Shown: positions 1 through 64,000 of the stretch, one piece after another
How the letters are laid out: every line of letters begins with the position of its first letter
Position numbering within the stretch: the stretch's first letter is position 1
From: an uncultured Gemmatimonadales bacterium
GTDB lineage: Bacteria > Gemmatimonadota > Gemmatimonadetes > JACCXV01 > JAHWKZ01
Reading direction: 5' to 3'
Assembly (NCBI GenBank): GCA_947259315.1
Contig: CAMYLR010000021.1
Coordinates: 19,659-83,658 of the forward strand
DNA: 64,000 nt
Notes under the pieces: generated by a model
What the model was told of the DNA's origin: nothing
Database searches by the model: none
What the model saw: the letters and a program-made list of their open reading frames with translations, nothing else
Made by a program: the position numbers and the translations under genes

Positions 1-272
1 CCACCGTACACGAGCCCATTGACGATGAAGAACCACATGAGGAAGAAGTGCCACCGCAGACCACCCGCCAACCAGCCGCCGAGCCGCACCGCTTCAGGGA
101 AGCGAGAACCGGCGAACGGGTAGCAGCAGAATGTCCCGCCGCGTTCGGCAAAAGCGGGGTAGGCGTGGAAGATCTGCAAACCGCTGGCGATCATGCCCAG
201 CAACAGGACGGCGTTCAGCCAATGGGTAGCGCGGATGATCCGCGGATGATAGAACTTGACGCGGCGTTCCAT
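1..272 (-). CDS. Cytochrome b561-type membrane protein, partial (runs off the left edge)
   Basis: Only the first 90 or so codons are in the window. The start is the ATG at 270-272; an in-frame stop lies a short way upstream. The N-terminus reads MERRVKFYHPRIIRATHW and continues into a hydrophobic helix (NAVLLLGMIASGLQIF). A second helix begins near residue 70 (WHFFLMWFFIVNGLVYG). The Arg-x-x-His-Trp motif opening the first helix, with a second His (RWHFF) in the next, is the usual heme b ligation pattern of cytochrome b561/DUF4405 proteins. These pass electrons between quinones and periplasmic molybdoenzymes or other partners. The partner gene would lie left of the window. It is divergent from the cupin gene that follows. 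Confidence 0.7.
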   Translation of the reverse strand, partial: MERRVKFYHPRIIRATHWLNAVLLLGMIASGLQIFHAYPAFAERGGTFCCYPFAGSRFPEAVRLGGWLAGGLRWHFFLMWFFIVNGLVYG

Positions 273-371
273 CGGATAGTCCGTGAGCTTGAGGATTGAC
301 CGTGGTCGCGGACCTCAATATGATCCCGCCGAAACACGCCCGCTAACCCGTTCGCCGAAGGGGGGTTGAGG

Positions 372-1061
372 ATGCGACTACGACGACTGATCGATCTGAC
401 TGGATCCGCTCTGCTGCTGGCCATCGTGGCTTGTGCACCCACACCCGAGGAGCCCCCGGCCACGGAGGAGCCCCCCGCATCGCTCCCCGAGCCAGTCGTC
501 ACGTACCAGGGTGGCGAGACGGAAGAGGCCCGCGTCGAGCACGGAGAGCTCATCGTCGATGTCGACGAAGCGCGATTGGCGCTCCATGCTCAGCATCACG
601 CGCACGGAGTGATCGAGACGCGCAGGGTCCCGGGTTCGTTCGAACCCGCGGCGATGACCGAGATCAGCGACTTCGCGCTATCGAAAGACGATCTGGTCGT
701 GATCAACCCCGGCCCCGGCGAGTACGTCCACGTCATGGAGGGACAGCGCCACGGGTACCTGAATCTGACGGTGGGGATTACGTACACCGCGCCCGGCGGC
801 GCCCCACCGATGCACACGCATCTGGGGGAAGAGGCCCACGTGTTGACCAGCAATCAAAAGGTCTTGTACGCCTTGGGGGACGATATCTTTGAGATGACGG
901 GACCCTACGTCGTCAACATTCCGCCGATGGTGCCGCACTCGTTCCAGAACCTGGACGATCAAGTAGCTGAGCTAGTGGTGATCTTCCCAACCAACGTGTG
1001 GGAGTACGACGTGCTCGACTACTTCCCGTTCGCGGATCTCGAATCAATGGAATCGAGGTAG
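372..1061 (+). CDS. Cupin-domain lipoprotein
   Basis: A 229-residue protein. A TTG six bases upstream is in frame, but the ATG at 372 gives a clean lipoprotein signal: Arg-rich n-region, hydrophobic stretch and lipobox (LLAIVAC), then a Pro/Glu-rich linker. The C-terminal half is a cupin beta-barrel. The stretch from about residue 130 (GGAPPMHTHLGEEAHVL) carries the spaced His/Glu metal ligands of cupin motif 1, and VPHSFQN near residue 185 is motif 2. It probably binds a metal in the periplasm; the substrate is unknown. It lies 3 bp upstream of the MscS gene and is probably cotranscribed with it. Confidence 0.75.
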   Translation: MRLRRLIDLTGSALLLAIVACAPTPEEPPATEEPPASLPEPVVTYQGGETEEARVEHGELIVDVDEARLALHAQHHAHGVIETRRVPGSFEPAAMTEISDFALSKDDLVVINPGPGEYVHVMEGQRHGYLNLTVGITYTAPGGAPPMHTHLGEEAHVLTSNQKVLYALGDDIFEMTGPYVVNIPPMVPHSFQNLDDQVAELVVIFPTNVWEYDVLDYFPFADLESMESR

Positions 1062-1064
1062 CCG

Positions 1065-1934
1065 GTGGACGTCCTGCAACAGGTCGTGGAACGGTTGCGC
1101 GCCGAGTTCGCGCCCGACGCGGTGAGCGCGCAACTGACGAGCTTCCTCGTCAACGCCTTGACAGCGCTCGTGACGTTGACGGTGTTCATTGTCGTCTGGA
1201 TGACATTGCGCGCATTCCTGCGCCGCGTCTTCGCCCGCTCTCGGCTCGACGAGACCGCCCAGGGCTTCGCGCTGACGGTGCTCCGCTACTTTGTGCTTCT
1301 GATCGGCATCGTGGCTGCCCTCGGTGCGTTCGGCGTCAACACCGCATCGCTTGTCACGAGCGTCGGCGTGCTCGGTCTGACGATCGGGTTCGCGGCTCGA
1401 GACGCGCTGTCAAACATCATCTCAGGAATCTTCATTTTCTGGGACCGACCTTTCGTGATTGGCGACTTAATCGAGGTCGGCGACCATTACGGTCGGGTTG
1501 ATCGCATCACGATGCGCTCGACGCGGGTGATCACAAACGATGGCAAGATGCTCGCCATCCCGAACAACGAGATGGTCAACTCGATCGTCGCTTCTTACAC
1601 CAATTTCCCGAACCTGCGCCTCGACATCGCCGTCACTGTGGCGGTCGATACGAACCTCGGGGAAGCGCGCAGGGTGCTGATCGATCTAGTCGCTCACGAC
1701 GACGACTTCCTGAAAGAACCACCGCCGCGGGTCGTGGTGACTGCGCTCAACGACTACAACGTGGCGCTGGAGCTCCAGGTGTGGCTCGAGCATGAGCGCA
1801 GCCACGTCACGAAGCGCTTTGCGCTGCGCGAGGCAGCGTTTGAGGCGTTGAACGCAGCCGGGATCGAAATGCCGTTCGAGACGCTGGCGCTGCAACCGAT
1901 CGAGGTTGGCAGCAAGACTAGCGAAACGAACTGA
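1065..1934 (+). CDS. MscS-family small-conductance mechanosensitive channel
   Basis: A 289-residue inner-membrane protein with a GTG start just after the cupin gene. Hydrophobic helices lie near residues 20-45 and 65-85. The pore-lining helix follows (TSVGVLGLTIGFAARDAL), then the MscS beta-domain signature (FIFWDRPFVIGDLIEVGD) and GRVDRITMRSTRVIT with the NNEMVNS motif. The C-terminal alpha/beta domain is complete, so the length matches small MscS homologues of E. coli type. Such channels open under membrane tension to release solutes during hypo-osmotic shock. It converges with the carboxyltransferase gene, whose stop abuts its own. Confidence 0.9.
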   Translation: MDVLQQVVERLRAEFAPDAVSAQLTSFLVNALTALVTLTVFIVVWMTLRAFLRRVFARSRLDETAQGFALTVLRYFVLLIGIVAALGAFGVNTASLVTSVGVLGLTIGFAARDALSNIISGIFIFWDRPFVIGDLIEVGDHYGRVDRITMRSTRVITNDGKMLAIPNNEMVNSIVASYTNFPNLRLDIAVTVAVDTNLGEARRVLIDLVAHDDDFLKEPPPRVVVTALNDYNVALELQVWLEHERSHVTKRFALREAAFEALNAAGIEMPFETLALQPIEVGSKTSETN

Positions 1935-3569
<1,635 letters not shown>

Positions 3570-3628
3570 GGCCGTGGAGTGAAGATATCTCGGGTCCTCT
3601 AGGACGCTAGCGAACGACTCATCGAATC

Positions 3629-3683
3629 GTTCAAGGATTGTTCAACCCTCCGCAACGATCTGTTCACAACTCACCAATAGAAT
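3629..3683 (+). promoter_or_regulatory. PHO-box-like direct repeats and -10 element upstream of the TonB receptor
   Basis: GTTCA repeats begin at 3629, 3640 and 3662, spaced 11 and 22 bp. The last (GTTCACAAC) ends 7 bp before a TAGAAT hexamer at 3678-3683. Eleven-bp direct repeats ending near the -10 box, with no good -35, are how PhoB/PhoP sites are arranged in several phyla. Regulator identity is inference. The rest of the 3570-3841 gap holds the leader with a GAAGGAG ribosome-binding site before the ATG at 3842. Confidence 0.4.
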
Positions 3684-3841
3684 AGTGCCATACGACTCCC
3701 GGCCGGCGGGGACAACCGGTCTGGGGGCGATACGGAACCGGGCGGACGCCGTCATGTCAACCGCAGGCGACGGCGTCGCGCCCGCTTTCCACACAAAACC
3801 GACCCGCCTTACGTAACGGGTAGACGAAGGAGAAATGAAAC

Positions 3842-6643
3842 ATGAGGCACACGCGTCCGTTGCTGATCACCGCACTCGCCATAGCGGCAGCCCTGGCGCC
3901 ACTAGCGACTTCAAATGCCCAGGAAGTTCTTCAAGGCAGCGTCTTCGACGCCTCCACCGGTGAACCGCTGATCGGTGCCCAGGTAGCGATCGAAGGCACC
4001 GACAGCGGTGCGATCACCGATGTCGACGGCCGCTACCGGCTTCAGCTTCATCCGGGTTCGTATGACCTCCGGGTCGTGTACCTCGGGTATCGTGACAAGA
4101 TCGTCGAGGGCGTCACCGTTGAGCCGGCTGGAGTGACCTTCCAGGACGTCGCCCTCGAGCCCGATGTGATTCAAACCGAAGAGATCGAGGTCGTGATCTC
4201 GGCCGAGGCCGAACGTGGATCGATCATCGGCGCGCTCGCCCGGCAACGGCGGTCGACCAACGTCGTCAACGGGATATCGGCCGAAGAGATCGCCGGTGCT
4301 CCCGCATCGAACGCGGCGGATGCGATCAAGCGCGTCTCGAGCACGTCGCTGGTCGACAATCGTTACGTCTACGTGCGCGGTCTGGGCGAGCGGTACAGCG
4401 TCTCTCAGGTCGACGGCAGCACGCTGCCGACGCCGGAACCCGAAAAGCGCGTGCTCCCGCTCGACATCTTCCCGGCCAACATGGTCGAGAGCTTGTTCAC
4501 CGTGAAGTCGTACACCGCCGATCTACCAGGCGATTTCGCCGGCGGGTTGATCGACATCCAGACGAAGGACATCCCCGAATACGGCTTCTTCACGTTCAGC
4601 ACCGGCGTCGGGTACAACAGCAACCTGAGCGACATGAACCGGCTCGACTACGAGGGCAGCGACCTCGATTGGCTCGGGTTCGACAACGGTGCGCGATTGT
4701 TGCCCAAGGGGTTTCCTGACCGGATCCCGCCGAGCGCAACCGATGGTGAGCGCGCCGATCTCCACAGCCGCTTCGACGGTGATTTTGTGCTGTCCTCGGA
4801 GTCGATCGGGTTTGGCGACGTCAACAAGTCGTTCAGCATGTCGACCGGCAGCCCGGTGAACTGGTTCGGAAAAGAGGGCGGTTACCTGCTCGGTGTCAAC
4901 TACTCGATCTCGACCAACGCCCGCGAGCAAGAGGAGTTCTTCCCGACGCTCGAGGAAGGCCGCGACCAGTACGACTTCGACACGACGATCGGCACCCGTG
5001 AGGTATCGTGGGGCGCAATCGGCAGCTACAGCATCAACACGTCGCCGACGAGCCGACTCTCGTTCAAGACGATGGTCACCCACAGTGGTGACGACGAAGC
5101 GCGCTTCGTGGAGGGGCCGTTCGACCAATCGACCAGCGGCTTTGGGCAGATCACCCGCTTTCAGTTCATTGAACGGACACTGGTCAACACCAAGACGACA
5201 TACGAGCAGAAATCGGGCTGGCTCGGCGACTCCAAGTTGACGTGGGACGGCTCGTACGCGCTCGCGCAGCGCGAGGAGCCCGACACGCGGCAGACGTCTT
5301 TTGTCGCCACCGAAGAAGGCGGTGAGTTCTTCTTCAACGAAGCCGGCAACAACAGCCGCTTTTTCTCAAATTTGACCGACCACATGTTCCAAGGTGGGAT
5401 CAAGTCCGAGAGCCAATTCGATCTGTTTGGCGACCGCGCTGTGCTCGACACAGGGGTTCGGGGGGGATACCGGACGCGTGACTTCGAGGCCCGGAGATTT
5501 GCCTACGAAGGCGCTCGGTCCAGCGTGCGGTCACTCCCCCCGACCGAGCTGTTTACTAGCGACAACATCCGCACCGGGAACATCGAGTTCCTCGACGTTA
5601 CCGAGCCCAACGACGAGTACGACGCGACCGAGCTCACCGCCGCCGGATACGGAAGCTTGCGGCTCGGTCTGTCGTCGACCGTGGCGTTGACCTCGGGCCT
5701 CCGGGTCGAGTACAACGACACCGACGTCGAGTCGTTCGACCCGCGGACGGCGACCAAGATCACCGCGCTCAGCGCCGATCTCACCACCTGGGAGTTTCTA
5801 CCCTCGGTGGCGATGCAGTGGGACGCGACGCCGCAGCAGACGGTCCGCGCCGGGGTGGCGCGTACGATCGTCCGACCCCAGTTCCGTGAGCTCGCTCCGT
5901 TCCGTTATGACAACTATCTGGAGTCGACGCTCGGCAACCCGTTTCTCGAGAACGGTGAGATCTACAACATCGATGCCCGGTGGTCGTGGTACCCGACGCT
6001 CGGAGAAGTGCTCTCGTTCGGCGCATTCTACAAGATCTTCAACGACCCGATTGAGATCGTTCGCCTTCCGACCGGCGGCGCGAGCCTCGGCACACCCGAG
6101 CCGTACAACGGCCCGTCCGCCGAGACGTACGGATTCGAGATCGAGCTTCGAAACGATCTCGGTCGATGGACGCCTCTCACCGGTCTTGGTATCACCGCCA
6201 ACCTGACGATCGCTGAGTCGAACGTCGATCAGGATGAGCCGGTGGAAGTGTTCAGCGGCGGCAGCAGCAGCGATACGGCGACAATTCTCGACCCGGCCGT
6301 GTTCACCAACGCTTCGCGGCCGATGGTGAACCAGTCTGACTTCCTCATCAACGCGTCGCTGAACTACGCGACACCGGGCGGCCGCTCCGAAGTGACGTTG
6401 CTCTACAACGGCGTCGGGGAGCGACTCTCGCAGGTCGGAGTCCAGGGATTCGACGACATCTTCGAGCAGACGCGTCACGTGTTCGACTTGACGTTCGAAC
6501 AACGCATCAACGGTGCGTTCAATCTCAAGTTCGCGCTCGCCAACCTCACCGACGAGCCGTACGAGTTCAAGATCGGAGACGACACGACCGAGAAGTACAA
6601 GTCGGGCCGGGAAGGCTCCGTGAAGATCTCTTACTCGTTCTGA
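3842..6643 (+). CDS. TonB-dependent receptor with N-terminal carboxypeptidase-regulatory-like domain
   Basis: A 933-residue outer-membrane receptor. A Sec signal peptide (MRHTRPLLITALAIAAALA) ends near residue 27. Residues 30-110 form a CarboxypepD_reg-like beta-sandwich (VFDASTGEPLIGAQVAIEGT). The plug follows (VVNGISAEEIAGAPASNAADA, then YVYVRGLGERYSVSQVDGS). The remainder is a 22-strand barrel ending in the aromatic C-terminus VKISYSF expected for BAM insertion. The organisation matches SusC-like or Proteobacterial oar-type receptors. The ligand is unknown. It is followed 50 bp later by a lipoprotein gene, a pairing suggesting that the lipoprotein captures ligand for the receptor. PHO-box-like repeats upstream hint at phosphate control. 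Confidence 0.9.
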   Translation: MRHTRPLLITALAIAAALAPLATSNAQEVLQGSVFDASTGEPLIGAQVAIEGTDSGAITDVDGRYRLQLHPGSYDLRVVYLGYRDKIVEGVTVEPAGVTFQDVALEPDVIQTEEIEVVISAEAERGSIIGALARQRRSTNVVNGISAEEIAGAPASNAADAIKRVSSTSLVDNRYVYVRGLGERYSVSQVDGSTLPTPEPEKRVLPLDIFPANMVESLFTVKSYTADLPGDFAGGLIDIQTKDIPEYGFFTFSTGVGYNSNLSDMNRLDYEGSDLDWLGFDNGARLLPKGFPDRIPPSATDGERADLHSRFDGDFVLSSESIGFGDVNKSFSMSTGSPVNWFGKEGGYLLGVNYSISTNAREQEEFFPTLEEGRDQYDFDTTIGTREVSWGAIGSYSINTSPTSRLSFKTMVTHSGDDEARFVEGPFDQSTSGFGQITRFQFIERTLVNTKTTYEQKSGWLGDSKLTWDGSYALAQREEPDTRQTSFVATEEGGEFFFNEAGNNSRFFSNLTDHMFQGGIKSESQFDLFGDRAVLDTGVRGGYRTRDFEARRFAYEGARSSVRSLPPTELFTSDNIRTGNIEFLDVTEPNDEYDATELTAAGYGSLRLGLSSTVALTSGLRVEYNDTDVESFDPRTATKITALSADLTTWEFLPSVAMQWDATPQQTVRAGVARTIVRPQFRELAPFRYDNYLESTLGNPFLENGEIYNIDARWSWYPTLGEVLSFGAFYKIFNDPIEIVRLPTGGASLGTPEPYNGPSAETYGFEIELRNDLGRWTPLTGLGITANLTIAESNVDQDEPVEVFSGGSSSDTATILDPAVFTNASRPMVNQSDFLINASLNYATPGGRSEVTLLYNGVGERLSQVGVQGFDDIFEQTRHVFDLTFEQRINGAFNLKFALANLTDEPYEFKIGDDTTEKYKSGREGSVKISYSF

Positions 6644-6693
6644 CGGTTTGCGATCTCGATAATCACAAGCACAAAGGAGAGGGAAAAACCAGT

Positions 6694-8148
6694 ATGAAGC
6701 ATTTAGCACGTAAGCTCGTACCGTTTGTACTCGGTGGTCTCGTCGCCATCACGCTCGTAGCGTGCAACGACGACGACGATGGCCCAGTTGGAAACGGCGG
6801 AAACGGCGGCAATGGTGGTAACGGTGGCTCCAACGTCGTCGTCCTGACTGGCGACATTCGCGGGACCCGGACCCTCTCGCCCGATTCGATCTACGTCATC
6901 GAAGGCTTCCTCGAGGTGCAACCCGGCGGCACGTTGATCGTCCCGGCGGGCACCGACTTGATCAGCGATACCAACACGCGTGGCTCGATCGTCACGCTAG
7001 CGGCGGTGGGCGACGACCCGAGCGGGCGGCTCGTCGTACAGGGGACCGCCGCCGCGCCGGTGATCTTTCGGCCCGGTACGGCGGCGCAAGCTGCCGCCGG
7101 TCTAGTGCCGGCTCAAGCCGAAAGCTGTGACCGTGGTGAAGCCGGCGGGATCGTGATGCACGGCGAAGCACCGATCAACCCGCTCGGCGGAACCGCCGTA
7201 TCGGAGGGCGTAGCGCGTCCGTTCGGCGGCGACAACCCGGCTGACAACAGCGGCGACATCCAGTACCTGGTGATCCTCTGCGGTGGCGTCAAGGTGACGC
7301 CCGATAACGAGATCAACGGGCTCACGATGGCCGGTGTGGGCAGCGGGACGCGCGTCAGCTTCGTCCAGGCCCACCTTATCGCCGACGATGGCTTTGAGTG
7401 GTTCGGCGGCACCGTCAACGGTGACCACCTCGTCAGCTCTGGTAACGACGACGACGCGTTCGACTGCGACTTCGGCTGGAACGGCACGGTGCAGTTCTTC
7501 GTGGCCGTCCAGGATCCGGGTCTAGCCAACCGCGGTATGGAGTGCGACAACGACGGTAACGGCAGCGACAACGCACCGATCACCGAGCCCACGATGCTCA
7601 ACGGCACGTGGATCGGCACCGGCGTGGAGCGCGCCAACAGCGAGACCAACGACGGTCTCTACCTGCGGCGGAACTCGGCACCAAAGATCAACAACGTCAT
7701 CATCTCCAACTTCGGCAACATCGGCATCGTCGTCGACGGCAGCGCGTCGAAGAACCAGGCGATGACCGGTAACTTGATCGTCGATCACGCCCTGTTCTTC
7801 AACAATCTGCGTCTTGCGGCACCCGCCAACCTGCAGGTCGCGCAGGGTGACCCCCTGACGAACATCAGCTTCCGGTTGAGCGGTGAGTACACCTCGACCG
7901 ATGTGCCGTCTGCGTTCGGTGGAGGGACGTACATCGAAGGCGATCCGCTGTTCCCCACACCAGTGAGCAATGCATGGTCCGGGGCCTGTCCGAACCTGGT
8001 GCCCGGCGCCGGCTCGCCGGCGCTCGATGCGGCCAACGCCACGACGCCGAGCGGACCGGGCGTCGTCGACGGTTCCGCGAACTACCTCGGTGCGTTCGGC
8101 GGTGTCGACTGGATGTGCCAATGGACGCTCTGGCAGCAAGCTCAGTAA
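6694..8148 (+). CDS. Beta-helix-like surface lipoprotein paired with the TonB receptor
   Basis: A 484-residue protein with a good AAAGGAGAGGG ribosome-binding site. The signal ends in a lipobox (AITLVAC). An Asp run (NDDDDGP), which may act as an outer-membrane sorting signal, and a Gly-Asn repeat linker of about 15 residues follow. The body begins with VVVLTGDIRGTRTLSPDS and the turn-rich strands VIEGFLEVQPGGTLIVPAGT typical of right-handed beta-helix proteins. Asp/Asn-rich segments (GNDDDAFDCDFGWNGTVQFF) could bind calcium. Homologues of this type sit beside TonB receptors in other Gram-negatives, and here the gene is co-directional with one. The ligand is not known to me. Confidence 0.6.
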   Translation: MKHLARKLVPFVLGGLVAITLVACNDDDDGPVGNGGNGGNGGNGGSNVVVLTGDIRGTRTLSPDSIYVIEGFLEVQPGGTLIVPAGTDLISDTNTRGSIVTLAAVGDDPSGRLVVQGTAAAPVIFRPGTAAQAAAGLVPAQAESCDRGEAGGIVMHGEAPINPLGGTAVSEGVARPFGGDNPADNSGDIQYLVILCGGVKVTPDNEINGLTMAGVGSGTRVSFVQAHLIADDGFEWFGGTVNGDHLVSSGNDDDAFDCDFGWNGTVQFFVAVQDPGLANRGMECDNDGNGSDNAPITEPTMLNGTWIGTGVERANSETNDGLYLRRNSAPKINNVIISNFGNIGIVVDGSASKNQAMTGNLIVDHALFFNNLRLAAPANLQVAQGDPLTNISFRLSGEYTSTDVPSAFGGGTYIEGDPLFPTPVSNAWSGACPNLVPGAGSPALDAANATTPSGPGVVDGSANYLGAFGGVDWMCQWTLWQQAQ

Positions 8149-8786
8149 CACGGCAAGACTGCGGGGGCTACCCGAACCGGGGGGGGCGTGCTCGACGCCG
8201 CTCCTCTCGGTTCCCCGCGGTGATAGGTGGCCTGATGTTGGCGCTTGGTTGCGGCCTGGGGAGCGACCCTGAGGCCAACCAGGCCACCGTATTGCCGGTC
8301 CCGGAGCCGATCCCCGGGATCAATTACGAGATAAAGCGCCTACCGCCCGAGCAGCTCGAGCTGACGGGCGCTGCGAAAAGCCTCAACGACCTACTCCGAA
8401 CGATCGAACGGGCGATCGGCGAGCGCGACACGACGCGCTTGTTCGACTTGATGGTCACCGAGCGTGAGTACCGGCAGATCTTGTTCCCGGCGTTCCCTGC
8501 CGCCCATCCACCGATCAATGCCGATTTCGCTTCTATCTGGGTCAACCACTTCAGCGACGCCTACCGCGGACTGCACCAAGTCGAGCGACAGTATGGTGGC
8601 AAGGATGTGCGGATCGAGAACGTGGCGTTCGAGGCCCCTGATCAGGACTTCGTAAACTTCGTGTTGCACGAGACGAGCCGCGTCGACGTCGTGATCGACG
8701 GTCAACGGCACGAGAGGATGCGGCTGTTTGGATCGGTCTTCCGGGTCGGCGATCAGTGGAAGGTGCTTTCCTACCCCGAGCTGTAG
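8121..8786 (+). CDS. Lipoprotein of unknown function
   Basis: The predicted signal (FPAVIGGLMLALGC) ends in a lipobox. The nearest start that keeps positive charges ahead of the hydrophobic stretch is the ATG at 8121, which overlaps the previous gene by 28 bp. A GTG at 8220 is the alternative but leaves no charged n-region; no strong ribosome-binding site settles it. After a Pro-rich linker the mature domain contains helices (LNDLLRTIERAIGERDTTRLF) and beta strands (RLFGSVFRVGDQWKVLSYPEL) in an order reminiscent of NTF2/SnoaL-like folds. I do not recognise a specific family. It converges with the next, minus-strand gene. Confidence 0.55.
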   Translation: MDALAASSVTRQDCGGYPNRGGRARRRSSRFPAVIGGLMLALGCGLGSDPEANQATVLPVPEPIPGINYEIKRLPPEQLELTGAAKSLNDLLRTIERAIGERDTTRLFDLMVTEREYRQILFPAFPAAHPPINADFASIWVNHFSDAYRGLHQVERQYGGKDVRIENVAFEAPDQDFVNFVLHETSRVDVVIDGQRHERMRLFGSVFRVGDQWKVLSYPEL

Positions 8787-8805
8787 CAGTCCTCTAGAAA
8801 GCTCC

Positions 8806-9708
8806 TCACTCCGCGATCTCGTATCCCGGTGCCGTTGGGACGACGGTTGCACCGGGAGCGATCTGGCGACCCTCGAAGTAGCCGGCGATCTGGTCGGAGA
8901 TTCCGTACTTGCCGCTCGCCCGCCGGCGCTCGTTCAGCAAACGCCAGATGTTCCACTCGTCGTGGCTTCCGAGACTGAAGTTGACGCCGGCGCGAATCGT
9001 GTAGTAACGAAAGAAATCGTTGCGTCGCCGGACACGCTCGGCCTTCTCGGCGTCGCCTTCTAGAGGATCTCCATGCTCGTCGTGGAACGGCGGATCGAAT
9101 GCGGCACGGAAGTCCTCGTCCATGGCGTACTTGCGCGCGAAGTACTCCTCGACACCGGCGGTCCACGTGCGCGATCCGCCCTCGGTAAAGAAACCCCGCA
9201 CGTCACTCGGGCTCATAAAGTAGAAAGCGTCCCACCGCCGACCGGTGTTATCGACGTCGTCCTCGACCATGATGCGCGTCCACATCCGCATGTAGTCACC
9301 GCCGCTGGGCGGCGATTCGGCGAACAGCTTATCGATATCGATCGAGATCCCGCGTTCTTTTGACAACGTCGCCGCGTGGCGGTTCATGAGCCCGGTCCCC
9401 TCTTTTGATTCCATCTGATAACGGCCCGGGTTCAGGACCCAGAATCGATGCCCCCAGTCCTCCATGAGGCGCCGGGCGACGTGATCGGCGATCTCGACGT
9501 TGGTCGAGAAGTGGCTCCCGACGCGACCGCTGAGCGGCGTGCTCAGGAACACCATCACGTCATCGGCGGCCTTGGCGCGGGCGATATCGTACTCGAGGAG
9601 TGCGATCTGGCGCTCGAATAAATCGTACCAGATGCCAGCCTGCCACCGATACTGCATCGGAAAGCCTTCGACCGGGAATCCCGTTTCATACCTTGCTTCG
9701 CCTGTCAT
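8806..9708 (-). CDS. Hypothetical protein with a possible nucleotide-binding (NDT-like) fold
   Basis: The ATG at 9706-9708 is preceded by GGAGGCGA, which decides this start over an in-frame ATG farther upstream. The product is a soluble 300-residue protein without signal or membrane segments. A hydrophobic strand (DDVMVFLSTPLSGRVGSHFS) is followed by an NVEIADHVARRL helix and a second strand (FWVLNPGRYQM). This order is loosely like nucleoside 2-deoxyribosyltransferase or TIR-like folds, but I see no diagnostic catalytic motif. Aromatic-rich helices (RNDFFRYYTIRAGVNFSLG) fill the C-terminal half. Function unknown. Confidence 0.6.
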   Translation of the reverse strand: MTGEARYETGFPVEGFPMQYRWQAGIWYDLFERQIALLEYDIARAKAADDVMVFLSTPLSGRVGSHFSTNVEIADHVARRLMEDWGHRFWVLNPGRYQMESKEGTGLMNRHAATLSKERGISIDIDKLFAESPPSGGDYMRMWTRIMVEDDVDNTGRRWDAFYFMSPSDVRGFFTEGGSRTWTAGVEEYFARKYAMDEDFRAAFDPPFHDEHGDPLEGDAEKAERVRRRNDFFRYYTIRAGVNFSLGSHDEWNIWRLLNERRRASGKYGISDQIAGYFEGRQIAPGATVVPTAPGYEIAE

Positions 9709-9856
9709 TCGCCTCCGTTCCTCGTCACTCCGCACGGTCCCTCTGCTAAGGCGACAGATTAGATCACGGCCCGCGTCGCGACCATCGACAATAAGCTGAT
9801 CCAGGACTACCCTTTTTGCGCCTCCAGGCACCGTCCTTTTCTAGCGGGGTCGCGAT

Positions 9857-11629
9857 ATGACGTGGGAGATCCTCTTCGTCTTTGCGATCATTCTGATCGC
9901 GCTAGCGCTCTTTATCACCGAGCGCTACGCGGTCGATCAGGTGGCGCTTGTAATCCCGGTAATTCTGTTGCTGGCGGGGATTCTAACACCCGGAGAGGCA
10001 CTGTCCGGGTTCAGCAACGAAGCCACCATCACCGTAGCCGCGATGCTCTGTTTGTCGCTGGGGCTCGTCAAGACGGGCGCCGTCGACACGCTCGGGCGGT
10101 GGGCCCAAAACGCACCGCTCGGCGGGCCGAGGCTGCGTCTCGTCGTCCTGTCCCTCGTCGTCGCCGGGGTATCCCCGTTTCTAAACAACACCGCGGTCGT
10201 GGTCGTCTTCCTACCGGTGTTTCTGGCGTTGGCCCAGCGCGACAACCAACCGCCATCGCTGTACCTCATGCCGCTCTCGTTCGCCGCTATTCTGGGTGGC
10301 ACGATCACCCTGCTGGGTACTTCGACCAACTTGCTCGTCTACGGTCTCATCCACTCCCGCGGTTTCGACGAGCTGTCGATGTTCTCGATCGCCCCGTTGG
10401 GTCTGATCTTCACCGTGATCGGGCTGGCGTACCTGTTCACCGCTGGCCGATCGTTGATGCCGCGCCGGGTTGGCATGACGGACCTGACCGGCAAGTACGA
10501 GGTTCGCTCGTTCGTGACCGAGCTGACCGTCCGCCAAGGCTCACCAGCGGTCGGCCAATCACTCGGCGAGCTGAAATGGGGTTCCGAGTTCGACGTCTCG
10601 GTCCTCGGGCTCCGGCGCCGCCAGCGTACCCTCTGGAGTCCGGGACCCAACCGACGGTTGATGGTCGGCGATACGCTGTTCGCCAAGGGCCATCACGAGG
10701 ATCTCCTGTGGCTGGCGATCAAACAGGGGCTGGCGATGCCGACGCCGTCGGTCGGACCGGATTTGGAATCGGAAGACGCGCATCTGGCGGAGGTTCTGGT
10801 CGCTCCCGGCGCGTCTATCGTCGGCCGAACCCTGGCTGGAGCCCGTTTCCAGCAGCGATATCACGCCACCGTGCTGGCGGTGCAGCACCTGGGCGAGACG
10901 ATCCGCACGCGGCTCCCTCACGTGCGACTGGAGGCCGGCGACCTGCTGCTCATCCATGGGACGGCGCCCGACCTGGACGCGTTGGTCGGGGAAACGGGGC
11001 TCGTCCCGCTGGGCGCCGTCCGACGACCCACCAGGCCGCGACCGCGGGCGCTCTTCGCGGTCGGTGTTCTCATCGCGGTGGTCGCCGTGGCCGGACTAAA
11101 CCTGTTGCCGATCATGACCGCTGCGCTGACCGGCGTGCTGCTCATGGTCTTCACACGCTGCGTGCGACTCGAGGAGATCTACGTTGAGCTCGACTGGATG
11201 GTGATCTTCCTGCTGGCCGGCGTAATCCCTCTCGGCGTGGCGATGGACAAGACGGGCGCGGCCCAATGGCTGGCGGACGCAGTGGCTGCGTCGGTGGGTC
11301 CGTTGGGCCCGCACTTTACGGTGGCCGCGTTCTACTTGTTGACGTCGCTGCTCACCTCGGTCATGTCGAACAACGCAACCGCGGTCGTACTGACGCCGAT
11401 CGCCCTGCTCACCGCAGCCGACCTGGGGATGAACCCATACGCGTTGGTGGTAGCGGTCATGTTTGGCGCTTCGGCGTCTTTCATGACGCCGGTCGGGTAC
11501 CAGACGAACACCCTGATCTACGCTCCCGGTGGGTACCGGTTCTTCGACTTCCTCAAAGTCGGCACACCGCTCAACTTCTTGCTGCTCGTAACGGCCACGA
11601 TACTGATTCCGTTGTTCTGGCCGTCCTAA
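9857..11629 (+). CDS. SLC13/DASS-type permease with central RCK_C (TrkA-C) domains
   Basis: A 590-residue inner-membrane transporter. Both halves carry the helix-hairpin NTA signatures of the ion transporter superfamily (SPFLNNTAVVVVFLPV, TSVMSNNATAVVLTPIALL) and the substrate loops LGTSTNLLVYG and TPVGYQTNTLIY. Two soluble RCK_C modules lie between them at about residues 215-375 (RQGSPAVGQSLGELKW, APGASIVGRTLAGARF), as in SLC13-like anion or sulfate permeases. RCK_C domains often bind small ligands or nucleotides and gate transport. The substrate is likely a divalent anion such as sulfate or a dicarboxylate, but the sequence does not settle this. Confidence 0.88.
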   Translation: MTWEILFVFAIILIALALFITERYAVDQVALVIPVILLLAGILTPGEALSGFSNEATITVAAMLCLSLGLVKTGAVDTLGRWAQNAPLGGPRLRLVVLSLVVAGVSPFLNNTAVVVVFLPVFLALAQRDNQPPSLYLMPLSFAAILGGTITLLGTSTNLLVYGLIHSRGFDELSMFSIAPLGLIFTVIGLAYLFTAGRSLMPRRVGMTDLTGKYEVRSFVTELTVRQGSPAVGQSLGELKWGSEFDVSVLGLRRRQRTLWSPGPNRRLMVGDTLFAKGHHEDLLWLAIKQGLAMPTPSVGPDLESEDAHLAEVLVAPGASIVGRTLAGARFQQRYHATVLAVQHLGETIRTRLPHVRLEAGDLLLIHGTAPDLDALVGETGLVPLGAVRRPTRPRPRALFAVGVLIAVVAVAGLNLLPIMTAALTGVLLMVFTRCVRLEEIYVELDWMVIFLLAGVIPLGVAMDKTGAAQWLADAVAASVGPLGPHFTVAAFYLLTSLLTSVMSNNATAVVLTPIALLTAADLGMNPYALVVAVMFGASASFMTPVGYQTNTLIYAPGGYRFFDFLKVGTPLNFLLLVTATILIPLFWPS

Positions 11630-11631
11630 GG

Positions 11632-12129
11632 TTAGTCGACCAGCTGCCGAAAAAGACTCGACTCGCGCTGAAAAAACCCTTGCGTGTGGAACGAGTCGGG
11701 TAGACCGAACAGCTCGTAGTCGAGATGGTGACAGAACTCGTGTAGCAAGGTCCGGAGAAACGTTCGGTAGGCCACCACCTTGCGGCGCGCGGCGGTGCGC
11801 ATCCACAAGTCGATCTTGGCCGGCGCACCATCGTCGGTGGCCTCGTACAAGCCGTGCAGCTCACTGTTCGGATTGGAGGGACGCACAGCCAGCACTCGCA
11901 CCGCCACGCGTGATACCGAGAGGTCGTCCGCCAGCTCGTCGGCCAACGCCTGGCAGGCATCCCTGATCGGGCCTCGCTTGCCGGCCGCCAGCCTGGTCTC
12001 GATGTCGTCTGCCAGCGGTCGCAGCGGTTCGGGCGAAGTCAACTCGACCTCGGTGATCGAGTCGCTCTTGTCGTAGATCGCCTGTTCGCGACGGGTCAGC
12101 TTTGTGTAATAACCGAAACGAGCGGTCAC
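11632..12129 (-). CDS. Small zincin-like protein with HExxH motif
   Basis: A 165-residue soluble protein with a GTG start. The motif LLHEFCHHLDYELFG near residue 130 contains HEFCH, the HExxH zinc-binding and catalytic signature of zincin metalloproteases. A further His and an acidic residue lie just after it. The upstream half (ACQALADELADDLSVSRVAV) looks like a helical scaffold, and SELHGLYEATDDGAPAKIDLWM gives the edge-strand region typical of small zincins. No secretion signal is seen. It is convergent with the SLC13 gene (2 bp gap) and starts 3 bp after the stop of the upstream membrane protein gene, so those two are probably cotranscribed. Substrate unknown. Confidence 0.65.
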   Translation of the reverse strand: MTARFGYYTKLTRREQAIYDKSDSITEVELTSPEPLRPLADDIETRLAAGKRGPIRDACQALADELADDLSVSRVAVRVLAVRPSNPNSELHGLYEATDDGAPAKIDLWMRTAARRKVVAYRTFLRTLLHEFCHHLDYELFGLPDSFHTQGFFQRESSLFRQLVD

Positions 12130-12132
12130 CGA

Positions 12133-12513
12133 CTAGACGACGACGCTGCCAGACAAGATCATGGCCGACGCAAAGCCAAAGATCGGTGCGCACAACTTGT
12201 ACGGCAGCGGTGAAGCCTTGGCTCCAGTGAGCAAGCTCACCGCAGCCATTAGCAGCAGGAAGAGGGCTGACATCCTATAAACGATCATCGATCCGAACTC
12301 TGTTGGGCTTCCCCAAACGGTGGTGACCGACACAAGCGCGGCTACAAAAACCAGCGTGACGCCCTCGAGGATCCATTCCATCGTGAGAACGTAACGGTTG
12401 TCATCAGTGAGCGGTTCGAAGCCAGCCACCACTGGTCCGGTCTTCACTAGATGCATCACCCCCCAGAATGCGATCATCGCGGACCCAGCCAACAGAAGCG
12501 TGTGCGATAGCAA
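12133..12513 (-). CDS. Four-helix integral membrane protein of unknown function
   Basis: A hydrophobic protein of 126 residues with about four transmembrane helices (LLAGSAMIAFWGVMHL, LEGVTLVFVAALVSV, MSALFLLLMAAVSLL, IFGFASAMILSGSVVV). A GGAGG ribosome-binding site sits 8 nt before the TTG at 12513, whereas the in-frame GTG at 12522 overlaps that site; I therefore prefer TTG. No ligand residues or family motif are recognisable. The gene lies downstream of fdhD on the same strand and upstream of the zincin-like gene. Confidence 0.6.
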   Translation of the reverse strand: MLSHTLLLAGSAMIAFWGVMHLVKTGPVVAGFEPLTDDNRYVLTMEWILEGVTLVFVAALVSVTTVWGSPTEFGSMIVYRMSALFLLLMAAVSLLTGAKASPLPYKLCAPIFGFASAMILSGSVVV

Positions 12514-12543
12514 CTGAATCACCTCCGGATTGAACGCTCGATT

Positions 12544-13392
12544 CTACTCGTTCCCAACTCGTTTCGGTCCGACATAGACATTGAACCCGTCCGGCTTGGT
12601 GAAGCCGATCAGTGTCATGTTAAACTGGCGGGCGACATCGACCGCCAAGCTGGATGGAGCGCCGACGGCGACTACCATCGGGATTCCGGCGGCCAGCGCT
12701 TTCTGCATGATCTCGAACGATGTCCGCCCACTGACCGCCAGAAAGTGACCCATCAGGGGAACGCGATCCGCCAGGAGCTGGTGGCCGATGACCTTGTCGA
12801 CGGCGTTGTGGCGGCCAACGTCCTCTTTTAGCACCACGAGCTCGCCGGTCGGATCGAACAACCCGGCGGCATGGATCCCGCCTGTCCGATCGAACACCGG
12901 TTGGGCCCGTCGCAATGCGTCTGGAATCGACCGGATCACGTCGGCGTGAACAACCGGGCCATCGGGCAATGGCCTGCAACCCCGTATCTCGATCGCCTCG
13001 AGCGACGCCTTGCCACAGACACCGCAGCTCGACGTCATATAGAAGTTGCGGTTCAGCAATGTGGCGTCAAAGGCAGCCGGGTCGCGTAGCCGCACGGTCA
13101 CGATATTGTACTCCTGGGGCTCCTCGTCCTGGCAGTAGCTCAGGTCGACGACCGCATCGCGCCCATCGATCAGCCTTTCGGTGAACAGAAAGCCAGCCGT
13201 CAGCTCGAAGTCGTCGCCGGGGGTCCGCATCGTGACCGACACACTCTTTTCCACCGTGCGGTCACCTTCGAGCACCTCCAGCCGGATCTCCATCGGCTCC
13301 TCGACGGTGACGACGTCACGGGCGGATTCTGAAGAACCGTCGCGGTGGCGCGCCAGGTCGACCGGCGAAGTGTTGCGCTTGGGAGAGATCAT
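12544..13392 (-). CDS. fdhD: Formate dehydrogenase accessory sulfurtransferase FdhD
   Basis: A 282-residue cytoplasmic protein. FdhD carries sulfur from IscS to the molybdenum bis-MGD cofactor before insertion into formate dehydrogenase. Family hallmarks are present: EPMEIRLEV early on, the DDFELTAGFLFTE segment, the catalytic Cys motif SSCGVCGKAS (CxxC), and FDRTGGIHAAGLF with the downstream EDVGRHNAVDKVIG signature. The C-terminal part (FEIMQKALAAGIPMVVAVGAPSS) completes the GDP-binding region. It is divergent from the formate dehydrogenase genes across a 64-bp gap, which supports the function. Confidence 0.96.
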   Translation of the reverse strand: MISPKRNTSPVDLARHRDGSSESARDVVTVEEPMEIRLEVLEGDRTVEKSVSVTMRTPGDDFELTAGFLFTERLIDGRDAVVDLSYCQDEEPQEYNIVTVRLRDPAAFDATLLNRNFYMTSSCGVCGKASLEAIEIRGCRPLPDGPVVHADVIRSIPDALRRAQPVFDRTGGIHAAGLFDPTGELVVLKEDVGRHNAVDKVIGHQLLADRVPLMGHFLAVSGRTSFEIMQKALAAGIPMVVAVGAPSSLAVDVARQFNMTLIGFTKPDGFNVYVGPKRVGNE

Positions 13393-13456
13393 TTCTGTTC
13401 GACCATAGTAACATTGCAGGGATGCACAGACACGGGTACTCTAGGCTCCAAGACCG

Positions 13457-15127
13457 GTGAATACCCCGACGAACCAGGAACTTTTCGATGCGTGGCGGCA
13501 CGAGCCGGCACCCCTGCTCCCGCTGCTGCACGCGTTTCACGATCGTGACGGCTACCTGTCGGAAGGTGCCATGCGCGCGATCGCCAAAGAGCTGCGCTTG
13601 CCGCTCGCCGACCTCTTCGGAACCGTCACGTTCTACCACCACCTGTCACGCGAACCAGGGGGTCACCAGGCGCCGCGCGTTTGCACCGGCCCGGTTTGTC
13701 AGCTCAAGGGCGCAGCCCAAGTTCTGGCGAGTCTCGACGGCGCGACTTCGATGCCGTGCCCCGGCCGCTGCGACGATCCGGTCCCGGTGCTTGTCGGCGA
13801 CAAGGTGTTCACCGGGGCCGAACTCGATCGCGCCCGCTCACCGCTCCCACCGCCGCCACCGGATGGCATCGACGAGTGCGTCTTCGCCGCGATCCGCGCA
13901 ACGGCCCGCGACAGCATCGAGGGCTACCGCGCCAGCGGAGGCTACCGAGCGCTACCGACCGCGATCGAAAAGATGCGCCCTGGGGAACTGCTGGATCTCG
14001 TCGACGCCAGCCAGTTGGCCGGTCGCGGTGGGGCCGGGTTCCCGACGGGTCGCAAGTGGCGCGCGGTAGCCGATGCAGAGGGCACCCCAAAGACGATCGT
14101 CTGCAACGCCGACGAAGGTGAGCCGGGCTGTTTCAAGGACCGCGTGCTCATGGATCACGACCCGCATGCGGTCATCGAATCGATGGCGCTGGCCGCCTAC
14201 GCCACCGGCGCATCGCGGGGTTTTATCTATCTGCGATACGAGTACCCCGAGACATATCGGCTGCTCGCGCGTGCCATCGCCGAGGCCGAAGCCGCAGATA
14301 TGATCGGCAACGCCGTCTGCGGCACCGGATTCTCCTTCCACCTGTACCTGCGACGCGGCGCGGGGGCGTACATCTGTGGCGAGGAAACGTCGTTGCTTAA
14401 CAGCTTGGAGGGGAAGCACCCGTTTCCCAGGAACCGACCGCCTTTTCCAGTCACCCACGGGTACGAGAATCTGCCGACCGTCGTCAACAACGTCGAAACC
14501 TTGGTTTCGGTTCCACCGATCGTGGTTCACGGCGCGGATTGGTACCGCGACCTGGGACTCAGCGACCACCCTGGCACCAAGGTCATAAGCCTATCGGGTG
14601 ACATCAAGCGGCCCGGTAACTACGAGGTCCCGATAGGATTGCCGCTTATGAGCCTGCTCCAAGATTGGGCCGGCGGACCCGGCGAAGGACGAAGCGTCCA
14701 AGCGGTGACGATGGCTGGTTTGTCGGGAGGCTTCTTGGCCGGCGAAGATCTCGATGTAGCGCTCGACGAGCCCAGCATTCGAGCCAAGGGATCGTTTCTC
14801 GGCGCCGGCGGCATCATGGTGTTCGACGACACCCGCGACATGATCGACGTCGCTCACAGTGCGATGGAGTTCTTCGCCCACGAATCGTGCGGCAAGTGCT
14901 TCCCGTGTCGGATCGGCACGCGGCGCCTCACAGAGCGGCTGAATGGGGCCGGTCCAGATGACGTAACCCAATGGGTGGACGAGGTTTCTGACATCGGCGA
15001 GACGATGAAGCAGACGAGTGCTTGCGGGCTCGGGATGGCCGCTCCGCTGATTACCGAAAGCCTGATGAAGTACTTTCCGGAGCGAGTTACAGAACACGTC
15101 GGCAACCGAAGGGGCGCGAACCGATGA
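13457..15127 (+). CDS. fdhB: NAD-dependent formate dehydrogenase, beta (NuoE-NuoF fusion) subunit
   Basis: A 556-residue flavoprotein subunit. Residues 1-140 are a NuoE-like thioredoxin-fold [2Fe-2S] domain with cysteines in CTGPVCQ and CPGRCDDP. Next comes a NuoF-like module with the FMN/NADH site (LAGRGGAGFPTGRKW), CNADEGEPGCFKDR and GAGAYICGEETSLLNSLEG. A [4Fe-4S] site follows in ESCGKCFPCRIGTRRL. Electrons from formate pass through this subunit to NAD+. The fused layout matches FdsB/FdhB of soluble NAD-linked FDHs. No separate small gamma subunit is visible. The GTG start has a weak ribosome-binding site. The stop overlaps the start of the alpha gene (ATGA). Confidence 0.93.
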   Translation: MNTPTNQELFDAWRHEPAPLLPLLHAFHDRDGYLSEGAMRAIAKELRLPLADLFGTVTFYHHLSREPGGHQAPRVCTGPVCQLKGAAQVLASLDGATSMPCPGRCDDPVPVLVGDKVFTGAELDRARSPLPPPPPDGIDECVFAAIRATARDSIEGYRASGGYRALPTAIEKMRPGELLDLVDASQLAGRGGAGFPTGRKWRAVADAEGTPKTIVCNADEGEPGCFKDRVLMDHDPHAVIESMALAAYATGASRGFIYLRYEYPETYRLLARAIAEAEAADMIGNAVCGTGFSFHLYLRRGAGAYICGEETSLLNSLEGKHPFPRNRPPFPVTHGYENLPTVVNNVETLVSVPPIVVHGADWYRDLGLSDHPGTKVISLSGDIKRPGNYEVPIGLPLMSLLQDWAGGPGEGRSVQAVTMAGLSGGFLAGEDLDVALDEPSIRAKGSFLGAGGIMVFDDTRDMIDVAHSAMEFFAHESCGKCFPCRIGTRRLTERLNGAGPDDVTQWVDEVSDIGETMKQTSACGLGMAAPLITESLMKYFPERVTEHVGNRRGANR

Positions 15128-17868
15128 TCCGTAGAGCGACTGAAGAACCGGTAACCCAACAGCCGACCCCACCGGCGATCCACACGCTCACGCTCGACGG
15201 TGAAGAGGTCTCGTTTACCGCCGGCGAGACGCTCATCGACATCACCTACCGCCACCACAAGGACGTTCCAAACCTCTGCTACGACCCGCGGCTCGAGCCC
15301 TTTGGCGCTTGTCGGTTGTGCATCGTCGAGTTGGAAGGTGCCAACAACCCGGTTGCGTCATGCACGACCCTGGCCGAGCCGAACATGGTTGTAACGACCC
15401 GGACAGCGAGACTCGAGACGCATCGTCGTGTTTTGATGGAGATGGTCGCATCAGAGAATCGCGACATCGACGTCGACCCCCTGAGCGGTTACGCCTCCCA
15501 ACAGATGCGCGAGCTCGTCGATCAGTACGACGCCCGAACCGGCCGTTTCCAGGGTGAACAGTCGGGTACGAGCCGCGAGGACGACGACAACCCGTTCATC
15601 AAGCGCGATTACGACAATTGCATTTCGTGCTACCGCTGTGTGCGCGTCTGCGCCGAGCAGGAAGGCGACTACGCGATAAGCGTTATGAATCGTGGCTTTG
15701 ACACCCAGATAACGACCGAGTTCGAGGGATTGCTCGTCGACTCGGCGTGCACCTTCTGCGGTCAATGCATCCAAACGTGCCCCACGGGCGCGCTGGCAGA
15801 CCTCAAAGCGCTAGCCAACAAAGATGTGCCTGGGGAGACGGTCACTACACGCACGATCTGTCCCTACTGCGGCGTCGGATGCACGGTCGATGTGATGACT
15901 CGCGGCGAGCAAATCGTCGGTGTTCTGCCCGCGATGGACGGGCCCGCCAACGAAGGCGCGCTGTGCGTCAAGGGACAGTTCGCGTTCGACTTCGTTCATC
16001 ATCCCGATCGGCTGGCGACCCCGCTCGTCCGGGGCGACGACGGCGAGCTGCACGAAGCGAGCTGGGACGAAGCGCTCGATCGCGCGGCCACCGGATTCCG
16101 AAAGGTGCTCGACGAGCACGGCCGGCACAGCGTGTATGGTGTCGCGTCGGGCCGCGCACCCACCGAAGCCTGTTACATGCTGCAACGGTTTATTCGGGCT
16201 GGCTTCGGGACCAACCAGATCGATAACTGTAGCCGAGCTTGACACGCTCCCACGGTCGCCGGTCTGGCGGCCACGATCGGACGGGGAGCGATGTCGAACC
16301 CACTCGTGGACATGGACAAGCCCGATGTGATCTTCTGCATCGGCACGAACATGACCGAGTGCCATCCGGTTGCGGCGACCCGTATCAAGCGGGCGATCGC
16401 CCGGGGGGCCAAGCTGATCGTGGCCGACCCGCGCCGGATTCCGCTTGCCGATCTAGCTGATCTGTACCTGCCGCTTCGGGTTGGATCGGACGCGGCACTG
16501 CTATTGGCGATGGCCCACGTGATCGAGCGTGAGGGACTCGTCGACGCGGCGTTCATCGACGAGCGCACCGTCGACGGTGAGTTGTTCCTCGAGCACGTCC
16601 GCAAGTTCCCACCCGAGTGGGCCGAGCGGATCAGCGGCGTGCGCGCCGAGGATATCGAACGCGCGGCGTTGTGGTACGGCACTGCCGAGCGCGGGGCGAT
16701 CTACTACACGCTCGGTATCACCGAGCACATCTGTGGCGTCGAGAATGTGCAGTGCCTGTGCAACCTGGCGCTCATGACCGGCAACATCGGCCGCGAGGGA
16801 ACCGGTATCAACCCGATGCGCGGCCAGAACAACATTCAGGGTGCTGGCGACTCGGGCGCGTTACCCAACAACTACGTTGGGTTCCAAGCCGTCGATGACC
16901 CGGCACACCAGAAGAAATTCACAAAGGCCTACGGCCGCGAGACCGATCTCGAAAAGGGCCCGACGAAAGTGACCGCGCTCGAGATGTGCGGCGATCGGAT
17001 CAAGGCGATGGTGATCGCCGGCGAGAACACCGTCGTGTCTGACCCCGATCGGGACCACTGCGAGCATGCGCTCAAGAGCCTCGACCACCTGGTGGTCATC
17101 GACATCTTCTTGACCGAGACCGCACAGTTGGCCGACGTCGTGCTGCCGGCCACAGCGTGGGGCGAAACCGATGGCACCTGTACCAACACCGAGCGCCGCG
17201 TGCAACGGTTACGCGCCGCCGTTCCACCGCCGGGCGACGCCAAGCCCGACTGGTGGATCGTGTCACAATTGGCCCAGCGGATCGGCTTCAAAGGATTCGA
17301 GTTCGAATCCGCTAAAGAGGTATTCAACGAGCTGTGCGAGCTGTCTGCGACCTACCACGGGCTCGATTGGGACCGCATCGAGCACAGCGAGTATCAATGG
17401 CCGGTGCCCCACGCCGGACATCCGGGAACGCCACGACTCCACGAAGGAGAGTTCGTCAACGGACGTGGGATCTTCAAGCTGATCGAGTACCGCGACCCGG
17501 CGGAGACGATCAACGACGACTATCCGGTGTGGCTGACGACCGGGCGTCGGTTGGCATCGTACCACACTCGGACCCAGACCGGCCGCTCGGCCGGTATCGA
17601 CTATCTGCTCCCCGAGGAAACGCTCGAGGTTAACCCCAGCGACGTCGACGCTTGGGGATTGGCCGATGGCGAATGGGCCGAGGTGTCGAGTCCCCGTGGG
17701 TCGGTGCGCATCAAGGTCCGAGCAACGGACCGTTCGCCACGGGGCACGGTGTTCGCCAGCTTCAGCTTCGCCGATGTCCCGGTCAACGTGTTGACCGGAT
17801 CGGGCTACGACCCGATCACCGAAACTGCCGAGTTAAAGGTGTGTCCCGTCAGGGTCGAACCCGCGTAG
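15124..17868 (+). CDS. fdhA: Selenocysteine-containing formate dehydrogenase alpha subunit (UGA read as Sec)
   Basis: One continuous frame of 914 residues interrupted only by TGA at codon 373 (16240-16242). The surrounding residues read NCSRA-U-HAPTVAGL. This is the active-site Sec/Cys position of bis-MGD formate dehydrogenases, where E. coli FdhF has U-H-G-P-S-V. Domains in order: NuoG-like [2Fe-2S] (about 50-80), His/Cys [4Fe-4S] region (NCISCYRCVRVC, about 165-176), ferredoxin cluster (CTFCGQCIQTC), molybdopterin-domain [4Fe-4S] (CPYCGVGC, about 246-253), then the catalytic domains and a C-terminal aspartate-decarboxylase-like barrel. It oxidises formate to CO2 in the cytoplasm. Its end overlaps the convergent hydrolase gene by 20 bp. 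Automated callers would split it into two genes at 16242 and about 16291. Confidence 0.95.
16240..16272 (+). promoter_or_regulatory. Bacterial SECIS element in fdhA
   Basis: UGA is at 16240-16242. After an 18-nt spacer a 7-bp stem pairs GGTCGCC (16254-16260) with GGCGGCC (16266-16272), with one G-U pair, and the loop is GGTCT (16261-16265). The loop sequence and the 18-nt distance to the UGA match what I recall of the E. coli fdhF SECIS that recruits SelB. The element lies wholly inside the coding frame. Confidence 0.9.
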
Positions 17869-18865
17869 TGATGCCCTGATCGGTTCTGACCGCCGTGACG
17901 ACGTCTCTCACGGCTTTTGTGACAGCCTCCGGCGCATCGAACTGAATGAAGTGACCGCTGTTCTCGATCACGCGGTGATCGCTGTCGATCGAGAGAGTCG
18001 CGAGATCCTCCTGCAACTCGATCCACAGGGGCCGGAACCGCGCGCGGAGAGCCGGCGTCACGCCAGGGGGGAAGACGTCCGGATCGCGGCCGGCGGTGAG
18101 CACGACGAGCGGCAACGAGTCGAGTGCACCCGCCTCCGTTGCCTGCGACATGCTCGCGTCCTGCGCATCGGACTCCGCCAGAAGCGCGGGAACCGACCGC
18201 GGCATGTACGCATTGACGATCGAGGCGACGTCGGGCGGAAGTTGTCGCAAGGGAACGCCGCCCCTCACTCTCAAAACACCGGTCTGGGCCAGCAGCGGCC
18301 CCATGAGCCGAGTTCGCGCCGGAACTCTCGCTCGCTGCACTAGCTCGAGTGGGAACCGCTGCCACTGGCCCGGGTGTGACGCGTCCACGAAGACCAACCC
18401 CACGACCTCGTCCGGAAACCGATCGACGAACACTCGCATGTACACGCCACCGATCGAGTGACCGACCAACACGTAGGGTGGCCGGACAGCAGCGGCTGAT
18501 AGAAGCGCGTGCAGGTCGGTTGCGATCTGTTCCCCATCACGCGGCGTGTTTCCGCGATCGCTCCACATGAGTCCCGCACGATCGTACGAGCAAACTCGGG
18601 TGAACTCGGCGATCGATGGTTGCACCTCGGTCCACGCCATCGACGCAGCGGGACCGGTCCCGGCCTCCAAGATGACGGTTGGGCTACCCTGGCCCGAGCA
18701 GTGGAGATGGAGTCGCACCCCGTCGATGTCGATAAGTCGCCCCGGCGCCGGTAGTGAGCGCGCGACTTCGCGACGTGCCCATTGTTCGTATGCCGTCCCG
18801 AGCGCCAAGAACAACGCGACACCGGTAACGACCGCAAACAAGATGCGTTTCGTCCATCGACGCAT
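17849..18865 (-). CDS. Membrane-anchored alpha/beta hydrolase
   Basis: A 338-residue protein. The ATG at 18863-18865 opens a signal-anchor (RRWTKRILFAVVTGVALFLAL). The fold follows: SPTVILEAGTG (oxyanion-hole strand region), VCSYDRAGLMWSD, and the nucleophile elbow VLVGHSIGGVYMRVF with Ser in G-H-S-I-G. A late acid occurs in LVVLTAGRDPDVF and the catalytic His in HRVIENSGHFIQFD. The catalytic domain would face the periplasm. It may act on esters or peptides; the sequence gives no substrate. It probably forms a unit with the Coa1-like and HD genes on the same strand. Confidence 0.85.
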   Translation of the reverse strand: MRRWTKRILFAVVTGVALFLALGTAYEQWARREVARSLPAPGRLIDIDGVRLHLHCSGQGSPTVILEAGTGPAASMAWTEVQPSIAEFTRVCSYDRAGLMWSDRGNTPRDGEQIATDLHALLSAAAVRPPYVLVGHSIGGVYMRVFVDRFPDEVVGLVFVDASHPGQWQRFPLELVQRARVPARTRLMGPLLAQTGVLRVRGGVPLRQLPPDVASIVNAYMPRSVPALLAESDAQDASMSQATEAGALDSLPLVVLTAGRDPDVFPPGVTPALRARFRPLWIELQEDLATLSIDSDHRVIENSGHFIQFDAPEAVTKAVRDVVTAVRTDQGITTRVRP

Positions 18866-18875
18866 CGTCTGCGTC

Positions 18876-19277
18876 TCAGGGTGGGTCCACGGCCGGTTCG
18901 AGCGTCGGACGAGCGTCACCGGTCAGTGGCAGTCGCGTGCCGTCCGACATCACGAATACAGCGCGTTCAACATTCCATCGCTGATCGGCGAACTCGATGT
19001 CGGCGTAGAACCGGCCGCTGTCCCGAGCCCCGACGACCGAAGCCACCAGCGCTCGCGTCGATGGCCCGGCCGCCTCGATGCGTTCCGGATCGAGGTGTCG
19101 GACACCCCCCAGCAAACCGACAACGGTGTTGTCACCGGTCACGAAAGCGCGTGCTGCGGTGACCGGCGTTGCGACCTCACGCGTGTCGAGAGCGCGACGG
19201 CTGTAAGCTTGGAACAACCCGGCAGTTAATGCGGCAAACGCCGCAAACAAGAGCACGATCCGACTACCCGAGCGCAC
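18876..19277 (-). CDS. Coa1-like (cytochrome c oxidase assembly factor) small membrane protein
   Basis: A 133-residue protein with an N-terminal membrane anchor (RIVLLFAAFAALTAGLFQ) and a periplasmic domain. The repeated Gly/Val turns (TVVGLLGGVRHL, ASVVGARDSGRFYADIEF) and the last strand pair (RAVFVMSDGTRLPLTG) resemble the Coa1/TIM21 family. The assignment rests on pattern alone. The GTG start at 19277 overlaps the end of the HD-domain gene by 14 bp, indicating translational coupling. Confidence 0.45.
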   Translation of the reverse strand: MRSGSRIVLLFAAFAALTAGLFQAYSRRALDTREVATPVTAARAFVTGDNTVVGLLGGVRHLDPERIEAAGPSTRALVASVVGARDSGRFYADIEFADQRWNVERAVFVMSDGTRLPLTGDARPTLEPAVDPP

Positions 19278-19815
19278 GTTTTAGCTCGTTCGTCACGGTT
19301 CTTAACCGTTCGGTGAACCACGTCTCGCCAGCATCTTCGAGAACCGGGATGAGTTCGCGCGGGGTTTCGTCCACGTACTTGCGTTGAAAACGCTCGTATC
19401 CGTCGCTCAACGCCTCGCGCATGTTGTGGAGCCGATCCGCCGCCTTGACGAGTCGCACTGCTCGGGGACCGTTTCGGATTCCGGCCCAGTACACGTCCGC
19501 GCTGCGCTCAATGCCAAGTGCGACGATCCTCAGCGACAAGAGGGTCACCCCCTCTTGGACCTCCACTCCATAGCGCTCGAGCAGGATCGTTGGATGGATA
19601 TCGCAATCCTCGAGAACGTCGTGGAGCAGGGCGATGGCGAGCGTCGCGTCCTCGACCGGTTCGGGGAACTCGTCCTCGAGGATCCTCCGAACTCCGCGCG
19701 GGTGAGTGATATACGGGACTCCTGAGGTGCGCTGCTGGCCGCGGTGAGCGGCCTCGGCAAAGGCGTCGACCTCGGCTAAATCGATCTCTGGCCCAGAGCC
19801 ATTCCCCTCTGACAT
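19264..19815 (-). CDS. HD-domain (RelA/SpoT hydrolase-like) protein
   Basis: A 183-residue single-domain protein. Motifs fit the ppGpp-hydrolase HD domain: FAEAAHRGQQRTSGVPYITHP, ALLHDVLEDCDIHP (HD metal ligands) and VRLVKAADRLHNMREAL (distal Asp and Asn). No synthetase, TGS or ACT domain follows, so it resembles small alarmone hydrolases (MESH1/SAH types). It could remove the 3'-diphosphate of (p)ppGpp or hydrolyse a related nucleotide. The ATG at 19815 is clear. A divergent promoter for an RNA or leader starts 24 bp upstream. Confidence 0.8.
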   Translation of the reverse strand: MSEGNGSGPEIDLAEVDAFAEAAHRGQQRTSGVPYITHPRGVRRILEDEFPEPVEDATLAIALLHDVLEDCDIHPTILLERYGVEVQEGVTLLSLRIVALGIERSADVYWAGIRNGPRAVRLVKAADRLHNMREALSDGYERFQRKYVDETPRELIPVLEDAGETWFTERLRTVTNELKRALG

Positions 19816-19867
19816 GCCCCGAAGCTACAAGAAAGTACTTGACAACCGCCTCTGTACGTGAGACACT

Positions 19868-19969
19868 ATTCGCGCTCTAAGGGATCTATGCAACAGGGAT
19901 CGACTGCACGGAAAAGACAGAATTCGTCAGACGCCGGTCTCGAGAACACCAGAGGCGCGGCGTTTTTTT
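19868..19969 (+). ncRNA. Candidate short RNA or attenuated leader upstream of the cold-shock gene
   Basis: A perfect TTGACA lies at 19839-19844. GACACT (17-nt spacing) or CACTAT (19-nt spacing) may serve as -10. About 100 bp later is a hairpin plus seven T's. No convincing coding frame lies between. It is either an independent small RNA or an early-terminated leader of the cold-shock gene that starts 135 bp further on. I recognise no known RNA family. Confidence 0.4.
19931..19969 (+). terminator. Intrinsic terminator-like hairpin
   Basis: ACGCCG (19931-19936) pairs with CGGCGT (19958-19963) across a 21-nt loop that can pair further internally. The stem runs directly into TTTTTTT (19963-19969). 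Confidence 0.5.
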
Positions 19970-20104
19970 GTGCGACGATGACCCAACGGACCCTTGGAAA
20001 ACGGCACGAGGCAACAAGCTCGAGTCGAGTAGTGTTAACCCTGCAGTAGCAACAAGGAGCAACAACGCGAAATGCAAAGCGAAACGCAAGGAGTACAAAG
20101 CACA

Positions 20105-20320
20105 ATGAGTGAAAGACTCACAGGTACCGTGAAGTGGTTCAACGACGCCAAGGGTTTTGGGTTCATCCAACAGGAGAACGGCCCAGACGTTTTCGTTCAC
20201 TTCTCTGCCATCCAGGCTGACGGCTTCAAGAGCCTCGCCGAGAATGATCGGGTCGAGTTCGAGGTCACCGACGGGCCAAAGGGTCCGCAGGCCACGAACG
20301 TAACAAAGGCAGAAGCGTAA
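20105..20320 (+). CDS. Cold-shock protein (CspA family)
   Basis: A 71-residue single cold-shock domain. It has [16 protein letters not shown] (RNP1, KGFGFI) and [10 protein letters not shown] (RNP2, VFVHF), ending [18 protein letters not shown]. It binds single-stranded RNA/DNA and melts RNA structure. I prefer the ATG at 20105, which gives the canonical N-terminus; an in-frame ATG at 20072 would add 11 residues. Both are preceded by AAGGAG, so the leader carries two equivalent ribosome-binding sites. The long upstream region with promoter and terminator signals suggests control at the leader. Confidence 0.93.
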
Positions 20321-20349
20321 GCCGTTCTTTTCCTTACAAACATTTACGT

Positions 20350-20379
20350 TTGACAGACGTCTCATAAACGTCGTATAAG
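20350..20379 (+). promoter_or_regulatory. Strong sigma70-type promoter
   Basis: TTGACA (20350-20355), 18-nt spacer, TATAAG (20374-20379). It lies just past the cold-shock gene and drives the structured RNA or leader that follows. Confidence 0.7.
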
Positions 20380-20385
20380 GAATAA

Positions 20386-20577
20386 AGAACATCGGCGGTG
20401 GCGGGCTTCAGGGCCGCCCGAACCGGCAAACCCAGATCAAGCGTCCCGGCCAGGACGCGAATCGGACAGCACCGTTGTGCTGAGCCGCTGAAAGGGACAA
20501 GAGCCGGAGGTTTCGCCAACGTCGTTAGCTGACCGGTCAGTTGTGCGCCCCGCTTTCGAGCGGGGCGCACTTTTTTT
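20386..20577 (+). ncRNA. Candidate structured RNA or riboswitch-like leader before the SLC13 gene
   Basis: A region of about 190 nt between a strong promoter and a perfect terminator, with no plausible ORF. Hairpins visible by eye: GGCGG/CCGCC (20400-20418), GCGTCC/GGACGC (20441-20458), CAGCAC/GTGCTG with a CGTT loop (20467-20482), and the 12-bp palindrome CTGACCGGTCAG (20529-20540). A purine-rich single-stranded tract (GCTGAAAGGGACAAGAG) lies between them. The SLC13 start codon is 48 nt past the terminator, the classic layout of a transcription-terminating riboswitch. I cannot match it to a known aptamer. A stand-alone sRNA is the alternative. Confidence 0.55.
20543..20577 (+). terminator. 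Perfect intrinsic terminator
   Basis: GTGCGCCCCGCT (20543-20554) pairs perfectly with AGCGGGGCGCAC (20559-20570) around a TTCG tetraloop, followed by seven T's. Confidence 0.9.
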
Positions 20578-20624
20578 GCCCTCCGGTTTGACTGCAGCCG
20601 CACAATCCCCACCTTAGAAGCAAG

Positions 20625-22103
20625 ATGCGCAACGACGACCAACCGGTTGCGGCGTTCGAGCCGAGCCTTGACCGGCGTGGCCGCCTAGGGCTCGCTCTGG
20701 GACCGATCATCTTTGCCACGCTCATCTTGTCGCCCGCCCCAACCGGCCTAAGCGACGCTGGATGGCGAACGGCAGCAGTGGCCGCCCTCATGGCGACCTG
20801 GTGGATCACCGAGGCGATCCCGCTACCGGCGACAGGGCTCCTGCCGCTGGCACTGTTGCCGCTGCTAGGAACGACATCGATTCGCGATGCAGCGGCTCCG
20901 TTCGCTCATCCGGTCATCTTCCTGTTCATGGGAGGGTTCTTCCTGGCTTTGGCGATGGAACGGTGGGCGCTCCACCGCCGAATCGCGCTGCACATCATTC
21001 ACGCGATCGGCACCCGACCCCGACGTATCATCGCTGGCTTCATGGCTAGCGCGGCGTTCCTCAGTATGTGGATTAGCAACACCGCAACGACGTTGCTTCT
21101 CCTGCCGATCGGACTGTCGGTACTGGCACTGAGTCGTGAAACTCCCGGCGGTGGGGAAAACGACTCGCCTGGGTCCGACTTCGAACCCGCGTTGCTGTTG
21201 GCGATCGCGTTTGCTGCCAGCGTCGGCGGCATTGGAACGTTGATCGGCACCCCGCCCAACGCTCTAACGGCGGCGTTCATCGAAGAGGCGTATGGGATTC
21301 GGATCGGTTTTGCGCGTTGGCTGCTGGTGGGGTTGCCGATGGTGGCGGTCGGGCTGCCGCTGACATACGCGATCGTCACGCGACTGGCGTTTCGCATTGG
21401 ACGCGGTGAGCTGCCCGGCGGGGCCCAGTTGGTCGAACGGGAAATCGCTCGTTTGGGGCCGATTTCAAGCGGTGAAAGCCGCGTGGCGATCGTATTTGTG
21501 CTCGCCGCCGTCGCCTGGGTCACGCGCCCGCTTATCGAGCGATGGGTACCCGGAATCACCGATGCCGGTATCGCCGTCATCGTTGGATTGCTGTTGTTCA
21601 TGATCCCCGGTGACCTAAAACGAGGCGAGTTTCTGCTCAGTTGGAAGTGGGCCCGACGGTTGCCGTGGGGCGTGTTGTTGTTGTTCGGAGGTGGACTCAG
21701 CTTGGCGTCCGCGATCGATCGTAGCGGTTTGGCAGCCTGGCTGGCCGACAGCTTTGCCACGCTTGGTGGATGGCCGTTGGCGGCGATCCTGATCTTGGTA
21801 ATCGTCAGCGCGATCTTGTTCAGCGAGCTTGCCAGTAACACCGCGACGGCGGCAGCGTTTCTTCCAGTGGTCGGCGCACTGGCGATTGCGATCGGCGTCG
21901 AACCGCTGCACCTCGTTATTCCAGCCGGATTGGCTGCCAGCGGCGGTTACATGTTGCCGGTCGCTACCCCGCCCAACGCGATCGTTTACAGCACCGGTCG
22001 CGTCACCGTGCCGCAGCTCGTTCGTGCTGGGGCGCTTCTCGACCTGGTCTTCCTAGCGGTCGTCATGGGAATCGGCTATTTGATCGTCCCGCGGCTGTTC
22101 TAG
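20625..22103 (+). CDS. SLC13/DASS sodium-anion symporter
   Basis: A 492-residue, 11-12 helix permease. DASS signatures are present in both repeats: MWISNTATTLLLLPIGLSVL (SNT motif 1) and SELASNTATAAAFLPVVGAL (SNT motif 2), with Na+/substrate loops GTLIGTPPNALTAAF and MLPVATPPNAIVYSTG. These transporters import di/tricarboxylates or sulfate with sodium. Unlike the first SLC13 gene in the window it has no RCK_C insert. It starts 48 nt after a perfect terminator and may be controlled by the preceding leader RNA. Confidence 0.9.
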   Translation: MRNDDQPVAAFEPSLDRRGRLGLALGPIIFATLILSPAPTGLSDAGWRTAAVAALMATWWITEAIPLPATGLLPLALLPLLGTTSIRDAAAPFAHPVIFLFMGGFFLALAMERWALHRRIALHIIHAIGTRPRRIIAGFMASAAFLSMWISNTATTLLLLPIGLSVLALSRETPGGGENDSPGSDFEPALLLAIAFAASVGGIGTLIGTPPNALTAAFIEEAYGIRIGFARWLLVGLPMVAVGLPLTYAIVTRLAFRIGRGELPGGAQLVEREIARLGPISSGESRVAIVFVLAAVAWVTRPLIERWVPGITDAGIAVIVGLLLFMIPGDLKRGEFLLSWKWARRLPWGVLLLFGGGLSLASAIDRSGLAAWLADSFATLGGWPLAAILILVIVSAILFSELASNTATAAAFLPVVGALAIAIGVEPLHLVIPAGLAASGGYMLPVATPPNAIVYSTGRVTVPQLVRAGALLDLVFLAVVMGIGYLIVPRLF

Positions 22104-22130
22104 CACCTGCTCTCCCCCGGGTAGGCAAAG

Positions 22131-22188
22131 TCCCCACAAACCATTCGGGCGACTCCCGACAGACACGCCACCACATCGTTTCTACAAT
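22131..22188 (+). promoter_or_regulatory. Shared-regulon promoter A (before the DUF4136/CBS/Usp cluster)
   Basis: TCCCCAC (22131-22137), 17 nt, CCCGACAGAC (22155-22164), 18 nt, TACAAT (22183-22188). The predicted transcription start is near 22195, leaving a short leader with GGGAGAG before the ATG at 22206. The same three-part layout precedes three other transcription units in the window. Confidence 0.75.
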
Positions 22189-22205
22189 GTGATGGGAGAG
22201 TGTCG

Positions 22206-22772
22206 ATGCAATTCAACTCTGTTCATATCCTTTTCTTGATCGTGATCCTTGCGGGTTGCAGCTCGATGCGCGTAGCGACGTTCGGTGATCCATCGATGTC
22301 GTTCGCCGGTTTTCAGACCTATGCGTGGAGCAACGGCCAAGCAACCGGCGGCGATGAGACGAGCAACGGCGAAGTGGTCGATCGCCGAATCCGTGAAGTG
22401 GTCGATCGTAAGATGGCGACAAAAGGGTACCGATTGGTCGCTTCGGATCACTCCGACTTGTTGATCCACTATCACGCCGCAATGGACGAGAATCTGGATG
22501 TCGCTGCCGAGTACGAACGGTACCGGCTGGGCACAGATCCCTACGGGCGAGAGACGTCCCGCGCGCAGGTCTTCAAGAAAGGCACCTTGGTCCTCGACGT
22601 GGAACAGCCCACGAGTCGACGTCTGATCTGGCGCGGCTGGGCGACCGACGCGATAAACGACGTACCGCGCACGGAGGAGATGCAGTCCAAGATAGATACC
22701 GCGGTCGACAAGATTCTCGACCGGTTCCCCGACTGTCCACGGACCGAGTTGGCCCGGGAGCGGGAGGAGTGA
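22206..22772 (+). CDS. DUF4136 lipoprotein
   Basis: A 188-residue protein with a lipobox (LIVILAGC). The body has the DUF4136 pattern: FAGFQTYAWSNGQ, then REVVDRKMATKGYRLVASDHSDLLIHYH (the family's 'KGY.. pDl.v.y' block), and RRLIWRGWATDAINDV before a C-terminal helix (DTAVDKILDRFPDC). The role of DUF4136 is not established; members are outer-membrane or periplasmic. I chose the ATG at 22206 over the GTG at 22200 because GGGAGAG is correctly spaced only for the ATG. It is first in a likely operon with CBS, Usp and DUF5335 genes under promoter A. Confidence 0.75.
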   Translation: MQFNSVHILFLIVILAGCSSMRVATFGDPSMSFAGFQTYAWSNGQATGGDETSNGEVVDRRIREVVDRKMATKGYRLVASDHSDLLIHYHAAMDENLDVAAEYERYRLGTDPYGRETSRAQVFKKGTLVLDVEQPTSRRLIWRGWATDAINDVPRTEEMQSKIDTAVDKILDRFPDCPRTELAREREE

Positions 22773-22777
22773 GTCAA

Positions 22778-23254
22778 ATGTCCGTACCAGTAGCCCAAGC
22801 CCATGTCAAAGACGTGATGAACGCACCGGCGGTGACCGTGCGTGGGAGAACAAGTCTCAGGGAGACTGCCCGTCTGATGCTCGATAAGGGGATCGGGTGC
22901 GTGCTCGTTGTCGATGCAGACGGCGAGCTCGAAGGCATCATCGCCGCGCGCGACTTTTGTGCCCGGGAGGTGCGGGTACCGTTCTCGACGCTCGAGTTGC
23001 CCCAGGTCTTCGGCCATTGGCTCGGCAGTGAGGGCGCCGAGCAGGCGTATGCCGAGGCGGGCTCCCTGCCCGCCAGGGACATCATGCGCAGTCCGGTTTA
23101 TTCGGTCGATGAGGACGACTCGATCGATCGCGTCCTCGAACTGATGCTCAAGCACGACATCGGGCATGTTCCGGTGCTGCGGGGCGGCCGACCGGTGGGG
23201 GTCGTTTCCGGGCGTGATCTTCTGAAACTCATGCTCGACCATATGCACGATTAG
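22778..23254 (+). CDS. Two-CBS-domain protein
   Basis: A 158-residue protein. CBS1 runs from HVKDVMNAPAVTVRG to about residue 65 and CBS2 from ARDIMRSPVYSVDEDDS to the C-terminus (GRPVGVVSGRDLLKLM). Each ends in the 'G.v..rD' ribose-phosphate-binding motif. A pair of CBS domains senses adenosine nucleotides or similar ligands. About 40 extra residues separate the domains. I prefer the ATG at 22778 to a GTG at 22769 because the GGGAGG site is too close to the GTG. Similar stand-alone CBS proteins (e.g. mycobacterial Hrp1) belong to hypoxia regulons, in keeping with promoter A. Confidence 0.88.
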   Translation: MSVPVAQAHVKDVMNAPAVTVRGRTSLRETARLMLDKGIGCVLVVDADGELEGIIAARDFCAREVRVPFSTLELPQVFGHWLGSEGAEQAYAEAGSLPARDIMRSPVYSVDEDDSIDRVLELMLKHDIGHVPVLRGGRPVGVVSGRDLLKLMLDHMHD

Positions 23255-23268
23255 GGAGGAGGCAATCC

Positions 23269-24195
23269 ATGCTCAACATCAAGAAAGTCCTGATGCCGAC
23301 GGATCTGTCGGTATGCGCTGAGCACGGAATGCGACAGGCGGTGCTGTGGTGCGAGCGATACGATGCCGAGCTTCACATCTTCCACGTCGTCGCGGATACC
23401 GAGCCAGGCTCTGTCAAAGAGAAGAAGGACCGGGCCAGGACCGCGCTGGCAGATCACATCGAGCGGTACGAACCGTTCGGCTTCAAGACCAAGCTCGAGC
23501 TCCGGTTCGGGGGTCCAGCCGCGAAGCAGATCGCCGAGTACGTAACCGAGGAGTCGATCGACCTCGTCGTCATGGGCACGCATTGCCGGACCGGGCTATC
23601 GGGGATCTTCATGGGAAGCGTGGCCGAGAACGTGGTCCGGGACGCGCCGTGTCCGGTGCTCGTCGTCCCGATGCACGAACGCGAACTGGGCGAAACACCA
23701 CCGTCCCGAATTCTCGTGCCGGTGGATTTCTCGGACTGGTCCCACAACGCCGTTGGCTACGCCAAGACGATCGCCGAAGCACACGGCGCGAAGATCTTGC
23801 TTCTGCACGTTATCGAGGACGTCGTGCTGCCGGACTTCTACCTCGCCGCCGGTAGTGCGTTGTTCCTGCAAGAGCCAGAGATACGACGCAAGTCCGAAGA
23901 GCGTCTGAAGACGCTGTTTAGCAGCGCAAGCGGACCCGATGTCCCGATGGAAGCCTACGTCATCAATGGCCGCGCCGCGCTCGACATCGCAGGATTCGCG
24001 GAAGAGAAAGACGTCGACTTCATCGTGCTCCCGACGAGTGGGCTCAGCGGGATCAACCGATTGCTCATCGGCAGCGTCGCCGAGAAAGTCGTCCGTCGGG
24101 CTGTCTGCCCGGTGTTGACGCTCAAGCCATTTGGACACCAGCTGATCGACACCGCGGCAACTCAGACAAAAACCCCGGCGGAGGTTTCATCATGA
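23269..24195 (+). CDS. Tandem-domain universal stress protein
   Basis: A 308-residue protein with two UspA domains. Domain 1 begins IKKVLMPTDLSVCAEHGMRQ and ends in the ATP-binding loop VMGTHCRTGLSGIFMGSVAE. Domain 2 begins PSRILVPVDFSDWSHNAVGY and ends VLPTSGLSGINRLLIGSVAE. Both retain the G-x(2)-G-x(9)-G(S/T)-like nucleotide-binding motif. Tandem Usps of this size bind ATP and modulate stress or growth arrest. A strong GGGAGGAGG site precedes the ATG. The stop overlaps the DUF5335 start (ATGA), which shows translational coupling. Confidence 0.93.
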   Translation: MLNIKKVLMPTDLSVCAEHGMRQAVLWCERYDAELHIFHVVADTEPGSVKEKKDRARTALADHIERYEPFGFKTKLELRFGGPAAKQIAEYVTEESIDLVVMGTHCRTGLSGIFMGSVAENVVRDAPCPVLVVPMHERELGETPPSRILVPVDFSDWSHNAVGYAKTIAEAHGAKILLLHVIEDVVLPDFYLAAGSALFLQEPEIRRKSEERLKTLFSSASGPDVPMEAYVINGRAALDIAGFAEEKDVDFIVLPTSGLSGINRLLIGSVAEKVVRRAVCPVLTLKPFGHQLIDTAATQTKTPAEVSS

Positions 24196-24539
24196 CAGGC
24201 AGCGTAACGACAACGCTCGCTCGGCCACAGTGGGCCCGAGAATTAGAGCGGTTTAGCGAACGCAACGCTGGACGGACGACGATCCTGGAAGTCGATGAAG
24301 CCGACCTCGGGGCTCAAGAGGTTCTCCGCTTACAGCTGGCCGGGGTGTCGTACGATCATGCCAACGATGAAATCGAGATCATGTTTGGGGGCTTTGTCGA
24401 TCCCGGACAACACATGACCCACGTCATCCGCGGCGTGAGCGAGATCGATCGGTTGACTTCGAGCGACAGCCACGATGCGGCGCTTCGGGTAGTCACCGCG
24501 GCGGGACAGACCCTACTGCGGTTCCCAACTCAAGAATAG
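24192..24539 (+). CDS. DUF5335-like small protein
   Basis: A 115-residue soluble protein with a W..EL..FSERNAGR start and a core VLRLQLAGVSYDHANDEIEI. The later H.THVIRGVSEID fits DUF5335 ('pL.gi.yD...d.i.i', 'H.i..p..i'). Function unknown. It overlaps the Usp gene by 4 bp. Members of this family often sit near Usp or CBS genes, as here. Confidence 0.6.
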   Translation: MTGSVTTTLARPQWARELERFSERNAGRTTILEVDEADLGAQEVLRLQLAGVSYDHANDEIEIMFGGFVDPGQHMTHVIRGVSEIDRLTSSDSHDAALRVVTAAGQTLLRFPTQE

Positions 24540-24570
24540 CCAAGCGAGCGGCCGTATATTTGGACGCCAA

Positions 24571-25314
24571 GTGTCGATCAGCGTCCTAACGGTATTCCTC
24601 TACGCACTCGCGACCGCGCTCGCGACCGGTCTCGGAGCGCTCCCGTTCGCGCTCGTACGCCAGCCCACGAGAAGCTGGCTCGGGATTTCCAACGCCATCG
24701 CCGCTGGACTGATGTTGGCAGCCAGCGCCGGTCTCTTTCGAGAGGGATTCGCCTACGGCGTGTCGCAGGTGTTGGTGGGCGCCGCTCTCGGCGTCGGGTT
24801 TATCGTGTTGACCGGCCGCTGGCTCAAGAACGATCACGGACTGAGGATCGGCAAGCTAAAGGGCGTAGACGCCCGCAAAGCGCTTCTGATCATCGGCGTC
24901 ATGACCCTCCACTCGGCGACCGAAGGCATCGGCGTAGGGGTGTCGTTCGGGGGCGGCATGGCACTGGGCATTTTCATCACCGTGGCGATCGCGGTGCACA
25001 ACATCCCCGAGGGGTTGGCGATCAGTCTGGTCCTGGTCCCGCGCGGGGAGTCGGTCTCACGGGCGGCGGCCTGGAGCGTGTTCTCGAGTCTTCCACAGCC
25101 GATCCTGGCGGTACCCGCGTTTCTGTTCGTTGCCGCGTTTGAGCCCTTCTTGCCCTACGGGCTCGGGTTTGCCGGTGGGGCGATGATCTGGATGGTCTTA
25201 GCGGAGCTCATTCCCGACGCACTCGAGGATGCGCCGATCATCTCTGTGGTCATTACCGTGCTGACGTCGATCCTGGCGATGCTCGCTTTTCAAGCCGTGC
25301 TGCGTGGGTCATAA
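24571..25314 (+). CDS. ZIP-family metal transporter
   Basis: A 247-residue, eight-helix protein with a GTG start. The metal site is visible in helices 4 and 5: TLHSATEGIGVGVSF and [16 protein letters not shown], with the H-N-x-P-E-G motif binding Zn2+ or Fe2+. ZIPs move divalent metals into the cytoplasm. It lies 31 bp after DUF5335 and could belong to that operon. It is convergent with nosY, and the two stops overlap by 6 bp. Confidence 0.9.
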   Translation: MSISVLTVFLYALATALATGLGALPFALVRQPTRSWLGISNAIAAGLMLAASAGLFREGFAYGVSQVLVGAALGVGFIVLTGRWLKNDHGLRIGKLKGVDARKALLIIGVMTLHSATEGIGVGVSFGGGMALGIFITVAIAVHNIPEGLAISLVLVPRGESVSRAAAWSVFSSLPQPILAVPAFLFVAAFEPFLPYGLGFAGGAMIWMVLAELIPDALEDAPIISVVITVLTSILAMLAFQAVLRGS

Positions 25315-26121
25315 AGCTCGGGCTGAGAAAAGCTTCTTCCCGGCTAGGAGGCCTCCCACACACCAACCGACCATCGAGGCTCCAGCCAGCGCCACCACCC
25401 CGGCCTGGCCGAATCGGCCGAGCAAGGCCTGGCCAACCGCGCCGAGCGAAGTCGCATCTGGATCCATGATCGTGATCCCCGCCAGTCGATACGCCTCGAT
25501 CGGGTTGATGACCGCCCACACCTGGAGCAACGTCGGTTGCAGTCCCCATTGCACGAACGAGCTCATGATGCCCAGCGTGCCCAACCCCAGGAGAATCAGC
25601 CACACCGTCAGGCCGATACTCGTCGCGCGCGTCCGCGATCCCGTAAATGACGAGACGAGCAGGCCGATCGATACGAACGCGGCGGCGAGCAGCAACGACA
25701 GCGCCAACAAACCGAAGATCAACACGCCCGGGACACCTCGCGCCAGGGCGACCACGCCCGTGATCCCGAGTCCGATCAGCACCGAGATCAACACCGCGGT
25801 CGCGACACCCAGCCACTTGCTCGCAAACACTTGTGACGCGGTGACCGGCTGAGCCAAGATGTAGTCCAACGTTCCCGTCTCGCGCTCGCCGGAGATCGCT
25901 ACCACGGCCGGAATGATCGCCATCAGCGGGACAAAAACCAGCGCAAGGTGCATCAGGCCGGCCAGCGAGCGGGCGAAGCCCCGGTACCCCAGGACCATCA
26001 CGTCGGACTGACCGAACAACATGAGCAACAGCCCGGCGCTCGCGAACGCCACCGCGTTGACGACGAACCAGTAACGACGAATTGCGTCTCGGATCTCTCG
26101 GCGTACGAGCGGCCCGATCAT
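25309..26121 (-). CDS. nosY: NosY-type ABC transporter permease
   Basis: A 270-residue permease with six helices. The N-terminus (IGPLVRREIRDAIRRYWFVV) and the later ISGERETGTLDYILAQPVTA segment are typical of NosY/ABC-2 permeases. With NosF and NosD it forms a transporter that supports assembly of the copper site of nitrous oxide reductase, by moving a sulfur species or modulating NosD. It is last in the nos operon, and its start overlaps the stop of nosF (ATGA). Confidence 0.88.
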   Translation of the reverse strand: MIGPLVRREIRDAIRRYWFVVNAVAFASAGLLLMLFGQSDVMVLGYRGFARSLAGLMHLALVFVPLMAIIPAVVAISGERETGTLDYILAQPVTASQVFASKWLGVATAVLISVLIGLGITGVVALARGVPGVLIFGLLALSLLLAAAFVSIGLLVSSFTGSRTRATSIGLTVWLILLGLGTLGIMSSFVQWGLQPTLLQVWAVINPIEAYRLAGITIMDPDATSLGAVGQALLGRFGQAGVVALAGASMVGWCVGGLLAGKKLFSARAL

Positions 26122-26858
26122 CGGTCGCCCGCGGGTTGATCGGCGGCCGTCAAGAAACGCTTGACGACCTGCTCCAACTCCCGCCCGCCGATGGTGCCGC
26201 GCGCGTCGGTGCCGTTGGAGTCATCCAGCGGGCCGTCAAAGACGATCCCCCCCCGATGCAGAATGATCAATCGGTCGGCGATCGACTCTGCCTCCTCCAA
26301 GCGATGCGTAGCCAGCACCATGCCGCGATCTCCATTGACGTCTGCCAAGTGCTCGATGAACTCGCGTCTGGAGCCCGGGTCGAGACCCGCCGTCGGTTCA
26401 TCCAGCAACAGCACCGCGGAGTCTGCCGCCAGCGCCAGGGCCAGATACGCCTTCTGCAGCATCCCGCCCGAGAGCTGTCGCATCGGCTTGTCCGCATAGA
26501 CGTCCAGGGCGAGCCCAAGATCCGATAGCCGCGACGCGACGCTGGCCGGATCGACATCACGGATGGCACCAAAAAGATCCAGGAATGCGCTCAGGGACAG
26601 ATCGAAGACCGGAGGCATCTGAGGGACGTACGCCAAGCGCTGCCGGACTGCGCGGCCGCTCGACTTGACGTCCAGACCGTCGATCGTGAGTCGGCCCTCG
26701 AAGCCGACCAATCCCAGCATGCACTTGAGAAGGGTCGTTTTCCCGGCGCCGTTGGAGCCCAACACGGCGACGCGCTCCCCGTCGCCGATCTCGAGATCGA
26801 TCGCCTCCAGAATTGTGTGTTTTCCGTACCGCTTGGTGAGCTGATTGGCCTGGATCAT
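26118..26858 (-). CDS. nosF: NosF-type ABC transporter ATP-binding protein
   Basis: A 246-residue ATPase with Walker A (LGSNGAGKTTLLKC), Q-loop (YVPQMPP), ABC signature (MRQLSGGMLQKAYLALAL), Walker B ([16 protein letters not shown]) and H-loop (VLATHRLEEAESI). It powers the NosDFY complex required for NosZ copper-site maturation. It is sandwiched between nosD and nosY with 4-bp overlaps on each side. Confidence 0.92.
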   Translation of the reverse strand: MIQANQLTKRYGKHTILEAIDLEIGDGERVAVLGSNGAGKTTLLKCMLGLVGFEGRLTIDGLDVKSSGRAVRQRLAYVPQMPPVFDLSLSAFLDLFGAIRDVDPASVASRLSDLGLALDVYADKPMRQLSGGMLQKAYLALALAADSAVLLLDEPTAGLDPGSRREFIEHLADVNGDRGMVLATHRLEEAESIADRLIILHRGGIVFDGPLDDSNGTDARGTIGGRELEQVVKRFLTAADQPAGDR

Positions 26859-28249
26859 CGGTCACGACCTCGATCCACGACGACCCCCCATATCAGCAGC
26901 ATCGCGCCGAGCGTCATCGCCGCTACCACCACGCTCCAGCGGCCACCAACGGCATCCTCCCTGCCGATTCCAACGGGTTGTTGTGCCATAGTCGCTCTCC
27001 ACGGATCGAGTGCCGACGCGTTCAGCCTCGGCGCACTATCCACGACCATCGGGATCGGTCGGAGCAGCGGAAAGAATCGCATCGCCCGATCGAGCATCGA
27101 CAGTGCCGGGCTTCCAGAAAAGAACCGCAGATCCGGGTGTCGACTCAGCAGTTCGTCCGAGAAACGCACGTGGGAGAACGGAGTGTCTCCTATGCCATCG
27201 CCGTCTTCGTCAAACCCGACGTACTCACTCCAGTAGTTCTGCGCCCATTGGTTCTGTGCGACCTGTTCCCGAGCTCCACCGGCGACGCCCACCGGACGAC
27301 CATTGGCAGAGAACGCGTTATCGACAAAGCGATTATTGGCGACCGCGGGTAGCAATCGAACGGCCATCCCGTTGTACGCGAACGCATTGTCCCGGAACTC
27401 GTTGGGCATGTTCGCGCTACGCGGCGAGTTGTCGAGGTGAACGCCGACCGCGTTCTTCAGTATCAGGTTGTCGCTCACCGAAACGCGATCGGCATCTTTG
27501 AGCCCAAGCCCCATACCGGTCGCTCCTCGGGCCCCAGCAAACACGTTTCCGCTCAGTTGTAGATGCGTCGAGTACATCAGAAACGCCCCCACCTGGTTAC
27601 CGGCCAACCAGTTGTCCTCGACCATGCTGTAGTTGCTGTACATATAGTGGAGACCATAGCGCCCGTCGAAAACCCGGTTGCCGCGCATCGACAAGCTGTC
27701 AGAAAAGTACACCACCAAGTCGCGGGCTTGTCGAACGTCGTTGTCGAGAACTTGAGTTCCGGCGCTGTACCAAAGACGGATACCATCTCCCCGCCGGGCC
27801 AGAGCGAGTGGCTTGCCGACAACGCGGTTACCGGCGACCAGTGACCCTGGAGCTTGTTTGACGTAGACGCCGTACAACACGTCATCCAGCTGGTTGTCGA
27901 CGATTCGGGACGGCCCGGCGCGCACCATGAGGCCCGAATCCTCACCGTCGACGTCGTCGCCCGAGCTCCGGATGACAAAACCTGAGATCGAGATCGGCGC
28001 CAGCGCCTCGATCACGTGGCCGTGGCCGCCGCCATCGATGATCGGCCACGCTTCGCCGATCAGGACGACCGGGCGATCGATGACGAGCCGCTCTCGGTAA
28101 TTGCCGGGGGCGACGGTGATCGTGTCGCCGGAACTGGCAACCGCGAGAGCCTCGTTGATCGTGGAAAAGGGAGCTTGGGGTCCGACGCGCAACTCTTGGC
28201 TGGCCGGTAGAAGAGTCGGCCATAGGAGCAACAACAGCAGCGTCCGCAT
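26855..28249 (-). CDS. nosD: NosD, periplasmic beta-helix copper-site maturation protein
   Basis: A 464-residue protein. An in-frame TTG lies 15 bp upstream, but a TGAGG site is 9 nt from the ATG at 28249, so I start there. A signal peptide (MRTLLLLLLWPTLLPAS) precedes a right-handed parallel beta-helix with repeating N-x-x-x-x-N rungs (GNRVFDGRYGLHYMYSNYSM, NEFRDNAFAYNGMAVRL, NRFVDNAFSANGRPVGV). The conserved QNQWAQNYWSEYVG.D.DGDGIGD block is a NosD hallmark. A C-terminal helix anchors it (VVVAAMTLGAMLLIWGVVV). NosD delivers or positions copper/sulfur for the NosZ CuZ centre. Confidence 0.93.
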   Translation of the reverse strand: MRTLLLLLLWPTLLPASQELRVGPQAPFSTINEALAVASSGDTITVAPGNYRERLVIDRPVVLIGEAWPIIDGGGHGHVIEALAPISISGFVIRSSGDDVDGEDSGLMVRAGPSRIVDNQLDDVLYGVYVKQAPGSLVAGNRVVGKPLALARRGDGIRLWYSAGTQVLDNDVRQARDLVVYFSDSLSMRGNRVFDGRYGLHYMYSNYSMVEDNWLAGNQVGAFLMYSTHLQLSGNVFAGARGATGMGLGLKDADRVSVSDNLILKNAVGVHLDNSPRSANMPNEFRDNAFAYNGMAVRLLPAVANNRFVDNAFSANGRPVGVAGGAREQVAQNQWAQNYWSEYVGFDEDGDGIGDTPFSHVRFSDELLSRHPDLRFFSGSPALSMLDRAMRFFPLLRPIPMVVDSAPRLNASALDPWRATMAQQPVGIGREDAVGGRWSVVVAAMTLGAMLLIWGVVVDRGRDR

Positions 28250-28260
28250 GGAAGCGATCC

Positions 28261-28863
28261 TCAACTCGCCGCGCGTCGCCGCCGTACTAGCTCGTAGATC
28301 AATATGATCGGTCCCAGCGCTCCGGCGAGCAGCATGATCATCCCACCGGCAGCCGGGTAACTGGTGACCTCAAACTGCCCGATGCTCGTGACACCGAGGA
28401 ACTTTGGCGTGAACGGATCGATCGTGAGCGGTGCCCCGGAGGCGAGTCCCTGACCAAACCGTGTCAGCCAGGTCTGAAAATCGAACATCATCACCGCGCC
28501 AAACACCGAGAAGTCGATGTAACCGATGGCAGCGATCGGCATCCGCCCGACCAGCGCGGCCAGAACCGCGAAACCTAGAAACCGGAGAATGAAGAACGGG
28601 ATAAAGATGAACTCGCGAAACTCGTCCGGCTCGATCTCCGCCATCCCGATGTAGTGATTCAGGATGTTGATCTCCTGAAGGTCACCGGCCAGTTCGTGCG
28701 AGTAGATCTTGAGCTCCAAGCCCTGCGGGTACTGCGGAGCATTGAGCCCGATGTTCCATACCGGCAGAAAGAGACACGGAATCAGCGCCAGCGCCACCAC
28801 CAACAGAGCCACGCGGCTGGCCCGTGAGATGTCGCCCCGGAAAAACTCCGTTATGTCTGTCAA
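28261..28863 (-). CDS. nos-operon integral membrane protein
   Basis: A 200-residue protein with about five helices (VALLVVALALIPCLFLPVW, FIPFFILRFLGFAVLAALVG, YIDFSVFGAVMMFDF, MIMLLAGALGPIILIYELV). It carries INILNHYIGMAEI and an acidic turn between helices. Genes for similar proteins sit between nosZ and nosD in clade II nos clusters; the role is unproven, perhaps electron transfer or assembly. It overlaps both neighbours by 4 bp (CBS gene upstream, nosD downstream), so it is an integral part of this operon. Confidence 0.72.
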   Translation of the reverse strand: MTDITEFFRGDISRASRVALLVVALALIPCLFLPVWNIGLNAPQYPQGLELKIYSHELAGDLQEINILNHYIGMAEIEPDEFREFIFIPFFILRFLGFAVLAALVGRMPIAAIGYIDFSVFGAVMMFDFQTWLTRFGQGLASGAPLTIDPFTPKFLGVTSIGQFEVTSYPAAGGMIMLLAGALGPIILIYELVRRRRAAS

Positions 28864-29285
28864 ATCACGCCTGCGACCTCGGCGCGAACGAGCGCAGAGG
28901 CCGTTCCGAGAACCCTCCCCAAGTGGATAAGGATGTCATCCAGCGAAACCACTCCGATGAGCTCGTCATCATCATCAACGATCGGGATGCGCCGAACACC
29001 GTGCGCCTCCATGCGCTCCAGACATTGCTCGACGTCAACGTTGGCCGACAAACAAAGCGGCATGCGCGTCATGACCGACGATACGGGCGCCTCCAACGAA
29101 CCGTGCCCGTCAGTGCCCACCCGCAAAACGATGTCGCGATCCGTCAGAATCCCGATCACCTTGTTGTCTTCGACGACAACCACTGAGCCGACGTCCCGGT
29201 CTTTCATGATTTGAGCTGCGTCAGCCACCGTATCGTTTTGACAGACAGTAGCCGCGGAACGTGTAATCAGGTTCTCGATAAGCAT
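28860..29285 (-). CDS. Two-CBS-domain protein inside the nos operon
   Basis: A 141-residue protein. CBS1: ENLITRSAATVCQNDT to VIGILTDRDIVLRVG. CBS2: SSVMTRMPLCLSANVDVEQC to ELIGVVSLDDILIHLG. The 'TDRDI' motif in the first domain binds the ligand ribose. The product likely senses adenine nucleotides. It lies 16 bp downstream of nosZ and overlaps the membrane-protein gene, so it is cotranscribed with N2O reductase. CBS genes are not standard parts of nos clusters. It is shorter than the CBS protein at 22778, with no insert between the domains. Confidence 0.9.
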   Translation of the reverse strand: MLIENLITRSAATVCQNDTVADAAQIMKDRDVGSVVVVEDNKVIGILTDRDIVLRVGTDGHGSLEAPVSSVMTRMPLCLSANVDVEQCLERMEAHGVRRIPIVDDDDELIGVVSLDDILIHLGRVLGTASALVRAEVAGVI

Positions 29286-29301
29286 CTCAAACCCTCCTTT
29301 G

Positions 29302-31248
29302 CTACTTCACCAACAGGTACCCCGCCATCTCGAGGTGAAGCGCGGAGCAAAACTCGGTGCAGTAGAACGGGAAGACACCTGCCCGATCAGCGACAAATCG
29401 AACGGTCTGCGTCTCCCCCGGTTCGAGGCTCAGATTCACGTTGTGCTTATCGATCGCGAATCCGTGCGTCGCATCCTGAGCTAGCTCGATGTTGGTGATG
29501 TGCAGCACCACCTCGTCACCCCTGTTCACGGTGATGTGCTCGGGGGTGAAATGACTCCGGATGGCGGTCATGAAGACGTGCACCTCGTTACCACGGCGCT
29601 CGATCCGCTCATCTCCGGCCAACGGCGCTGATTCCGCCTTGGCCATCGTGTGCGGATCCCAACCGACCTCCGGATACGTGGTCCAGACGTTGAGCTTGTC
29701 GGCCTTGATGATCTGCGCGTAATGCGGCTCACCTATGCCGATCGGTGAGTCGTAGAGCAGCGCCATCTCCGGCCCGCTGATATCGACGAGCTGGAAGTTC
29801 TGTGGGTGGAGCGGTCCAACCGGGTGGAAGCGGTCGATGGCCCACTTGTTGAGCGACACGAGATAGCCCCCGTCGGGCGACTTCGTATCGCCTTCCGCGG
29901 TAGCGATGTGTCCAACGTTGTAGTGAACCTCCTGTTTCTCGAGCAGCTCGAGCGTCTCGTAGTTCCACTTGGCAACCGCCGATTCGAGGAACAAGCTGGT
30001 GAACGCCATTCCGTCGGGGGCGTACTGCGTGTGGAGCGGTCCAAGCCCCAGCTCCAGTTGGCCTTCGATAACGGCGTCAAAGTCGAGGATCGGGACCCCG
30101 TATTCGTCCTCGCCCGAGAACTGGCTGTTGGCGATGGCGGCTTGGATCTTCTCCCACGAGTAGACGGTGGCGTGCGGATCCAGCTTGCCGCTGACGACCA
30201 TCTTCGTGCCGTCTGGTGTTACGTCGATCCCATGCGGGCTCTTGGGCTCAGGCACGAAGTACAGCAACCCTTCGGACACGGCGGTCGCCATCGGGATCAC
30301 CCGACGCCCCTGGATCGTAACCGTCTTGCCCGGCTGAGCGGCTACATCCGCTGCCTGCTCCCAGTTGATGATGGCGAGGTAGTCCATGTCGTTCTGTGAT
30401 ACCCCGGCTTCGAACGGCGGATTGCCGGACTCGATCCCACCCGTCGCCATCTCGGTGTTGAACGAGTTGAGGAACATCCACCCGGCCGACGGACCCTTGC
30501 CTGCATCAGACAGATCCTGCCAATACGGAGGCAGTTCGATCGAGAACGACTGATCGAGGTCGATCCGGCCGCGCTCGCGATCGAACTTGAACAGCGTCAC
30601 CGCACCACGGTACTTGTCCTTGTACTCGTCCAAGCTTGCGTAGCTCCCGTCGAGCGGCGCCGCGTACTGTGACGCTTCGATCACGTACTCGGTGTTCGGT
30701 GTGACAAATGCACCACCGTGGTTGGAACCCATCAATGGGTCGGTCACGATCTGCTTGGTTTCCATGTCGCGCAGGTCGATCACCGCGATCCGAGGGTTGG
30801 CCTTATCGTTGATGAACAGGAACTGCCCGTCGTAGTCGCCATCCGTCTCGGACAACGCGGGGTGATGCGTGTCGCCCCATGTGATCTCGTGACCCGACAT
30901 CTCGCCCGAGGCCATGAGCTCTTTGTGTTCCTCGGCGCCGTACCCATATCCCTGCCAGGGCTCGGGTGTGAAGACCCCGATGACCTTCAGAAGTCGCATC
31001 GACGGTATCCCGATGACCAAGACCTGACCCGAGTGTCCGCCCGAGGAGAACATGAGATACTCGTCCATACGGCCAGTCGGGACGTACGTCTTGGCGGCAG
31101 CCAACACATCGGCTTCGCTCAACTCGCGAGCCTCGGCGACACCGCCCACAGACGTCGTGTCAACGCCAGCACGACACGCGCTGAGGCCTACAAAAGCCAC
31201 CGCCGCGAGAACCAGTGCGAGGTGAGAACGACTACCGATCCGCTTCAT
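29302..31248 (-). CDS. nosZ: Nitrous oxide reductase NosZ, Sec-secreted (clade II-like)
   Basis: A 648-residue periplasmic enzyme reducing N2O to N2. It carries a Sec-type signal with a lipobox-like end (AAVAFVGLSAC) and no twin-Arg motif, as in clade II enzymes; the ATG at 31248 overlaps the cytochrome stop. The beta-propeller supplies CuZ His ligands (GDTHHPAL, GSNHGGAF, KSPHGIDV, LHTQYA, VGHIATAEG, GEPHYAQ). The C-terminal cupredoxin domain has the CuA motif CTEFCSALHLEM. Electrons should come from the lipoprotein cytochrome c encoded just upstream. It is probably membrane-tethered if the lipobox is used. Confidence 0.96.
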   Translation of the reverse strand: MKRIGSRSHLALVLAAVAFVGLSACRAGVDTTSVGGVAEARELSEADVLAAAKTYVPTGRMDEYLMFSSGGHSGQVLVIGIPSMRLLKVIGVFTPEPWQGYGYGAEEHKELMASGEMSGHEITWGDTHHPALSETDGDYDGQFLFINDKANPRIAVIDLRDMETKQIVTDPLMGSNHGGAFVTPNTEYVIEASQYAAPLDGSYASLDEYKDKYRGAVTLFKFDRERGRIDLDQSFSIELPPYWQDLSDAGKGPSAGWMFLNSFNTEMATGGIESGNPPFEAGVSQNDMDYLAIINWEQAADVAAQPGKTVTIQGRRVIPMATAVSEGLLYFVPEPKSPHGIDVTPDGTKMVVSGKLDPHATVYSWEKIQAAIANSQFSGEDEYGVPILDFDAVIEGQLELGLGPLHTQYAPDGMAFTSLFLESAVAKWNYETLELLEKQEVHYNVGHIATAEGDTKSPDGGYLVSLNKWAIDRFHPVGPLHPQNFQLVDISGPEMALLYDSPIGIGEPHYAQIIKADKLNVWTTYPEVGWDPHTMAKAESAPLAGDERIERRGNEVHVFMTAIRSHFTPEHITVNRGDEVVLHITNIELAQDATHGFAIDKHNVNLSLEPGETQTVRFVADRAGVFPFYCTEFCSALHLEMAGYLLVK

Positions 31249-31730
31249 TGACTGGCTCCTTTCACGCCTTTGGACGATTCCAACCGGACGTGTTCCCACA
31301 TCGGCACGACCTCGTCCTGGGCGACATTCATGTTCGTCATCGGGGTTGCGTACTCGGCGAATAGCCGCCGAGCCTCGGGGTCATTCTGGATCATTGAGTC
31401 GGGGTACATGACCATGTGATAGAACCACTCGAATTCTCGTCGATCGGTGACCCCCGCCAGGTCAGGTCCAACCAGTCGGCCACCGCCGATCGTGTGGCAC
31501 GCCACACAGCCACGCTCTTTGAACAGTTGCGCCCCTCTGGATGCCAACTGTTCATCGATCGGTCCCTGCGGCGCACGGACGGGTAAACCCGCGGTCTCCG
31601 CCACCGCGGCCGAGTCCCCTGCCGATGGGCCGGGTTGCTCTTCGGTTTCAGCCGTGCCGCACGCCGCGAGGGATAAGGACCCGATGATCAGTAGCACCAG
31701 GCCGCCAAATGCAATTGTCTGTTTTCGCAT
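31245..31730 (-). CDS. Lipoprotein cytochrome c, likely electron donor to NosZ
   Basis: A 161-residue monoheme cytochrome. The signal ends in the lipobox GSLSLAAC. After a flexible acidic linker comes one heme-binding CVACH motif (KERGCVACHTIGGGRLVGPDLAG). The sixth Met ligand is probably in ATPMTNMNV. The ATG at 31730 lies only about 4-5 nt after the predicted transcription start of promoter B, so the message is nearly leaderless. First gene of the nos operon. Confidence 0.88.
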   Translation of the reverse strand: MRKQTIAFGGLVLLIIGSLSLAACGTAETEEQPGPSAGDSAAVAETAGLPVRAPQGPIDEQLASRGAQLFKERGCVACHTIGGGRLVGPDLAGVTDRREFEWFYHMVMYPDSMIQNDPEARRLFAEYATPMTNMNVAQDEVVPMWEHVRLESSKGVKGASQ

Positions 31731-31740
31731 GCCGGTTGGT

Positions 31741-31799
31741 ATCGTAGCGAGGTCGCTTGTGAACGTCTGTCGGGAGGGCCCTAGAGTAGGGTGTGGAGA
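31741..31799 (-). promoter_or_regulatory. Shared-regulon promoter B (before the nos operon)
   Basis: Read in the gene direction: TCTCCAC (31799-31793), 18 nt, CCCGACAGAC (31774-31765), 18 nt, TACGAT (31746-31741). The ATG of the cytochrome gene is 10 bp beyond the -10 box. The layout matches promoters A, C and D, with one mismatch in the first box. Confidence 0.75.
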
Positions 31800-31838
31800 A
31801 ACACAAGCCGCGCTTGCGGGGAGTTTCCCCACAGACCC

Positions 31839-32486
31839 TCAGTGGACCTTCAACAAGCCCGTCCGGAGCGCGAAACGCACGAGCTCAGAGCGATGTGCGA
31901 TCTCCAGTTTCCGCATCACTCGTGACCGATAGGTGTCGACCGTCTTTGGGGAAACCCCCAACCGACCGCCGATCTCGACAGCGGTAAACCCTTCCGCCGT
32001 CAAGGTAAGGACCTCCCGCTCGCGGCGGCTCAGTCGTTTGAGCTCGCTGGCCGCCGGTTGTTCAGCCCGGCGCACGTATCGGTCTACGATGTATGTACTT
32101 GCTTCAGGCGGCATGTAGGCACCTCCCTGCGCCACCACCCGCAGTCCCTCGACCAGCTCCCGATCGGCCCTGGTCTTGGTGAGGTAGCCGCTCGCACCGG
32201 CTTCGATCACGGGACCGAGGTGCTCTTGTTCAGAGTGCATCGTGAGGACGATCACTTTGCTGCCGATGTCCAGCGCGCGAATCCTCCGCGTCGCTTCCAA
32301 ACCACCGATTCCGGGCATCGACAGATCCATGACGACCACGTTCGGCTTCCGATCCCGAACGAGGTCGATCGCTTGCTCCCCACAGGAGGCCTCGCCAACC
32401 ACGTTGATGTCGGCCTCAGCATCCAGCAGCGAACGAAGCCCCGCCCGTAGGACGGCGTGATCGTCCACGAGAAGAACGCTGATCAT
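31839..32486 (-). CDS. NarL/FixJ-family response regulator (intact)
   Basis: A 215-residue regulator. The receiver domain (ISVLLVDDHAVLRAGLRSLL) has acidic-pocket DD, phospho-acceptor Asp in VVVMDLSMPGIGG, switch Thr in VIVLTMHSE and Lys in YLTKTRAD. The LuxR-type HTH follows: LKRLSRREREVLTLTAEGFTA to SPKTVDTYRSRVMRKLEI. The ATG at 32486 sits about 7 nt after the -10 box of promoter C, so the transcript is predicted to be leaderless. A near-identical but broken paralogue and its sensor kinase lie upstream. This regulator is the best local candidate to bind the shared promoter motif, including its own. Confidence 0.93.
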   Translation of the reverse strand: MISVLLVDDHAVLRAGLRSLLDAEADINVVGEASCGEQAIDLVRDRKPNVVVMDLSMPGIGGLEATRRIRALDIGSKVIVLTMHSEQEHLGPVIEAGASGYLTKTRADRELVEGLRVVAQGGAYMPPEASTYIVDRYVRRAEQPAASELKRLSRREREVLTLTAEGFTAVEIGGRLGVSPKTVDTYRSRVMRKLEIAHRSELVRFALRTGLLKVH

Positions 32487-32493
32487 ATACCCG

Positions 32494-32551
32494 ATGCTAC
32501 TGGGACTTAGCCCGCTTGTCTGTCGGGCGGGGGCGTAACTCCGAGTGGGGA
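32494..32551 (-). promoter_or_regulatory. Shared-regulon promoter C (before the intact response regulator)
   Basis: In the gene direction: TCCCCAC (32551-32545), 17 nt, CCCGACAGAC (32527-32518), 18 nt, TAGCAT (32499-32494). The ATG at 32486 is 7 bp past the -10 box. The gene would be expressed together with the nos and hydrogenase operons and probably autoregulates. Confidence 0.75.
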
Positions 32552-32579
32552 AAGTCCGCACATACCGGTGGGAAGAGGG

Positions 32580-33198
32580 CTAGAGGTTCTTCAGCAGCCC
32601 CACGTTGAGCGCGAAACGGACCAATTCTGACCGATGGGAGAGCTCTAGCTTCTCCATGATCCGGGACCGGTACGTGTCCACCGTCTTGGGCGAGATGAAC
32701 AGCTTCTCGCCGATCTCACGCGAGCTGTACCCCTCGGCGGTCAGCGCCAGGACCTCCTGTTCGCGCAGCGTCAGTCGTTCCAGGGCCCCCGGCTCCCCCT
32801 CGGATGCCATCTTGTACTCACGCAGCAGACGACTGGTGGCGCTGGGCGGGAGAAACACCTCACCCCGTGACACGACCCGAATCGCCTTCACCAGCTCCTG
32901 GTCGGCGCTGGTCTTGGTCAGGTAGCCGTTCGCGCCGGCCTCGAGTACCGGCACCAGGTGATTCTCTTCGGCATGCATCGTCAACACGAGGACCTTGGTG
33001 TCGAGCTCGAGGGCGGCGATCCGACGCGTCGCTTCGAGGCCACCCGAACCGGGCATCGACAGATCCATCACGACGACCGGTCGACGCATGACCAATGACC
33101 TCCATATCCGATTCCCCCGACAGCAGCGACTCCAGGCCCGCCCGGAGAATCGCGTGGTCGTCGGCGAGAAGGACCTTAATCCGGTCGGTCACCGTCAC
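32580..33198 (-). pseudogene. NarL-family response regulator disrupted by an internal deletion and frameshift
   Basis: The first frame (from a GTG at 33198) reads TDRIKVLLADDHAILRAGLESLLSG... up to EVIGHASTG, then loses homology. The second frame resumes at RRPVVVMDLSMPGSGGLEATRR and is intact to the end (LuxR HTH LTLREQEVLALTAEG, SPKTVDTYRSRIMEKLEL). Compared with the intact paralogue, about 14 residues are missing between S-T-G and the phospho-acceptor strand. The junction (33077-33083) is CGACCGG, which can encode both the S-T-G end and the R-P start, so a short direct repeat probably recombined out about 41 bp. The start overlaps the kinase gene. Alternatively this could be an assembly error. 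Confidence 0.8.
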
Positions 33199-34243
33199 CT
33201 CCCGATCCGATCGATGGTATCATTACCCTCACTCTCGTGCCTCCGCCCGGATGACTGTCGATCGACAGCTCGCCGCCTGCATTTCTGGCACGCTCCCGCA
33301 TACCGACGATCCCGAGCCCCCGGAGACCGACCTGGGTCGGATCAAACCCCCTCCCATCATCCTCGACCATCGCCGAGATTCCCGCCGGGCCGGTCCGAAT
33401 ACGGACGATAACGTCCGCAGCCTCTGCATGTCGCATCGCGTTGGCCAGGGCTTCCTGCACCACCCTGTACAGGGCCAACTCGGTGTCACGATTCAAGCGT
33501 GGCGCGCCTGGGCCGCGCTCGACCTCCACCTTCATCCTCATCTCTCCTGAGTCACGCAACGAACGTACGTGCGCCTGAATCGCTGCGACGACGCCCACTT
33601 CGTCCAACGCTGGCGGGCGCAAGCCGCGCGCGATGCGTCGCACCGCCTCTGCGCATTCCTGGATCTCGCCGCGCATCCCCTCCATCAGACTCTCTCGCTC
33701 GTCCTCGTCCGGAGATTGGCGCGCGAGACGCAGGTGAACCATCAGCGCCGCCAACCGTTGCGCCATGTCGTCGTGCAGCTCGAGCGCGATCCGCTCGCGC
33801 TCCTCCTCGGCTGCTCTCAGCGCCGACACCCCCCACTCTCGCAACCGATTCCGCTCGGTCACGTCGCGCACCGCAGCGATGACGAGCGTTTCCCCGTCGA
33901 CACGGACCGGACTCAAGGAGACGTCGACCGGAAAGGTCGCACCGCTCTTGTGGCGGCCGGCGAGATCCAATCCCACACCCATCGGCCGCGCGCTCGGCGC
34001 AGACGAGAACTTGGCGCGATCGTGACGGTGTTGGCTTCCCACCTCCAGAGGAACCAGGATCTCGACGTCGCCACCGATCAGCTCCTCGGGGTCGTACCCG
34101 AACAGCTCCTCGACCCGCGCGTTGAGAGCCCGGATCCGGCCCTCCTGGTCCACCACGATCATCCCGTCTGGCGCGGCATCGAACACCGCTCTCAGCGCCT
34201 CGGCTGCGAGGCTCTCGCTCTTGGGGCTTCGTGCGGTCTTCAC
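33176..34243 (-). CDS. PAS-domain sensor histidine kinase (HisKA_3/NarX-like)
   Basis: A 355-residue kinase starting at the GTG at 34243, preceded by AGGAG 10 nt upstream. A PAS domain (about residues 15-130: VFDAAPDGMIVVDQEGRIRA ... PVDVSLSPVRV) senses a signal, possibly through a cofactor. The dimerisation motif (ERERIALELHDDMAQRLAAL) contains the phospho-His. The catalytic ATPase has ALANAMRHAEA (N box), VEDDGRGFD (G1) and GLRGLGIVGMRERA (G2). No membrane helix is seen, so it is cytosolic. It overlaps the broken regulator gene and would have been its partner; the intact regulator 0.7 kb away may now be its target. Confidence 0.92.
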   Translation of the reverse strand: MKTARSPKSESLAAEALRAVFDAAPDGMIVVDQEGRIRALNARVEELFGYDPEELIGGDVEILVPLEVGSQHRHDRAKFSSAPSARPMGVGLDLAGRHKSGATFPVDVSLSPVRVDGETLVIAAVRDVTERNRLREWGVSALRAAEEERERIALELHDDMAQRLAALMVHLRLARQSPDEDERESLMEGMRGEIQECAEAVRRIARGLRPPALDEVGVVAAIQAHVRSLRDSGEMRMKVEVERGPGAPRLNRDTELALYRVVQEALANAMRHAEAADVIVRIRTGPAGISAMVEDDGRGFDPTQVGLRGLGIVGMRERARNAGGELSIDSHPGGGTRVRVMIPSIGSGGDGDRPD

Positions 34244-34443
34244 GACGAGGCGACTCCTACGAGAATAGATATACTCGACGCCATGGATCCTCGATCGAGC
34301 TGGGTTAACGACAAAAACGTCGCGCTTCTGACCGATCTTTTCCAGTTCCCCAATGGCGTTCACCTTTTTTGGGGTCGGAATCGACTCGTCGGCGGTGAAT
34401 CAGACCGGGGCCAAGCGACTTGAACGAGCGCAACGACCATCAC

Positions 34444-35858
<1,415 letters not shown>

Positions 35859-35862
<4 letters not shown>

Positions 35863-36692
35863 GCGGTCGCACCATCGGGTGGCTGGCGGTCGTGTTGCTC
35901 TGCGGTTGCGGAAACCGCGATACGACACCGGTACCGCCACCCGGCATGATCGTCATCGATGGTGGAGCGTACCGAGTGGGGAGCGACGAGGCTGAGCGCG
36001 AGCTCGGCTACCAGCTCTCGCCCCCCGTGGTACGGGAGCAGCGGTGGTATGACGCCTGGGAGTCCCCGCCGCGCGAGGTACGTCTGGATCGGTTCGCGAT
36101 CGATCGAGCGCCCGTCACGCAGGCTGAGTACGGTGCGTTCGTGGCCGCCACCGGTCGCGACGCGCCTGGTATCGATTCGTTGGCCTATCTAAGACAGGGC
36201 TTTCTGGTCCACCCGTTTGATGAAGTCCGCCCTTACTTGTGGCAGGACGGCGAGCCACCGCGACGACTCGCGGATCACCCGGTCGTGCTCGTCGATCGTC
36301 TCGATGGTGAAGCGTTTTGCGCGTGGCGTGGCAAGCGCACCGGTCACCGCGTGCGGCTGCCAACCGACACAGAGTGGGAGGCCGCTTGTCGCGGGACCGC
36401 CTCGCGCGTGTTCCCGTGGGGAGACCAGTGGGCCGACGGACGGATCCAGGCCGACACGACCGGCACTGCCGCTGTCGGCGATCACCCCGAAGGCGCGACA
36501 CCAATCGGCGTGCTCGATCTGGCGGGCAACGTGTTCGAGTGGACGGACGCGTCGATGCCCAACGGCGACCCGGTGCTCAAAGGATGTGCCTGGGATGACG
36601 CGCCGGGAACGTGTCGGTGTGCCTTTCGCCACGGACGGCCAGTCGGGTCGAAGCACATCCTGATCGGATTTCGGTGCGCGGCGGATCTCTGA
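35859..36692 (+). CDS. SUMF1/formylglycine-generating-enzyme-like lipoprotein
   Basis: A 277-residue protein. The GTG at 35859 overlaps the previous stop and gives a lipoprotein signal (TIGWLAVVLLCGC). The FGE-sulfatase fold follows: MIVIDGGAYRVGSDEAE, VTQAEYGAFVAATG, DHPVVLVDRLDGEAFCAW, RLPTDTEWEAACRG, FPWGDQWADG, LAGNVFEWT and HILIGFRCA. This is the characteristic order of FGE-domain strands. Whether it makes formylglycine or binds another ligand is unclear, because the copper-binding Cys pair of true FGE is not obvious. The operon partner is the PLP decarboxylase. Confidence 0.85.
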
Positions 36693-36708
36693 TCGCGCTG
36701 GCGTCGGT

Positions 36709-36990
36709 CTACTCGACCTCCACCCCGTGCCAGAACGCCACGTGATCCTTTATGTGGCTAGCCTTTGACTTCGGGTCGGGGTAGTACCAGGCGGCATCGG
36801 CGTTCAGCTCACCGTTCACCATGACGTGGTAGTAGCTCGCCTCGCCCTTCCAGGGGCATGACGTCTGGGTTTGGCTCTCCTGCAGGTAATCGCGATTGAC
36901 CGAGCCAGGTGGGAAATAGTGGTTACCCTCGACCATGACCGTGTCTTCGCTCTCGGCGATGACTGCGCCGTTCCAAATCGCTTTTGGCAT
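36709..36990 (-). CDS. DUF427 protein
   Basis: A complete 93-residue DUF427 domain: PKAIWNGAVIAESEDTVMVE, GNHYFPPGSVN, SCPWKGEASYYHVMVNG and DAAWYYPDPK. A strong AGGAGG site precedes the ATG. The domain is common and of unknown biochemical role. It is followed upstream by a 117-bp gap in which I see no further gene. Confidence 0.92.
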   Translation of the reverse strand: MPKAIWNGAVIAESEDTVMVEGNHYFPPGSVNRDYLQESQTQTSCPWKGEASYYHVMVNGELNADAAWYYPDPKSKASHIKDHVAFWHGVEVE

Positions 36991-37107
36991 GACCCGTCCT
37001 CCTTATGTCGTTGTTGCCGATGTCGTGACCTGTCTTATCGGGTACGAATCTCGGGCCGGCTCCATTCCGCTCCCCGCGCCGACGCTAGGGACCCACCGGC
37101 TCAGACG

Positions 37108-37845
37108 CTAGGTCAGAAAGAACTTGATGCCAGCGATCAGCAGGACGACCGCCAGGAGCCGTCGGATCGTCGGGCCCCGGAACCGGTCGCTGCCGAGCCG
37201 CGATCCGATCGTGCCGCCTACCGCCGCGACCACCGCCAGCGGCAATAAGCCGGCCGGGAGACCACCGGCTACGATCGCGCGCGCGGTAAGACCGGCGATC
37301 GAGTTGACAAGGATGAACGCGGCTGATGCTGCCGCGGTTTCCTTGGCCCCCGCCCAGCCCACGGCTAACAGTAGCGGGCTCAGGAAGATCCCACCTCCCA
37401 CACCGGTCAACCCGGCCAGCAGCCCCAGCGCCCCACCCACCGGTAGAGCCAGCCCTACGACCGGTGGTTTGACTCCCGGCTCCGGCGCGCTGGCCGCGGT
37501 TCGCACCAGCTGGTAGGCGGCCACGACCAACACCGCGCCGACGAGCCATCGATAGACAGGGTCATCGAGCGCCAGCGCTCCGCCGACCGCCGCCGCCGGG
37601 ATCGACGCCACTGCGAACGGGAGGAAAAGACGCCACGAGAAGTAGCCCGCGCGCGCAAAATGAAAGACCGCGAGCAACGAGACGACGATGTTGAGCGCCA
37701 GTGCGGTCGGCCGCATCACCAGTGGGGCCACGCCAAACAGCGCCATCACGGCGAGGTACCCCGATGCACCGCCGTGCCCAACCGTCGAGTACAAGATCGC
37801 GACCGCGAGGATGGCGAGCGCCAACCCCCAACTGTCGGGCGTCAT
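37108..37845 (-). CDS. TauE/SafE-family anion exporter-like membrane protein
   Basis: A 245-residue, 8-helix protein: ILYSTVGHGGASGYLAVMAL near the start, PTALALNIVVSLLAVFHF, and the paired repeat LAGLTGVGGGIFLSPLLLAV. These GxGGG and 'N.. .s' motifs are shared by the sulfite exporter TauE/SafE family, which moves sulfite, sulfoacetate or other small anions. Its start overlaps the YceI stop (ATGA), so the two are coupled. Confidence 0.88.
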   Translation of the reverse strand: MTPDSWGLALAILAVAILYSTVGHGGASGYLAVMALFGVAPLVMRPTALALNIVVSLLAVFHFARAGYFSWRLFLPFAVASIPAAAVGGALALDDPVYRWLVGAVLVVAAYQLVRTAASAPEPGVKPPVVGLALPVGGALGLLAGLTGVGGGIFLSPLLLAVGWAGAKETAAASAAFILVNSIAGLTARAIVAGGLPAGLLPLAVVAAVGGTIGSRLGSDRFRGPTIRRLLAVVLLIAGIKFFLT

Positions 37846-38486
37846 TCAGCGTCGGCGACGCGAATCGCGAACGCCTCGAATTCGAAGGTGATCTCGTCGG
37901 CGACCTTGATGGTGCCGCCGGCAGCGCTGTAGGGCTTGATGCCAAAATCGGTCTGCTTGGCCGAGAAGGTCCCGGTCGCTGTGAGCGTATCACCGCGCTG
38001 CGCGATGGTGACGTCGACCGCGACAGGGCGTGTCCGTTCCGCGATCGTCAAGTCGCCAACGACTTGGACTCCGTCGTCGATCGCCGAAACGATCCGTGAA
38101 CCGAACGCGATCGTCGGATACCGGTCCGGTGGCAACACCGATTCGCGCATCGCCCGTTCGACCTTGGGCGCGTCTTTTTCGTCAGCCCCTTCGGGCACCA
38201 CGATCAGTCCGGCGGTCTGAAGAACCACCTCGATGCTCGACCCAAAAGCGTTGTCGGGATCGTAGACGATCGTCCCGTCGAACTCCGTCGCCCGTATCCG
38301 ATGCTTGTGCCCGAACGCGCCAAAGAGCCCGGCCTTGCCGGTAATCACGTCGAAGCGGCTCTCGGGCGCGATCCGGTACGCGCCGGGCGACGTCACCGAT
38401 TCCAGGGTGGAATGTCGGGTTGTGGTTGGTTCGAGGTTTCCTGAGATCGCGAGCGGTGTCGCCAACAACAGCAGTGCGGCACGCAT
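37842..38486 (-). CDS. YceI-family secreted lipid-binding protein
   Basis: A 214-residue periplasmic protein with a signal peptide (MRAALLLLATPLAISG). The YceI lipocalin-like barrel is recognisable: YRIAPESRFDVITGKAG, GHKHRIRATEFDGTIVYD, MRESVLPPDRYPTIAFGS, VVGDLTIAERTRPVAVDVT and TDFGIKPYSAAGG. YceI proteins bind polyisoprenoid-type lipids. I take the ATG at 38486 and not the TTG one codon upstream. It lies 9 bp past the end of pntB in the same direction. Confidence 0.92.
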   Translation of the reverse strand: MRAALLLLATPLAISGNLEPTTTRHSTLESVTSPGAYRIAPESRFDVITGKAGLFGAFGHKHRIRATEFDGTIVYDPDNAFGSSIEVVLQTAGLIVVPEGADEKDAPKVERAMRESVLPPDRYPTIAFGSRIVSAIDDGVQVVGDLTIAERTRPVAVDVTIAQRGDTLTATGTFSAKQTDFGIKPYSAAGGTIKVADEITFEFEAFAIRVADAE

Positions 38487-38498
38487 CAAGCGACGACC

Positions 38499-39902
38499 CT
38501 AGGCGACCGCGGCGCCTTTCAGCTCCTTGACCATCGCGTCGACGATCTCGCGCGCGTCGCCAAACACCATCATCGTGTTCTCGCGGTAGAAGAGCGGGTT
38601 GTCGATACCCGAGAAGCCTGGGTTCAAGCTTCGCTTGACGACCATCACCGTGCGCGACTTGTACGCATCCAGGATCGGCATCCCGTAGATCGGAGAGCTG
38701 GGCAGATCGAGCGCGTCGGTGTTGACGATATCGTTCGCGCCAAGGACGAGCGTCACGTCGGTCTCTGGGAAGTCGCTGTTGATGGAGTCCATTTCGAGGA
38801 CTTGGTCGTAGGGGATGTTGGCCTCCGCCAGCAGCACGTTCATGTGGCCCGGCATGCGACCCGCCACCGGATGGATCGCAAACCGCACCCGCACGCCCTC
38901 CGCTTCGAGGCGCTCGGTCAGCTCGCGCACCGGATGCTGGGCCTGAGCGACCGCCAGCCCGTAGCCCGGGATAATGATGATCTCGCGAGAGCCGCGCATG
39001 AGCTCGGCAGCGACCTCGACGTCACCGATGTTGACACCCCTCGCGGCAGCCTGCGCTTGGATATTGGCCGCATCGCCGGCCTCCAAGTCACCCTCGCCAA
39101 ACCCGCCCATCAGGACCGACGAGATCGATCGGTTCATGCCGCGCCCCATGATGATCGACAGGATGAAACCGCTGGCTCCGACCAGCGAGCCGGTGATGAT
39201 CAACAGATCGTTGCCGATGATGAAACCTGTCGCCACCGACGCCCATCCCGAGTAGCTGTTGAGGATCGAGATCACGACCGGCATATCGGCTCCACCGATG
39301 GCGATGATCCACAAGATGCCAAACAGCCCGGCCACGACGACTGTCAGGTAAAGCGGCATCGCTTCGTGGGTCACGACGAACCACGCTCCGAGGGCGAGCG
39401 CGGCGATCCCCATCAGCATATTGAGCGCGTGACGACCCGGCCAAGTGATCGGCGCACCCGACACCCGACCGTTGAGCTTCAAGAAGGCGATCACCGAGCC
39501 GGTCCACGTGACCATACCGATGACCACACCGAGGAAGATCTCGATCGAGCCGATCGTACCTGTGTGCCCACCCTTGTGGAAGGCGCCCAAGCTGACCAGC
39601 GCGGCCGCCAACCCGACAAACGAGTTGAACAGCCCGACCGTCTCGGGCATCGCCGTCATCGGGACTTTCTTGGCGACGATTCCGCCGACGATGCCACCGA
39701 TCGCGGCGAAAAGCGCGATCCTCCCGTACGCTTGAACTTCTGGCTGGACAAGCGTAATCCCGACCGCGATAAACATGCCTATGATGCCGAGCAGATTCCC
39801 TTTGCGCGCGGTTGCCGGTGACGACAACCCCTTGAGGGCCAAGATGAAGAGGATCGAGGCCACCAAATAGGCAACGGTCGTAATGGCTGGGAGCGACGTC
39901 AT
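38499..39902 (-). CDS. pntB: NAD(P) transhydrogenase beta subunit
   Basis: A 467-residue inner-membrane protein. The N-terminal half has about nine helices (dII) with [20 protein letters not shown] and [19 protein letters not shown]. The C-terminal dIII carries the NADP(H)-binding motif [55 protein letters not shown] and [19 protein letters not shown]. It couples proton entry to hydride transfer from NADH to NADP+. The ATG at 39902 overlaps the stop of the small alpha subunit gene (ATGA). Confidence 0.96.
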
Positions 39903-40177
39903 CGCTTGCGGAACATCCCCAGCATGCGCTGGGTGACCCAAAACCCGCCGACGACGTTGATCGCTGCGAAGGCGATCGCGACCATTCCCAGTTTGCCCGG
40001 GAGATCGAGCAGCGCTTCACCACCAGCGATCATCGCGCCTACGAGGATTATGCCCGAGATCGCGTTCGAAACCGACATCAAGGGCGTGTGTAGCGCGGGC
40101 GTGACCTTCCAAATCACTTGCCAACCGACAAAACAGGCCAAGACGAACACCGTCAGGTGGCTTAGAAACTCCTCCAT
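39899..40177 (-). CDS. pntAB: NAD(P) transhydrogenase small alpha-2 subunit
   Basis: A 92-residue, three-to-four-helix dII fragment: [40 protein letters not shown] and [20 protein letters not shown], ending [11 protein letters not shown]. In split PntA systems this membrane part is separate from the NAD-binding subunit. It overlaps both neighbours by a few bases. Confidence 0.94.
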
Positions 40178-41337
40178 TACGCCTCCGCTCCGGCCGCGCT
40201 CTCGACCGGGGTTTCGGGTTCAGCCGCGCCGGTCGGCGACGAGCGTCGATCCGTGCCAGCATGAACGACGGCCACCGCGCCAACGATCTCGTCGGTGAGG
40301 TCGATCGTTAGACCTTCTTCGTCCCAAGCTTGGAGCAAGAGATTCATCATCGTCCGCGCGTAGAGCGCGCTCGATTGGTCCGCCATCCTCGAAGGCAGGT
40401 CGGTGTAGCCCAGGATCTTCACGCCATGCGCCTCGACCGCTTCATCGGCGCGGGTCAAAGCGCAGTTGCCGCCGCGTTCGGCTGCCAGATCGACGATGAC
40501 CGACCCGGGTCGCATCGATTGAATCATCTCCTCGGTGATGAGCACCGGGGCATCTTGTCCGGGGATAACGGCAGTGGTAATGATGACATCGACGTCGGCC
40601 ACGTGACTCGCCAGCAATTCGCGTTCGCGCTCGAGAAACGCATCCGACTGCGTACCCGCATATCCACCCGCGGTCTCCTCGATCGCTTCGAGATCGAGCT
40701 CGATGAACTTCGCACCCAGCGATTCCACCTGCTCGCGTACCGGCGGTCGGGGATCGAACGCGCGTACCACCGCACCTAACCGATGCGCAGTAGCGATCGC
40801 CGACAACCCCGCCACGCCAGCGCCGATAACGAGAACGTGCGCCGGCGTCACCGTGCCGGCCGCCGTCATCAGAAGTGGGAAGTAGCGGCCAAAATCGTTG
40901 GCCGCTTCGAGCACCGCTTTGTAACCGGCGATGTTGGCCATCGCCGATAGCGCGTCCATTTTTTGCGCTCGCGCGATTCGTGGGATCGCCTCCATGGCGA
41001 GCGCCGTGACCTTCTGATTGACCAGCGCCTGCACGATCTCTGGAGTTGCTTCAGCAGTGAGCAATGAAACCACGATCGCGCCCGACCGCATCCGCCCGAT
41101 CTCCTCGAGCGTCGGCGGGCGGACCTTCAGCACGACATCCGCATCCCACGCCGTGTTGTCGTTGACGACCGTAGCACCCGCATCGACGTACGCCTCATCG
41201 GGTACCGCTGCAGCCAGACCCGCGCCCGACTCGATGACAAACTGGGCGCCGCGTTCGGACAGCTTGCGAATCGTCTCGGGCACTGCGGCTACACGGCGCT
41301 CGCCAGCCTGCGTCTCTTTAGGAACTCCGAACTTCAT
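40177..41337 (-). CDS. pntAA: NAD(P) transhydrogenase alpha-1 (NAD-binding) subunit
   Basis: A 386-residue soluble dI subunit. The start at 41337 has a textbook AGGAGG site. Motifs: [20 protein letters not shown], the Rossmann motif [53 protein letters not shown] and [15 protein letters not shown]. It binds NAD(H) and passes hydride to PntB. First gene of the three-subunit operon pntAA-pntAB-pntB, followed by yceI and tauE-like genes on the same strand. Confidence 0.96.
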
Positions 41338-41430
41338 GTGCCTCCTGGAAGAAAACCCGACACCAAGATACCGACCTCGCTGCGCGGTGACACCCTGTTT
41401 TCGACATCTCGTGACGAGTATCGTTGGGGG

Positions 41431-41892
41431 ATGAATCGAGGACGAATCGAAGCCATCCATATCGTGGCCGCTGCGGGGGAATCCCCGACGGCCGTCGATA
41501 GCGTGAAGGCGGTCGCCGGCCAGGGTCTCGAAGCGGATCGCTACGCAACGGGGGATGGCATCAAGCCCGGAAAAGCAGGCGGCAAGCGCGCCGCCACGTT
41601 GATCGAGGCCGAGGCGCTCGAAGCGCTCGCGCGTCACTACGACGTCCAGATCGGGCCCGGGGAGTCGCGCCGCAACATCACCACACGCGGGGTCGCGCTG
41701 AACCACCTGGTCGGGCAGACCTTTCGCGTGGGTGAGGCCGTGTTGCGCGGCGTCGAGCTCTGCGAGCCCTGCAACTATCTGGAGAGCCTAACCCGACCCG
41801 GTGTTCGCGCAGGTCTCGTCCACCGCGGTGGTCTGCGCGCTGAGATCCTGGAGAGCGGCACTATAAAGGTCGGCGACGCGATCAGTGAATAA
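41431..41892 (+). CDS. MOSC-domain protein
   Basis: A 153-residue single MOSC domain: GQGLEADRYATGDG, ATLIEAEALEAL, GESRRNITTRGVALNHLVG and a Cys motif in ELCEPCNYLE (near residue 112), close to the usual sulfur-carrying Cys. MOSC proteins handle persulfide sulfur for molybdenum cofactor enzymes. Its location does not show which enzyme it serves, although molybdenum-dependent FDH is nearby. The TPR gene overlaps its end by 8 bp. Confidence 0.88.
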   Translation: MNRGRIEAIHIVAAAGESPTAVDSVKAVAGQGLEADRYATGDGIKPGKAGGKRAATLIEAEALEALARHYDVQIGPGESRRNITTRGVALNHLVGQTFRVGEAVLRGVELCEPCNYLESLTRPGVRAGLVHRGGLRAEILESGTIKVGDAISE

Positions 41893-44134
41893 CTGGGACT
41901 GGACTACGATTCGAGATTCGCGATTGGTGCAGGTCCTGGTCGTGTATTTGGCTGGTGGCTGGGCGGTACTCGAGGCGGTCGGGTTGCTGGTCGATGCCTT
42001 CGACGGGCCAAAATGGGTGGTCCGGGGCGCGTTCGTGGTTCTCGTCATCGGGCTCATCGTCACCCTGCTCGCCGTTTGGGCGCATTCACAGCGCGCTGTT
42101 CAAGAGGATCAAACCCGTCGAAGGAATCGAGCGCTGCTAGCCGGCGTCCTGACGATCTCGCTGCTGTTGATCGCGGCCGGACTATTTTTCATCGTGCGCG
42201 ACCGGGGTCGCAGTCTTGGTCCACCCTTAGCGGTCGCCGAAAGCGCTGGACCCGGCATCGCGATTCTACCCTTTCACGTCAACGACCCTGAACTGAATCG
42301 CTGGCGCGAGGGGATGGTCGACCTGCTGTCGACAAACCTCGACGGCGCCGGCGGGCTACGGGCGATCGACAGCCGGACGGTGTTGGCGCGGTGGCGTCAG
42401 CTGGTAGCGGCCGACGAAACGGCCGATCTGCCGACCACCCTGCAGATCGCTCAGTCGAGCGGTGCTCGGTACGCTCTGGTCGGCAGTGTCGTCTCGAGTG
42501 GCGACAACATGCGCGTAGTGGCCGATGTGTACGATCTCGAGAGCGGGACGAACCTGGGTCAGGAGCGGGTTGAGGGCGTGCCGGACTCGATATTCGGACT
42601 CGTCGACCAGCTGTCGATCCAAGCGCTGGGCTTGGTCCTCGAAGAAGGCGATGACGAACTCCCAAATGTCGACCTAGCGGGCATCACGACGCAATCGGTG
42701 ACAGCACTCAAGTCGTACCTCGAGGGCGAGACGCTGCTGCGGTCGTCGAGCTTCCGCGAGGCGATTCCGGCGTACGAGGAAGCGATCGAAGCCGACTCAA
42801 CGTTCGCGCTGGCGTACTATCGGCTGAGCAATGCTCTCGGCTGGCTGGAAACGCTGGAGAGCGGGAGAGCACAGGAAACGCTAGACGAAGCGACCCGGTA
42901 CGCCGACCGTCTGCCGGAACGCGACCGCAATCTGCTCGAGGTCAGCCAGGCGTACTACGACGACGATCGGTACGACTCAAGCGAGCTCGCGTTGGCCGCC
43001 ACGCAGCGGTATCCGGACGACCCCGAGGCGTGGTTTCTCCTCGGCGAGGTTTACTTCCACAGACCGGCCCAGACGATCGCCACGCGCGAGGACCAAGACG
43101 GTGCGTTCACCCGCGCGACCGAGCTCGATCCATTCTATACACCGGCCTATATCCACCCCCTCGATAACGCGTTCAAGTACGCCGACAGCACGGCAGCGAC
43201 ACAACTAATCGAGCAGTACGAACAGTACGCCGCCGGCACTGAGTACGACGTCGCCTACGAGACCGCGTATAAGCTCCTGTTTGGCGACTCACTCAGCCGG
43301 GCCGAACCGTCCATCCTGGACACGCTTTCCACCTTCGTTCTGGCCCGAATAGGCAACCTGCTCCAGCACCCGCGGGGCGCCCGGCTGCGCACTGAGGCGA
43401 TGCTACGACTCGTCGATCGACCGGAGTCGCAGGACCTGTATGCGAACTTCCTGCCGCTCATCATGATCAATGAGGGACGGCTCGGAGATGGGCTCCGCGC
43501 CCTGGCGGAGAGACCCGCCAACGATGAGTACTTCAACTTCCTGTTGGCTCTCTATTACGGCGGTATGAGAGAAGATCTCGCCGCACTGACGGCGGCCTCC
43601 GAGCTCGGACCGGCGGACAGCCTCCCGAGCACCAAGTGGGCGGTCGCCGCGTTGATGGCGATTGAAGAAGGGCGCGAGCAAGAGGCCGACTCCATACGAG
43701 TGTTGGCCGAGGAATTTGTTGATCGTTTCTACGCTGAGGGCGATTCGGCCCAGGCGCACGGGATCGAGATCGGCATTAAGACCCTCGACGGCCGCCGCGC
43801 CATGCTGGCCGGCCGCGACGACGAGGCGTTCCGATTGTTGGATGAAGTGTTCCGCGAAGGTCCACCGGCGTTTGTTTTCGGGTGGATCATGGAGCTGCTC
43901 GACCGCATGGGGCGGCCGGAAGAGGCGATCCGTTACGGGTTGGTTTTCGGACCGAACCCCTGGATGGGGATCCCGTTGGGAAAGCTGTACGAGAAGACCG
44001 GCGATCGAGACGGAGCGCTAGAGGCTTATGGCTGGGTCACCCTAGCGTGGGAAGACGCCGACCCGCTGCTCCAACCCATAATCGCCGAAGCCCGCCAGGC
44101 GATCGCTCGACTGCAAGGACTCCAGCGCGGCTGA
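41885..44134 (+). CDS. Membrane-anchored TPR protein (adenylate-cyclase-like accessory region)
   Basis: A 749-residue protein with a GTG start. N-terminal region: two helices near residues 15-35 (VQVLVVYLAGGWAVLEAVGL) and 40-60, then a third (ALLAGVLTISLLLIAAGLFF). Residues 110-230 are the TolB/OmpA-like 'peptidoglycan-sensing' region found before TPRs (GIAILPFHVNDPE, SSGARYALVGSVVSSGDNM). TPR units follow from residue 270 (YLEGETLLRSSSFREAIPAY, NALGWLETLESG). No HTH or cyclase domain is visible. Such proteins often bind cyclases or scaffolds. It partly overlaps the MOSC gene. Function unproven. Confidence 0.7.
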   Translation: MNNWDWTTIRDSRLVQVLVVYLAGGWAVLEAVGLLVDAFDGPKWVVRGAFVVLVIGLIVTLLAVWAHSQRAVQEDQTRRRNRALLAGVLTISLLLIAAGLFFIVRDRGRSLGPPLAVAESAGPGIAILPFHVNDPELNRWREGMVDLLSTNLDGAGGLRAIDSRTVLARWRQLVAADETADLPTTLQIAQSSGARYALVGSVVSSGDNMRVVADVYDLESGTNLGQERVEGVPDSIFGLVDQLSIQALGLVLEEGDDELPNVDLAGITTQSVTALKSYLEGETLLRSSSFREAIPAYEEAIEADSTFALAYYRLSNALGWLETLESGRAQETLDEATRYADRLPERDRNLLEVSQAYYDDDRYDSSELALAATQRYPDDPEAWFLLGEVYFHRPAQTIATREDQDGAFTRATELDPFYTPAYIHPLDNAFKYADSTAATQLIEQYEQYAAGTEYDVAYETAYKLLFGDSLSRAEPSILDTLSTFVLARIGNLLQHPRGARLRTEAMLRLVDRPESQDLYANFLPLIMINEGRLGDGLRALAERPANDEYFNFLLALYYGGMREDLAALTAASELGPADSLPSTKWAVAALMAIEEGREQEADSIRVLAEEFVDRFYAEGDSAQAHGIEIGIKTLDGRRAMLAGRDDEAFRLLDEVFREGPPAFVFGWIMELLDRMGRPEEAIRYGLVFGPNPWMGIPLGKLYEKTGDRDGALEAYGWVTLAWEDADPLLQPIIAEARQAIARLQGLQRG

Positions 44135-44191
44135 TCCTGTCGTTAGCGAAACCCTTCATCGATCGGGTCGTAGGATTGGAAGGGTGCCGCC

Positions 44192-45085
44192 ATGGAACGT
44201 AGGAAGCGAACACGACGCAAGCTCCTAGCTTATTTGGCATTCGTGTTTGGCCTTACGTGGTTCTTCGCTGGACTGCTCATCCTTTCTGGCGAGACAGCGC
44301 GAGCGAACCCCGGTCACGTACTCGGCATCATGTGGTCGCCGGGGATCGCGGCGATTCTCACCTGTCTTCTCTTCCAGAGAAACCTGCGCGGCCTGGGCTG
44401 GAAGCTCGGGAAGCCGAGGTATCTGCTGCTCAGCTACGCGCTGCCGTTGTTTGTCGGCTTCGTGACGTACTCTGTTATCTGGATCTCCGGTGTCGGGAAG
44501 TTCGAGGTCATCACGCCGTTTGGCAGCAACACGAGTCGCATGATAGGGCTCCACAACCCTCCGCTCGAAGTTGCGTTCCCGGTGATGCTGACGGTCGGGC
44601 TACTTCTGCGGATGGTGTTCGCACTTGGCGAAGAGATCGGTTGGAGAGGGTTTCTCGTGCCCCATCTCGCCGAGATCATGTCCCCTCGAAGCGCCGCCCT
44701 GCTCAGCGGCGCGATCTGGGCCGCCTACCACCTGCCCGGCCTGCTTTTTCTCGACTACTACAGCGGTGGCCGCTTGAAGTCGGTCGTCTTTTTCTCGATC
44801 ATGGCGATCGGCGCGTCGGTGATCATGGCGTGGCTTCGAATGGCGTCCGGCAGCTTATGGACGGGGGCGACGTTTCACGCCAGCCACAACCTCGCGATAC
44901 AGGGAATCTTCGATCATTTCACAGTGGATACGGGGAATACGACGTTCTTCGCTGGCGAGTTTGGAATCGGTCTCGCGCTCGCTTACTCAGCCGCGGCCAT
45001 CTGGTTCTGGAAGCAGATGGGCGATCTCCAGACCTCCGTACGGCCTACTCCATCTCGAGCAACACCTTCAGCACGCCCGGCCTAG
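44192..45085 (+). CDS. CPBP-family intramembrane metalloprotease
   Basis: A 297-residue protein with about eight helices. The active-site motifs are present: ALGEEIGWRGFLVPHL (EExxxR), SGAIWAAYHLPGLLF (FxxxH) and a late HxxxN-like ATFHASHNLAI. These are glutamate/His-based intramembrane proteases (CAAX protease and bacteriocin-processing enzymes). The start has AGGGTG-like spacing only. Its end overlaps the convergent dehydrogenase gene by 41 bp. Confidence 0.88.
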   Translation: MERRKRTRRKLLAYLAFVFGLTWFFAGLLILSGETARANPGHVLGIMWSPGIAAILTCLLFQRNLRGLGWKLGKPRYLLLSYALPLFVGFVTYSVIWISGVGKFEVITPFGSNTSRMIGLHNPPLEVAFPVMLTVGLLLRMVFALGEEIGWRGFLVPHLAEIMSPRSAALLSGAIWAAYHLPGLLFLDYYSGGRLKSVVFFSIMAIGASVIMAWLRMASGSLWTGATFHASHNLAIQGIFDHFTVDTGNTTFFAGEFGIGLALAYSAAAIWFWKQMGDLQTSVRPTPSRATPSARPA

Positions 45086-45995
45086 CGGCGTGCTCGAACG
45101 CGTCGATCCCGTCTTCGAGCGCGTACCGGGCATGAATGAGCGGTGTGACGTCGATCGTCCCATTCGCCAATAACTCGAGCGCGGGCGCGAACGGGCCACA
45201 ACGCGAGCCCACCAACGTGATCTCGTCGACGACCAGCGCCGAGGCATCAAATGTCAGGTCGCCGGCGTAGGTGCTCTTGAGGACCAGCGTACCGCGCGGC
45301 CGGAGCGCCCGCCGCGCGGTCTCAAAACCATCGGCGTTGCCCGTGCACTCGACGGCGATGTCGAACAGACCGGGCTCGACCGAGTCCGGGTCGCCGATCG
45401 CGATCCCGTGTGCCTTTAGCAAGTCGAGCTTCTCGGCGTGCCGACCGAGGACGGTCAAATCACACCCCGTCAGCGCCAACGTCCGCGCGATTAGCTGACC
45501 AAGCTTGCCGTCACCGACGACGAGCACGCGATCGGTCGCGGAGACATCGATCTGTTGCTGGATCTCGAGCGCTGCCGCCAGCGGCTCGGTGAACGTGGCC
45601 TGATCATCAGACACCTTCTCCGGAACCGCGTGCAGATTCTCGATCGGCAGCGTCAGGTACTCGGCAAACGCGCCATTGCGGCCGACGATTCCGAGTACCG
45701 TCCGATTCTCACAGTGGCTTCTGCGGTCTCCGCGACACGCCGGACACTCACCGCAGACAGCGTTGATCTCGCCGACGACGCGCCGGCCCATCAACTCGTC
45801 CGGCCCAGTTTCGACCACCCCAACAAACTCGTGCCCGAGCACGCCGGCGTACGGATAGTAGCCGCGGACGAGCTCTAAGTCGGTGTTGCAGATCCCCGCG
45901 CGTTGGACTCTAACGAGCGCTTCGCCGGTCACCGGCTCGGGGACAGGTACGTCGCGCACCGATAGGGCGCCCTCCTCGAGCCAGATCGCCTTCAC
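45045..45995 (-). CDS. Zinc-dependent medium-chain alcohol/polyol dehydrogenase
   Basis: A 316-residue MDR protein. Catalytic-domain features: VQRAGICNTDLELVRGYYP (zinc Cys), LGHEFVGVVET (GHE motif), CGECPACRGDRRSHCENR (structural zinc Cys set). The Rossmann domain is VLVVGDGKLGQLIARTLALT. The D..E-type cofactor end suggests NAD(H). The length is slightly short for the family but both domains appear complete. The substrate is not defined. It precedes the PLP decarboxylase on the same strand with 4-bp overlap. Confidence 0.88.
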   Translation of the reverse strand: MKAIWLEEGALSVRDVPVPEPVTGEALVRVQRAGICNTDLELVRGYYPYAGVLGHEFVGVVETGPDELMGRRVVGEINAVCGECPACRGDRRSHCENRTVLGIVGRNGAFAEYLTLPIENLHAVPEKVSDDQATFTEPLAAALEIQQQIDVSATDRVLVVGDGKLGQLIARTLALTGCDLTVLGRHAEKLDLLKAHGIAIGDPDSVEPGLFDIAVECTGNADGFETARRALRPRGTLVLKSTYAGDLTFDASALVVDEITLVGSRCGPFAPALELLANGTIDVTPLIHARYALEDGIDAFEHAARPGVLKVLLEME

Positions 45996-47431
45996 GGCTC
46001 GCGCCCCGCGCCTGTCTGTACCAACTCAGCAGCTAGCGTCTCCAATCTGGCGATCGACGCATCGATATCTTCGATCGTCGTGCGTGGATTGATCGGACAG
46101 AAGCGAAGCACGATCCGACCGTCGAGGGTCGTCGAGCTGACCATCGTGAAACCGTCATCGATGCTGGCTTTGACGAGGGCGCCGCTGATCCGGTCGATCT
46201 CTGAATCGGGCAACCCCGCTGGCGCGTACCGAAACGCCACTACGCCCAATTGTGCCGGCGTCACGACCTCCCAAACCGAAGACTCCCGAAGCACCGCCTC
46301 GGCATGCTCCGCGAAGTCGAGACCTTTGTCGACCGCCTCCCGAAACGCGGCCAGACCGTATACTTGGATCGACAACCACAGCTTGAGCGCCCGAAAGCTG
46401 CGCGTCAGCTGGACCCCGTAATCGGCGAAGTTGATCTCCTCCTTCTCGCCCTCGACATCCCGCAGATAGTCGGCACGAACAGTGAATGTCCGTGCTAGAG
46501 CGCGTGGCTCCTGCACCAGCACACAACCGATCTCGTACGGCTGAAACAGCCACTTATGCGGGTCGAGCGCGAGCGAGTCAGCGCGTCCCAGACCGGCCAG
46601 CAACGCGCGCCCGCGATCGGTGAGAACGGCAGCACCTCCGTAAGCGGCGTCGACGTGCAACCACAGATGCTGGTCAGCGCAAAAGTCGGCCAACCGCCCA
46701 AGCGGGTCGACCGCACCGGTGTTGGTCGTGCCGCCGTTCGCGATAACGCAAAACGGTTTCCGGCCGGCCGCGCGATCGGCAGCGATCGCTTCACCGAGTG
46801 TCGCCAAATCCAAGCGATAATCTCCGTCCGACGGCAGCCGCCGGAACTGATCGGGTGAAAAGCCGAGGACCTTGAGCGCCCGATCGATCGCGGTATGGGT
46901 TTGATCAGAGCCGTAGGCGACGGCGCCGCGCAGATCGTCGTCGAGCCGTTCGTGCCGTGCCACCGCCAGCGCGGTCAAGCTCGCCATCGAGCCGCCGCTC
47001 ACGAACAACCCTCCGGCCGACGATCCCATGCCACACAGCTCCCGTAACCAGTCGATCGTAACCAACTCGAGTGTCGCCGGACCCGATGATTCGATCCACG
47101 TGCCGGAGAAGACGTTGTGGCCAGCAGCGAGGGCATCGCCGAGTACGCCCACGAAGTTGCTCGGGCTCGGAACGAACGCGAAGAACCGCGGATGGTGAAC
47201 CCGACCCATGTGGAAGAGGACGTCGCGATCGAGCCGCTCGAGCACGGCCTCGGGATCGCGACCCTCTTCCGGGGGCGGCTCTCGCAGCAAATTCTCGAGC
47301 GTCGCTCGATCGGTCGTGCGACCGGCGTGTTGATCTCTCAGCGTGGTGGTGTGTTCGACCAGCAGATCGACAACCCGATACCCGAGCGAGCGCATCGCCT
47401 CGGGCGAGAGCTCGAGCGAGCCGTCCCCCAA
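45992..47431 (-). CDS. PLP-dependent decarboxylase (second of two)
   Basis: A 479-residue group II decarboxylase. The conserved pre-region LELSPEAMRSLGYRVVDLL argues for the TTG at 47431 and against the internal ATG at 47395. It shows FAFVPSPSNFVGVLGDALAAG, GGLFVSGGSMASLTALAVAR, VIANGGTTNTGAVDPLG, LHVDAAYGGAAVL and the Lys motif LDPHKWLFQPYEIGC. The layout is closer to tyrosine/glutamate-type decarboxylases such as MfnA than the first copy. A long antisense-frame extension upstream is inside sppA and is not part of this gene. Confidence 0.9.
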   Translation of the reverse strand: MGDGSLELSPEAMRSLGYRVVDLLVEHTTTLRDQHAGRTTDRATLENLLREPPPEEGRDPEAVLERLDRDVLFHMGRVHHPRFFAFVPSPSNFVGVLGDALAAGHNVFSGTWIESSGPATLELVTIDWLRELCGMGSSAGGLFVSGGSMASLTALAVARHERLDDDLRGAVAYGSDQTHTAIDRALKVLGFSPDQFRRLPSDGDYRLDLATLGEAIAADRAAGRKPFCVIANGGTTNTGAVDPLGRLADFCADQHLWLHVDAAYGGAAVLTDRGRALLAGLGRADSLALDPHKWLFQPYEIGCVLVQEPRALARTFTVRADYLRDVEGEKEEINFADYGVQLTRSFRALKLWLSIQVYGLAAFREAVDKGLDFAEHAEAVLRESSVWEVVTPAQLGVVAFRYAPAGLPDSEIDRISGALVKASIDDGFTMVSSTTLDGRIVLRFCPINPRTTIEDIDASIARLETLAAELVQTGAGREP

Positions 47432-47439
47432 GACTCGAG

Positions 47440-49245
47440 CTAGCGGGTTTCGGGGACGTACGGCATGACCGCTAGTGGTCGGCGCGGGCCTTCTCGCAAC
47501 ACGGCTCCCACGCCGGTCAGCGCGCCGCCTAGCTCGTCCCGCGCCCATTGCGCCGCCATCGGCTCCAGGCTCGACACCGCGCGGCCACGACTGACGTCGC
47601 GTAACAAGAGGAGTTGCCGCACCCGATCGAGGAAACGTTGCTTGGCCGGGTAGATGTGGAGTCTCACTGTCGCATCGGGCTCGATTCCAGCCGCCTCCTT
47701 GGCCGCCACGAGCGCCGTCTCGAGACCACCGACGCGGTCGACGAGGCCTCGCTCCTCGGCTTGGGTACCGGTCCACACTCGACCCTGGGCCACGGCATCG
47801 ACCTCCGGCACCGACAGCTCTCGACCGTTGGCGACCAGTTGCACAAAGCTGCGATAGACGTCTTCGATCAACGAGCGAAATGTCTGCCGCTCGGCTTCGG
47901 TCAAGCTTCGCGTCGAGGTCGGAAACTCGGCGCCGGGGTTGGTGCGCACCGTCTCCCACCCGATGCCGAGCTTTTCCCACGTTTGCTCGGCGTTGAACAA
48001 CACTCCGAAGACGCCGATCGATCCGGTGATCGTCGATGGCTCGGCGACGATTTCGTCCGCGCCGGCCGAGATCAGATAGCCACCCGAGCCCGCCACGTCG
48101 CTCATCGACACGATGATCGGGACCCGCTCGTTCAGATCCTCGATCGCGGCCCAGATCTCCTCCGATGCCAGCGCGTCACCGCCGGGGCTATCGACCCGTA
48201 TCACGACCGCATCGAGGTCGTTGTCGCGGGACACATCGCGCAGCATTTCGATCGTCGACTCAGCGCCCATCGTGCGGCCAAACACCGGGTCGAACTCACT
48301 CTCACCACCGGTGATCGCGCCGACCGCGTACACAAGCCCGATCGTCCCGGCGACGCGCCCCCGCGGACCCGGCAGCGTCACCATGTACTCGTCGAGACCG
48401 ACGAAGTGCTTCTCGACCCGTGTGTTCCCGTCCACCGAATTAACGCCCGTTGCGCGAGCCAGTGCCATCTTCCGCACGTCGGCCTCGTATCGCTCCCCAT
48501 CGATCAACCCGAGTGCGCTCAAGTCGCGCGCCAGGTACACGCCTCCGTCCATCGCGTCGACGAAGCGCTGACGGTCAACCCCACGTGTCTCTACGACGGT
48601 GTCGACGAAACGGTCGTAACGCTCGGCGAGAATCGACTCCGCGACCTCACGGTGTTCATCGCTCATCGACTCGCGGCGGAACATGTCAGCCGCGGTCTTG
48701 TACGCACCGATCGCCTCGACCTGGGGATCGAGTCCGAGCTTTCCGAGCATCGGTCGAATAAACGGGGCTTGGAACCGGAACCCGTTGAGCGCCATTCCGG
48801 CGTCGGGAAGCAAGTAGATCGAATCCGCAGCCAACGCCACGTAGTACCCGAGCTCATCGGTGGCGGTCGTGAACGCGTACACGAACTTGCCCGACTCGCG
48901 AAAGCGAGCCAGACGAGATCGGATCTCCTCGGCCTTGGCCCAACCGTATCCGGGTGCACCGACGCGCAAAAAGACACCCGCGATGCGTTCGTCGGCGGCG
49001 GCCCGGTCGAGCGCCAGAACCAGATCGATCAGCTCGACCTTGGCACCCTCGAACTCGGCCCGGAAGAGGTCCGGCGGCGCGCGCTCGACGACCAACCCGT
49101 CGAGCTCGATCGCCAGGATCCCGGGGCGCTTGAAGTCGGCGTCGACTTGGGTCGTCATGAGCGGCCGCAGGAAGAGAATCCCGACGACGACCACGATCGA
49201 TATCGCCGCGAGGATCGACAGCGCGATGACGATAACGCGTCTCAT
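47440..49245 (-). CDS. sppA: Signal peptide peptidase SppA
   Basis: A 601-residue membrane-anchored serine protease with a Ser-Lys dyad. An N-terminal anchor helix (ALSILAAISIVVVVGILFLRP) is followed by two S49 domains. The first carries the catalytic Lys region (QVEAIGAYKTAADMFRRESM). The second carries the nucleophile region (PIIVSMSDVAGSGGYLISA) and VRVDSPGGDALASEEIW. Length is standard for SppA67K-type enzymes. It degrades cleaved signal peptides in the membrane. The downstream PLP decarboxylase starts 8 bp after its stop. Confidence 0.93.
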   Translation of the reverse strand: MRRVIVIALSILAAISIVVVVGILFLRPLMTTQVDADFKRPGILAIELDGLVVERAPPDLFRAEFEGAKVELIDLVLALDRAAADERIAGVFLRVGAPGYGWAKAEEIRSRLARFRESGKFVYAFTTATDELGYYVALAADSIYLLPDAGMALNGFRFQAPFIRPMLGKLGLDPQVEAIGAYKTAADMFRRESMSDEHREVAESILAERYDRFVDTVVETRGVDRQRFVDAMDGGVYLARDLSALGLIDGERYEADVRKMALARATGVNSVDGNTRVEKHFVGLDEYMVTLPGPRGRVAGTIGLVYAVGAITGGESEFDPVFGRTMGAESTIEMLRDVSRDNDLDAVVIRVDSPGGDALASEEIWAAIEDLNERVPIIVSMSDVAGSGGYLISAGADEIVAEPSTITGSIGVFGVLFNAEQTWEKLGIGWETVRTNPGAEFPTSTRSLTEAERQTFRSLIEDVYRSFVQLVANGRELSVPEVDAVAQGRVWTGTQAEERGLVDRVGGLETALVAAKEAAGIEPDATVRLHIYPAKQRFLDRVRQLLLLRDVSRGRAVSSLEPMAAQWARDELGGALTGVGAVLREGPRRPLAVMPYVPETR

Positions 49246-49315
49246 GGCGATCTAGAGTCGGCCCCCGCGGGCCAATCGTCAAGGCGGGCTCTCCCGCGGG
49301 CGCTAGATTCGACGT

Positions 49316-50137
49316 GTGATCGACTGGTTCGCCGACCTCGACCCCATTCGACAGGCTCTGCTGGCTGGCGGGGTGACGTGGCTCGTTACCGCGCTCGGCG
49401 CAGCGCTCGTTTTCCTGACCACGACGATGCCGCAACGCTTGCTCGACGCGATGCTTGGCTTTGCCGCGGGGGTCATGATCGCGGCCAGCTTCTGGTCGCT
49501 GCTCATGCCGTCGATCGAGATGGCGACCGCCGGCGGTGGACCCGGTTGGGGGCCCGCTTTGATCGGGTTCCTGGCCGGCGGGGCGTTCCTGCGCGTCGCG
49601 GACCAGTATCTGCCCCATCTCCATCCCGGCATGCGGCCCGACCAAGCCGAGGGCGCACCCACCGCCTGGCATCGGGCGACGCTTCTGGTAATGGCGATCA
49701 CGTTGCACAACATCCCCGAAGGGCTGGCTGTCGGCGTCGCGTTTGGTGCCGCGGCCTCGGGTCTCGAGTTCGCCGGCGCCGCCACACTCGGGGCTGCGGT
49801 CGCGTTGGCGATCGGCATCGCGATACAGAACTTCCCTGAGGGGATCGCCGTATCGATGCCCCTGCGCCGCGAGGGGGTATCGGCACCAAAATCTTTCTGG
49901 TACGGACAGCTATCGGCGATCGTCGAGCCCGCAGCGGCCGTTCTCGGTGCGGCTGCGGTGTTGTTTATCGGTGCACTTTTGCCATACGCCCTCGCTTTCG
50001 CAGCCGGCGCGATGATCTACGTCGTGGTAGAGGAGTTGATCCCGGAATCACAGTTGAGCGGCCACCCGGATATCGCGACGACGGCGACGATGATCGGCTT
50101 TTCTGTCATGATGGTCTTGGATGTGGCGCTAGGATGA
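49316..50137 (+). CDS. ZIP-family metal transporter (second)
   Basis: A 273-residue, eight-helix ZIP with a GTG start. Metal-binding motifs: [19 protein letters not shown] and [17 protein letters not shown] in helices 4 and 5, each with H/N-x-x-P-E-G. It has a longer loop after the third helix than the copy at 24571 and an acidic end to helix 8 ([11 protein letters not shown]). It imports a divalent metal such as Zn2+ or Fe2+. It overlaps the amidohydrolase start (ATGA). Confidence 0.92.
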
Positions 50138-51861
50138 ACGTTTCGAGAAACAAACCGACTCACCACGTCACACTCGCGATCGCCGCGGTGTGCGCCATGA
50201 CTTGCTTCGCGCTCGCACCCGCCAGCGCGCAGGAAGCGACACCGACCTACGACATTCTGATCCTAGGCGGACACGTGATCGACGGCACTGGCGCGTCCCG
50301 ATACCGAGCCGACGTCGCGATCCTAGACGACCGCATCGCGGCGATCGGCGATCTGGATGGCAGCGCCGCGCGTGACACGATCGACGCCACCCGGCTCATC
50401 GTCGCCCCGGGTTTCATCGACATGCTCGGTCACAGCGAGTTTCGACTGCTGGCCGACGGCCGCGCGATCTCCAAGATCTATCAGGGCGTCACCAGCGAGA
50501 TCACCGGCGAAGTGACGAGCGTGGTGCCGGCCAGCGAGCGGCCGCGTGCCCAACGCGAGCGCGAGTACGCGCCGTGGGGGATCACCTACACGTGGGACGA
50601 TCTCGATGGCTACTTCGCAGAGCTCGAGCGCCGCGGAACGGCGATCAACGTCGGGACGTGGGTCGGGTTGTCATCGCTGCGGCTGCACGGTGTCGGTCCC
50701 GAGGAACGGGCCGCCGAGCCAGCCGAAATGAAAGCCATGAAGGACGCGCTGGCGGCCGCGATGGAGCAAGGTGCATTTGGTCTTTCGAGCGGGCTTTCGT
50801 ACGCGCCAGGCAGATTCGCATCGACCGATGAGATCACCGAGCTGAGTCGCGTCGCAGCTGAGTATGGGGGCTTTTACGCCACCCACATGCGAAGCGAGGG
50901 TGCCCAGCTGCTGGGGGCGATCGATGAAGCGATCACGATCGGCGAGCAGAGCGGTGCGCCCGTCTTGATTCACCACTTGAAAGCCAGCGGGCGCGCGAAC
51001 TGGGGCAAGATGGCAACCGCCGTGGCAAAGATTCAAGCCGCCCGCGATCGCGGCGTCGATGTGATGGCAAACGTCTATCCGTACACCGCATCCAGCACCG
51101 GGCTCGCCAACATTCTGCCGGACTGGGCCGAGGCGGGTACCGCAACGGAAACGCTCGAACGGTTGAGAAACCCCGCATTCCGGGACAGCGTGGAAACGTT
51201 TCTGAGCGGTACGACTCCAAGCGGCGAACCCGAGCTCGCGACCAGCGCCGGGGGTCCGGGAGGCGTGCTGATCTCGGACATCGCCAACGAGTCGCTGGCC
51301 CACTACGAAGGGATGCGGCTCGATGCGGTTGCCGAACAACGCGCTCAATCCCCGGTCGAAGCGTTAATGGATCTTTTGCTCGAAGACGAGCTTCGAACCG
51401 GGGCGATCTACTTCACGATGGACGAGGCAGATCTCATCGAGGCGCTCCGGCAGCCATGGACGATGATCGGCGGCGACGCCGGCGTTCGCGCGCTCGACGG
51501 CCCGCTATCGGACGACACACCGCACCCGCGCGCGTTCGGCTCGTTCCCGCGGGTGCTGTGCCGCTACTCGCGGGAGCAAGGGTTGCTGTCGCTCGAGCAG
51601 GCGGTGCAGAAGATGACCGGCTTGGCGGCCGCGCGCGCCGGGCTCGATGATCGCGGCACGCTGGCGCGTGACCACTTTGCGGACATCGCGATATTCGATG
51701 GTGATACCGTGTGCGATCGAGCCACGTTCGAGAACCCGAAACAGCTGGCGGTCGGCGTCCATCACGTAATCGTGAACGGCACTCCGGTGTTGCGGAACGG
51801 CGAACCGACTGGCGCCCGGCCTGGGCGCGGATTGCGCAGAAGCACGACGAGCAGACCATAA
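50134..51861 (+). CDS. Secreted N-acyl-D-amino-acid deacylase-like amidohydrolase
   Basis: A 575-residue protein with a Sec signal ([20 protein letters not shown]). The metal-dependent hydrolase fold is clear: [76 protein letters not shown] and [18 protein letters not shown]. The C-terminal half has the catalytic Asp region ([17 protein letters not shown]). It would release D-amino acids or act on related amides in the periplasm. The start overlaps the ZIP stop. Confidence 0.88.
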
Positions 51862-51884
51862 CCGTGACGAGCGATCTCTCGTGA

Positions 51885-52151
51885 GGGACCTCGACCGGTC
51901 AGTACTGCCTGAACGGGATCACCCGCGCCCAGGTCATCGACATCTGCCGCAAAAACGAGATCCCCATCTACGAGAAGGACTTCACCCTGCTCGAGGTCTA
52001 CGATGCGGACGAGTCTTTCGTCACTGGCACGTTCGGCGGGTTGACGCCGGTTCGCTCGGTGGATGGCCGCACAATCGGGCCCGGAGCGCTCGGTGAGATG
52101 ACGCGATGGCTGATAGACCTTTACGAAGCGCGAGTCGAGAGCGAACACTAA
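51885..52151 (+). pseudogene. Remnant of a class IV (branched-chain-type) aminotransferase
   Basis: An 88-codon stretch reading TGQYCLNGITRAQVIDICRK ... FVTGTFGGLTPVRSVDGRTI ... EMTRWLIDLYEA matches the C-terminal end of fold-type IV PLP aminotransferases (ITRAxV and FVTGTFxGxxPV motifs). An in-frame TGA precedes it and no upstream half or start exists, because the amidohydrolase gene fills the space. It ends in a proper TAA. It is therefore a truncated remnant left by a deletion or gene replacement. Confidence 0.82.
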
Positions 52152-52170
52152 CCGTACGAGCGATGGTGGA

Positions 52171-52608
52171 GTGACGAGTAACAACGCCAAAGAGACCGAG
52201 ATCGAGTACGCGATCGAACCCGATCTCTCCGTCGACGAGTTCATCGGTGTGCTCGAAAGTTCGACGCTGGCCGAGAGGCGGCCCGTCGGTGACCGGGCGT
52301 GCATCGCCGGCATGCTCGAGCACGCCGATCTGATCGTGACAGCGCGGGCTGGTGACGCTCTCGTCGGCGTCGCCCGGTCGGTGACCGATTTCAACTACTG
52401 CTGCTACCTATCGGATTTGGCAGTAGACGAGCGCTACCAGAAGCGCGGCATCGGGAAGCGACTGATCGACGAGACCCAAGACCGGCTCGGTTCGAAGTGC
52501 AACCTGATCCTGCTCTCGGCGCCGGCGGCGATCGAGTACTACCCGAGAATCGGCTTCGAGAAACACCCGCAGGCCTGGATCTTGGAGCCCGGAAAACACA
52601 CTGGGTGA
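52171..52608 (+). CDS. GNAT-family acetyltransferase
   Basis: A 145-residue single GNAT domain with a GTG start. The acetyl-CoA motif A is DLAVDERYQKRGIGKRLIDE (R/Q-x-x-G-x-G/A). Preceding strands: DALVGVARSVTDFNYCCYL. C-terminal part: LILLSAPAAIEYYPRIGFE, with the Tyr/Phe of motif B. The acceptor is unknown. The stop is 11 bp before the end of the nickel permease gene on the other strand. Confidence 0.88.
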   Translation: MTSNNAKETEIEYAIEPDLSVDEFIGVLESSTLAERRPVGDRACIAGMLEHADLIVTARAGDALVGVARSVTDFNYCCYLSDLAVDERYQKRGIGKRLIDETQDRLGSKCNLILLSAPAAIEYYPRIGFEKHPQAWILEPGKHTG

Positions 52609-52621
52609 ATCCACTCGGCGG

Positions 52622-53299
52622 CTAGAGCAGCCACCAGACGCCGACGAGGAGGGCCACGGTCGAGGTCGCGGCGAGGAACCGGCCATGGTACTTGAGCCCG
52701 CCCTCGACGAGCCGAGCCGAAACACGGCCCGCTAAAGATGACACCGTCGTCATGACGCCGATCGTCGCGACCGCGTACGCGCCGATGTAGGCGCCGCGCG
52801 CCGCTATAGTCGGCAGCGCGACGGCGGGGAGCACGGCCACCAGGTGCGCTCCGCCGGCGATCCCGTGAAGCGTGCCGACCGCGAGCGGTGCGTGCGTGTG
52901 GGTGTGGGCGTGGCTCTCGGCGTGGTCGTGGTCGGTGGTCCGACCGGAGACATGGACGTGGAAGTGCCGGTGCTCATCGTCGGAGTGGGCGTGCGGGTGC
53001 GCGTGGATCCGGATGCGGACCGACCGGTGGAGACCCCACAGCCCGATCGCGATCAACGTCAGCCCTACCACCTGCTCGGCAAACTCGGACAACGCCTCGA
53101 GCGGCAAGAGGTCACGGATGACGATCGCGGCTACCGCGACGATCGTGATCCCGAACGAGTGGCCCACTCCCCAGAGCACACCGGGGACCCAAGAGCGCTC
53201 GCGATCTTCGACAGCGAACGGGAGGATCGCCGCCAGGTGGTCGGGGCCCGCAAGAACGTGCACGCTTCCCGCGACAAAACCCGCAAGCGCGGCCAACAC
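52622..53299 (-). CDS. Nickel/cobalt permease with His-rich loop
   Basis: A 225-residue, six-helix protein with a GTG start after GAGGGA. Signature GSVHVLAGPDHLAAILPFAV resembles the H-x-x-D/x-D-H nickel motif of HupE/UreH/NiCoT permeases; VLWGVGHSFGITIVA is the second site. The cytoplasmic loop after helix 3 is packed with about 15 His residues (e.g. RIHAHPHAHSD and HAHTHTHA), suited to nickel binding. The last gene of the hydrogenase operon, it likely feeds Ni2+ to HypA/HypB. Confidence 0.85.
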   Translation of the reverse strand: MLAALAGFVAGSVHVLAGPDHLAAILPFAVEDRERSWVPGVLWGVGHSFGITIVAVAAIVIRDLLPLEALSEFAEQVVGLTLIAIGLWGLHRSVRIRIHAHPHAHSDDEHRHFHVHVSGRTTDHDHAESHAHTHTHAPLAVGTLHGIAGGAHLVAVLPAVALPTIAARGAYIGAYAVATIGVMTTVSSLAGRVSARLVEGGLKYHGRFLAATSTVALLVGVWWLL

Positions 53300-53310
53300 T
53301 GCCTGGTCCC

Positions 53311-54390
53311 TCAGCAGATGCGCGGGAGTTGGTCGCCGGGCAGCATGTCGACGACTCGGGTGCCACCGACGCCGGTGCGCAGGACGACCATACCGGGATG
53401 CTCAGCGACGACGTTTCCGATCCGGACCGCGTTCTCGCCCAGTGGGTGTGACTTGAGCGTCGTGAGCGCACGATCGCCATCCTCTTCCGCAACGATCGCG
53501 ACCATGATCCCCTCGTTGGCGACGTAGAGCGGGTCGAGCCCCAACATCTCGCACGCGGCCGCGACCGGCTCGGGCACCGGGATCGCGTGATCCTCGAGCT
53601 CGATGCCGACACCCGCGGCCGACGAGATCTCGTTGAGCGCGCTCGCGACCCCGCCTCGCGTCGGATCGCGCATCACGTGGACCGCACTGCCAACCGTCTC
53701 GCGGAGCGCGCGGACGAGCGGGGTCAGCGCCGCGCTGTCGCTCTCGATCTCGACCTCGAACTCGAGTCCCTCCCGAACCGCCATCACGGCGATTCCGTGG
53801 CGACCGATCGGTCCGCTCACGATCACGTGATCGCCCGGTTTTGCGTGCTCCGGTGACGGCCGGAAGGTGTCCTCCAGCCGGCCGACACCGGTCGTGTTGA
53901 TAAACATCCGGTCGGCCTTGCCTCGCTCGACGACCTTCGTGTCGCCGGTGACGAGCGTTACACCGGCCGCGCTGGCCGCGGTGTCCATCGATGCGACGAC
54001 GCGGTCCAGCACGTCGAACGAGAGCCCCTCCTCGAGAATAAACCCGACCGACAGGTACTGGGGCTCGGCACCCATCATCGCGACGTCGTTGATCGTGCCG
54101 TGGATGGCGAGTGAACCGATATCACCGCCAGGAAATTCGAGCGGGCTGACGACAAACGTATCGGTTGAGATCGCGACGTCGCCGTCGTTCAACTCGACCA
54201 CGGCGGCGTCACCCAGTCGTGCCAGCTCGTCGTTCGTAAAGCGCGACAGAAAGCGGTCGCGAAGGAGCGCCGCACTCATCTTGCCGCCCGACCCATGACC
54301 CAGCTGGACCCGGTCGTCAGTGGGCGCCGGCGTCGGGCAGACTATTCCCTCGGTCATCGCAGGAGCGTCGGGTTGGCTGTCGCTTGCCAT
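53311..54390 (-). CDS. hypE: Hydrogenase maturation factor HypE
   Basis: A 359-residue PurM-like protein. Hydrogenase-type N-terminus VQLGHGSGGKMSAALLRDRF, ATP-binding GDVAISTDTFVVSPLEFPGG, TGVGRLEDTF, HVMRDPTRGGVASALNEI and the C-terminal PRIC tail, whose Cys is carbamoylated and dehydrated to thiocyanate for the Fe(CN)2 ligands. I start at the ATG at 54390, which gives a short disordered lead. It is 2 bp downstream of hypD. Confidence 0.96.
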   Translation of the reverse strand: MASDSQPDAPAMTEGIVCPTPAPTDDRVQLGHGSGGKMSAALLRDRFLSRFTNDELARLGDAAVVELNDGDVAISTDTFVVSPLEFPGGDIGSLAIHGTINDVAMMGAEPQYLSVGFILEEGLSFDVLDRVVASMDTAASAAGVTLVTGDTKVVERGKADRMFINTTGVGRLEDTFRPSPEHAKPGDHVIVSGPIGRHGIAVMAVREGLEFEVEIESDSAALTPLVRALRETVGSAVHVMRDPTRGGVASALNEISSAAGVGIELEDHAIPVPEPVAAACEMLGLDPLYVANEGIMVAIVAEEDGDRALTTLKSHPLGENAVRIGNVVAEHPGMVVLRTGVGGTRVVDMLPGDQLPRIC

Positions 54391-54392
54391 CG

Positions 54393-55505
54393 TCAAGCTT
54401 CTCGATCGGCGGTGGCTGGATCGTAGCGGCCGTAGTTGTAGTACGCCGCGCACGCTCCTTCGGAGGAGACCATCGGCGCGCCGAGCGGGTTCTCGGGCGT
54501 GCACCGAACGCCGAACTCGGGGCAGTCATGTGGCTTCAGACGCCCGCGCAAAACGTCGCCCGCCCGGCACTCCGGCGGCTCGATCGCGGTGATTCCGCCG
54601 AGACCGAACTTGAGCTCGGCATCAAAATCGGCGAACTCCGGTTTGAGCCCCAGCCCGCTCATCGGGATCATACCGATCCCGCGCCACTGCCGATCGACGA
54701 GCTGGAACACGCGACCGATCACGTCCTGCGCGGGACGGTTGCCCTCGTGCCTGACCGATCGGACGTACTGGTTTTCGACTTCGTGCCGCCCCTCCTCGAG
54801 CTGTCGCACCGCCATCAAGATCCCCTCCAGGATATCGACCGGCTCGAAACCGGTGACGACGATCGGCACCGCGTACTTGGCAGCCAGCGGCTCGTACTCT
54901 TCCCAACCCATGACGGTGCACACGTGGCCTGCCGCCAGAAACGCTTGAACGCGGTTGTCGGGCGACTCGAGCAGCGCCACGATCGCCGGCGGCACCGTCA
55001 CGTGCGAGACGAGGACAGAGAAGTTCTCGACGCCAAGCTCCTTCGCGCGCCACACCGCCATCGCGTTGGCGGGGGCGGTGGTTTCGAATCCAACCGCGAA
55101 AAAGACGACCTCTTTATTAGGGGTCCGCCGTGCCAGCTCGAGCGCGTCGAGGGGCGAATAGACGACTTTGACCGTACCGCCCCGCGCGCGGACCTGGAGC
55201 AAGTCGCACTCGCTCCCCGGCACGCGCAGCATGTCTCCGAACGAGGCGAATATGACATCCGGACGGCTGGCGAGGTGGAGAGCGCGGTCGATCTGCTCGA
55301 GCGGTGTCACGCAAACCGGGCAGCCAGGACCGTGGATCATCTCGACCGAGCTCGACAGAACTTCGTCCAACCCTTGACGCACGATCGTGTGCGTCTGGCC
55401 GCCGCACACCTCCATCAGCGTCCAGCGGCGAGTGGCGGTCTGGGCGATCTCATCGACCAATGCGCGTGCGACTTTCGGGTCGCGGTACTCGCTCAGATAT
55501 CTCAC
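54393..55505 (-). CDS. hypD: Hydrogenase maturation factor HypD
   Basis: A 370-residue protein. GTG at 55505 overlaps the hypC stop. Hallmarks: [33 protein letters not shown] (conserved Cys pair), [34 protein letters not shown] and [10 protein letters not shown] with later Cys residues of the [4Fe-4S] cluster ([20 protein letters not shown]). HypD holds the Fe(CN)2CO moiety with HypC and passes it to the large subunit. Confidence 0.96.
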
Positions 55506-55765
55506 GGCACCTCTCCCGAGCCCCACTGTAGCTCTTCGAGCTCGCTCATCTGTTGCAGGATCTCGAACGCTTTCTTCGCCTCCTCCTCGTCGACCTTCGA
55601 GATCGCGAACCCGACATGGATGACGGCGTAGTCGCCGATATCGACCTGGTCGGCGATGTACTCGAGACACACTTCGCGTCGCACGCCGCCAAAATCGACA
55701 ACCCCCATCGTGATGCCGGACGCATTATCGATCTCGACGATCTTTCCAGGAATCCCGAGGCACAT
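55502..55765 (-). CDS. hypC: Hydrogenase maturation chaperone HypC
   Basis: An 87-residue protein beginning [12 protein letters not shown], the HypC signature whose Cys2 binds the Fe intermediate. It continues [20 protein letters not shown] and a C-terminal helix. It shuttles between HypD and the hydrogenase large-subunit precursor. It starts 2 bp after the hypF stop and overlaps hypD by 4 bp. Confidence 0.97.
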
Positions 55766-55767
55766 CG

Positions 55768-58074
55768 CTACGCTCCTCGCTCACGCCGTAAGAGTTCCGC
55801 CGCGACCGCCGCCTGCCCGTAGCTTATCGCCCCATCGTTAGGGCTCAGCTGGCAGGGCACCAACACCCGCCGCCCGACCGACTCGAGCCGCTCCCGCACC
55901 GACGAAAGCAACCGATCGTTCTGGAAGCACCCGCCGCTGAGCGCTACCGCATCGCATCCGTGACTCTCGCACACGTGGGATGCGAGGTCCGCGCTGGCCG
56001 CAGCCACGCTCTCGTGGAAGCGCGCCGCCAGCGTTCGGACATCGTCCCCGGCCGCCCTGCGCTCTCCCAGCGCGACCAGGAGCGGCAGCGGATCGAGCTC
56101 CAACAAACCGCCTTCGGTGTCGCGGGCTGGAAACACCAACGGCTCGACGCGCTCGCTACCCGCCAGCGCCTCGAGCTCCATCGCCGCCTGTCCCTCGTAG
56201 TGCGCCACGCGACGAACACCCAGCACCGCAGCCGCCGCGTCAAAGAGTCTACCCAACGACGACGCGAGCGGCGCGTTGAGCGATCGCTCGATCTGCTTTT
56301 GGGCCGTCTTCCGCTCTCGCTCCGGCACGTCTTCGAACGCGCGTGCGAACGCTTCCGCCGCAGTCGGCTCCAGCCAGAGGTACCCGAGGGCGACCCGCCA
56401 CGGCCGCCGAATCGCCAGATCGCCGCCTGGGAGCGGTGCGTACCGCAACCGTCCGACCCGTTGGTAGCCGGCCAAGTCGGCGACCAAGACCTCGGCGCCC
56501 CACACGTTTCCGTCGTCGCCGTACCCGGTTCCGTCGAACGACAACCCGACGACCGGCTCCGTCACGCCGTGCTCGGCCGCGACCGCGGCGACGTGCGCGT
56601 GGTGGTGTTGGACCGCGATCACTCGCTCGAACCCGAATTCTTCGGCGACCTGCGTCGACATGTAACCGGGGTGGAGATCGCGAACCGCGATCTCGGGCTC
56701 CACCCTGAAGAGCTTTCGGTACCGCTCGAGCGTCAGCTCGAAGTGATCGAGCGTCTCCAGGTTCTCCATATCGCCGATGTGCTGGCTCACGTAAACGTTG
56801 CGATCACTGGCCAGGGCGAACGTATTCTTGAGGTGTGGTCCGACTGCGACGATCGGCACCGGCGCATCGAACGGCAGCAAGACCGGCAGCGGCGCGTACC
56901 CGCGCGCGCGGCGTAGGAAGACGGGCGTCTCGTCGACGACCCGTACGACGGAGTCGTCGTAGCGCGAAACGATCTCGCGATCGTGCAGAAGAAATGCGTC
57001 GGCGATGCCGGCCAACCGCTGACGCGCCTCGTCATTGCCGGTCGCGATCGGCTCTTCGCTGACGTTTCCACTCGTCATGACGAGGGGGCGGCGCACGCCG
57101 TCCAGCACGAGGTGGTGGAGCGGAGTGTAGGCGGTCATAACACCGATAGTATCGAGCCCGGGCGAAACCGATGGCGCGATTGGCGAGTTGCCGCGCTCAT
57201 GCAAGAGCACGATCGGGCGCTCGCTCGATCCGAGCAAACGCTCCTCCTCGGGTCCAACAGCTCCGAGCGCCCGGGCGTCGTCGATCGTCCGCACCATCAG
57301 CGCCAACGGCTTCGCCTCGCGCGCCTTGCGTCGCCGGAGGCGCTGGACCGCCTCGTCGTCGGTCGCGTCGACCGCCAAGTGGAAGCCGCCGAGGCCGCGG
57401 AGCGCCACGATCCGACCGCTTCTAAGCGCGTCAGCGGTGGCCTCGATCGCATCTTCCCCATCCAACCGGTCGCCCTCGGCGGTCTCGAACCAGATCCGCG
57501 GTCCGCAGTCGGGACAGCTGTTTGTCTCCGAGTGGTAGCGGCGATCGTTTGGGGTGCTGTACTCGCGGAGACACTCCTCGCACTGCTGGAAGGCGCGCAT
57601 GCTCGTCCGCTCCCGGTCGTACGGCATCTCCTCGATGACCGTATACCGTGGTCCGCAGTCGGTGCACGTGATGAACGGGTACCGATAGCGGCGATCGGCG
57701 GTGTCGAAGAACTCCGCCGCGCACGCATCGCACATCGCGACGTCGGGAGAGATCGGCAGGCTGCCGCGCGGCTCGGTGTCACTCGCCTTGACCTCGAACT
57801 CGGTGACGTGGCTGGGATCGATCGCGTGTTCCTCAAGCGAGTCGATCCGCGCTAGCGGCGGCGCCTCGGTGACGAGGGCATCTCGGAAAGCGGCGATCTC
57901 ACCGGCGGGTCCCTCGACCTCGATCCGCACCTCGCCGGCCTCGTTTCGCACCCAGCCGCCGAGGCCATGGCGCATCGCCAGCCGATGCACAAACGGGCGA
58001 AACCCGACCCCCTGCACCACACCGACGAGGTGCAGCTGGACCGCCTTTTGCCCGTCCCGGGTGTTGGTGCTCAC
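55768..58074 (-). CDS. hypF: Carbamoyltransferase HypF
   Basis: A 768-residue multidomain protein. An N-terminal acylphosphatase domain (GVVQGVGFRPFVHRLAMRHG) is followed by zinc-finger pairs (CDACAAEFFDTADRRYRYPF, CTDCGPRYT, CEECLREYS, CPDCGPRIW). A YrdC-like domain follows (IVALRGLGGFHLAVDATDDE), then the Kae1/HypF-like carbamoyltransferase (HHAHVAAVAAEHGV, VVGLSFDGTGYGDDGNVWG, VALSGGCFQNDRLLSSV). It makes the thiocarboxamide on HypE that becomes cyanide. The GTG start overlaps hypB's stop. Confidence 0.96.
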   Translation of the reverse strand: MSTNTRDGQKAVQLHLVGVVQGVGFRPFVHRLAMRHGLGGWVRNEAGEVRIEVEGPAGEIAAFRDALVTEAPPLARIDSLEEHAIDPSHVTEFEVKASDTEPRGSLPISPDVAMCDACAAEFFDTADRRYRYPFITCTDCGPRYTVIEEMPYDRERTSMRAFQQCEECLREYSTPNDRRYHSETNSCPDCGPRIWFETAEGDRLDGEDAIEATADALRSGRIVALRGLGGFHLAVDATDDEAVQRLRRRKAREAKPLALMVRTIDDARALGAVGPEEERLLGSSERPIVLLHERGNSPIAPSVSPGLDTIGVMTAYTPLHHLVLDGVRRPLVMTSGNVSEEPIATGNDEARQRLAGIADAFLLHDREIVSRYDDSVVRVVDETPVFLRRARGYAPLPVLLPFDAPVPIVAVGPHLKNTFALASDRNVYVSQHIGDMENLETLDHFELTLERYRKLFRVEPEIAVRDLHPGYMSTQVAEEFGFERVIAVQHHHAHVAAVAAEHGVTEPVVGLSFDGTGYGDDGNVWGAEVLVADLAGYQRVGRLRYAPLPGGDLAIRRPWRVALGYLWLEPTAAEAFARAFEDVPERERKTAQKQIERSLNAPLASSLGRLFDAAAAVLGVRRVAHYEGQAAMELEALAGSERVEPLVFPARDTEGGLLELDPLPLLVALGERRAAGDDVRTLAARFHESVAAASADLASHVCESHGCDAVALSGGCFQNDRLLSSVRERLESVGRRVLVPCQLSPNDGAISYGQAAVAAELLRRERGA

Positions 58075-58730
58075 CCCTTAACCGTAGAACGAAGGAAGTC
58101 GCACCACTCGTCGACCCCCTCGCCCGTCAACGCCGAGGTGTGAAAGAAGCGGATCTCCGGGTTCACCTCCTTGGCCATCGCGATCGCGCGATCGACATCG
58201 AACGTCACGTGTGGTAGGAGGTCGATCTTGTTGAGCACTGCATAACGAGAGCGGCGGAACATCTGCGGGTACTTGGCTGGCTTGTCCTCACCCTCGGTCA
58301 CCGAGAAGATCACGACCTTCGCCGCTTCGCCCAGGTCAAAGCCCGCCGGACACACGAGGTTCCCGACGTTTTCGATCAGTATGAGATCGGTCAGGGCGAG
58401 GTCGATTCGAGCCAGCGCCGCTTCAACCTGTCGAGCGTCGAGGTGGCAGCCGCCACCGGTCACGACCGCCTGCACGAGTTTCTCGGTGTGGTTCGCCAAC
58501 CGCTCAGCGTCGTTCTCGGTCTGAACGTCACCGGCGATGACCGCGATTTCGAGCTCGCCACCGAGCCTCTCCAGCGTGCGCTCGAGCAACAACGTCTTAC
58601 CGGATCCGGGCGACGACACGAGGTTGTACGCGACCACCCCGTCAGCAGCGAGACGATCGCGAATCCCGGCCGCGATCGCCTCGTTCCGCTTGAGAACTCG
58701 CTCCTCGATCTCGACCCGCCGAACCGTCAT
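58071..58730 (-). CDS. hypB: Nickel-incorporation GTPase HypB
   Basis: A 219-residue GTPase starting at ATG 58730 (overlaps hypA). Walker A: NLVSSPGSGKTLLLERTLE; the metal-site pair Cys-His is in TGGGCHLDARQVE; IENVGNLVCPAGFDLGE and NKIDLLPHV complete the G-domain. The N-terminal nickel-binding Cys motif and His-rich tract of some HypBs are absent, so storage may be done by the His-rich permease loop. It helps deliver Ni2+ to the large subunit. Confidence 0.95.
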   Translation of the reverse strand: MTVRRVEIEERVLKRNEAIAAGIRDRLAADGVVAYNLVSSPGSGKTLLLERTLERLGGELEIAVIAGDVQTENDAERLANHTEKLVQAVVTGGGCHLDARQVEAALARIDLALTDLILIENVGNLVCPAGFDLGEAAKVVIFSVTEGEDKPAKYPQMFRRSRYAVLNKIDLLPHVTFDVDRAIAMAKEVNPEIRFFHTSALTGEGVDEWCDFLRSTVKG

Positions 58731-58972
58731 TCGTCCAGCTCCAGATACGTCATTCGCAAGACATCCCCCGGCAACTGCTCGACGATCGGCTTGGCTCGCC
58801 CAAACGGTGGGTTCGACAGGAGCGCCTCCAGGCAAAACTCGAGGTTGTCGACCTCGACCCCGGCGTCGCAGCCGACATCCAAGCCGACCTCGATGACGTT
58901 CGCCAGCCGGTCTCGCCCGACATGCGCTTCCGCCATCCGGCACACTTCCACCGCGATGCTCATCTCATGCAT
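58727..58972 (-). CDS. hypA: HypA-like nickel chaperone lacking the zinc-binding domain
   Basis: An 81-residue protein. It begins MHEMSIAVEVCRMAEAHVGR and keeps IEVGLDVGCDAGVEVDNLEF and the closing strand DVLRMTYLELDE. Classical HypA has about 115 residues with two CxxC pairs around residues 73-110. Here the stretch between KPIVEQLPG and DVLRM is missing, so no CxxC occurs anywhere. The nickel-ligand His2 is present. It overlaps hypB (4 bp) and the protease gene (8 bp). Operon position leaves little doubt about identity, but zinc control of nickel transfer must differ. Confidence 0.8.
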   Translation of the reverse strand: MHEMSIAVEVCRMAEAHVGRDRLANVIEVGLDVGCDAGVEVDNLEFCLEALLSNPPFGRAKPIVEQLPGDVLRMTYLELDE

Positions 58973-59471
58973 CGTGCACGACCTCGCGACTCTCGTGTCC
59001 CCACGACTCGATCCGTTCGACGACCCGTTGCAGAAGCTCTGGGAGCGCTTGCGTGACGACCGGGCTCAACTCGACAGACATCTCTACGCGGCCGGGCTGG
59101 AGGCCGATCGCCACCGTGTCATCCGGCAATTTGCCACGAAGCTCGGCCAGCGCGAGAACCTCGCGCAGATCGATCTGGTGAGGAGAGATCTTGGTGCTGA
59201 AGAACCGGGGCAGCTCGTCACGCTCGAGCACGACGACGCTACCCGGGTCCGCGCCGACATCGATCGCGTCAAGCAGGATGACGCGTTTGGCAACCTCGAT
59301 GAACGGCAGCAGGTTCATCCCCCACGTGCCACCGTCCAGCATTTCCACATGGGGCTCGAAGGTCCACCCCTCGCGCAGCGATTCGAGCGCCGCCACACCG
59401 ATCCCATCGTCCCCCATCAGGGGGCTACCGACCCCGATTACGACCGTTTCGTCCGCGGCCCCGTCATACAT
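58965..59471 (-). CDS. [NiFe] hydrogenase maturation protease
   Basis: A 168-residue endopeptidase of the HyaD/HycI/HybD family. It carries IGVGSPLMGDDGIGVAALES (nickel-coordinating acid), MLDGGTWGMNLLPFIEVA, ILLDAIDVGADPGSV and KISPHQIDLREVLALAEL with the conserved His. It removes the C-terminal tail after nickel insertion; the large subunit ends DPCMACGVH-VLDAKGD, supplying the cleavage site. I start at the ATG at 59471. Confidence 0.92.
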   Translation of the reverse strand: MYDGAADETVVIGVGSPLMGDDGIGVAALESLREGWTFEPHVEMLDGGTWGMNLLPFIEVAKRVILLDAIDVGADPGSVVVLERDELPRFFSTKISPHQIDLREVLALAELRGKLPDDTVAIGLQPGRVEMSVELSPVVTQALPELLQRVVERIESWGHESREVVHDA

Positions 59472-60207
59472 CCTCGAACGGTACGTCCTCACGTACGAAC
59501 CGCCCACCGCTGACGATCGAGGACACGCGCGCCTCCCGGTGCACGAGATCGGCCCTCAAGCTCATGTAGACGTGGACCGGGATGAAAATCATAAAGAACC
59601 ACGTGTTCACGTGGTGGATGAACCGCACCAGCTGGAGCCCGCCCATCATCGGCGCGACCCACCCGAACATCGTCGCAAAGAACCCCCCGGGGTTCGCGAG
59701 ACCGTACAGCGTAAACCCAGTGACGACCTGAATGACGACGACTAGGTACACGAACGTGAACAAGAACTGCTGCAACGGGTTGTGCCCCAAGTAATGGGGC
59801 GCCTCGAGCGGGCGGACGAAAGCGTACTTGAGCAAGATCTGGTACGCGTGCACCCAGTCCTGCCGATGGACCGGGAACAGCGCTCTCCACCGCTCGTACC
59901 GGTTCCCGACGAAGAGCCAGTAGACCCGCACGATGCCCGTCGCGACCAGGAGCCCCGCCGCCGCGAAGTGGATCATCCGCGCCCACCCCATTAAGTAGTG
60001 GGCGCTCGGCTCTCCGGCGGTCATGAAGTACGGCTTGCCGATGTAGAGGCCGCTTGCCGCCAGAAGCACAATGCAGCCGGCCGCCCACCAGTGCATCGCC
60101 CGGATCGGCCAGTGCCACACGTACACCCACCGGTACCCAGGTTTGACCCCCAGTTGGGGCTGTGATGTAGTTCGCTCGAATACGCGCAGACGACTCCCGG
60201 GTGTCAT
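59464..60207 (-). CDS. cybH: Ni/Fe-hydrogenase b-type cytochrome
   Basis: A 247-residue, four-helix diheme cytochrome b (HyaC/CybH type). Helix 1: WPIRAMHWWAAGCIVLLAAS; later helices MGWARMIHFAAAGLLVATGI, LFTFVYLVVVIQVVTGFTL and VRFIHHVNTWFFMIFIPVHV. Conserved His ligands occur in these helices. It anchors the hydrogenase and passes electrons from H2 to the quinone pool. The ATG at 60207 overlaps the large-subunit stop. Confidence 0.93.
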   Translation of the reverse strand: MTPGSRLRVFERTTSQPQLGVKPGYRWVYVWHWPIRAMHWWAAGCIVLLAASGLYIGKPYFMTAGEPSAHYLMGWARMIHFAAAGLLVATGIVRVYWLFVGNRYERWRALFPVHRQDWVHAYQILLKYAFVRPLEAPHYLGHNPLQQFLFTFVYLVVVIQVVTGFTLYGLANPGGFFATMFGWVAPMMGGLQLVRFIHHVNTWFFMIFIPVHVYMSLRADLVHREARVSSIVSGGRFVREDVPFEDV

Positions 60208-61919
60208 TGGACCTTCACCTCCGTCACCAGATCGCCCTTGGCATCCAGCACGTGGACCCCACACGCCATGCAGGGATCAAACGAGTGGATCGTCCGCAGG
60301 ATCTCGATCGGTCGTTCCGGGTCGACCAGCGGGTGGTTGTCCACGAGCGCCGCTTCGTAGGGCCCCATCTGACCCTGCGGGTCTCGCGGCGAGCAGTTCC
60401 ACGTGCTCGGCACGACACACTGATAGCGGCTGATCTTCCCGTCCTGGATCTGGATCCAGTGACCGAGCGCACCGCGCGCTGCGTCGAGGTACCCGTACCC
60501 CTGCGCGGTCGAAGGCCACGTCTCCGGATCCCACTTGTCGGTGTTGAACGTCGCCACGTCGCCGGTGCGGATCCGCCCGACAAGCTCGTCGTACCACTCC
60601 TCGAGCTTCATCGCCAAGAGCCGCGTCTCGACCCCGCGTGCCGCCGTCCGTCCGAGCGTGGAGAACAGCGCCCCGGCACCGACATTTAGCCGTCCGAGCG
60701 CTTCGGTGATCACTTCGCGCGCATCGTCGTGACCCGAAGCGAATGCGACCAGCATCCGCGACAGCGGTCCGACCTCCATCGGCATCTCGTCGTAGCGTGG
60801 CGACTTCATCCACGAGTACTTGTCGTGATCCTGGAGGTACTCCCAAGGCGGCGCGGGGCCGGTGTACTTCGCTTTCGTCTCGCCCTCCCACGGGTGGAGA
60901 CCCGCGTCGTCGCCGACCGAGTACTCGTACCACGAGCTCGTCACGTACTCCGCGACCTTCTCGTGATCGTACGGCAATACTTCGTTGAGGTTCTTGTCGA
61001 CGATGATCCCGCGCGGGAAGTAGAGCGAGTCGTAGTCCTTGGCGTCTCCGGCCGGAAACTCGCCCACCGCGAGGTAGTTACCGGTACCGCCGCCGATCGC
61101 CGCCCAATCTTTGTAGAACGACGCGACCGCCAGCAGATCCGGCCAGTACACCTGCTCGACGAACCGCCGCGCGCGGCGGATCATGTCGTGAATGTCGGTC
61201 AACCGCTCGGCGTTGATCGTCGCCGTGTCCGACAAGTTGATCGCTGACGCCATGCCGCCCACGAGGAAGTTCGGGTGCGGGTTCTTGCCGCCGAAGATCG
61301 TGTGCAAGCGGATCACGTCGCGCTGCCAGTCGAGCGCTTCGAGGTAGTGAGCTACCGCCATCAGGTTCGCCTCCGGCGGCAGGTTGTACGCCGGATGACC
61401 CCAGTAGCCGTTGGTAAAGATCCCCAGTTGACCGGAGGAAACGAACTTCGCCAGGCGATCCTTGATCTCCTGGAAGTACGTGTCCGAGTTGTTGGGCCAC
61501 GGCGAAAGCTGTTTCGCGAGCGCCGATGTCGCCGCGGGATCGGCGTCGAGCGCACTTACGACATCCACCCAATCGAGCGCGTGCAGGTGGTAGAAGTGGA
61601 TGACGTGGTCCTGCACCGTTTGCATGCCGTGGATCAGGTTGCGGATGATCGTCCCGTTGCGCGGCACCTCGATGTCGAGCGCGTCCTCCACCGCCCGGCA
61701 CGAGGCGATCGCGTGCACGACCGTGCAAACGCCGCAGATCCGCTGGGTGAACGCCCATGCGTCGCGCGGGTCGCGGCCCTGCATGATCAGCTCGATCCCC
61801 CGAAACTGTGTCGAGGACGCCCACGCGTCGGCGATCCGGCCGTCCTCGGCCTGGACCTCGATGCGAAGGTGGCCTTCGATCCGGGTGATCGGATCGACAA
61901 CTACTTTAGTTCTGGCCAT
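60204..61919 (-). CDS. hyaB: [NiFe] hydrogenase large subunit (group 1, membrane-bound)
   Basis: A 571-residue catalytic subunit. L1 motif DPITRIEGHLRIEVQ with later RICGVCTVVHAIASC, and L2 motif DPCMACGVHVLDAKGDL at the end; the four Cys ligands of Ni are complete and no Sec is used. The tail after His is cleaved by the nearby protease. It splits H2 in the periplasm after Tat export with the small subunit. hya names follow E. coli gene order and are approximate. It starts at ATG 61919, overlapping the small-subunit gene. Confidence 0.96.
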   Translation of the reverse strand: MARTKVVVDPITRIEGHLRIEVQAEDGRIADAWASSTQFRGIELIMQGRDPRDAWAFTQRICGVCTVVHAIASCRAVEDALDIEVPRNGTIIRNLIHGMQTVQDHVIHFYHLHALDWVDVVSALDADPAATSALAKQLSPWPNNSDTYFQEIKDRLAKFVSSGQLGIFTNGYWGHPAYNLPPEANLMAVAHYLEALDWQRDVIRLHTIFGGKNPHPNFLVGGMASAINLSDTATINAERLTDIHDMIRRARRFVEQVYWPDLLAVASFYKDWAAIGGGTGNYLAVGEFPAGDAKDYDSLYFPRGIIVDKNLNEVLPYDHEKVAEYVTSSWYEYSVGDDAGLHPWEGETKAKYTGPAPPWEYLQDHDKYSWMKSPRYDEMPMEVGPLSRMLVAFASGHDDAREVITEALGRLNVGAGALFSTLGRTAARGVETRLLAMKLEEWYDELVGRIRTGDVATFNTDKWDPETWPSTAQGYGYLDAARGALGHWIQIQDGKISRYQCVVPSTWNCSPRDPQGQMGPYEAALVDNHPLVDPERPIEILRTIHSFDPCMACGVHVLDAKGDLVTEVKVQ

Positions 61920-63084
61920 CGTCGCCCTCCTCGTTCGGCAGTTCATCTTCCTCACCCGGCGGTATCACGTCGATCCGCGAGTACTCCCCGCGATGTCGCA
62001 TTCTCGCCCGGTGAACCCCAGTCGCTACCGCGTGCGCCGCAACGCCCGCCGTCGCGCCGGCCGCGAGCGCGAAGCCGATCGTATCGGCCGTGCTTTCGAC
62101 GCCGAAGCCGGCGACTTCTGGCAATCTGTCATAGAACGGTGTGTACCGATCCCAGAAATCCCTCTCGGTGCACCCGATACACGGGTGACCCGCACCGATC
62201 GGCCAGTTCGTGCGCGTATTCCACTGGAAGATCGGGCACGGCGAGAAGCACGCTGGTCCCTTGCACCCCACCTTGTAGAGGCACCAACCCCGACGCGCCG
62301 AGTCGTCGTCAAACTCTTCGACGAACTGACCGGCGTCGAAGTGTGCCCGGCGGGGGCACTGATCGTGGATCCGCGCACCGTATGCAAACAGCGGACGGCC
62401 GTCCGCGTCCAGATCGGGCACGCGACCGAACGTCAAGTAGTGAACCAGGGTCGCGGTCACGACGTCCGCGATCGGTGGGCAACCGGCGATGTTGACGACC
62501 GGCTTGTCAAAGACGATCTGCGAGACGCCAACCGCCCCGGTCGGATTCGGATTCGACGCCTGGATGTTGCCCCAATGGGCGCAGGCACCGATCGCGATCA
62601 CTGCGGCCGCTCCTTCGGCCGCCTCCTCGAGGACCTCCTTCGCGGTGCGGCCCCCGATCGTCGTGTAGATCCCATCCTCGTTGAGCGGGACGGACCCGGT
62701 CACGAGCAGCAGGTACTGCCCGTCGTTCTCCTCCATCGCCTGGTGGAGCGCTGATTCAGCGGCGCTACCAGCGGCCGCCATCAACGTGTGGTTGTAGTCG
62801 AGGGAAATCAGGTCGAGCACGAGGTCGCCGATGGTGGGCTCCGCGGTGCGGATCACACTCTCGACGCAGCCGGTGCACTCTTGAAGCTGAAGCCAGATCA
62901 CGCTCGGTCGTCGTGTCTGCTCCAGCGCCTTGACGATCTGTGGCGTGAGCGTCGAGCCCAGCCCCAGTATGACCGCCATCTCGCCGCAAAAGGCGAGGAA
63001 ATCGCGCCGACTGACCCCGCTGCCCGCTAGGTGCTCGCCGAGAGACTGATCCTCGGTCCACGGAAGCGAGGACGGGAAAATCAT
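61906..63084 (-). CDS. hyaA: [NiFe] hydrogenase small subunit with Tat signal
   Basis: A 392-residue electron-transfer subunit. A strong GGAGG site fixes the ATG at 63084. The Tat motif SRRDFLAFCGEMAVILG is near residue 25. The proximal cluster region is LQECTGCVESVI with GACAHWGNIQASNPNP. The Cys pattern lacks the two extra cysteines of O2-tolerant group 1d enzymes (Gly and Asn instead), so the proximal cluster is a conventional [4Fe-4S]. The medial/distal cluster region CPIFQWNTRTNWPIGAGHPC follows. A C-terminal membrane helix (FALAAGATAGVAAHAVATGV) anchors it. First gene of the operon under promoter D. Confidence 0.95.
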   Translation of the reverse strand: MIFPSSLPWTEDQSLGEHLAGSGVSRRDFLAFCGEMAVILGLGSTLTPQIVKALEQTRRPSVIWLQLQECTGCVESVIRTAEPTIGDLVLDLISLDYNHTLMAAAGSAAESALHQAMEENDGQYLLLVTGSVPLNEDGIYTTIGGRTAKEVLEEAAEGAAAVIAIGACAHWGNIQASNPNPTGAVGVSQIVFDKPVVNIAGCPPIADVVTATLVHYLTFGRVPDLDADGRPLFAYGARIHDQCPRRAHFDAGQFVEEFDDDSARRGWCLYKVGCKGPACFSPCPIFQWNTRTNWPIGAGHPCIGCTERDFWDRYTPFYDRLPEVAGFGVESTADTIGFALAAGATAGVAAHAVATGVHRARMRHRGEYSRIDVIPPGEEDELPNEEGDDGQN

Positions 63085-63159
63085 GGCGTTACCTCCGGTG
63101 AGGGTCGTCCGGGGCATCGCCGTGCCCCGAGGACACATCTATGCGAGGATATTTCATCT

Positions 63160-63217
63160 ATCGTAGGGCGTTCCCCGACCCCTCGTCTGTCGGGAATAAC
63201 CAGTATAGGCGTGGGGG
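63160..63217 (-). promoter_or_regulatory. Shared-regulon promoter D (before the hydrogenase operon)
   Basis: In the gene direction: CCCCCAC (63217-63211), 16 nt, CCCGACAGAC (63194-63185), 19 nt, TACGAT (63165-63160). The expected start near 63153 leaves a leader of about 70 nt with GGAGG before the ATG at 63084. Box-to-box spacing sums to 35 nt, as in A and C. Confidence 0.75.
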
Positions 63218-63321
63218 GAATTTCCTCCTGATATCTACGTAAGCAGATCCCGTGCGGAGCGGGCGAAATCGCGGACAATCGATTGGACCTTTTCCGGGCA
63301 GGAAAATCGTCGATTTCGCTC

Positions 63322-63349
63322 TATAATTTATTTGTGAAATATTTCACAA
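63322..63349 (+). promoter_or_regulatory. CRP/FNR-type palindrome beside a TATAAT box
   Basis: A perfect 18-bp palindrome TTGTGAAATATTTCACAA (63332-63349) contains TGTGA-N6-TCACA, the CRP-family consensus. It begins 5 bp after a perfect TATAAT (63322-63327). It lies in the 353-bp divergent region between the two hydrogenase operons and could control either; at this spot it would overlap a plus-strand transcription start. Confidence 0.7.
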
Positions 63350-63437
63350 GCCCACTTTAGCTACGCTGTCCTGGGGCCTCATCGGGCCCTCTCGCCACCA
63401 GATCGAGTCCGGTGAATGCCCAGCAGGGAGGCCGGAC

Positions 63438-64000
63438 ATGACCAGAATCGTCATAGACCCGATAACTCGAATCGAGGGCCACCTCAAGATCGAGGTCGTG
63501 ACAGACGGTGGCGAGGTGAAGGACGCCCGGTGCTCGGGCCTGCTGTTCCGCGGGCTGGAGTTGATTCTGCGGGGTCGCGATCCGCGCGACGCTTCCCGGA
63601 TCACCCAGCGAATCTGCGGCGTCTGCCCGACCGCTCACGCCGTCGCCTCGGCACAAGCCCTCGACCAAGCCTTCAACATCGCCGCGGACGTACCCGACAA
63701 CGGACGGGTGATGCGCAACTTGATCCTCGGCAGCAACTACGTACAGTCACACATCCTCCATTTCTACCACCTGGCGGCGCTCGACTACGTCGATATCGCC
63801 GCGGTGGCCGGGTACTCAGGCTCAGATGAGCGATTGCGCAAGGTCGCTCGCTTCATCTCCCGAGGTCAGCTGGCGCCGTTCTTCCCCCGCTACGAAGGCG
63901 ACTACCGGTTGGGCCGGTCTTTAGATCGGGCTGCGGTGTCGCACTACGTCGAGGCGCTCGACCAGCGGCGAGAGGCGCAAGAGATGCTGTCGATCTTCGG
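63438..64000 (+). CDS. Second [NiFe] hydrogenase large subunit, partial (runs off the right edge)
   Basis: The first 187 codons are present. A GGGAGG site precedes the ATG. It begins TRIVIDPITRIEGHLKIEVV and has the L1 motif ITQRICGVCPTAHAVASAQA. The region GSNYVQSHILHFYHLAALDY is typical of group 1 enzymes. It differs from the first large subunit throughout (e.g. CPTAHA versus CTVVHA), so it is a separate isoenzyme. No small-subunit gene precedes it, so that gene must follow or lie elsewhere. The C-terminal Ni ligands are outside the window. Confidence 0.92.
   Translation, partial: MTRIVIDPITRIEGHLKIEVVTDGGEVKDARCSGLLFRGLELILRGRDPRDASRITQRICGVCPTAHAVASAQALDQAFNIAADVPDNGRVMRNLILGSNYVQSHILHFYHLAALDYVDIAAVAGYSGSDERLRKVARFISRGQLAPFFPRYEGDYRLGRSLDRAAVSHYVEALDQRREAQEMLSIF

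Follow-up and report, generated by a model that had tools for sequence, protein, structure and literature searches.

Introduction

Organisms that carry a clade II-type nosZ count as important sinks of N2O, and in literature searched at listing level we found no description of a regulator of nos for this group. The question raised by the present locus, a stretch of 64,000 nt (the window) from the 2.4 Mb genome of an uncultured Gemmatimonadales bacterium, is whether its nos operon is switched together with a hydrogenase, a response regulator and a CBS/Usp operon and, if so, by which protein. The sites and the distances within them were observed, as were their repeated occurrence in the class and their association with a two-component system; from this we consider it likely that the four promoters carry one operator bound by RR1, an NreC-like response regulator of the NarL family. 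RR1 would activate the genes of N2O reductase, uptake hydrogenase and stress proteins as well as feoB, probably at falling oxygen. With a candidate regulator, an exactly located operator and a set of genes predicted to be co-regulated, this question of control becomes testable.

Operator sites in the window

A preliminary description of this DNA had reported a three-part promoter (box 1, YCYCCAC; an invariant decamer; a TASRAT-like -10 box) starting at 22131, 31799, 32551 and 63217, and all four strings are present there on the strands given in Table 1. The distances that it listed were also reproduced in that order, with 17, 18, 17 and 16 nt between box 1 and the decamer and 18, 18, 18 and 19 nt between the decamer and the -10 box. 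The exact decamer CCCGACAGAC occurs in the window in four copies only (22155+, 31774-, 32527- and 63194-), compared with about 0.1 copy per 64 kb expected by arithmetic for uniform chance. In the literature the exact decamer turns up in 22 papers; judged by title, the 20 that were listed deal with host biology, primers and other work, and none with this promoter. A message started from the predicted -10 box of RR1 would be leaderless.

Table 1. Coordinates of predicted operator elements, regulatory genes and target operons in the window.
Feature	Position	Strand	Remark
CBS/Usp operon, palindrome-like box GTAGGCA-AAG-TCCCCAC	22121..22137	+	Right half is box 1, 22131-22137
CBS/Usp operon, proximal half-site CCCGACAGAC	22155..22164	+	
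CBS/Usp operon, predicted -10 box TACAAT	22183..22188	+	
nos operator, palindrome TGTGGGGAAACTCCCCGCA	31815..31833	-	Absent from preliminary description
nos operator, middle half-site TCTCCAC	31793..31799	-	Is box 1
nos operator, proximal half-site CCCGACAGAC	31765..31774	-	
nos, predicted -10 box TACGAT	31741..31746	-	
RR1 promoter, palindrome-like box GTGCGGA-CTT-TCCCCAC	32545..32561	-	
RR1 promoter, proximal half-site CCCGACAGAC	32518..32527	-	
RR1 promoter, predicted -10 box TAGCAT	32494..32499	-	7 nt before ATG at 32486
Hydrogenase promoter, distal box, weak palindrome around GGAGGAAATTCCCCCCAC	63201..63227	-	Box 1 is 63217-63211
Hydrogenase promoter, proximal half-site CCCGACAGAC	63185..63194	-	
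Hydrogenase, predicted -10 box TACGAT	63160..63165	-	
RR1, NarL/NreC-like response regulator	31839..32486	-	Receiver and LuxR-type HTH
RR2, second response regulator	32580..33095	-	Receiver frame-broken in this assembly
Cognate histidine kinase	33176..34363	-	FixL-like PAS, HisKA_3, HATPase
Predicted CBS/Usp target operon	22206..25314	+	DUF4136 lipoprotein, CBS protein, tandem Usp, DUF5335, ZIP transporter (Pfam)
Predicted nos target operon	25309..31730	-	Pfam and NCBIfam
Cytochrome c (nos operon)	31245-31730	-	
Sec-dependent NosZ	29302-31299	-	TIGR04246
CBS protein (nos operon)	28860-29285	-	
Unknown protein (nos operon)	28261-28863	-	
NosD	26855-28264	-	
NosF-type ABC ATPase	26118-26858	-	
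Membrane protein (nos operon)	25309-26121	-	NosY-like by position only
Predicted hydrogenase targets	53311..63138	-	[NiFe] small and large subunits, cytochrome b, HypB-type GTPase, HypF, HypD, AIRS-type (HypE-like) protein

Operator architecture and recurrence in the class

In the full operator a palindrome, TGTGGGGA-N3-TCCCCACA, is followed by the half-site TCCCGACAGAC, which lies either one step of 23 bp or two such steps further on, and, after another 18-19 nt, by a TANNNT -10 box. The earlier three-part element stands as a shared promoter-type element before four transcription units, but its boxes are parts of a larger operator: box 1 mostly corresponds to the right half of the palindrome, the left half having been missed, and at nos it is the middle half-site. 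The decamer is identical at the four window sites, whereas among relatives it is the core GACAGAC, and not the whole decamer, that stays constant. A score of 4.55 of 7 was obtained for the left half of the palindrome, whereas shuffled sequences gave 3.50 ± 0.14 and none of 2000 shuffles reached the observed value. The palindrome rests on consensus, because covariation between the halves is not significant (the observed pairing was reached in 88 of 500 permutations). Among the 66 sites with a palindrome, its distance to the core is 17-19 nt in 46, 41-43 nt in 17 and elsewhere in three; the short class was partly selected by the search pattern and the long class was not. In 12 long sites that the pattern had not selected, the middle half-site scores 5.83 of 8 against 4.64 (0/1000).

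The pattern YCYCCAC-N15-19-CCCGACAGAC was matched 42 times, in 30 of the 394 genomes of the class, compared with three matches for a reversed control pattern; the 42 include doubtful matches that resemble chance or coding matches, namely two that recur in a pair of congeneric genomes (G037 and G111) and several that have no -10 box, all of which were left out of the sequence profile. The profile was built from 36 of 38 candidate sites (L139 and L155 were dropped) and finds 67 sites in 33 of the 394 genomes. In the organism's own genome it finds seven sites of at least 30 bits, four of them in the window, the next score being 17.8 bits; six of the seven belonged to the training set and the seventh, upstream of feoB, did not. 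A looser pattern, CCAC-N14-19-CCCGACAG, was rejected as too loose, with nine matches in the own genome against five for its control. Among loci around regulator homologs in named genomes, nearly all from other phyla, none of 62 had a profile match at E ≤ 1.

The two-component system

RR1 contains a receiver (Response_reg, 99.5 bits) and an HTH domain (GerE, 66.4 bits), the composition of a NarL/FixJ-type regulator. In NCBIfam none of its best 25 matches lies above cut-off, the best being UvrY/SirA/GacA with 192.6 bits of a required 280, and 24 of the 120 regulator homologs among the JGI matches listed are named NreC. The ortholog in a genome of the same family is closer to RR2 (78%) than to RR1 (64%).

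In the proposed mechanism, the kinase encoded at 33176-34363 would sense the signal through its FixL-like PAS domain. That the signal is oxygen or another redox cue is a guess, made because of the FixL-like type of the PAS domain and the nature of the targets. The best PDB match of this domain is FixL (E = 6.6e-16), and kinase His112, which is kept in 33 of 33 orthologs, aligns without a gap to the heme-ligand histidine of FixL. Unlike in FixL, the distal arginine position is occupied in the 33 orthologs by Leu (23), Met (8) or Ile (2), and the kinase core is of the HisKA_3 type; heme binding by the domain is putative. The main sensor might instead be a second, often divergently encoded kinase, HAMP-type in some members, and the signal extracellular, such as nitrate or nitrite, rather than oxygen. 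By our reading of the loci such a kinase gene carries a site in nine genomes, and its homologs adjoin the regulator in several loci. The neighbour of the regulator in the own genome is, however, the PAS kinase, and a PAS kinase with the FixL-type histidine was found in all 33 ortholog sequences compared; we regard the second kinase as an unlikely main sensor, although one with a real chance of being right.

The proposal that 31839-32486 encodes the regulator gains support from the co-occurrence of its family with the motif and from linkage, which make RR1 or its orthologs the likely reader of the operator. A regulator at E ≤ 1.1e-72 is present in 28 of the 33 motif genomes, compared with 66 of the 361 other genomes of the class, and in eight of the nine genomes that the first pattern had missed and the profile detected (p = 1.3e-5). 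Furthermore, the regulator is no more than 10 kb away from 23 of the 67 sites, which are spread over 16 of the 33 genomes; about 0.4 would be expected. The genomes are related, so that all p-values given here overstate independence. In the 66 regulator-positive genomes that have no profile match at E ≤ 1e-5, either the operator has diverged or the regulator recognises another sequence. Also against this reading, the site adjoining the kinase-regulator operon faces away from it in several genomes, towards a second kinase gene. The five motif genomes outside the regulator set are G008, in which a weaker regulator homolog adjoins the site, G113 and G121, with assemblies that are 82% and 71% complete, and G001 (of the same genus) and G296, in whose assemblies no close regulator homolog was found.

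The sites in the last two genomes would be expected if another transcription factor of the class read the operator and the response regulator were a mere member of the regulon like nos and the hydrogenase; RR1 itself carries a site, as any target would. This explanation is distinctly improbable given that the regulator-positive set accounts for most of the motif genomes and that the sites cluster near the regulator. Moreover, NarL-family regulators use palindromes and spaced half-sites with GGG/CCC cores, which is the type of site found here. With RR1 as the preferred reader, the site in front of its own gene predicts that it also acts on its own promoter.

Promoter geometry and proposed mechanism

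In the mechanism proposed, the palindrome would be occupied by a dimer of the phosphorylated regulator, and additional subunits would sit on the in-phase half-sites. The subunit nearest to the promoter, covering about -40 to -31, would touch the sigma-70 polymerase on its region-4 side, standing in for a -35 element (class II activation). The suggestion that the decamer replaces the -35 contact agrees with its position, since it occupies the place expected of such a contact, a fixed 18-19 nt before the TANNNT box. The operator sequence has the class II layout, overlapping -35 at constant spacing to -10, while activation itself is predicted. The -10 box had been described as TASRAT-like; its class-wide form is TANNNT, which formed no part of the class-wide search pattern and lies 17-19 nt downstream in 26 of 45 distinct sites across the class, the A and the T being found at offset 18 in 35 and 36 of the 45, respectively. 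An equal frequency inside and upstream of genes, which the preliminary description had named as evidence against a promoter element, was not found: a crude gene caller places 20 of the 62 sites inside predicted genes, compared with 2520 of 3100 random positions from the same loci.

A constant core 18-19 nt before TANNNT resembles a promoter by itself, and an alternative sigma factor could use GACAGAC as its -35 element, with the upstream boxes belonging to an activator or being secondary; one relative has a site before a sigma-70-type gene (L141:11681-12388). We think this very unlikely, as the -10 box is of the sigma-70 type, the palindrome and the 23/46-bp steps need a dimeric DNA-binding protein, and core and palindrome co-occur. 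Chance, or the copying of one upstream segment to four sites within 41 kb, is a negligible explanation in view of spacer sequences that differ while boxes and spacing are kept, and of the recurrence across the class against the control.

Comparison with known systems

Among the closest counterparts is NreBC/NreABC of staphylococci, an oxygen- and nitrate-responsive system that resembles the present one in combining a NarL-family regulator with a soluble PAS-HisKA_3 kinase. The NreC palindrome is GTAGGG-N4-CCCTAC, to which TGTAGGGAACTCCCCTACA in one relative (L200) is close. We know of no half-site array at a 23-bp step for NreC. Phospho-NreC reportedly recognises a palindrome rich in GC upstream of respiratory operons (PMC5694512, PMC8139620), and the NreB PAS domain is reported to hold an oxygen-labile [4Fe-4S] cluster (PMC8139620). 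A GC-rich palindrome stands before respiratory operons here too, as sequence, its binding being predicted. The window kinase, unlike NreB, has a single cysteine (Cys237), which lies outside the PAS domain, in place of the four of a [4Fe-4S] site; 20 of the 33 kinase orthologs have some cysteine in residues 86-165. The targets also differ, being nos and hydrogenase rather than nar/nir.

In mycobacteria, the DosR/DevR regulon of hypoxia contains Usp proteins, CBS proteins and, in certain species, a hydrogenase, and DosS/DosT sense through heme GAF domains. Usp, CBS and hydrogenase are likewise among the predicted targets here, the regulator is of the NarL family (DevR, PDB 3c3w, is among the RR1 matches with E = 1.3e-26) and the kinase is of the HisKA_3 type. 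Unlike in DosRST, the window kinase has a PAS domain, no GAF having been found in the domain search, and the DosR consensus site differs from the operator. In Proteobacteria, nos is controlled by FNR/Dnr/FixK, regulators of the CRP fold whose site is TTGAT-N4-ATCAA. A nos operon governed by low oxygen, as predicted here, would be shared with them, but inspection of the operators by eye revealed neither this element nor any other CRP/FNR-type site.

Predicted regulon

The nos cluster is of the Sec-dependent (clade II) type, as NosZ scores 873.8 bits against TIGR04246 (cut-off 625). Among 30 nosZ loci read, GACAGAC-N16-20-TANNNT lies upstream in seven, all in the 11 regulator-positive genomes and none in the 19 others (p = 1.6e-4); among 30 hydrogenase loci, a site was found in five of 15 regulator-positive and in none of 15 other genomes (p = 0.02). 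With the own genome left out, these values become 4e-4 for nos and 0.04 for hydrogenase. The regulon predicted earlier, of H2 oxidation, N2O reduction and stress proteins, is retained and appears wider, with feoB, TonB-like genes, cytochromes c and the second kinase, whereas 'nucleotide-sensing', as applied to the CBS/Usp proteins, is merely a family name. Several predicted downstream genes (peptidases, a lipoprotein and TonB-like genes) offer no argument for anaerobiosis.

A NarL-family regulon joining nos and hydrogenase is predicted for Gemmatimonadota, as a joint switch, probably for low oxygen, over the greenhouse gas N2O and hydrogen; a single switch for N2O reduction and H2 oxidation would point to respiration of N2O driven by H2. 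More tentatively, and at somewhat less than an even chance, the regulon may be class-wide in Gemmatimonadota, with one NreC-like two-component system, equipped with a FixL-like PAS kinase, that reads a half-site array of 23-bp pitch and jointly commands N2O reductase of clade II type, uptake hydrogenase, the import of ferrous iron and the Usp/CBS proteins. The system would then be a regulator dedicated to nosZ of clade II type, and the regulon a separately evolved analogue of the DosR hypoxia regulon. The site is kept at nosZ, hydrogenase, Usp and feoB genes of other genomes, feoB being preceded by it in a genome of the same genus as well as in the own genome, and in 15 of the 66 nosZ genomes compared, nosZ and the regulator gene are no more than 15 kb apart.

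Promoter sites in the window

On recheck of all four sites, the distal YCYCCAC box (box 1), the spacers and the −10 boxes matched the preliminary description, as did the downstream gene content, and the decamer CCCGACAGAC occurs nowhere else in the window.

Sites, predicted target units and other features discussed
Feature	Position	Strand	Description
CBS/Usp operon	after 22188	+	DUF4136-CBS-Usp-DUF5335-ZIP
nos operon	after 31741	-	cytochrome c and NosZ, with CBS, NosD and ABC ATPase
nos promoter, palindrome	31833-31815
nos promoter, middle half-site	31799
nos promoter, proximal half-site	31774
RR1	after 32494	-	NarL-family response regulator
RR2	32580-33200		second response regulator
Hydrogenase genes	after 63160	-	[NiFe] hydrogenase and maturation genes
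Own-genome site outside window			before X-Pro-peptidase-like gene
Own-genome site outside window			before aminopeptidase-P-like gene
Own-genome site outside window			before feoB
Weaker own-genome site	G000:C31:48081-48116 (L213, L265)		before small ORF and cytochrome c gene
G004 site cluster	L141:3000-11700		around kinase-regulator pair
Regulator query	L141:9818-10474		218 residues
G085 divergent pair	L252:5891-6144		two overlapping opposite-strand sites
Palindrome variant	L200:1427-1494		TGTAGGGAACTCCCCTACA

Recurrence in the class

The pattern YCYCCAC-N15-19-CCCGACAGAC gave 42 matches in 30 of 394 class genomes, a portion of them probably chance or coding matches; a backwards-read control pattern gave three. 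A sequence-only profile was built from 36 aligned sites out of the distinct sites. In the genome of the window it finds seven sites at 38 to 30.1 bits, four of them inside the window, with everything else at 17.8 bits or below; all seven except the feoB site had also been used for training. A weaker eighth site (17.8 bits) may be genuine because it carries CCCGACA in both boxes and a TAGAAT box 19 nt downstream. Under stricter filters, the class-wide scan returned 67 sites, spread over 33 of the 394 genomes. In 0.9 Mb surrounding 62 homologs of the regulator, taken from named genomes that almost all belong to other phyla, the profile had no match at E ≤ 1. The expectation that sites lie upstream of genes rather than within them was supported, with 20 of 62 inside a predicted gene versus 81% of random positions, as judged by a crude gene caller that flags even the RR1 site as internal; a same-strand predicted start lies within 250 nt of 38 of the 62.

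Operator anatomy

Among 45 distinct sites picked by the search pattern, several features outside that selection stand out. T directly precedes the decamer in 31, the A and the T of a −10 box at offset 18 are present in 35 and 36, and TANNNT lies 17-19 nt downstream in 26 (about 0.7 expected by our arithmetic). G-rich letters also stand out 5-8 nt ahead of box 1, forming the left half of an inverted repeat, GTGRGGA-N3-TCCCCAC. This half matches at 4.55 of 7 letters in 38 sites, versus 3.50 ± 0.14 when shuffled (0/2000 shuffles reach it), and across 91 sites pairing is 59% at a gap of 3 and 26-42% in other registers. Covariation between the halves in these 91 sites was not significant (88/500 permutations reach the observed value), and the repeat is therefore a consensus palindrome. 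Since TCCC[CG]ACA is common to both, box 1 and the decamer form direct repeats at a step of about 23 bp.

In 66 sites with a good palindrome, the distance to the constant core GACAGAC is 17-19 nt in 46, a class partly selected by the search pattern, 41-43 nt in 17, a class not so selected, and other in three. The long spacing contains a middle half-site (6.29 of 8 versus 4.67, 17 sites; 5.83 versus 4.64 in the 12 outside the search-pattern picks; 0/1000 shuffles each). The nos promoter of the window is of this long type. Steps of one or two 23-bp units, about two or four helical turns, suggest that subunits would bind on one face of the DNA.

Candidate regulator

Orthologs of the response regulator at E ≤ 1e-40 occur in 276 of 394 genomes; weak homologs are thus everywhere, and the informative (regulator-positive) set was defined by E ≤ 1.1e-72 (94 genomes by our count). 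Membership in this set is 28/33 among profile-positive genomes versus 66/361 among the rest (p = 1e-14), and 8/9 among genomes that the profile found and the first pattern missed (p = 1.3e-5); because the genomes are related, such p-values should be read as upper limits on how surprising the association is. Across 16 of the 33 genomes, 23 of the 67 sites are no more than 10 kb from the regulator gene (about 0.4 expected), and in one further genome, G008, a weaker homolog adjoins its site. In thirteen of the best 30 regulator loci the kinase gene has a profile match (E ≤ 0.05) at its 5' end; most of these matches are weak, and they often face away from the gene. Of 66 nosZ genomes compared, 15 encode the regulator no more than 15 kb from nosZ.

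In the same-family genome G004, six or more sites surround the kinase-regulator pair, preceding two Usp genes, DUF5335, a second kinase and a sigma-70-type gene. In the window, the receiver domain of RR2 is split across two frames, as by an out-of-frame deletion, reflecting either the decay of a duplicated copy or a mistake in the assembly; despite the broken frame, RR2 is nearer than RR1 to the class ortholog.

Predicted targets in other genomes

Homologs of nosZ occur in 117 of 370 genomes. GACAGAC-N16-20-TANNNT lies upstream, in the nosZ direction, in seven of 30 loci read: 7/11 regulator-positive versus 0/19 others (p = 1.6e-4, or 4.4e-4 without the genome of the window; the genomes are related). 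Of the four regulator-positive loci that have no site, one (G027) is a fragment without its start. Outside these 30, G100 has a site before its cytochrome c-nosZ genes. No site precedes nosZ in the loci read from families f5 and f7 (e.g. L284-L288, L296-L298), although some of them have homologs of the regulator at about 55-60% identity, which suggests another operator or other control in these families.

Of 370 genomes, 57 have a homolog of the hydrogenase small subunit. Among 30 loci read, 5/15 regulator-positive versus 0/15 others have a site no more than about 200 nt upstream (p = 0.02, or 0.04 without the genome of the window; genomes again related). The G004 site, about 900 nt upstream, was left out of this count.

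By our reading, sites also precede a second kinase gene (nine genomes), a TonB-like gene (six), feoB (two, the genome of the window and one of its genus) and Usp (two besides that of the window). Among 55 downstream proteins, Pfam identified kinases (8), TonB_C (5), cytochrome c (5), and FeoB, hydrogenase, Usp, radical SAM and nitronate monooxygenase (2 each). The strong TonB-like sites (L160, L257, L159, L258, L259, L260) come from six genomes of one genus, g20, and include the highest profile score in the class, 45.2 bits. The G085 divergent pair is flanked by a radical SAM gene on one side and a nitronate-monooxygenase-like gene on the other.

Kinase, proposed mechanism and known systems

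The closest PDB match of the kinase PAS domain is FixL. The heme-ligand His aligns and is present in 33/33 kinase orthologs compared, whereas the distal Arg is replaced by Leu, Met or Ile; an NreB-type cluster is not expected, since the single Cys of the window kinase lies outside the PAS domain. For these reasons oxygen or redox is only a guess at the signal.

Phosphorylated regulator dimers would occupy the palindrome together with the in-phase half-sites. One subunit, bound to GACAGAC at roughly −40 to −31, would stand in for the −35 contact. The site at the RR1 promoter would create a positive loop, and the RR1 message may be leaderless, with ATG 7 nt after TAGCAT.

Homolog names point to Gemmatimonadota as the taxon: one homolog, at 64% identity, comes from Gemmatimonadetes MAG Ww583, and 4 of the 120 homologs listed are labelled Gemmatimonadota. 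Literature searches at title level, for the decamer and for nos, hydrogenase, two-component systems or regulators in Gemmatimonadota, turned up nothing that describes this operator. By regulon content, DosR is one of the two closest kinds. The other is NreBC, by homolog names and by the GC-rich palindrome reported for NreC in passages of two papers (PMC5694512, PMC8139620). Membership of NreBC is not claimed, because the window kinase lacks the Fe-S cluster feature of NreB. One palindrome variant (L200), TGTAGGGAACTCCCCTACA, is altered in both halves and resembles the NreC site.
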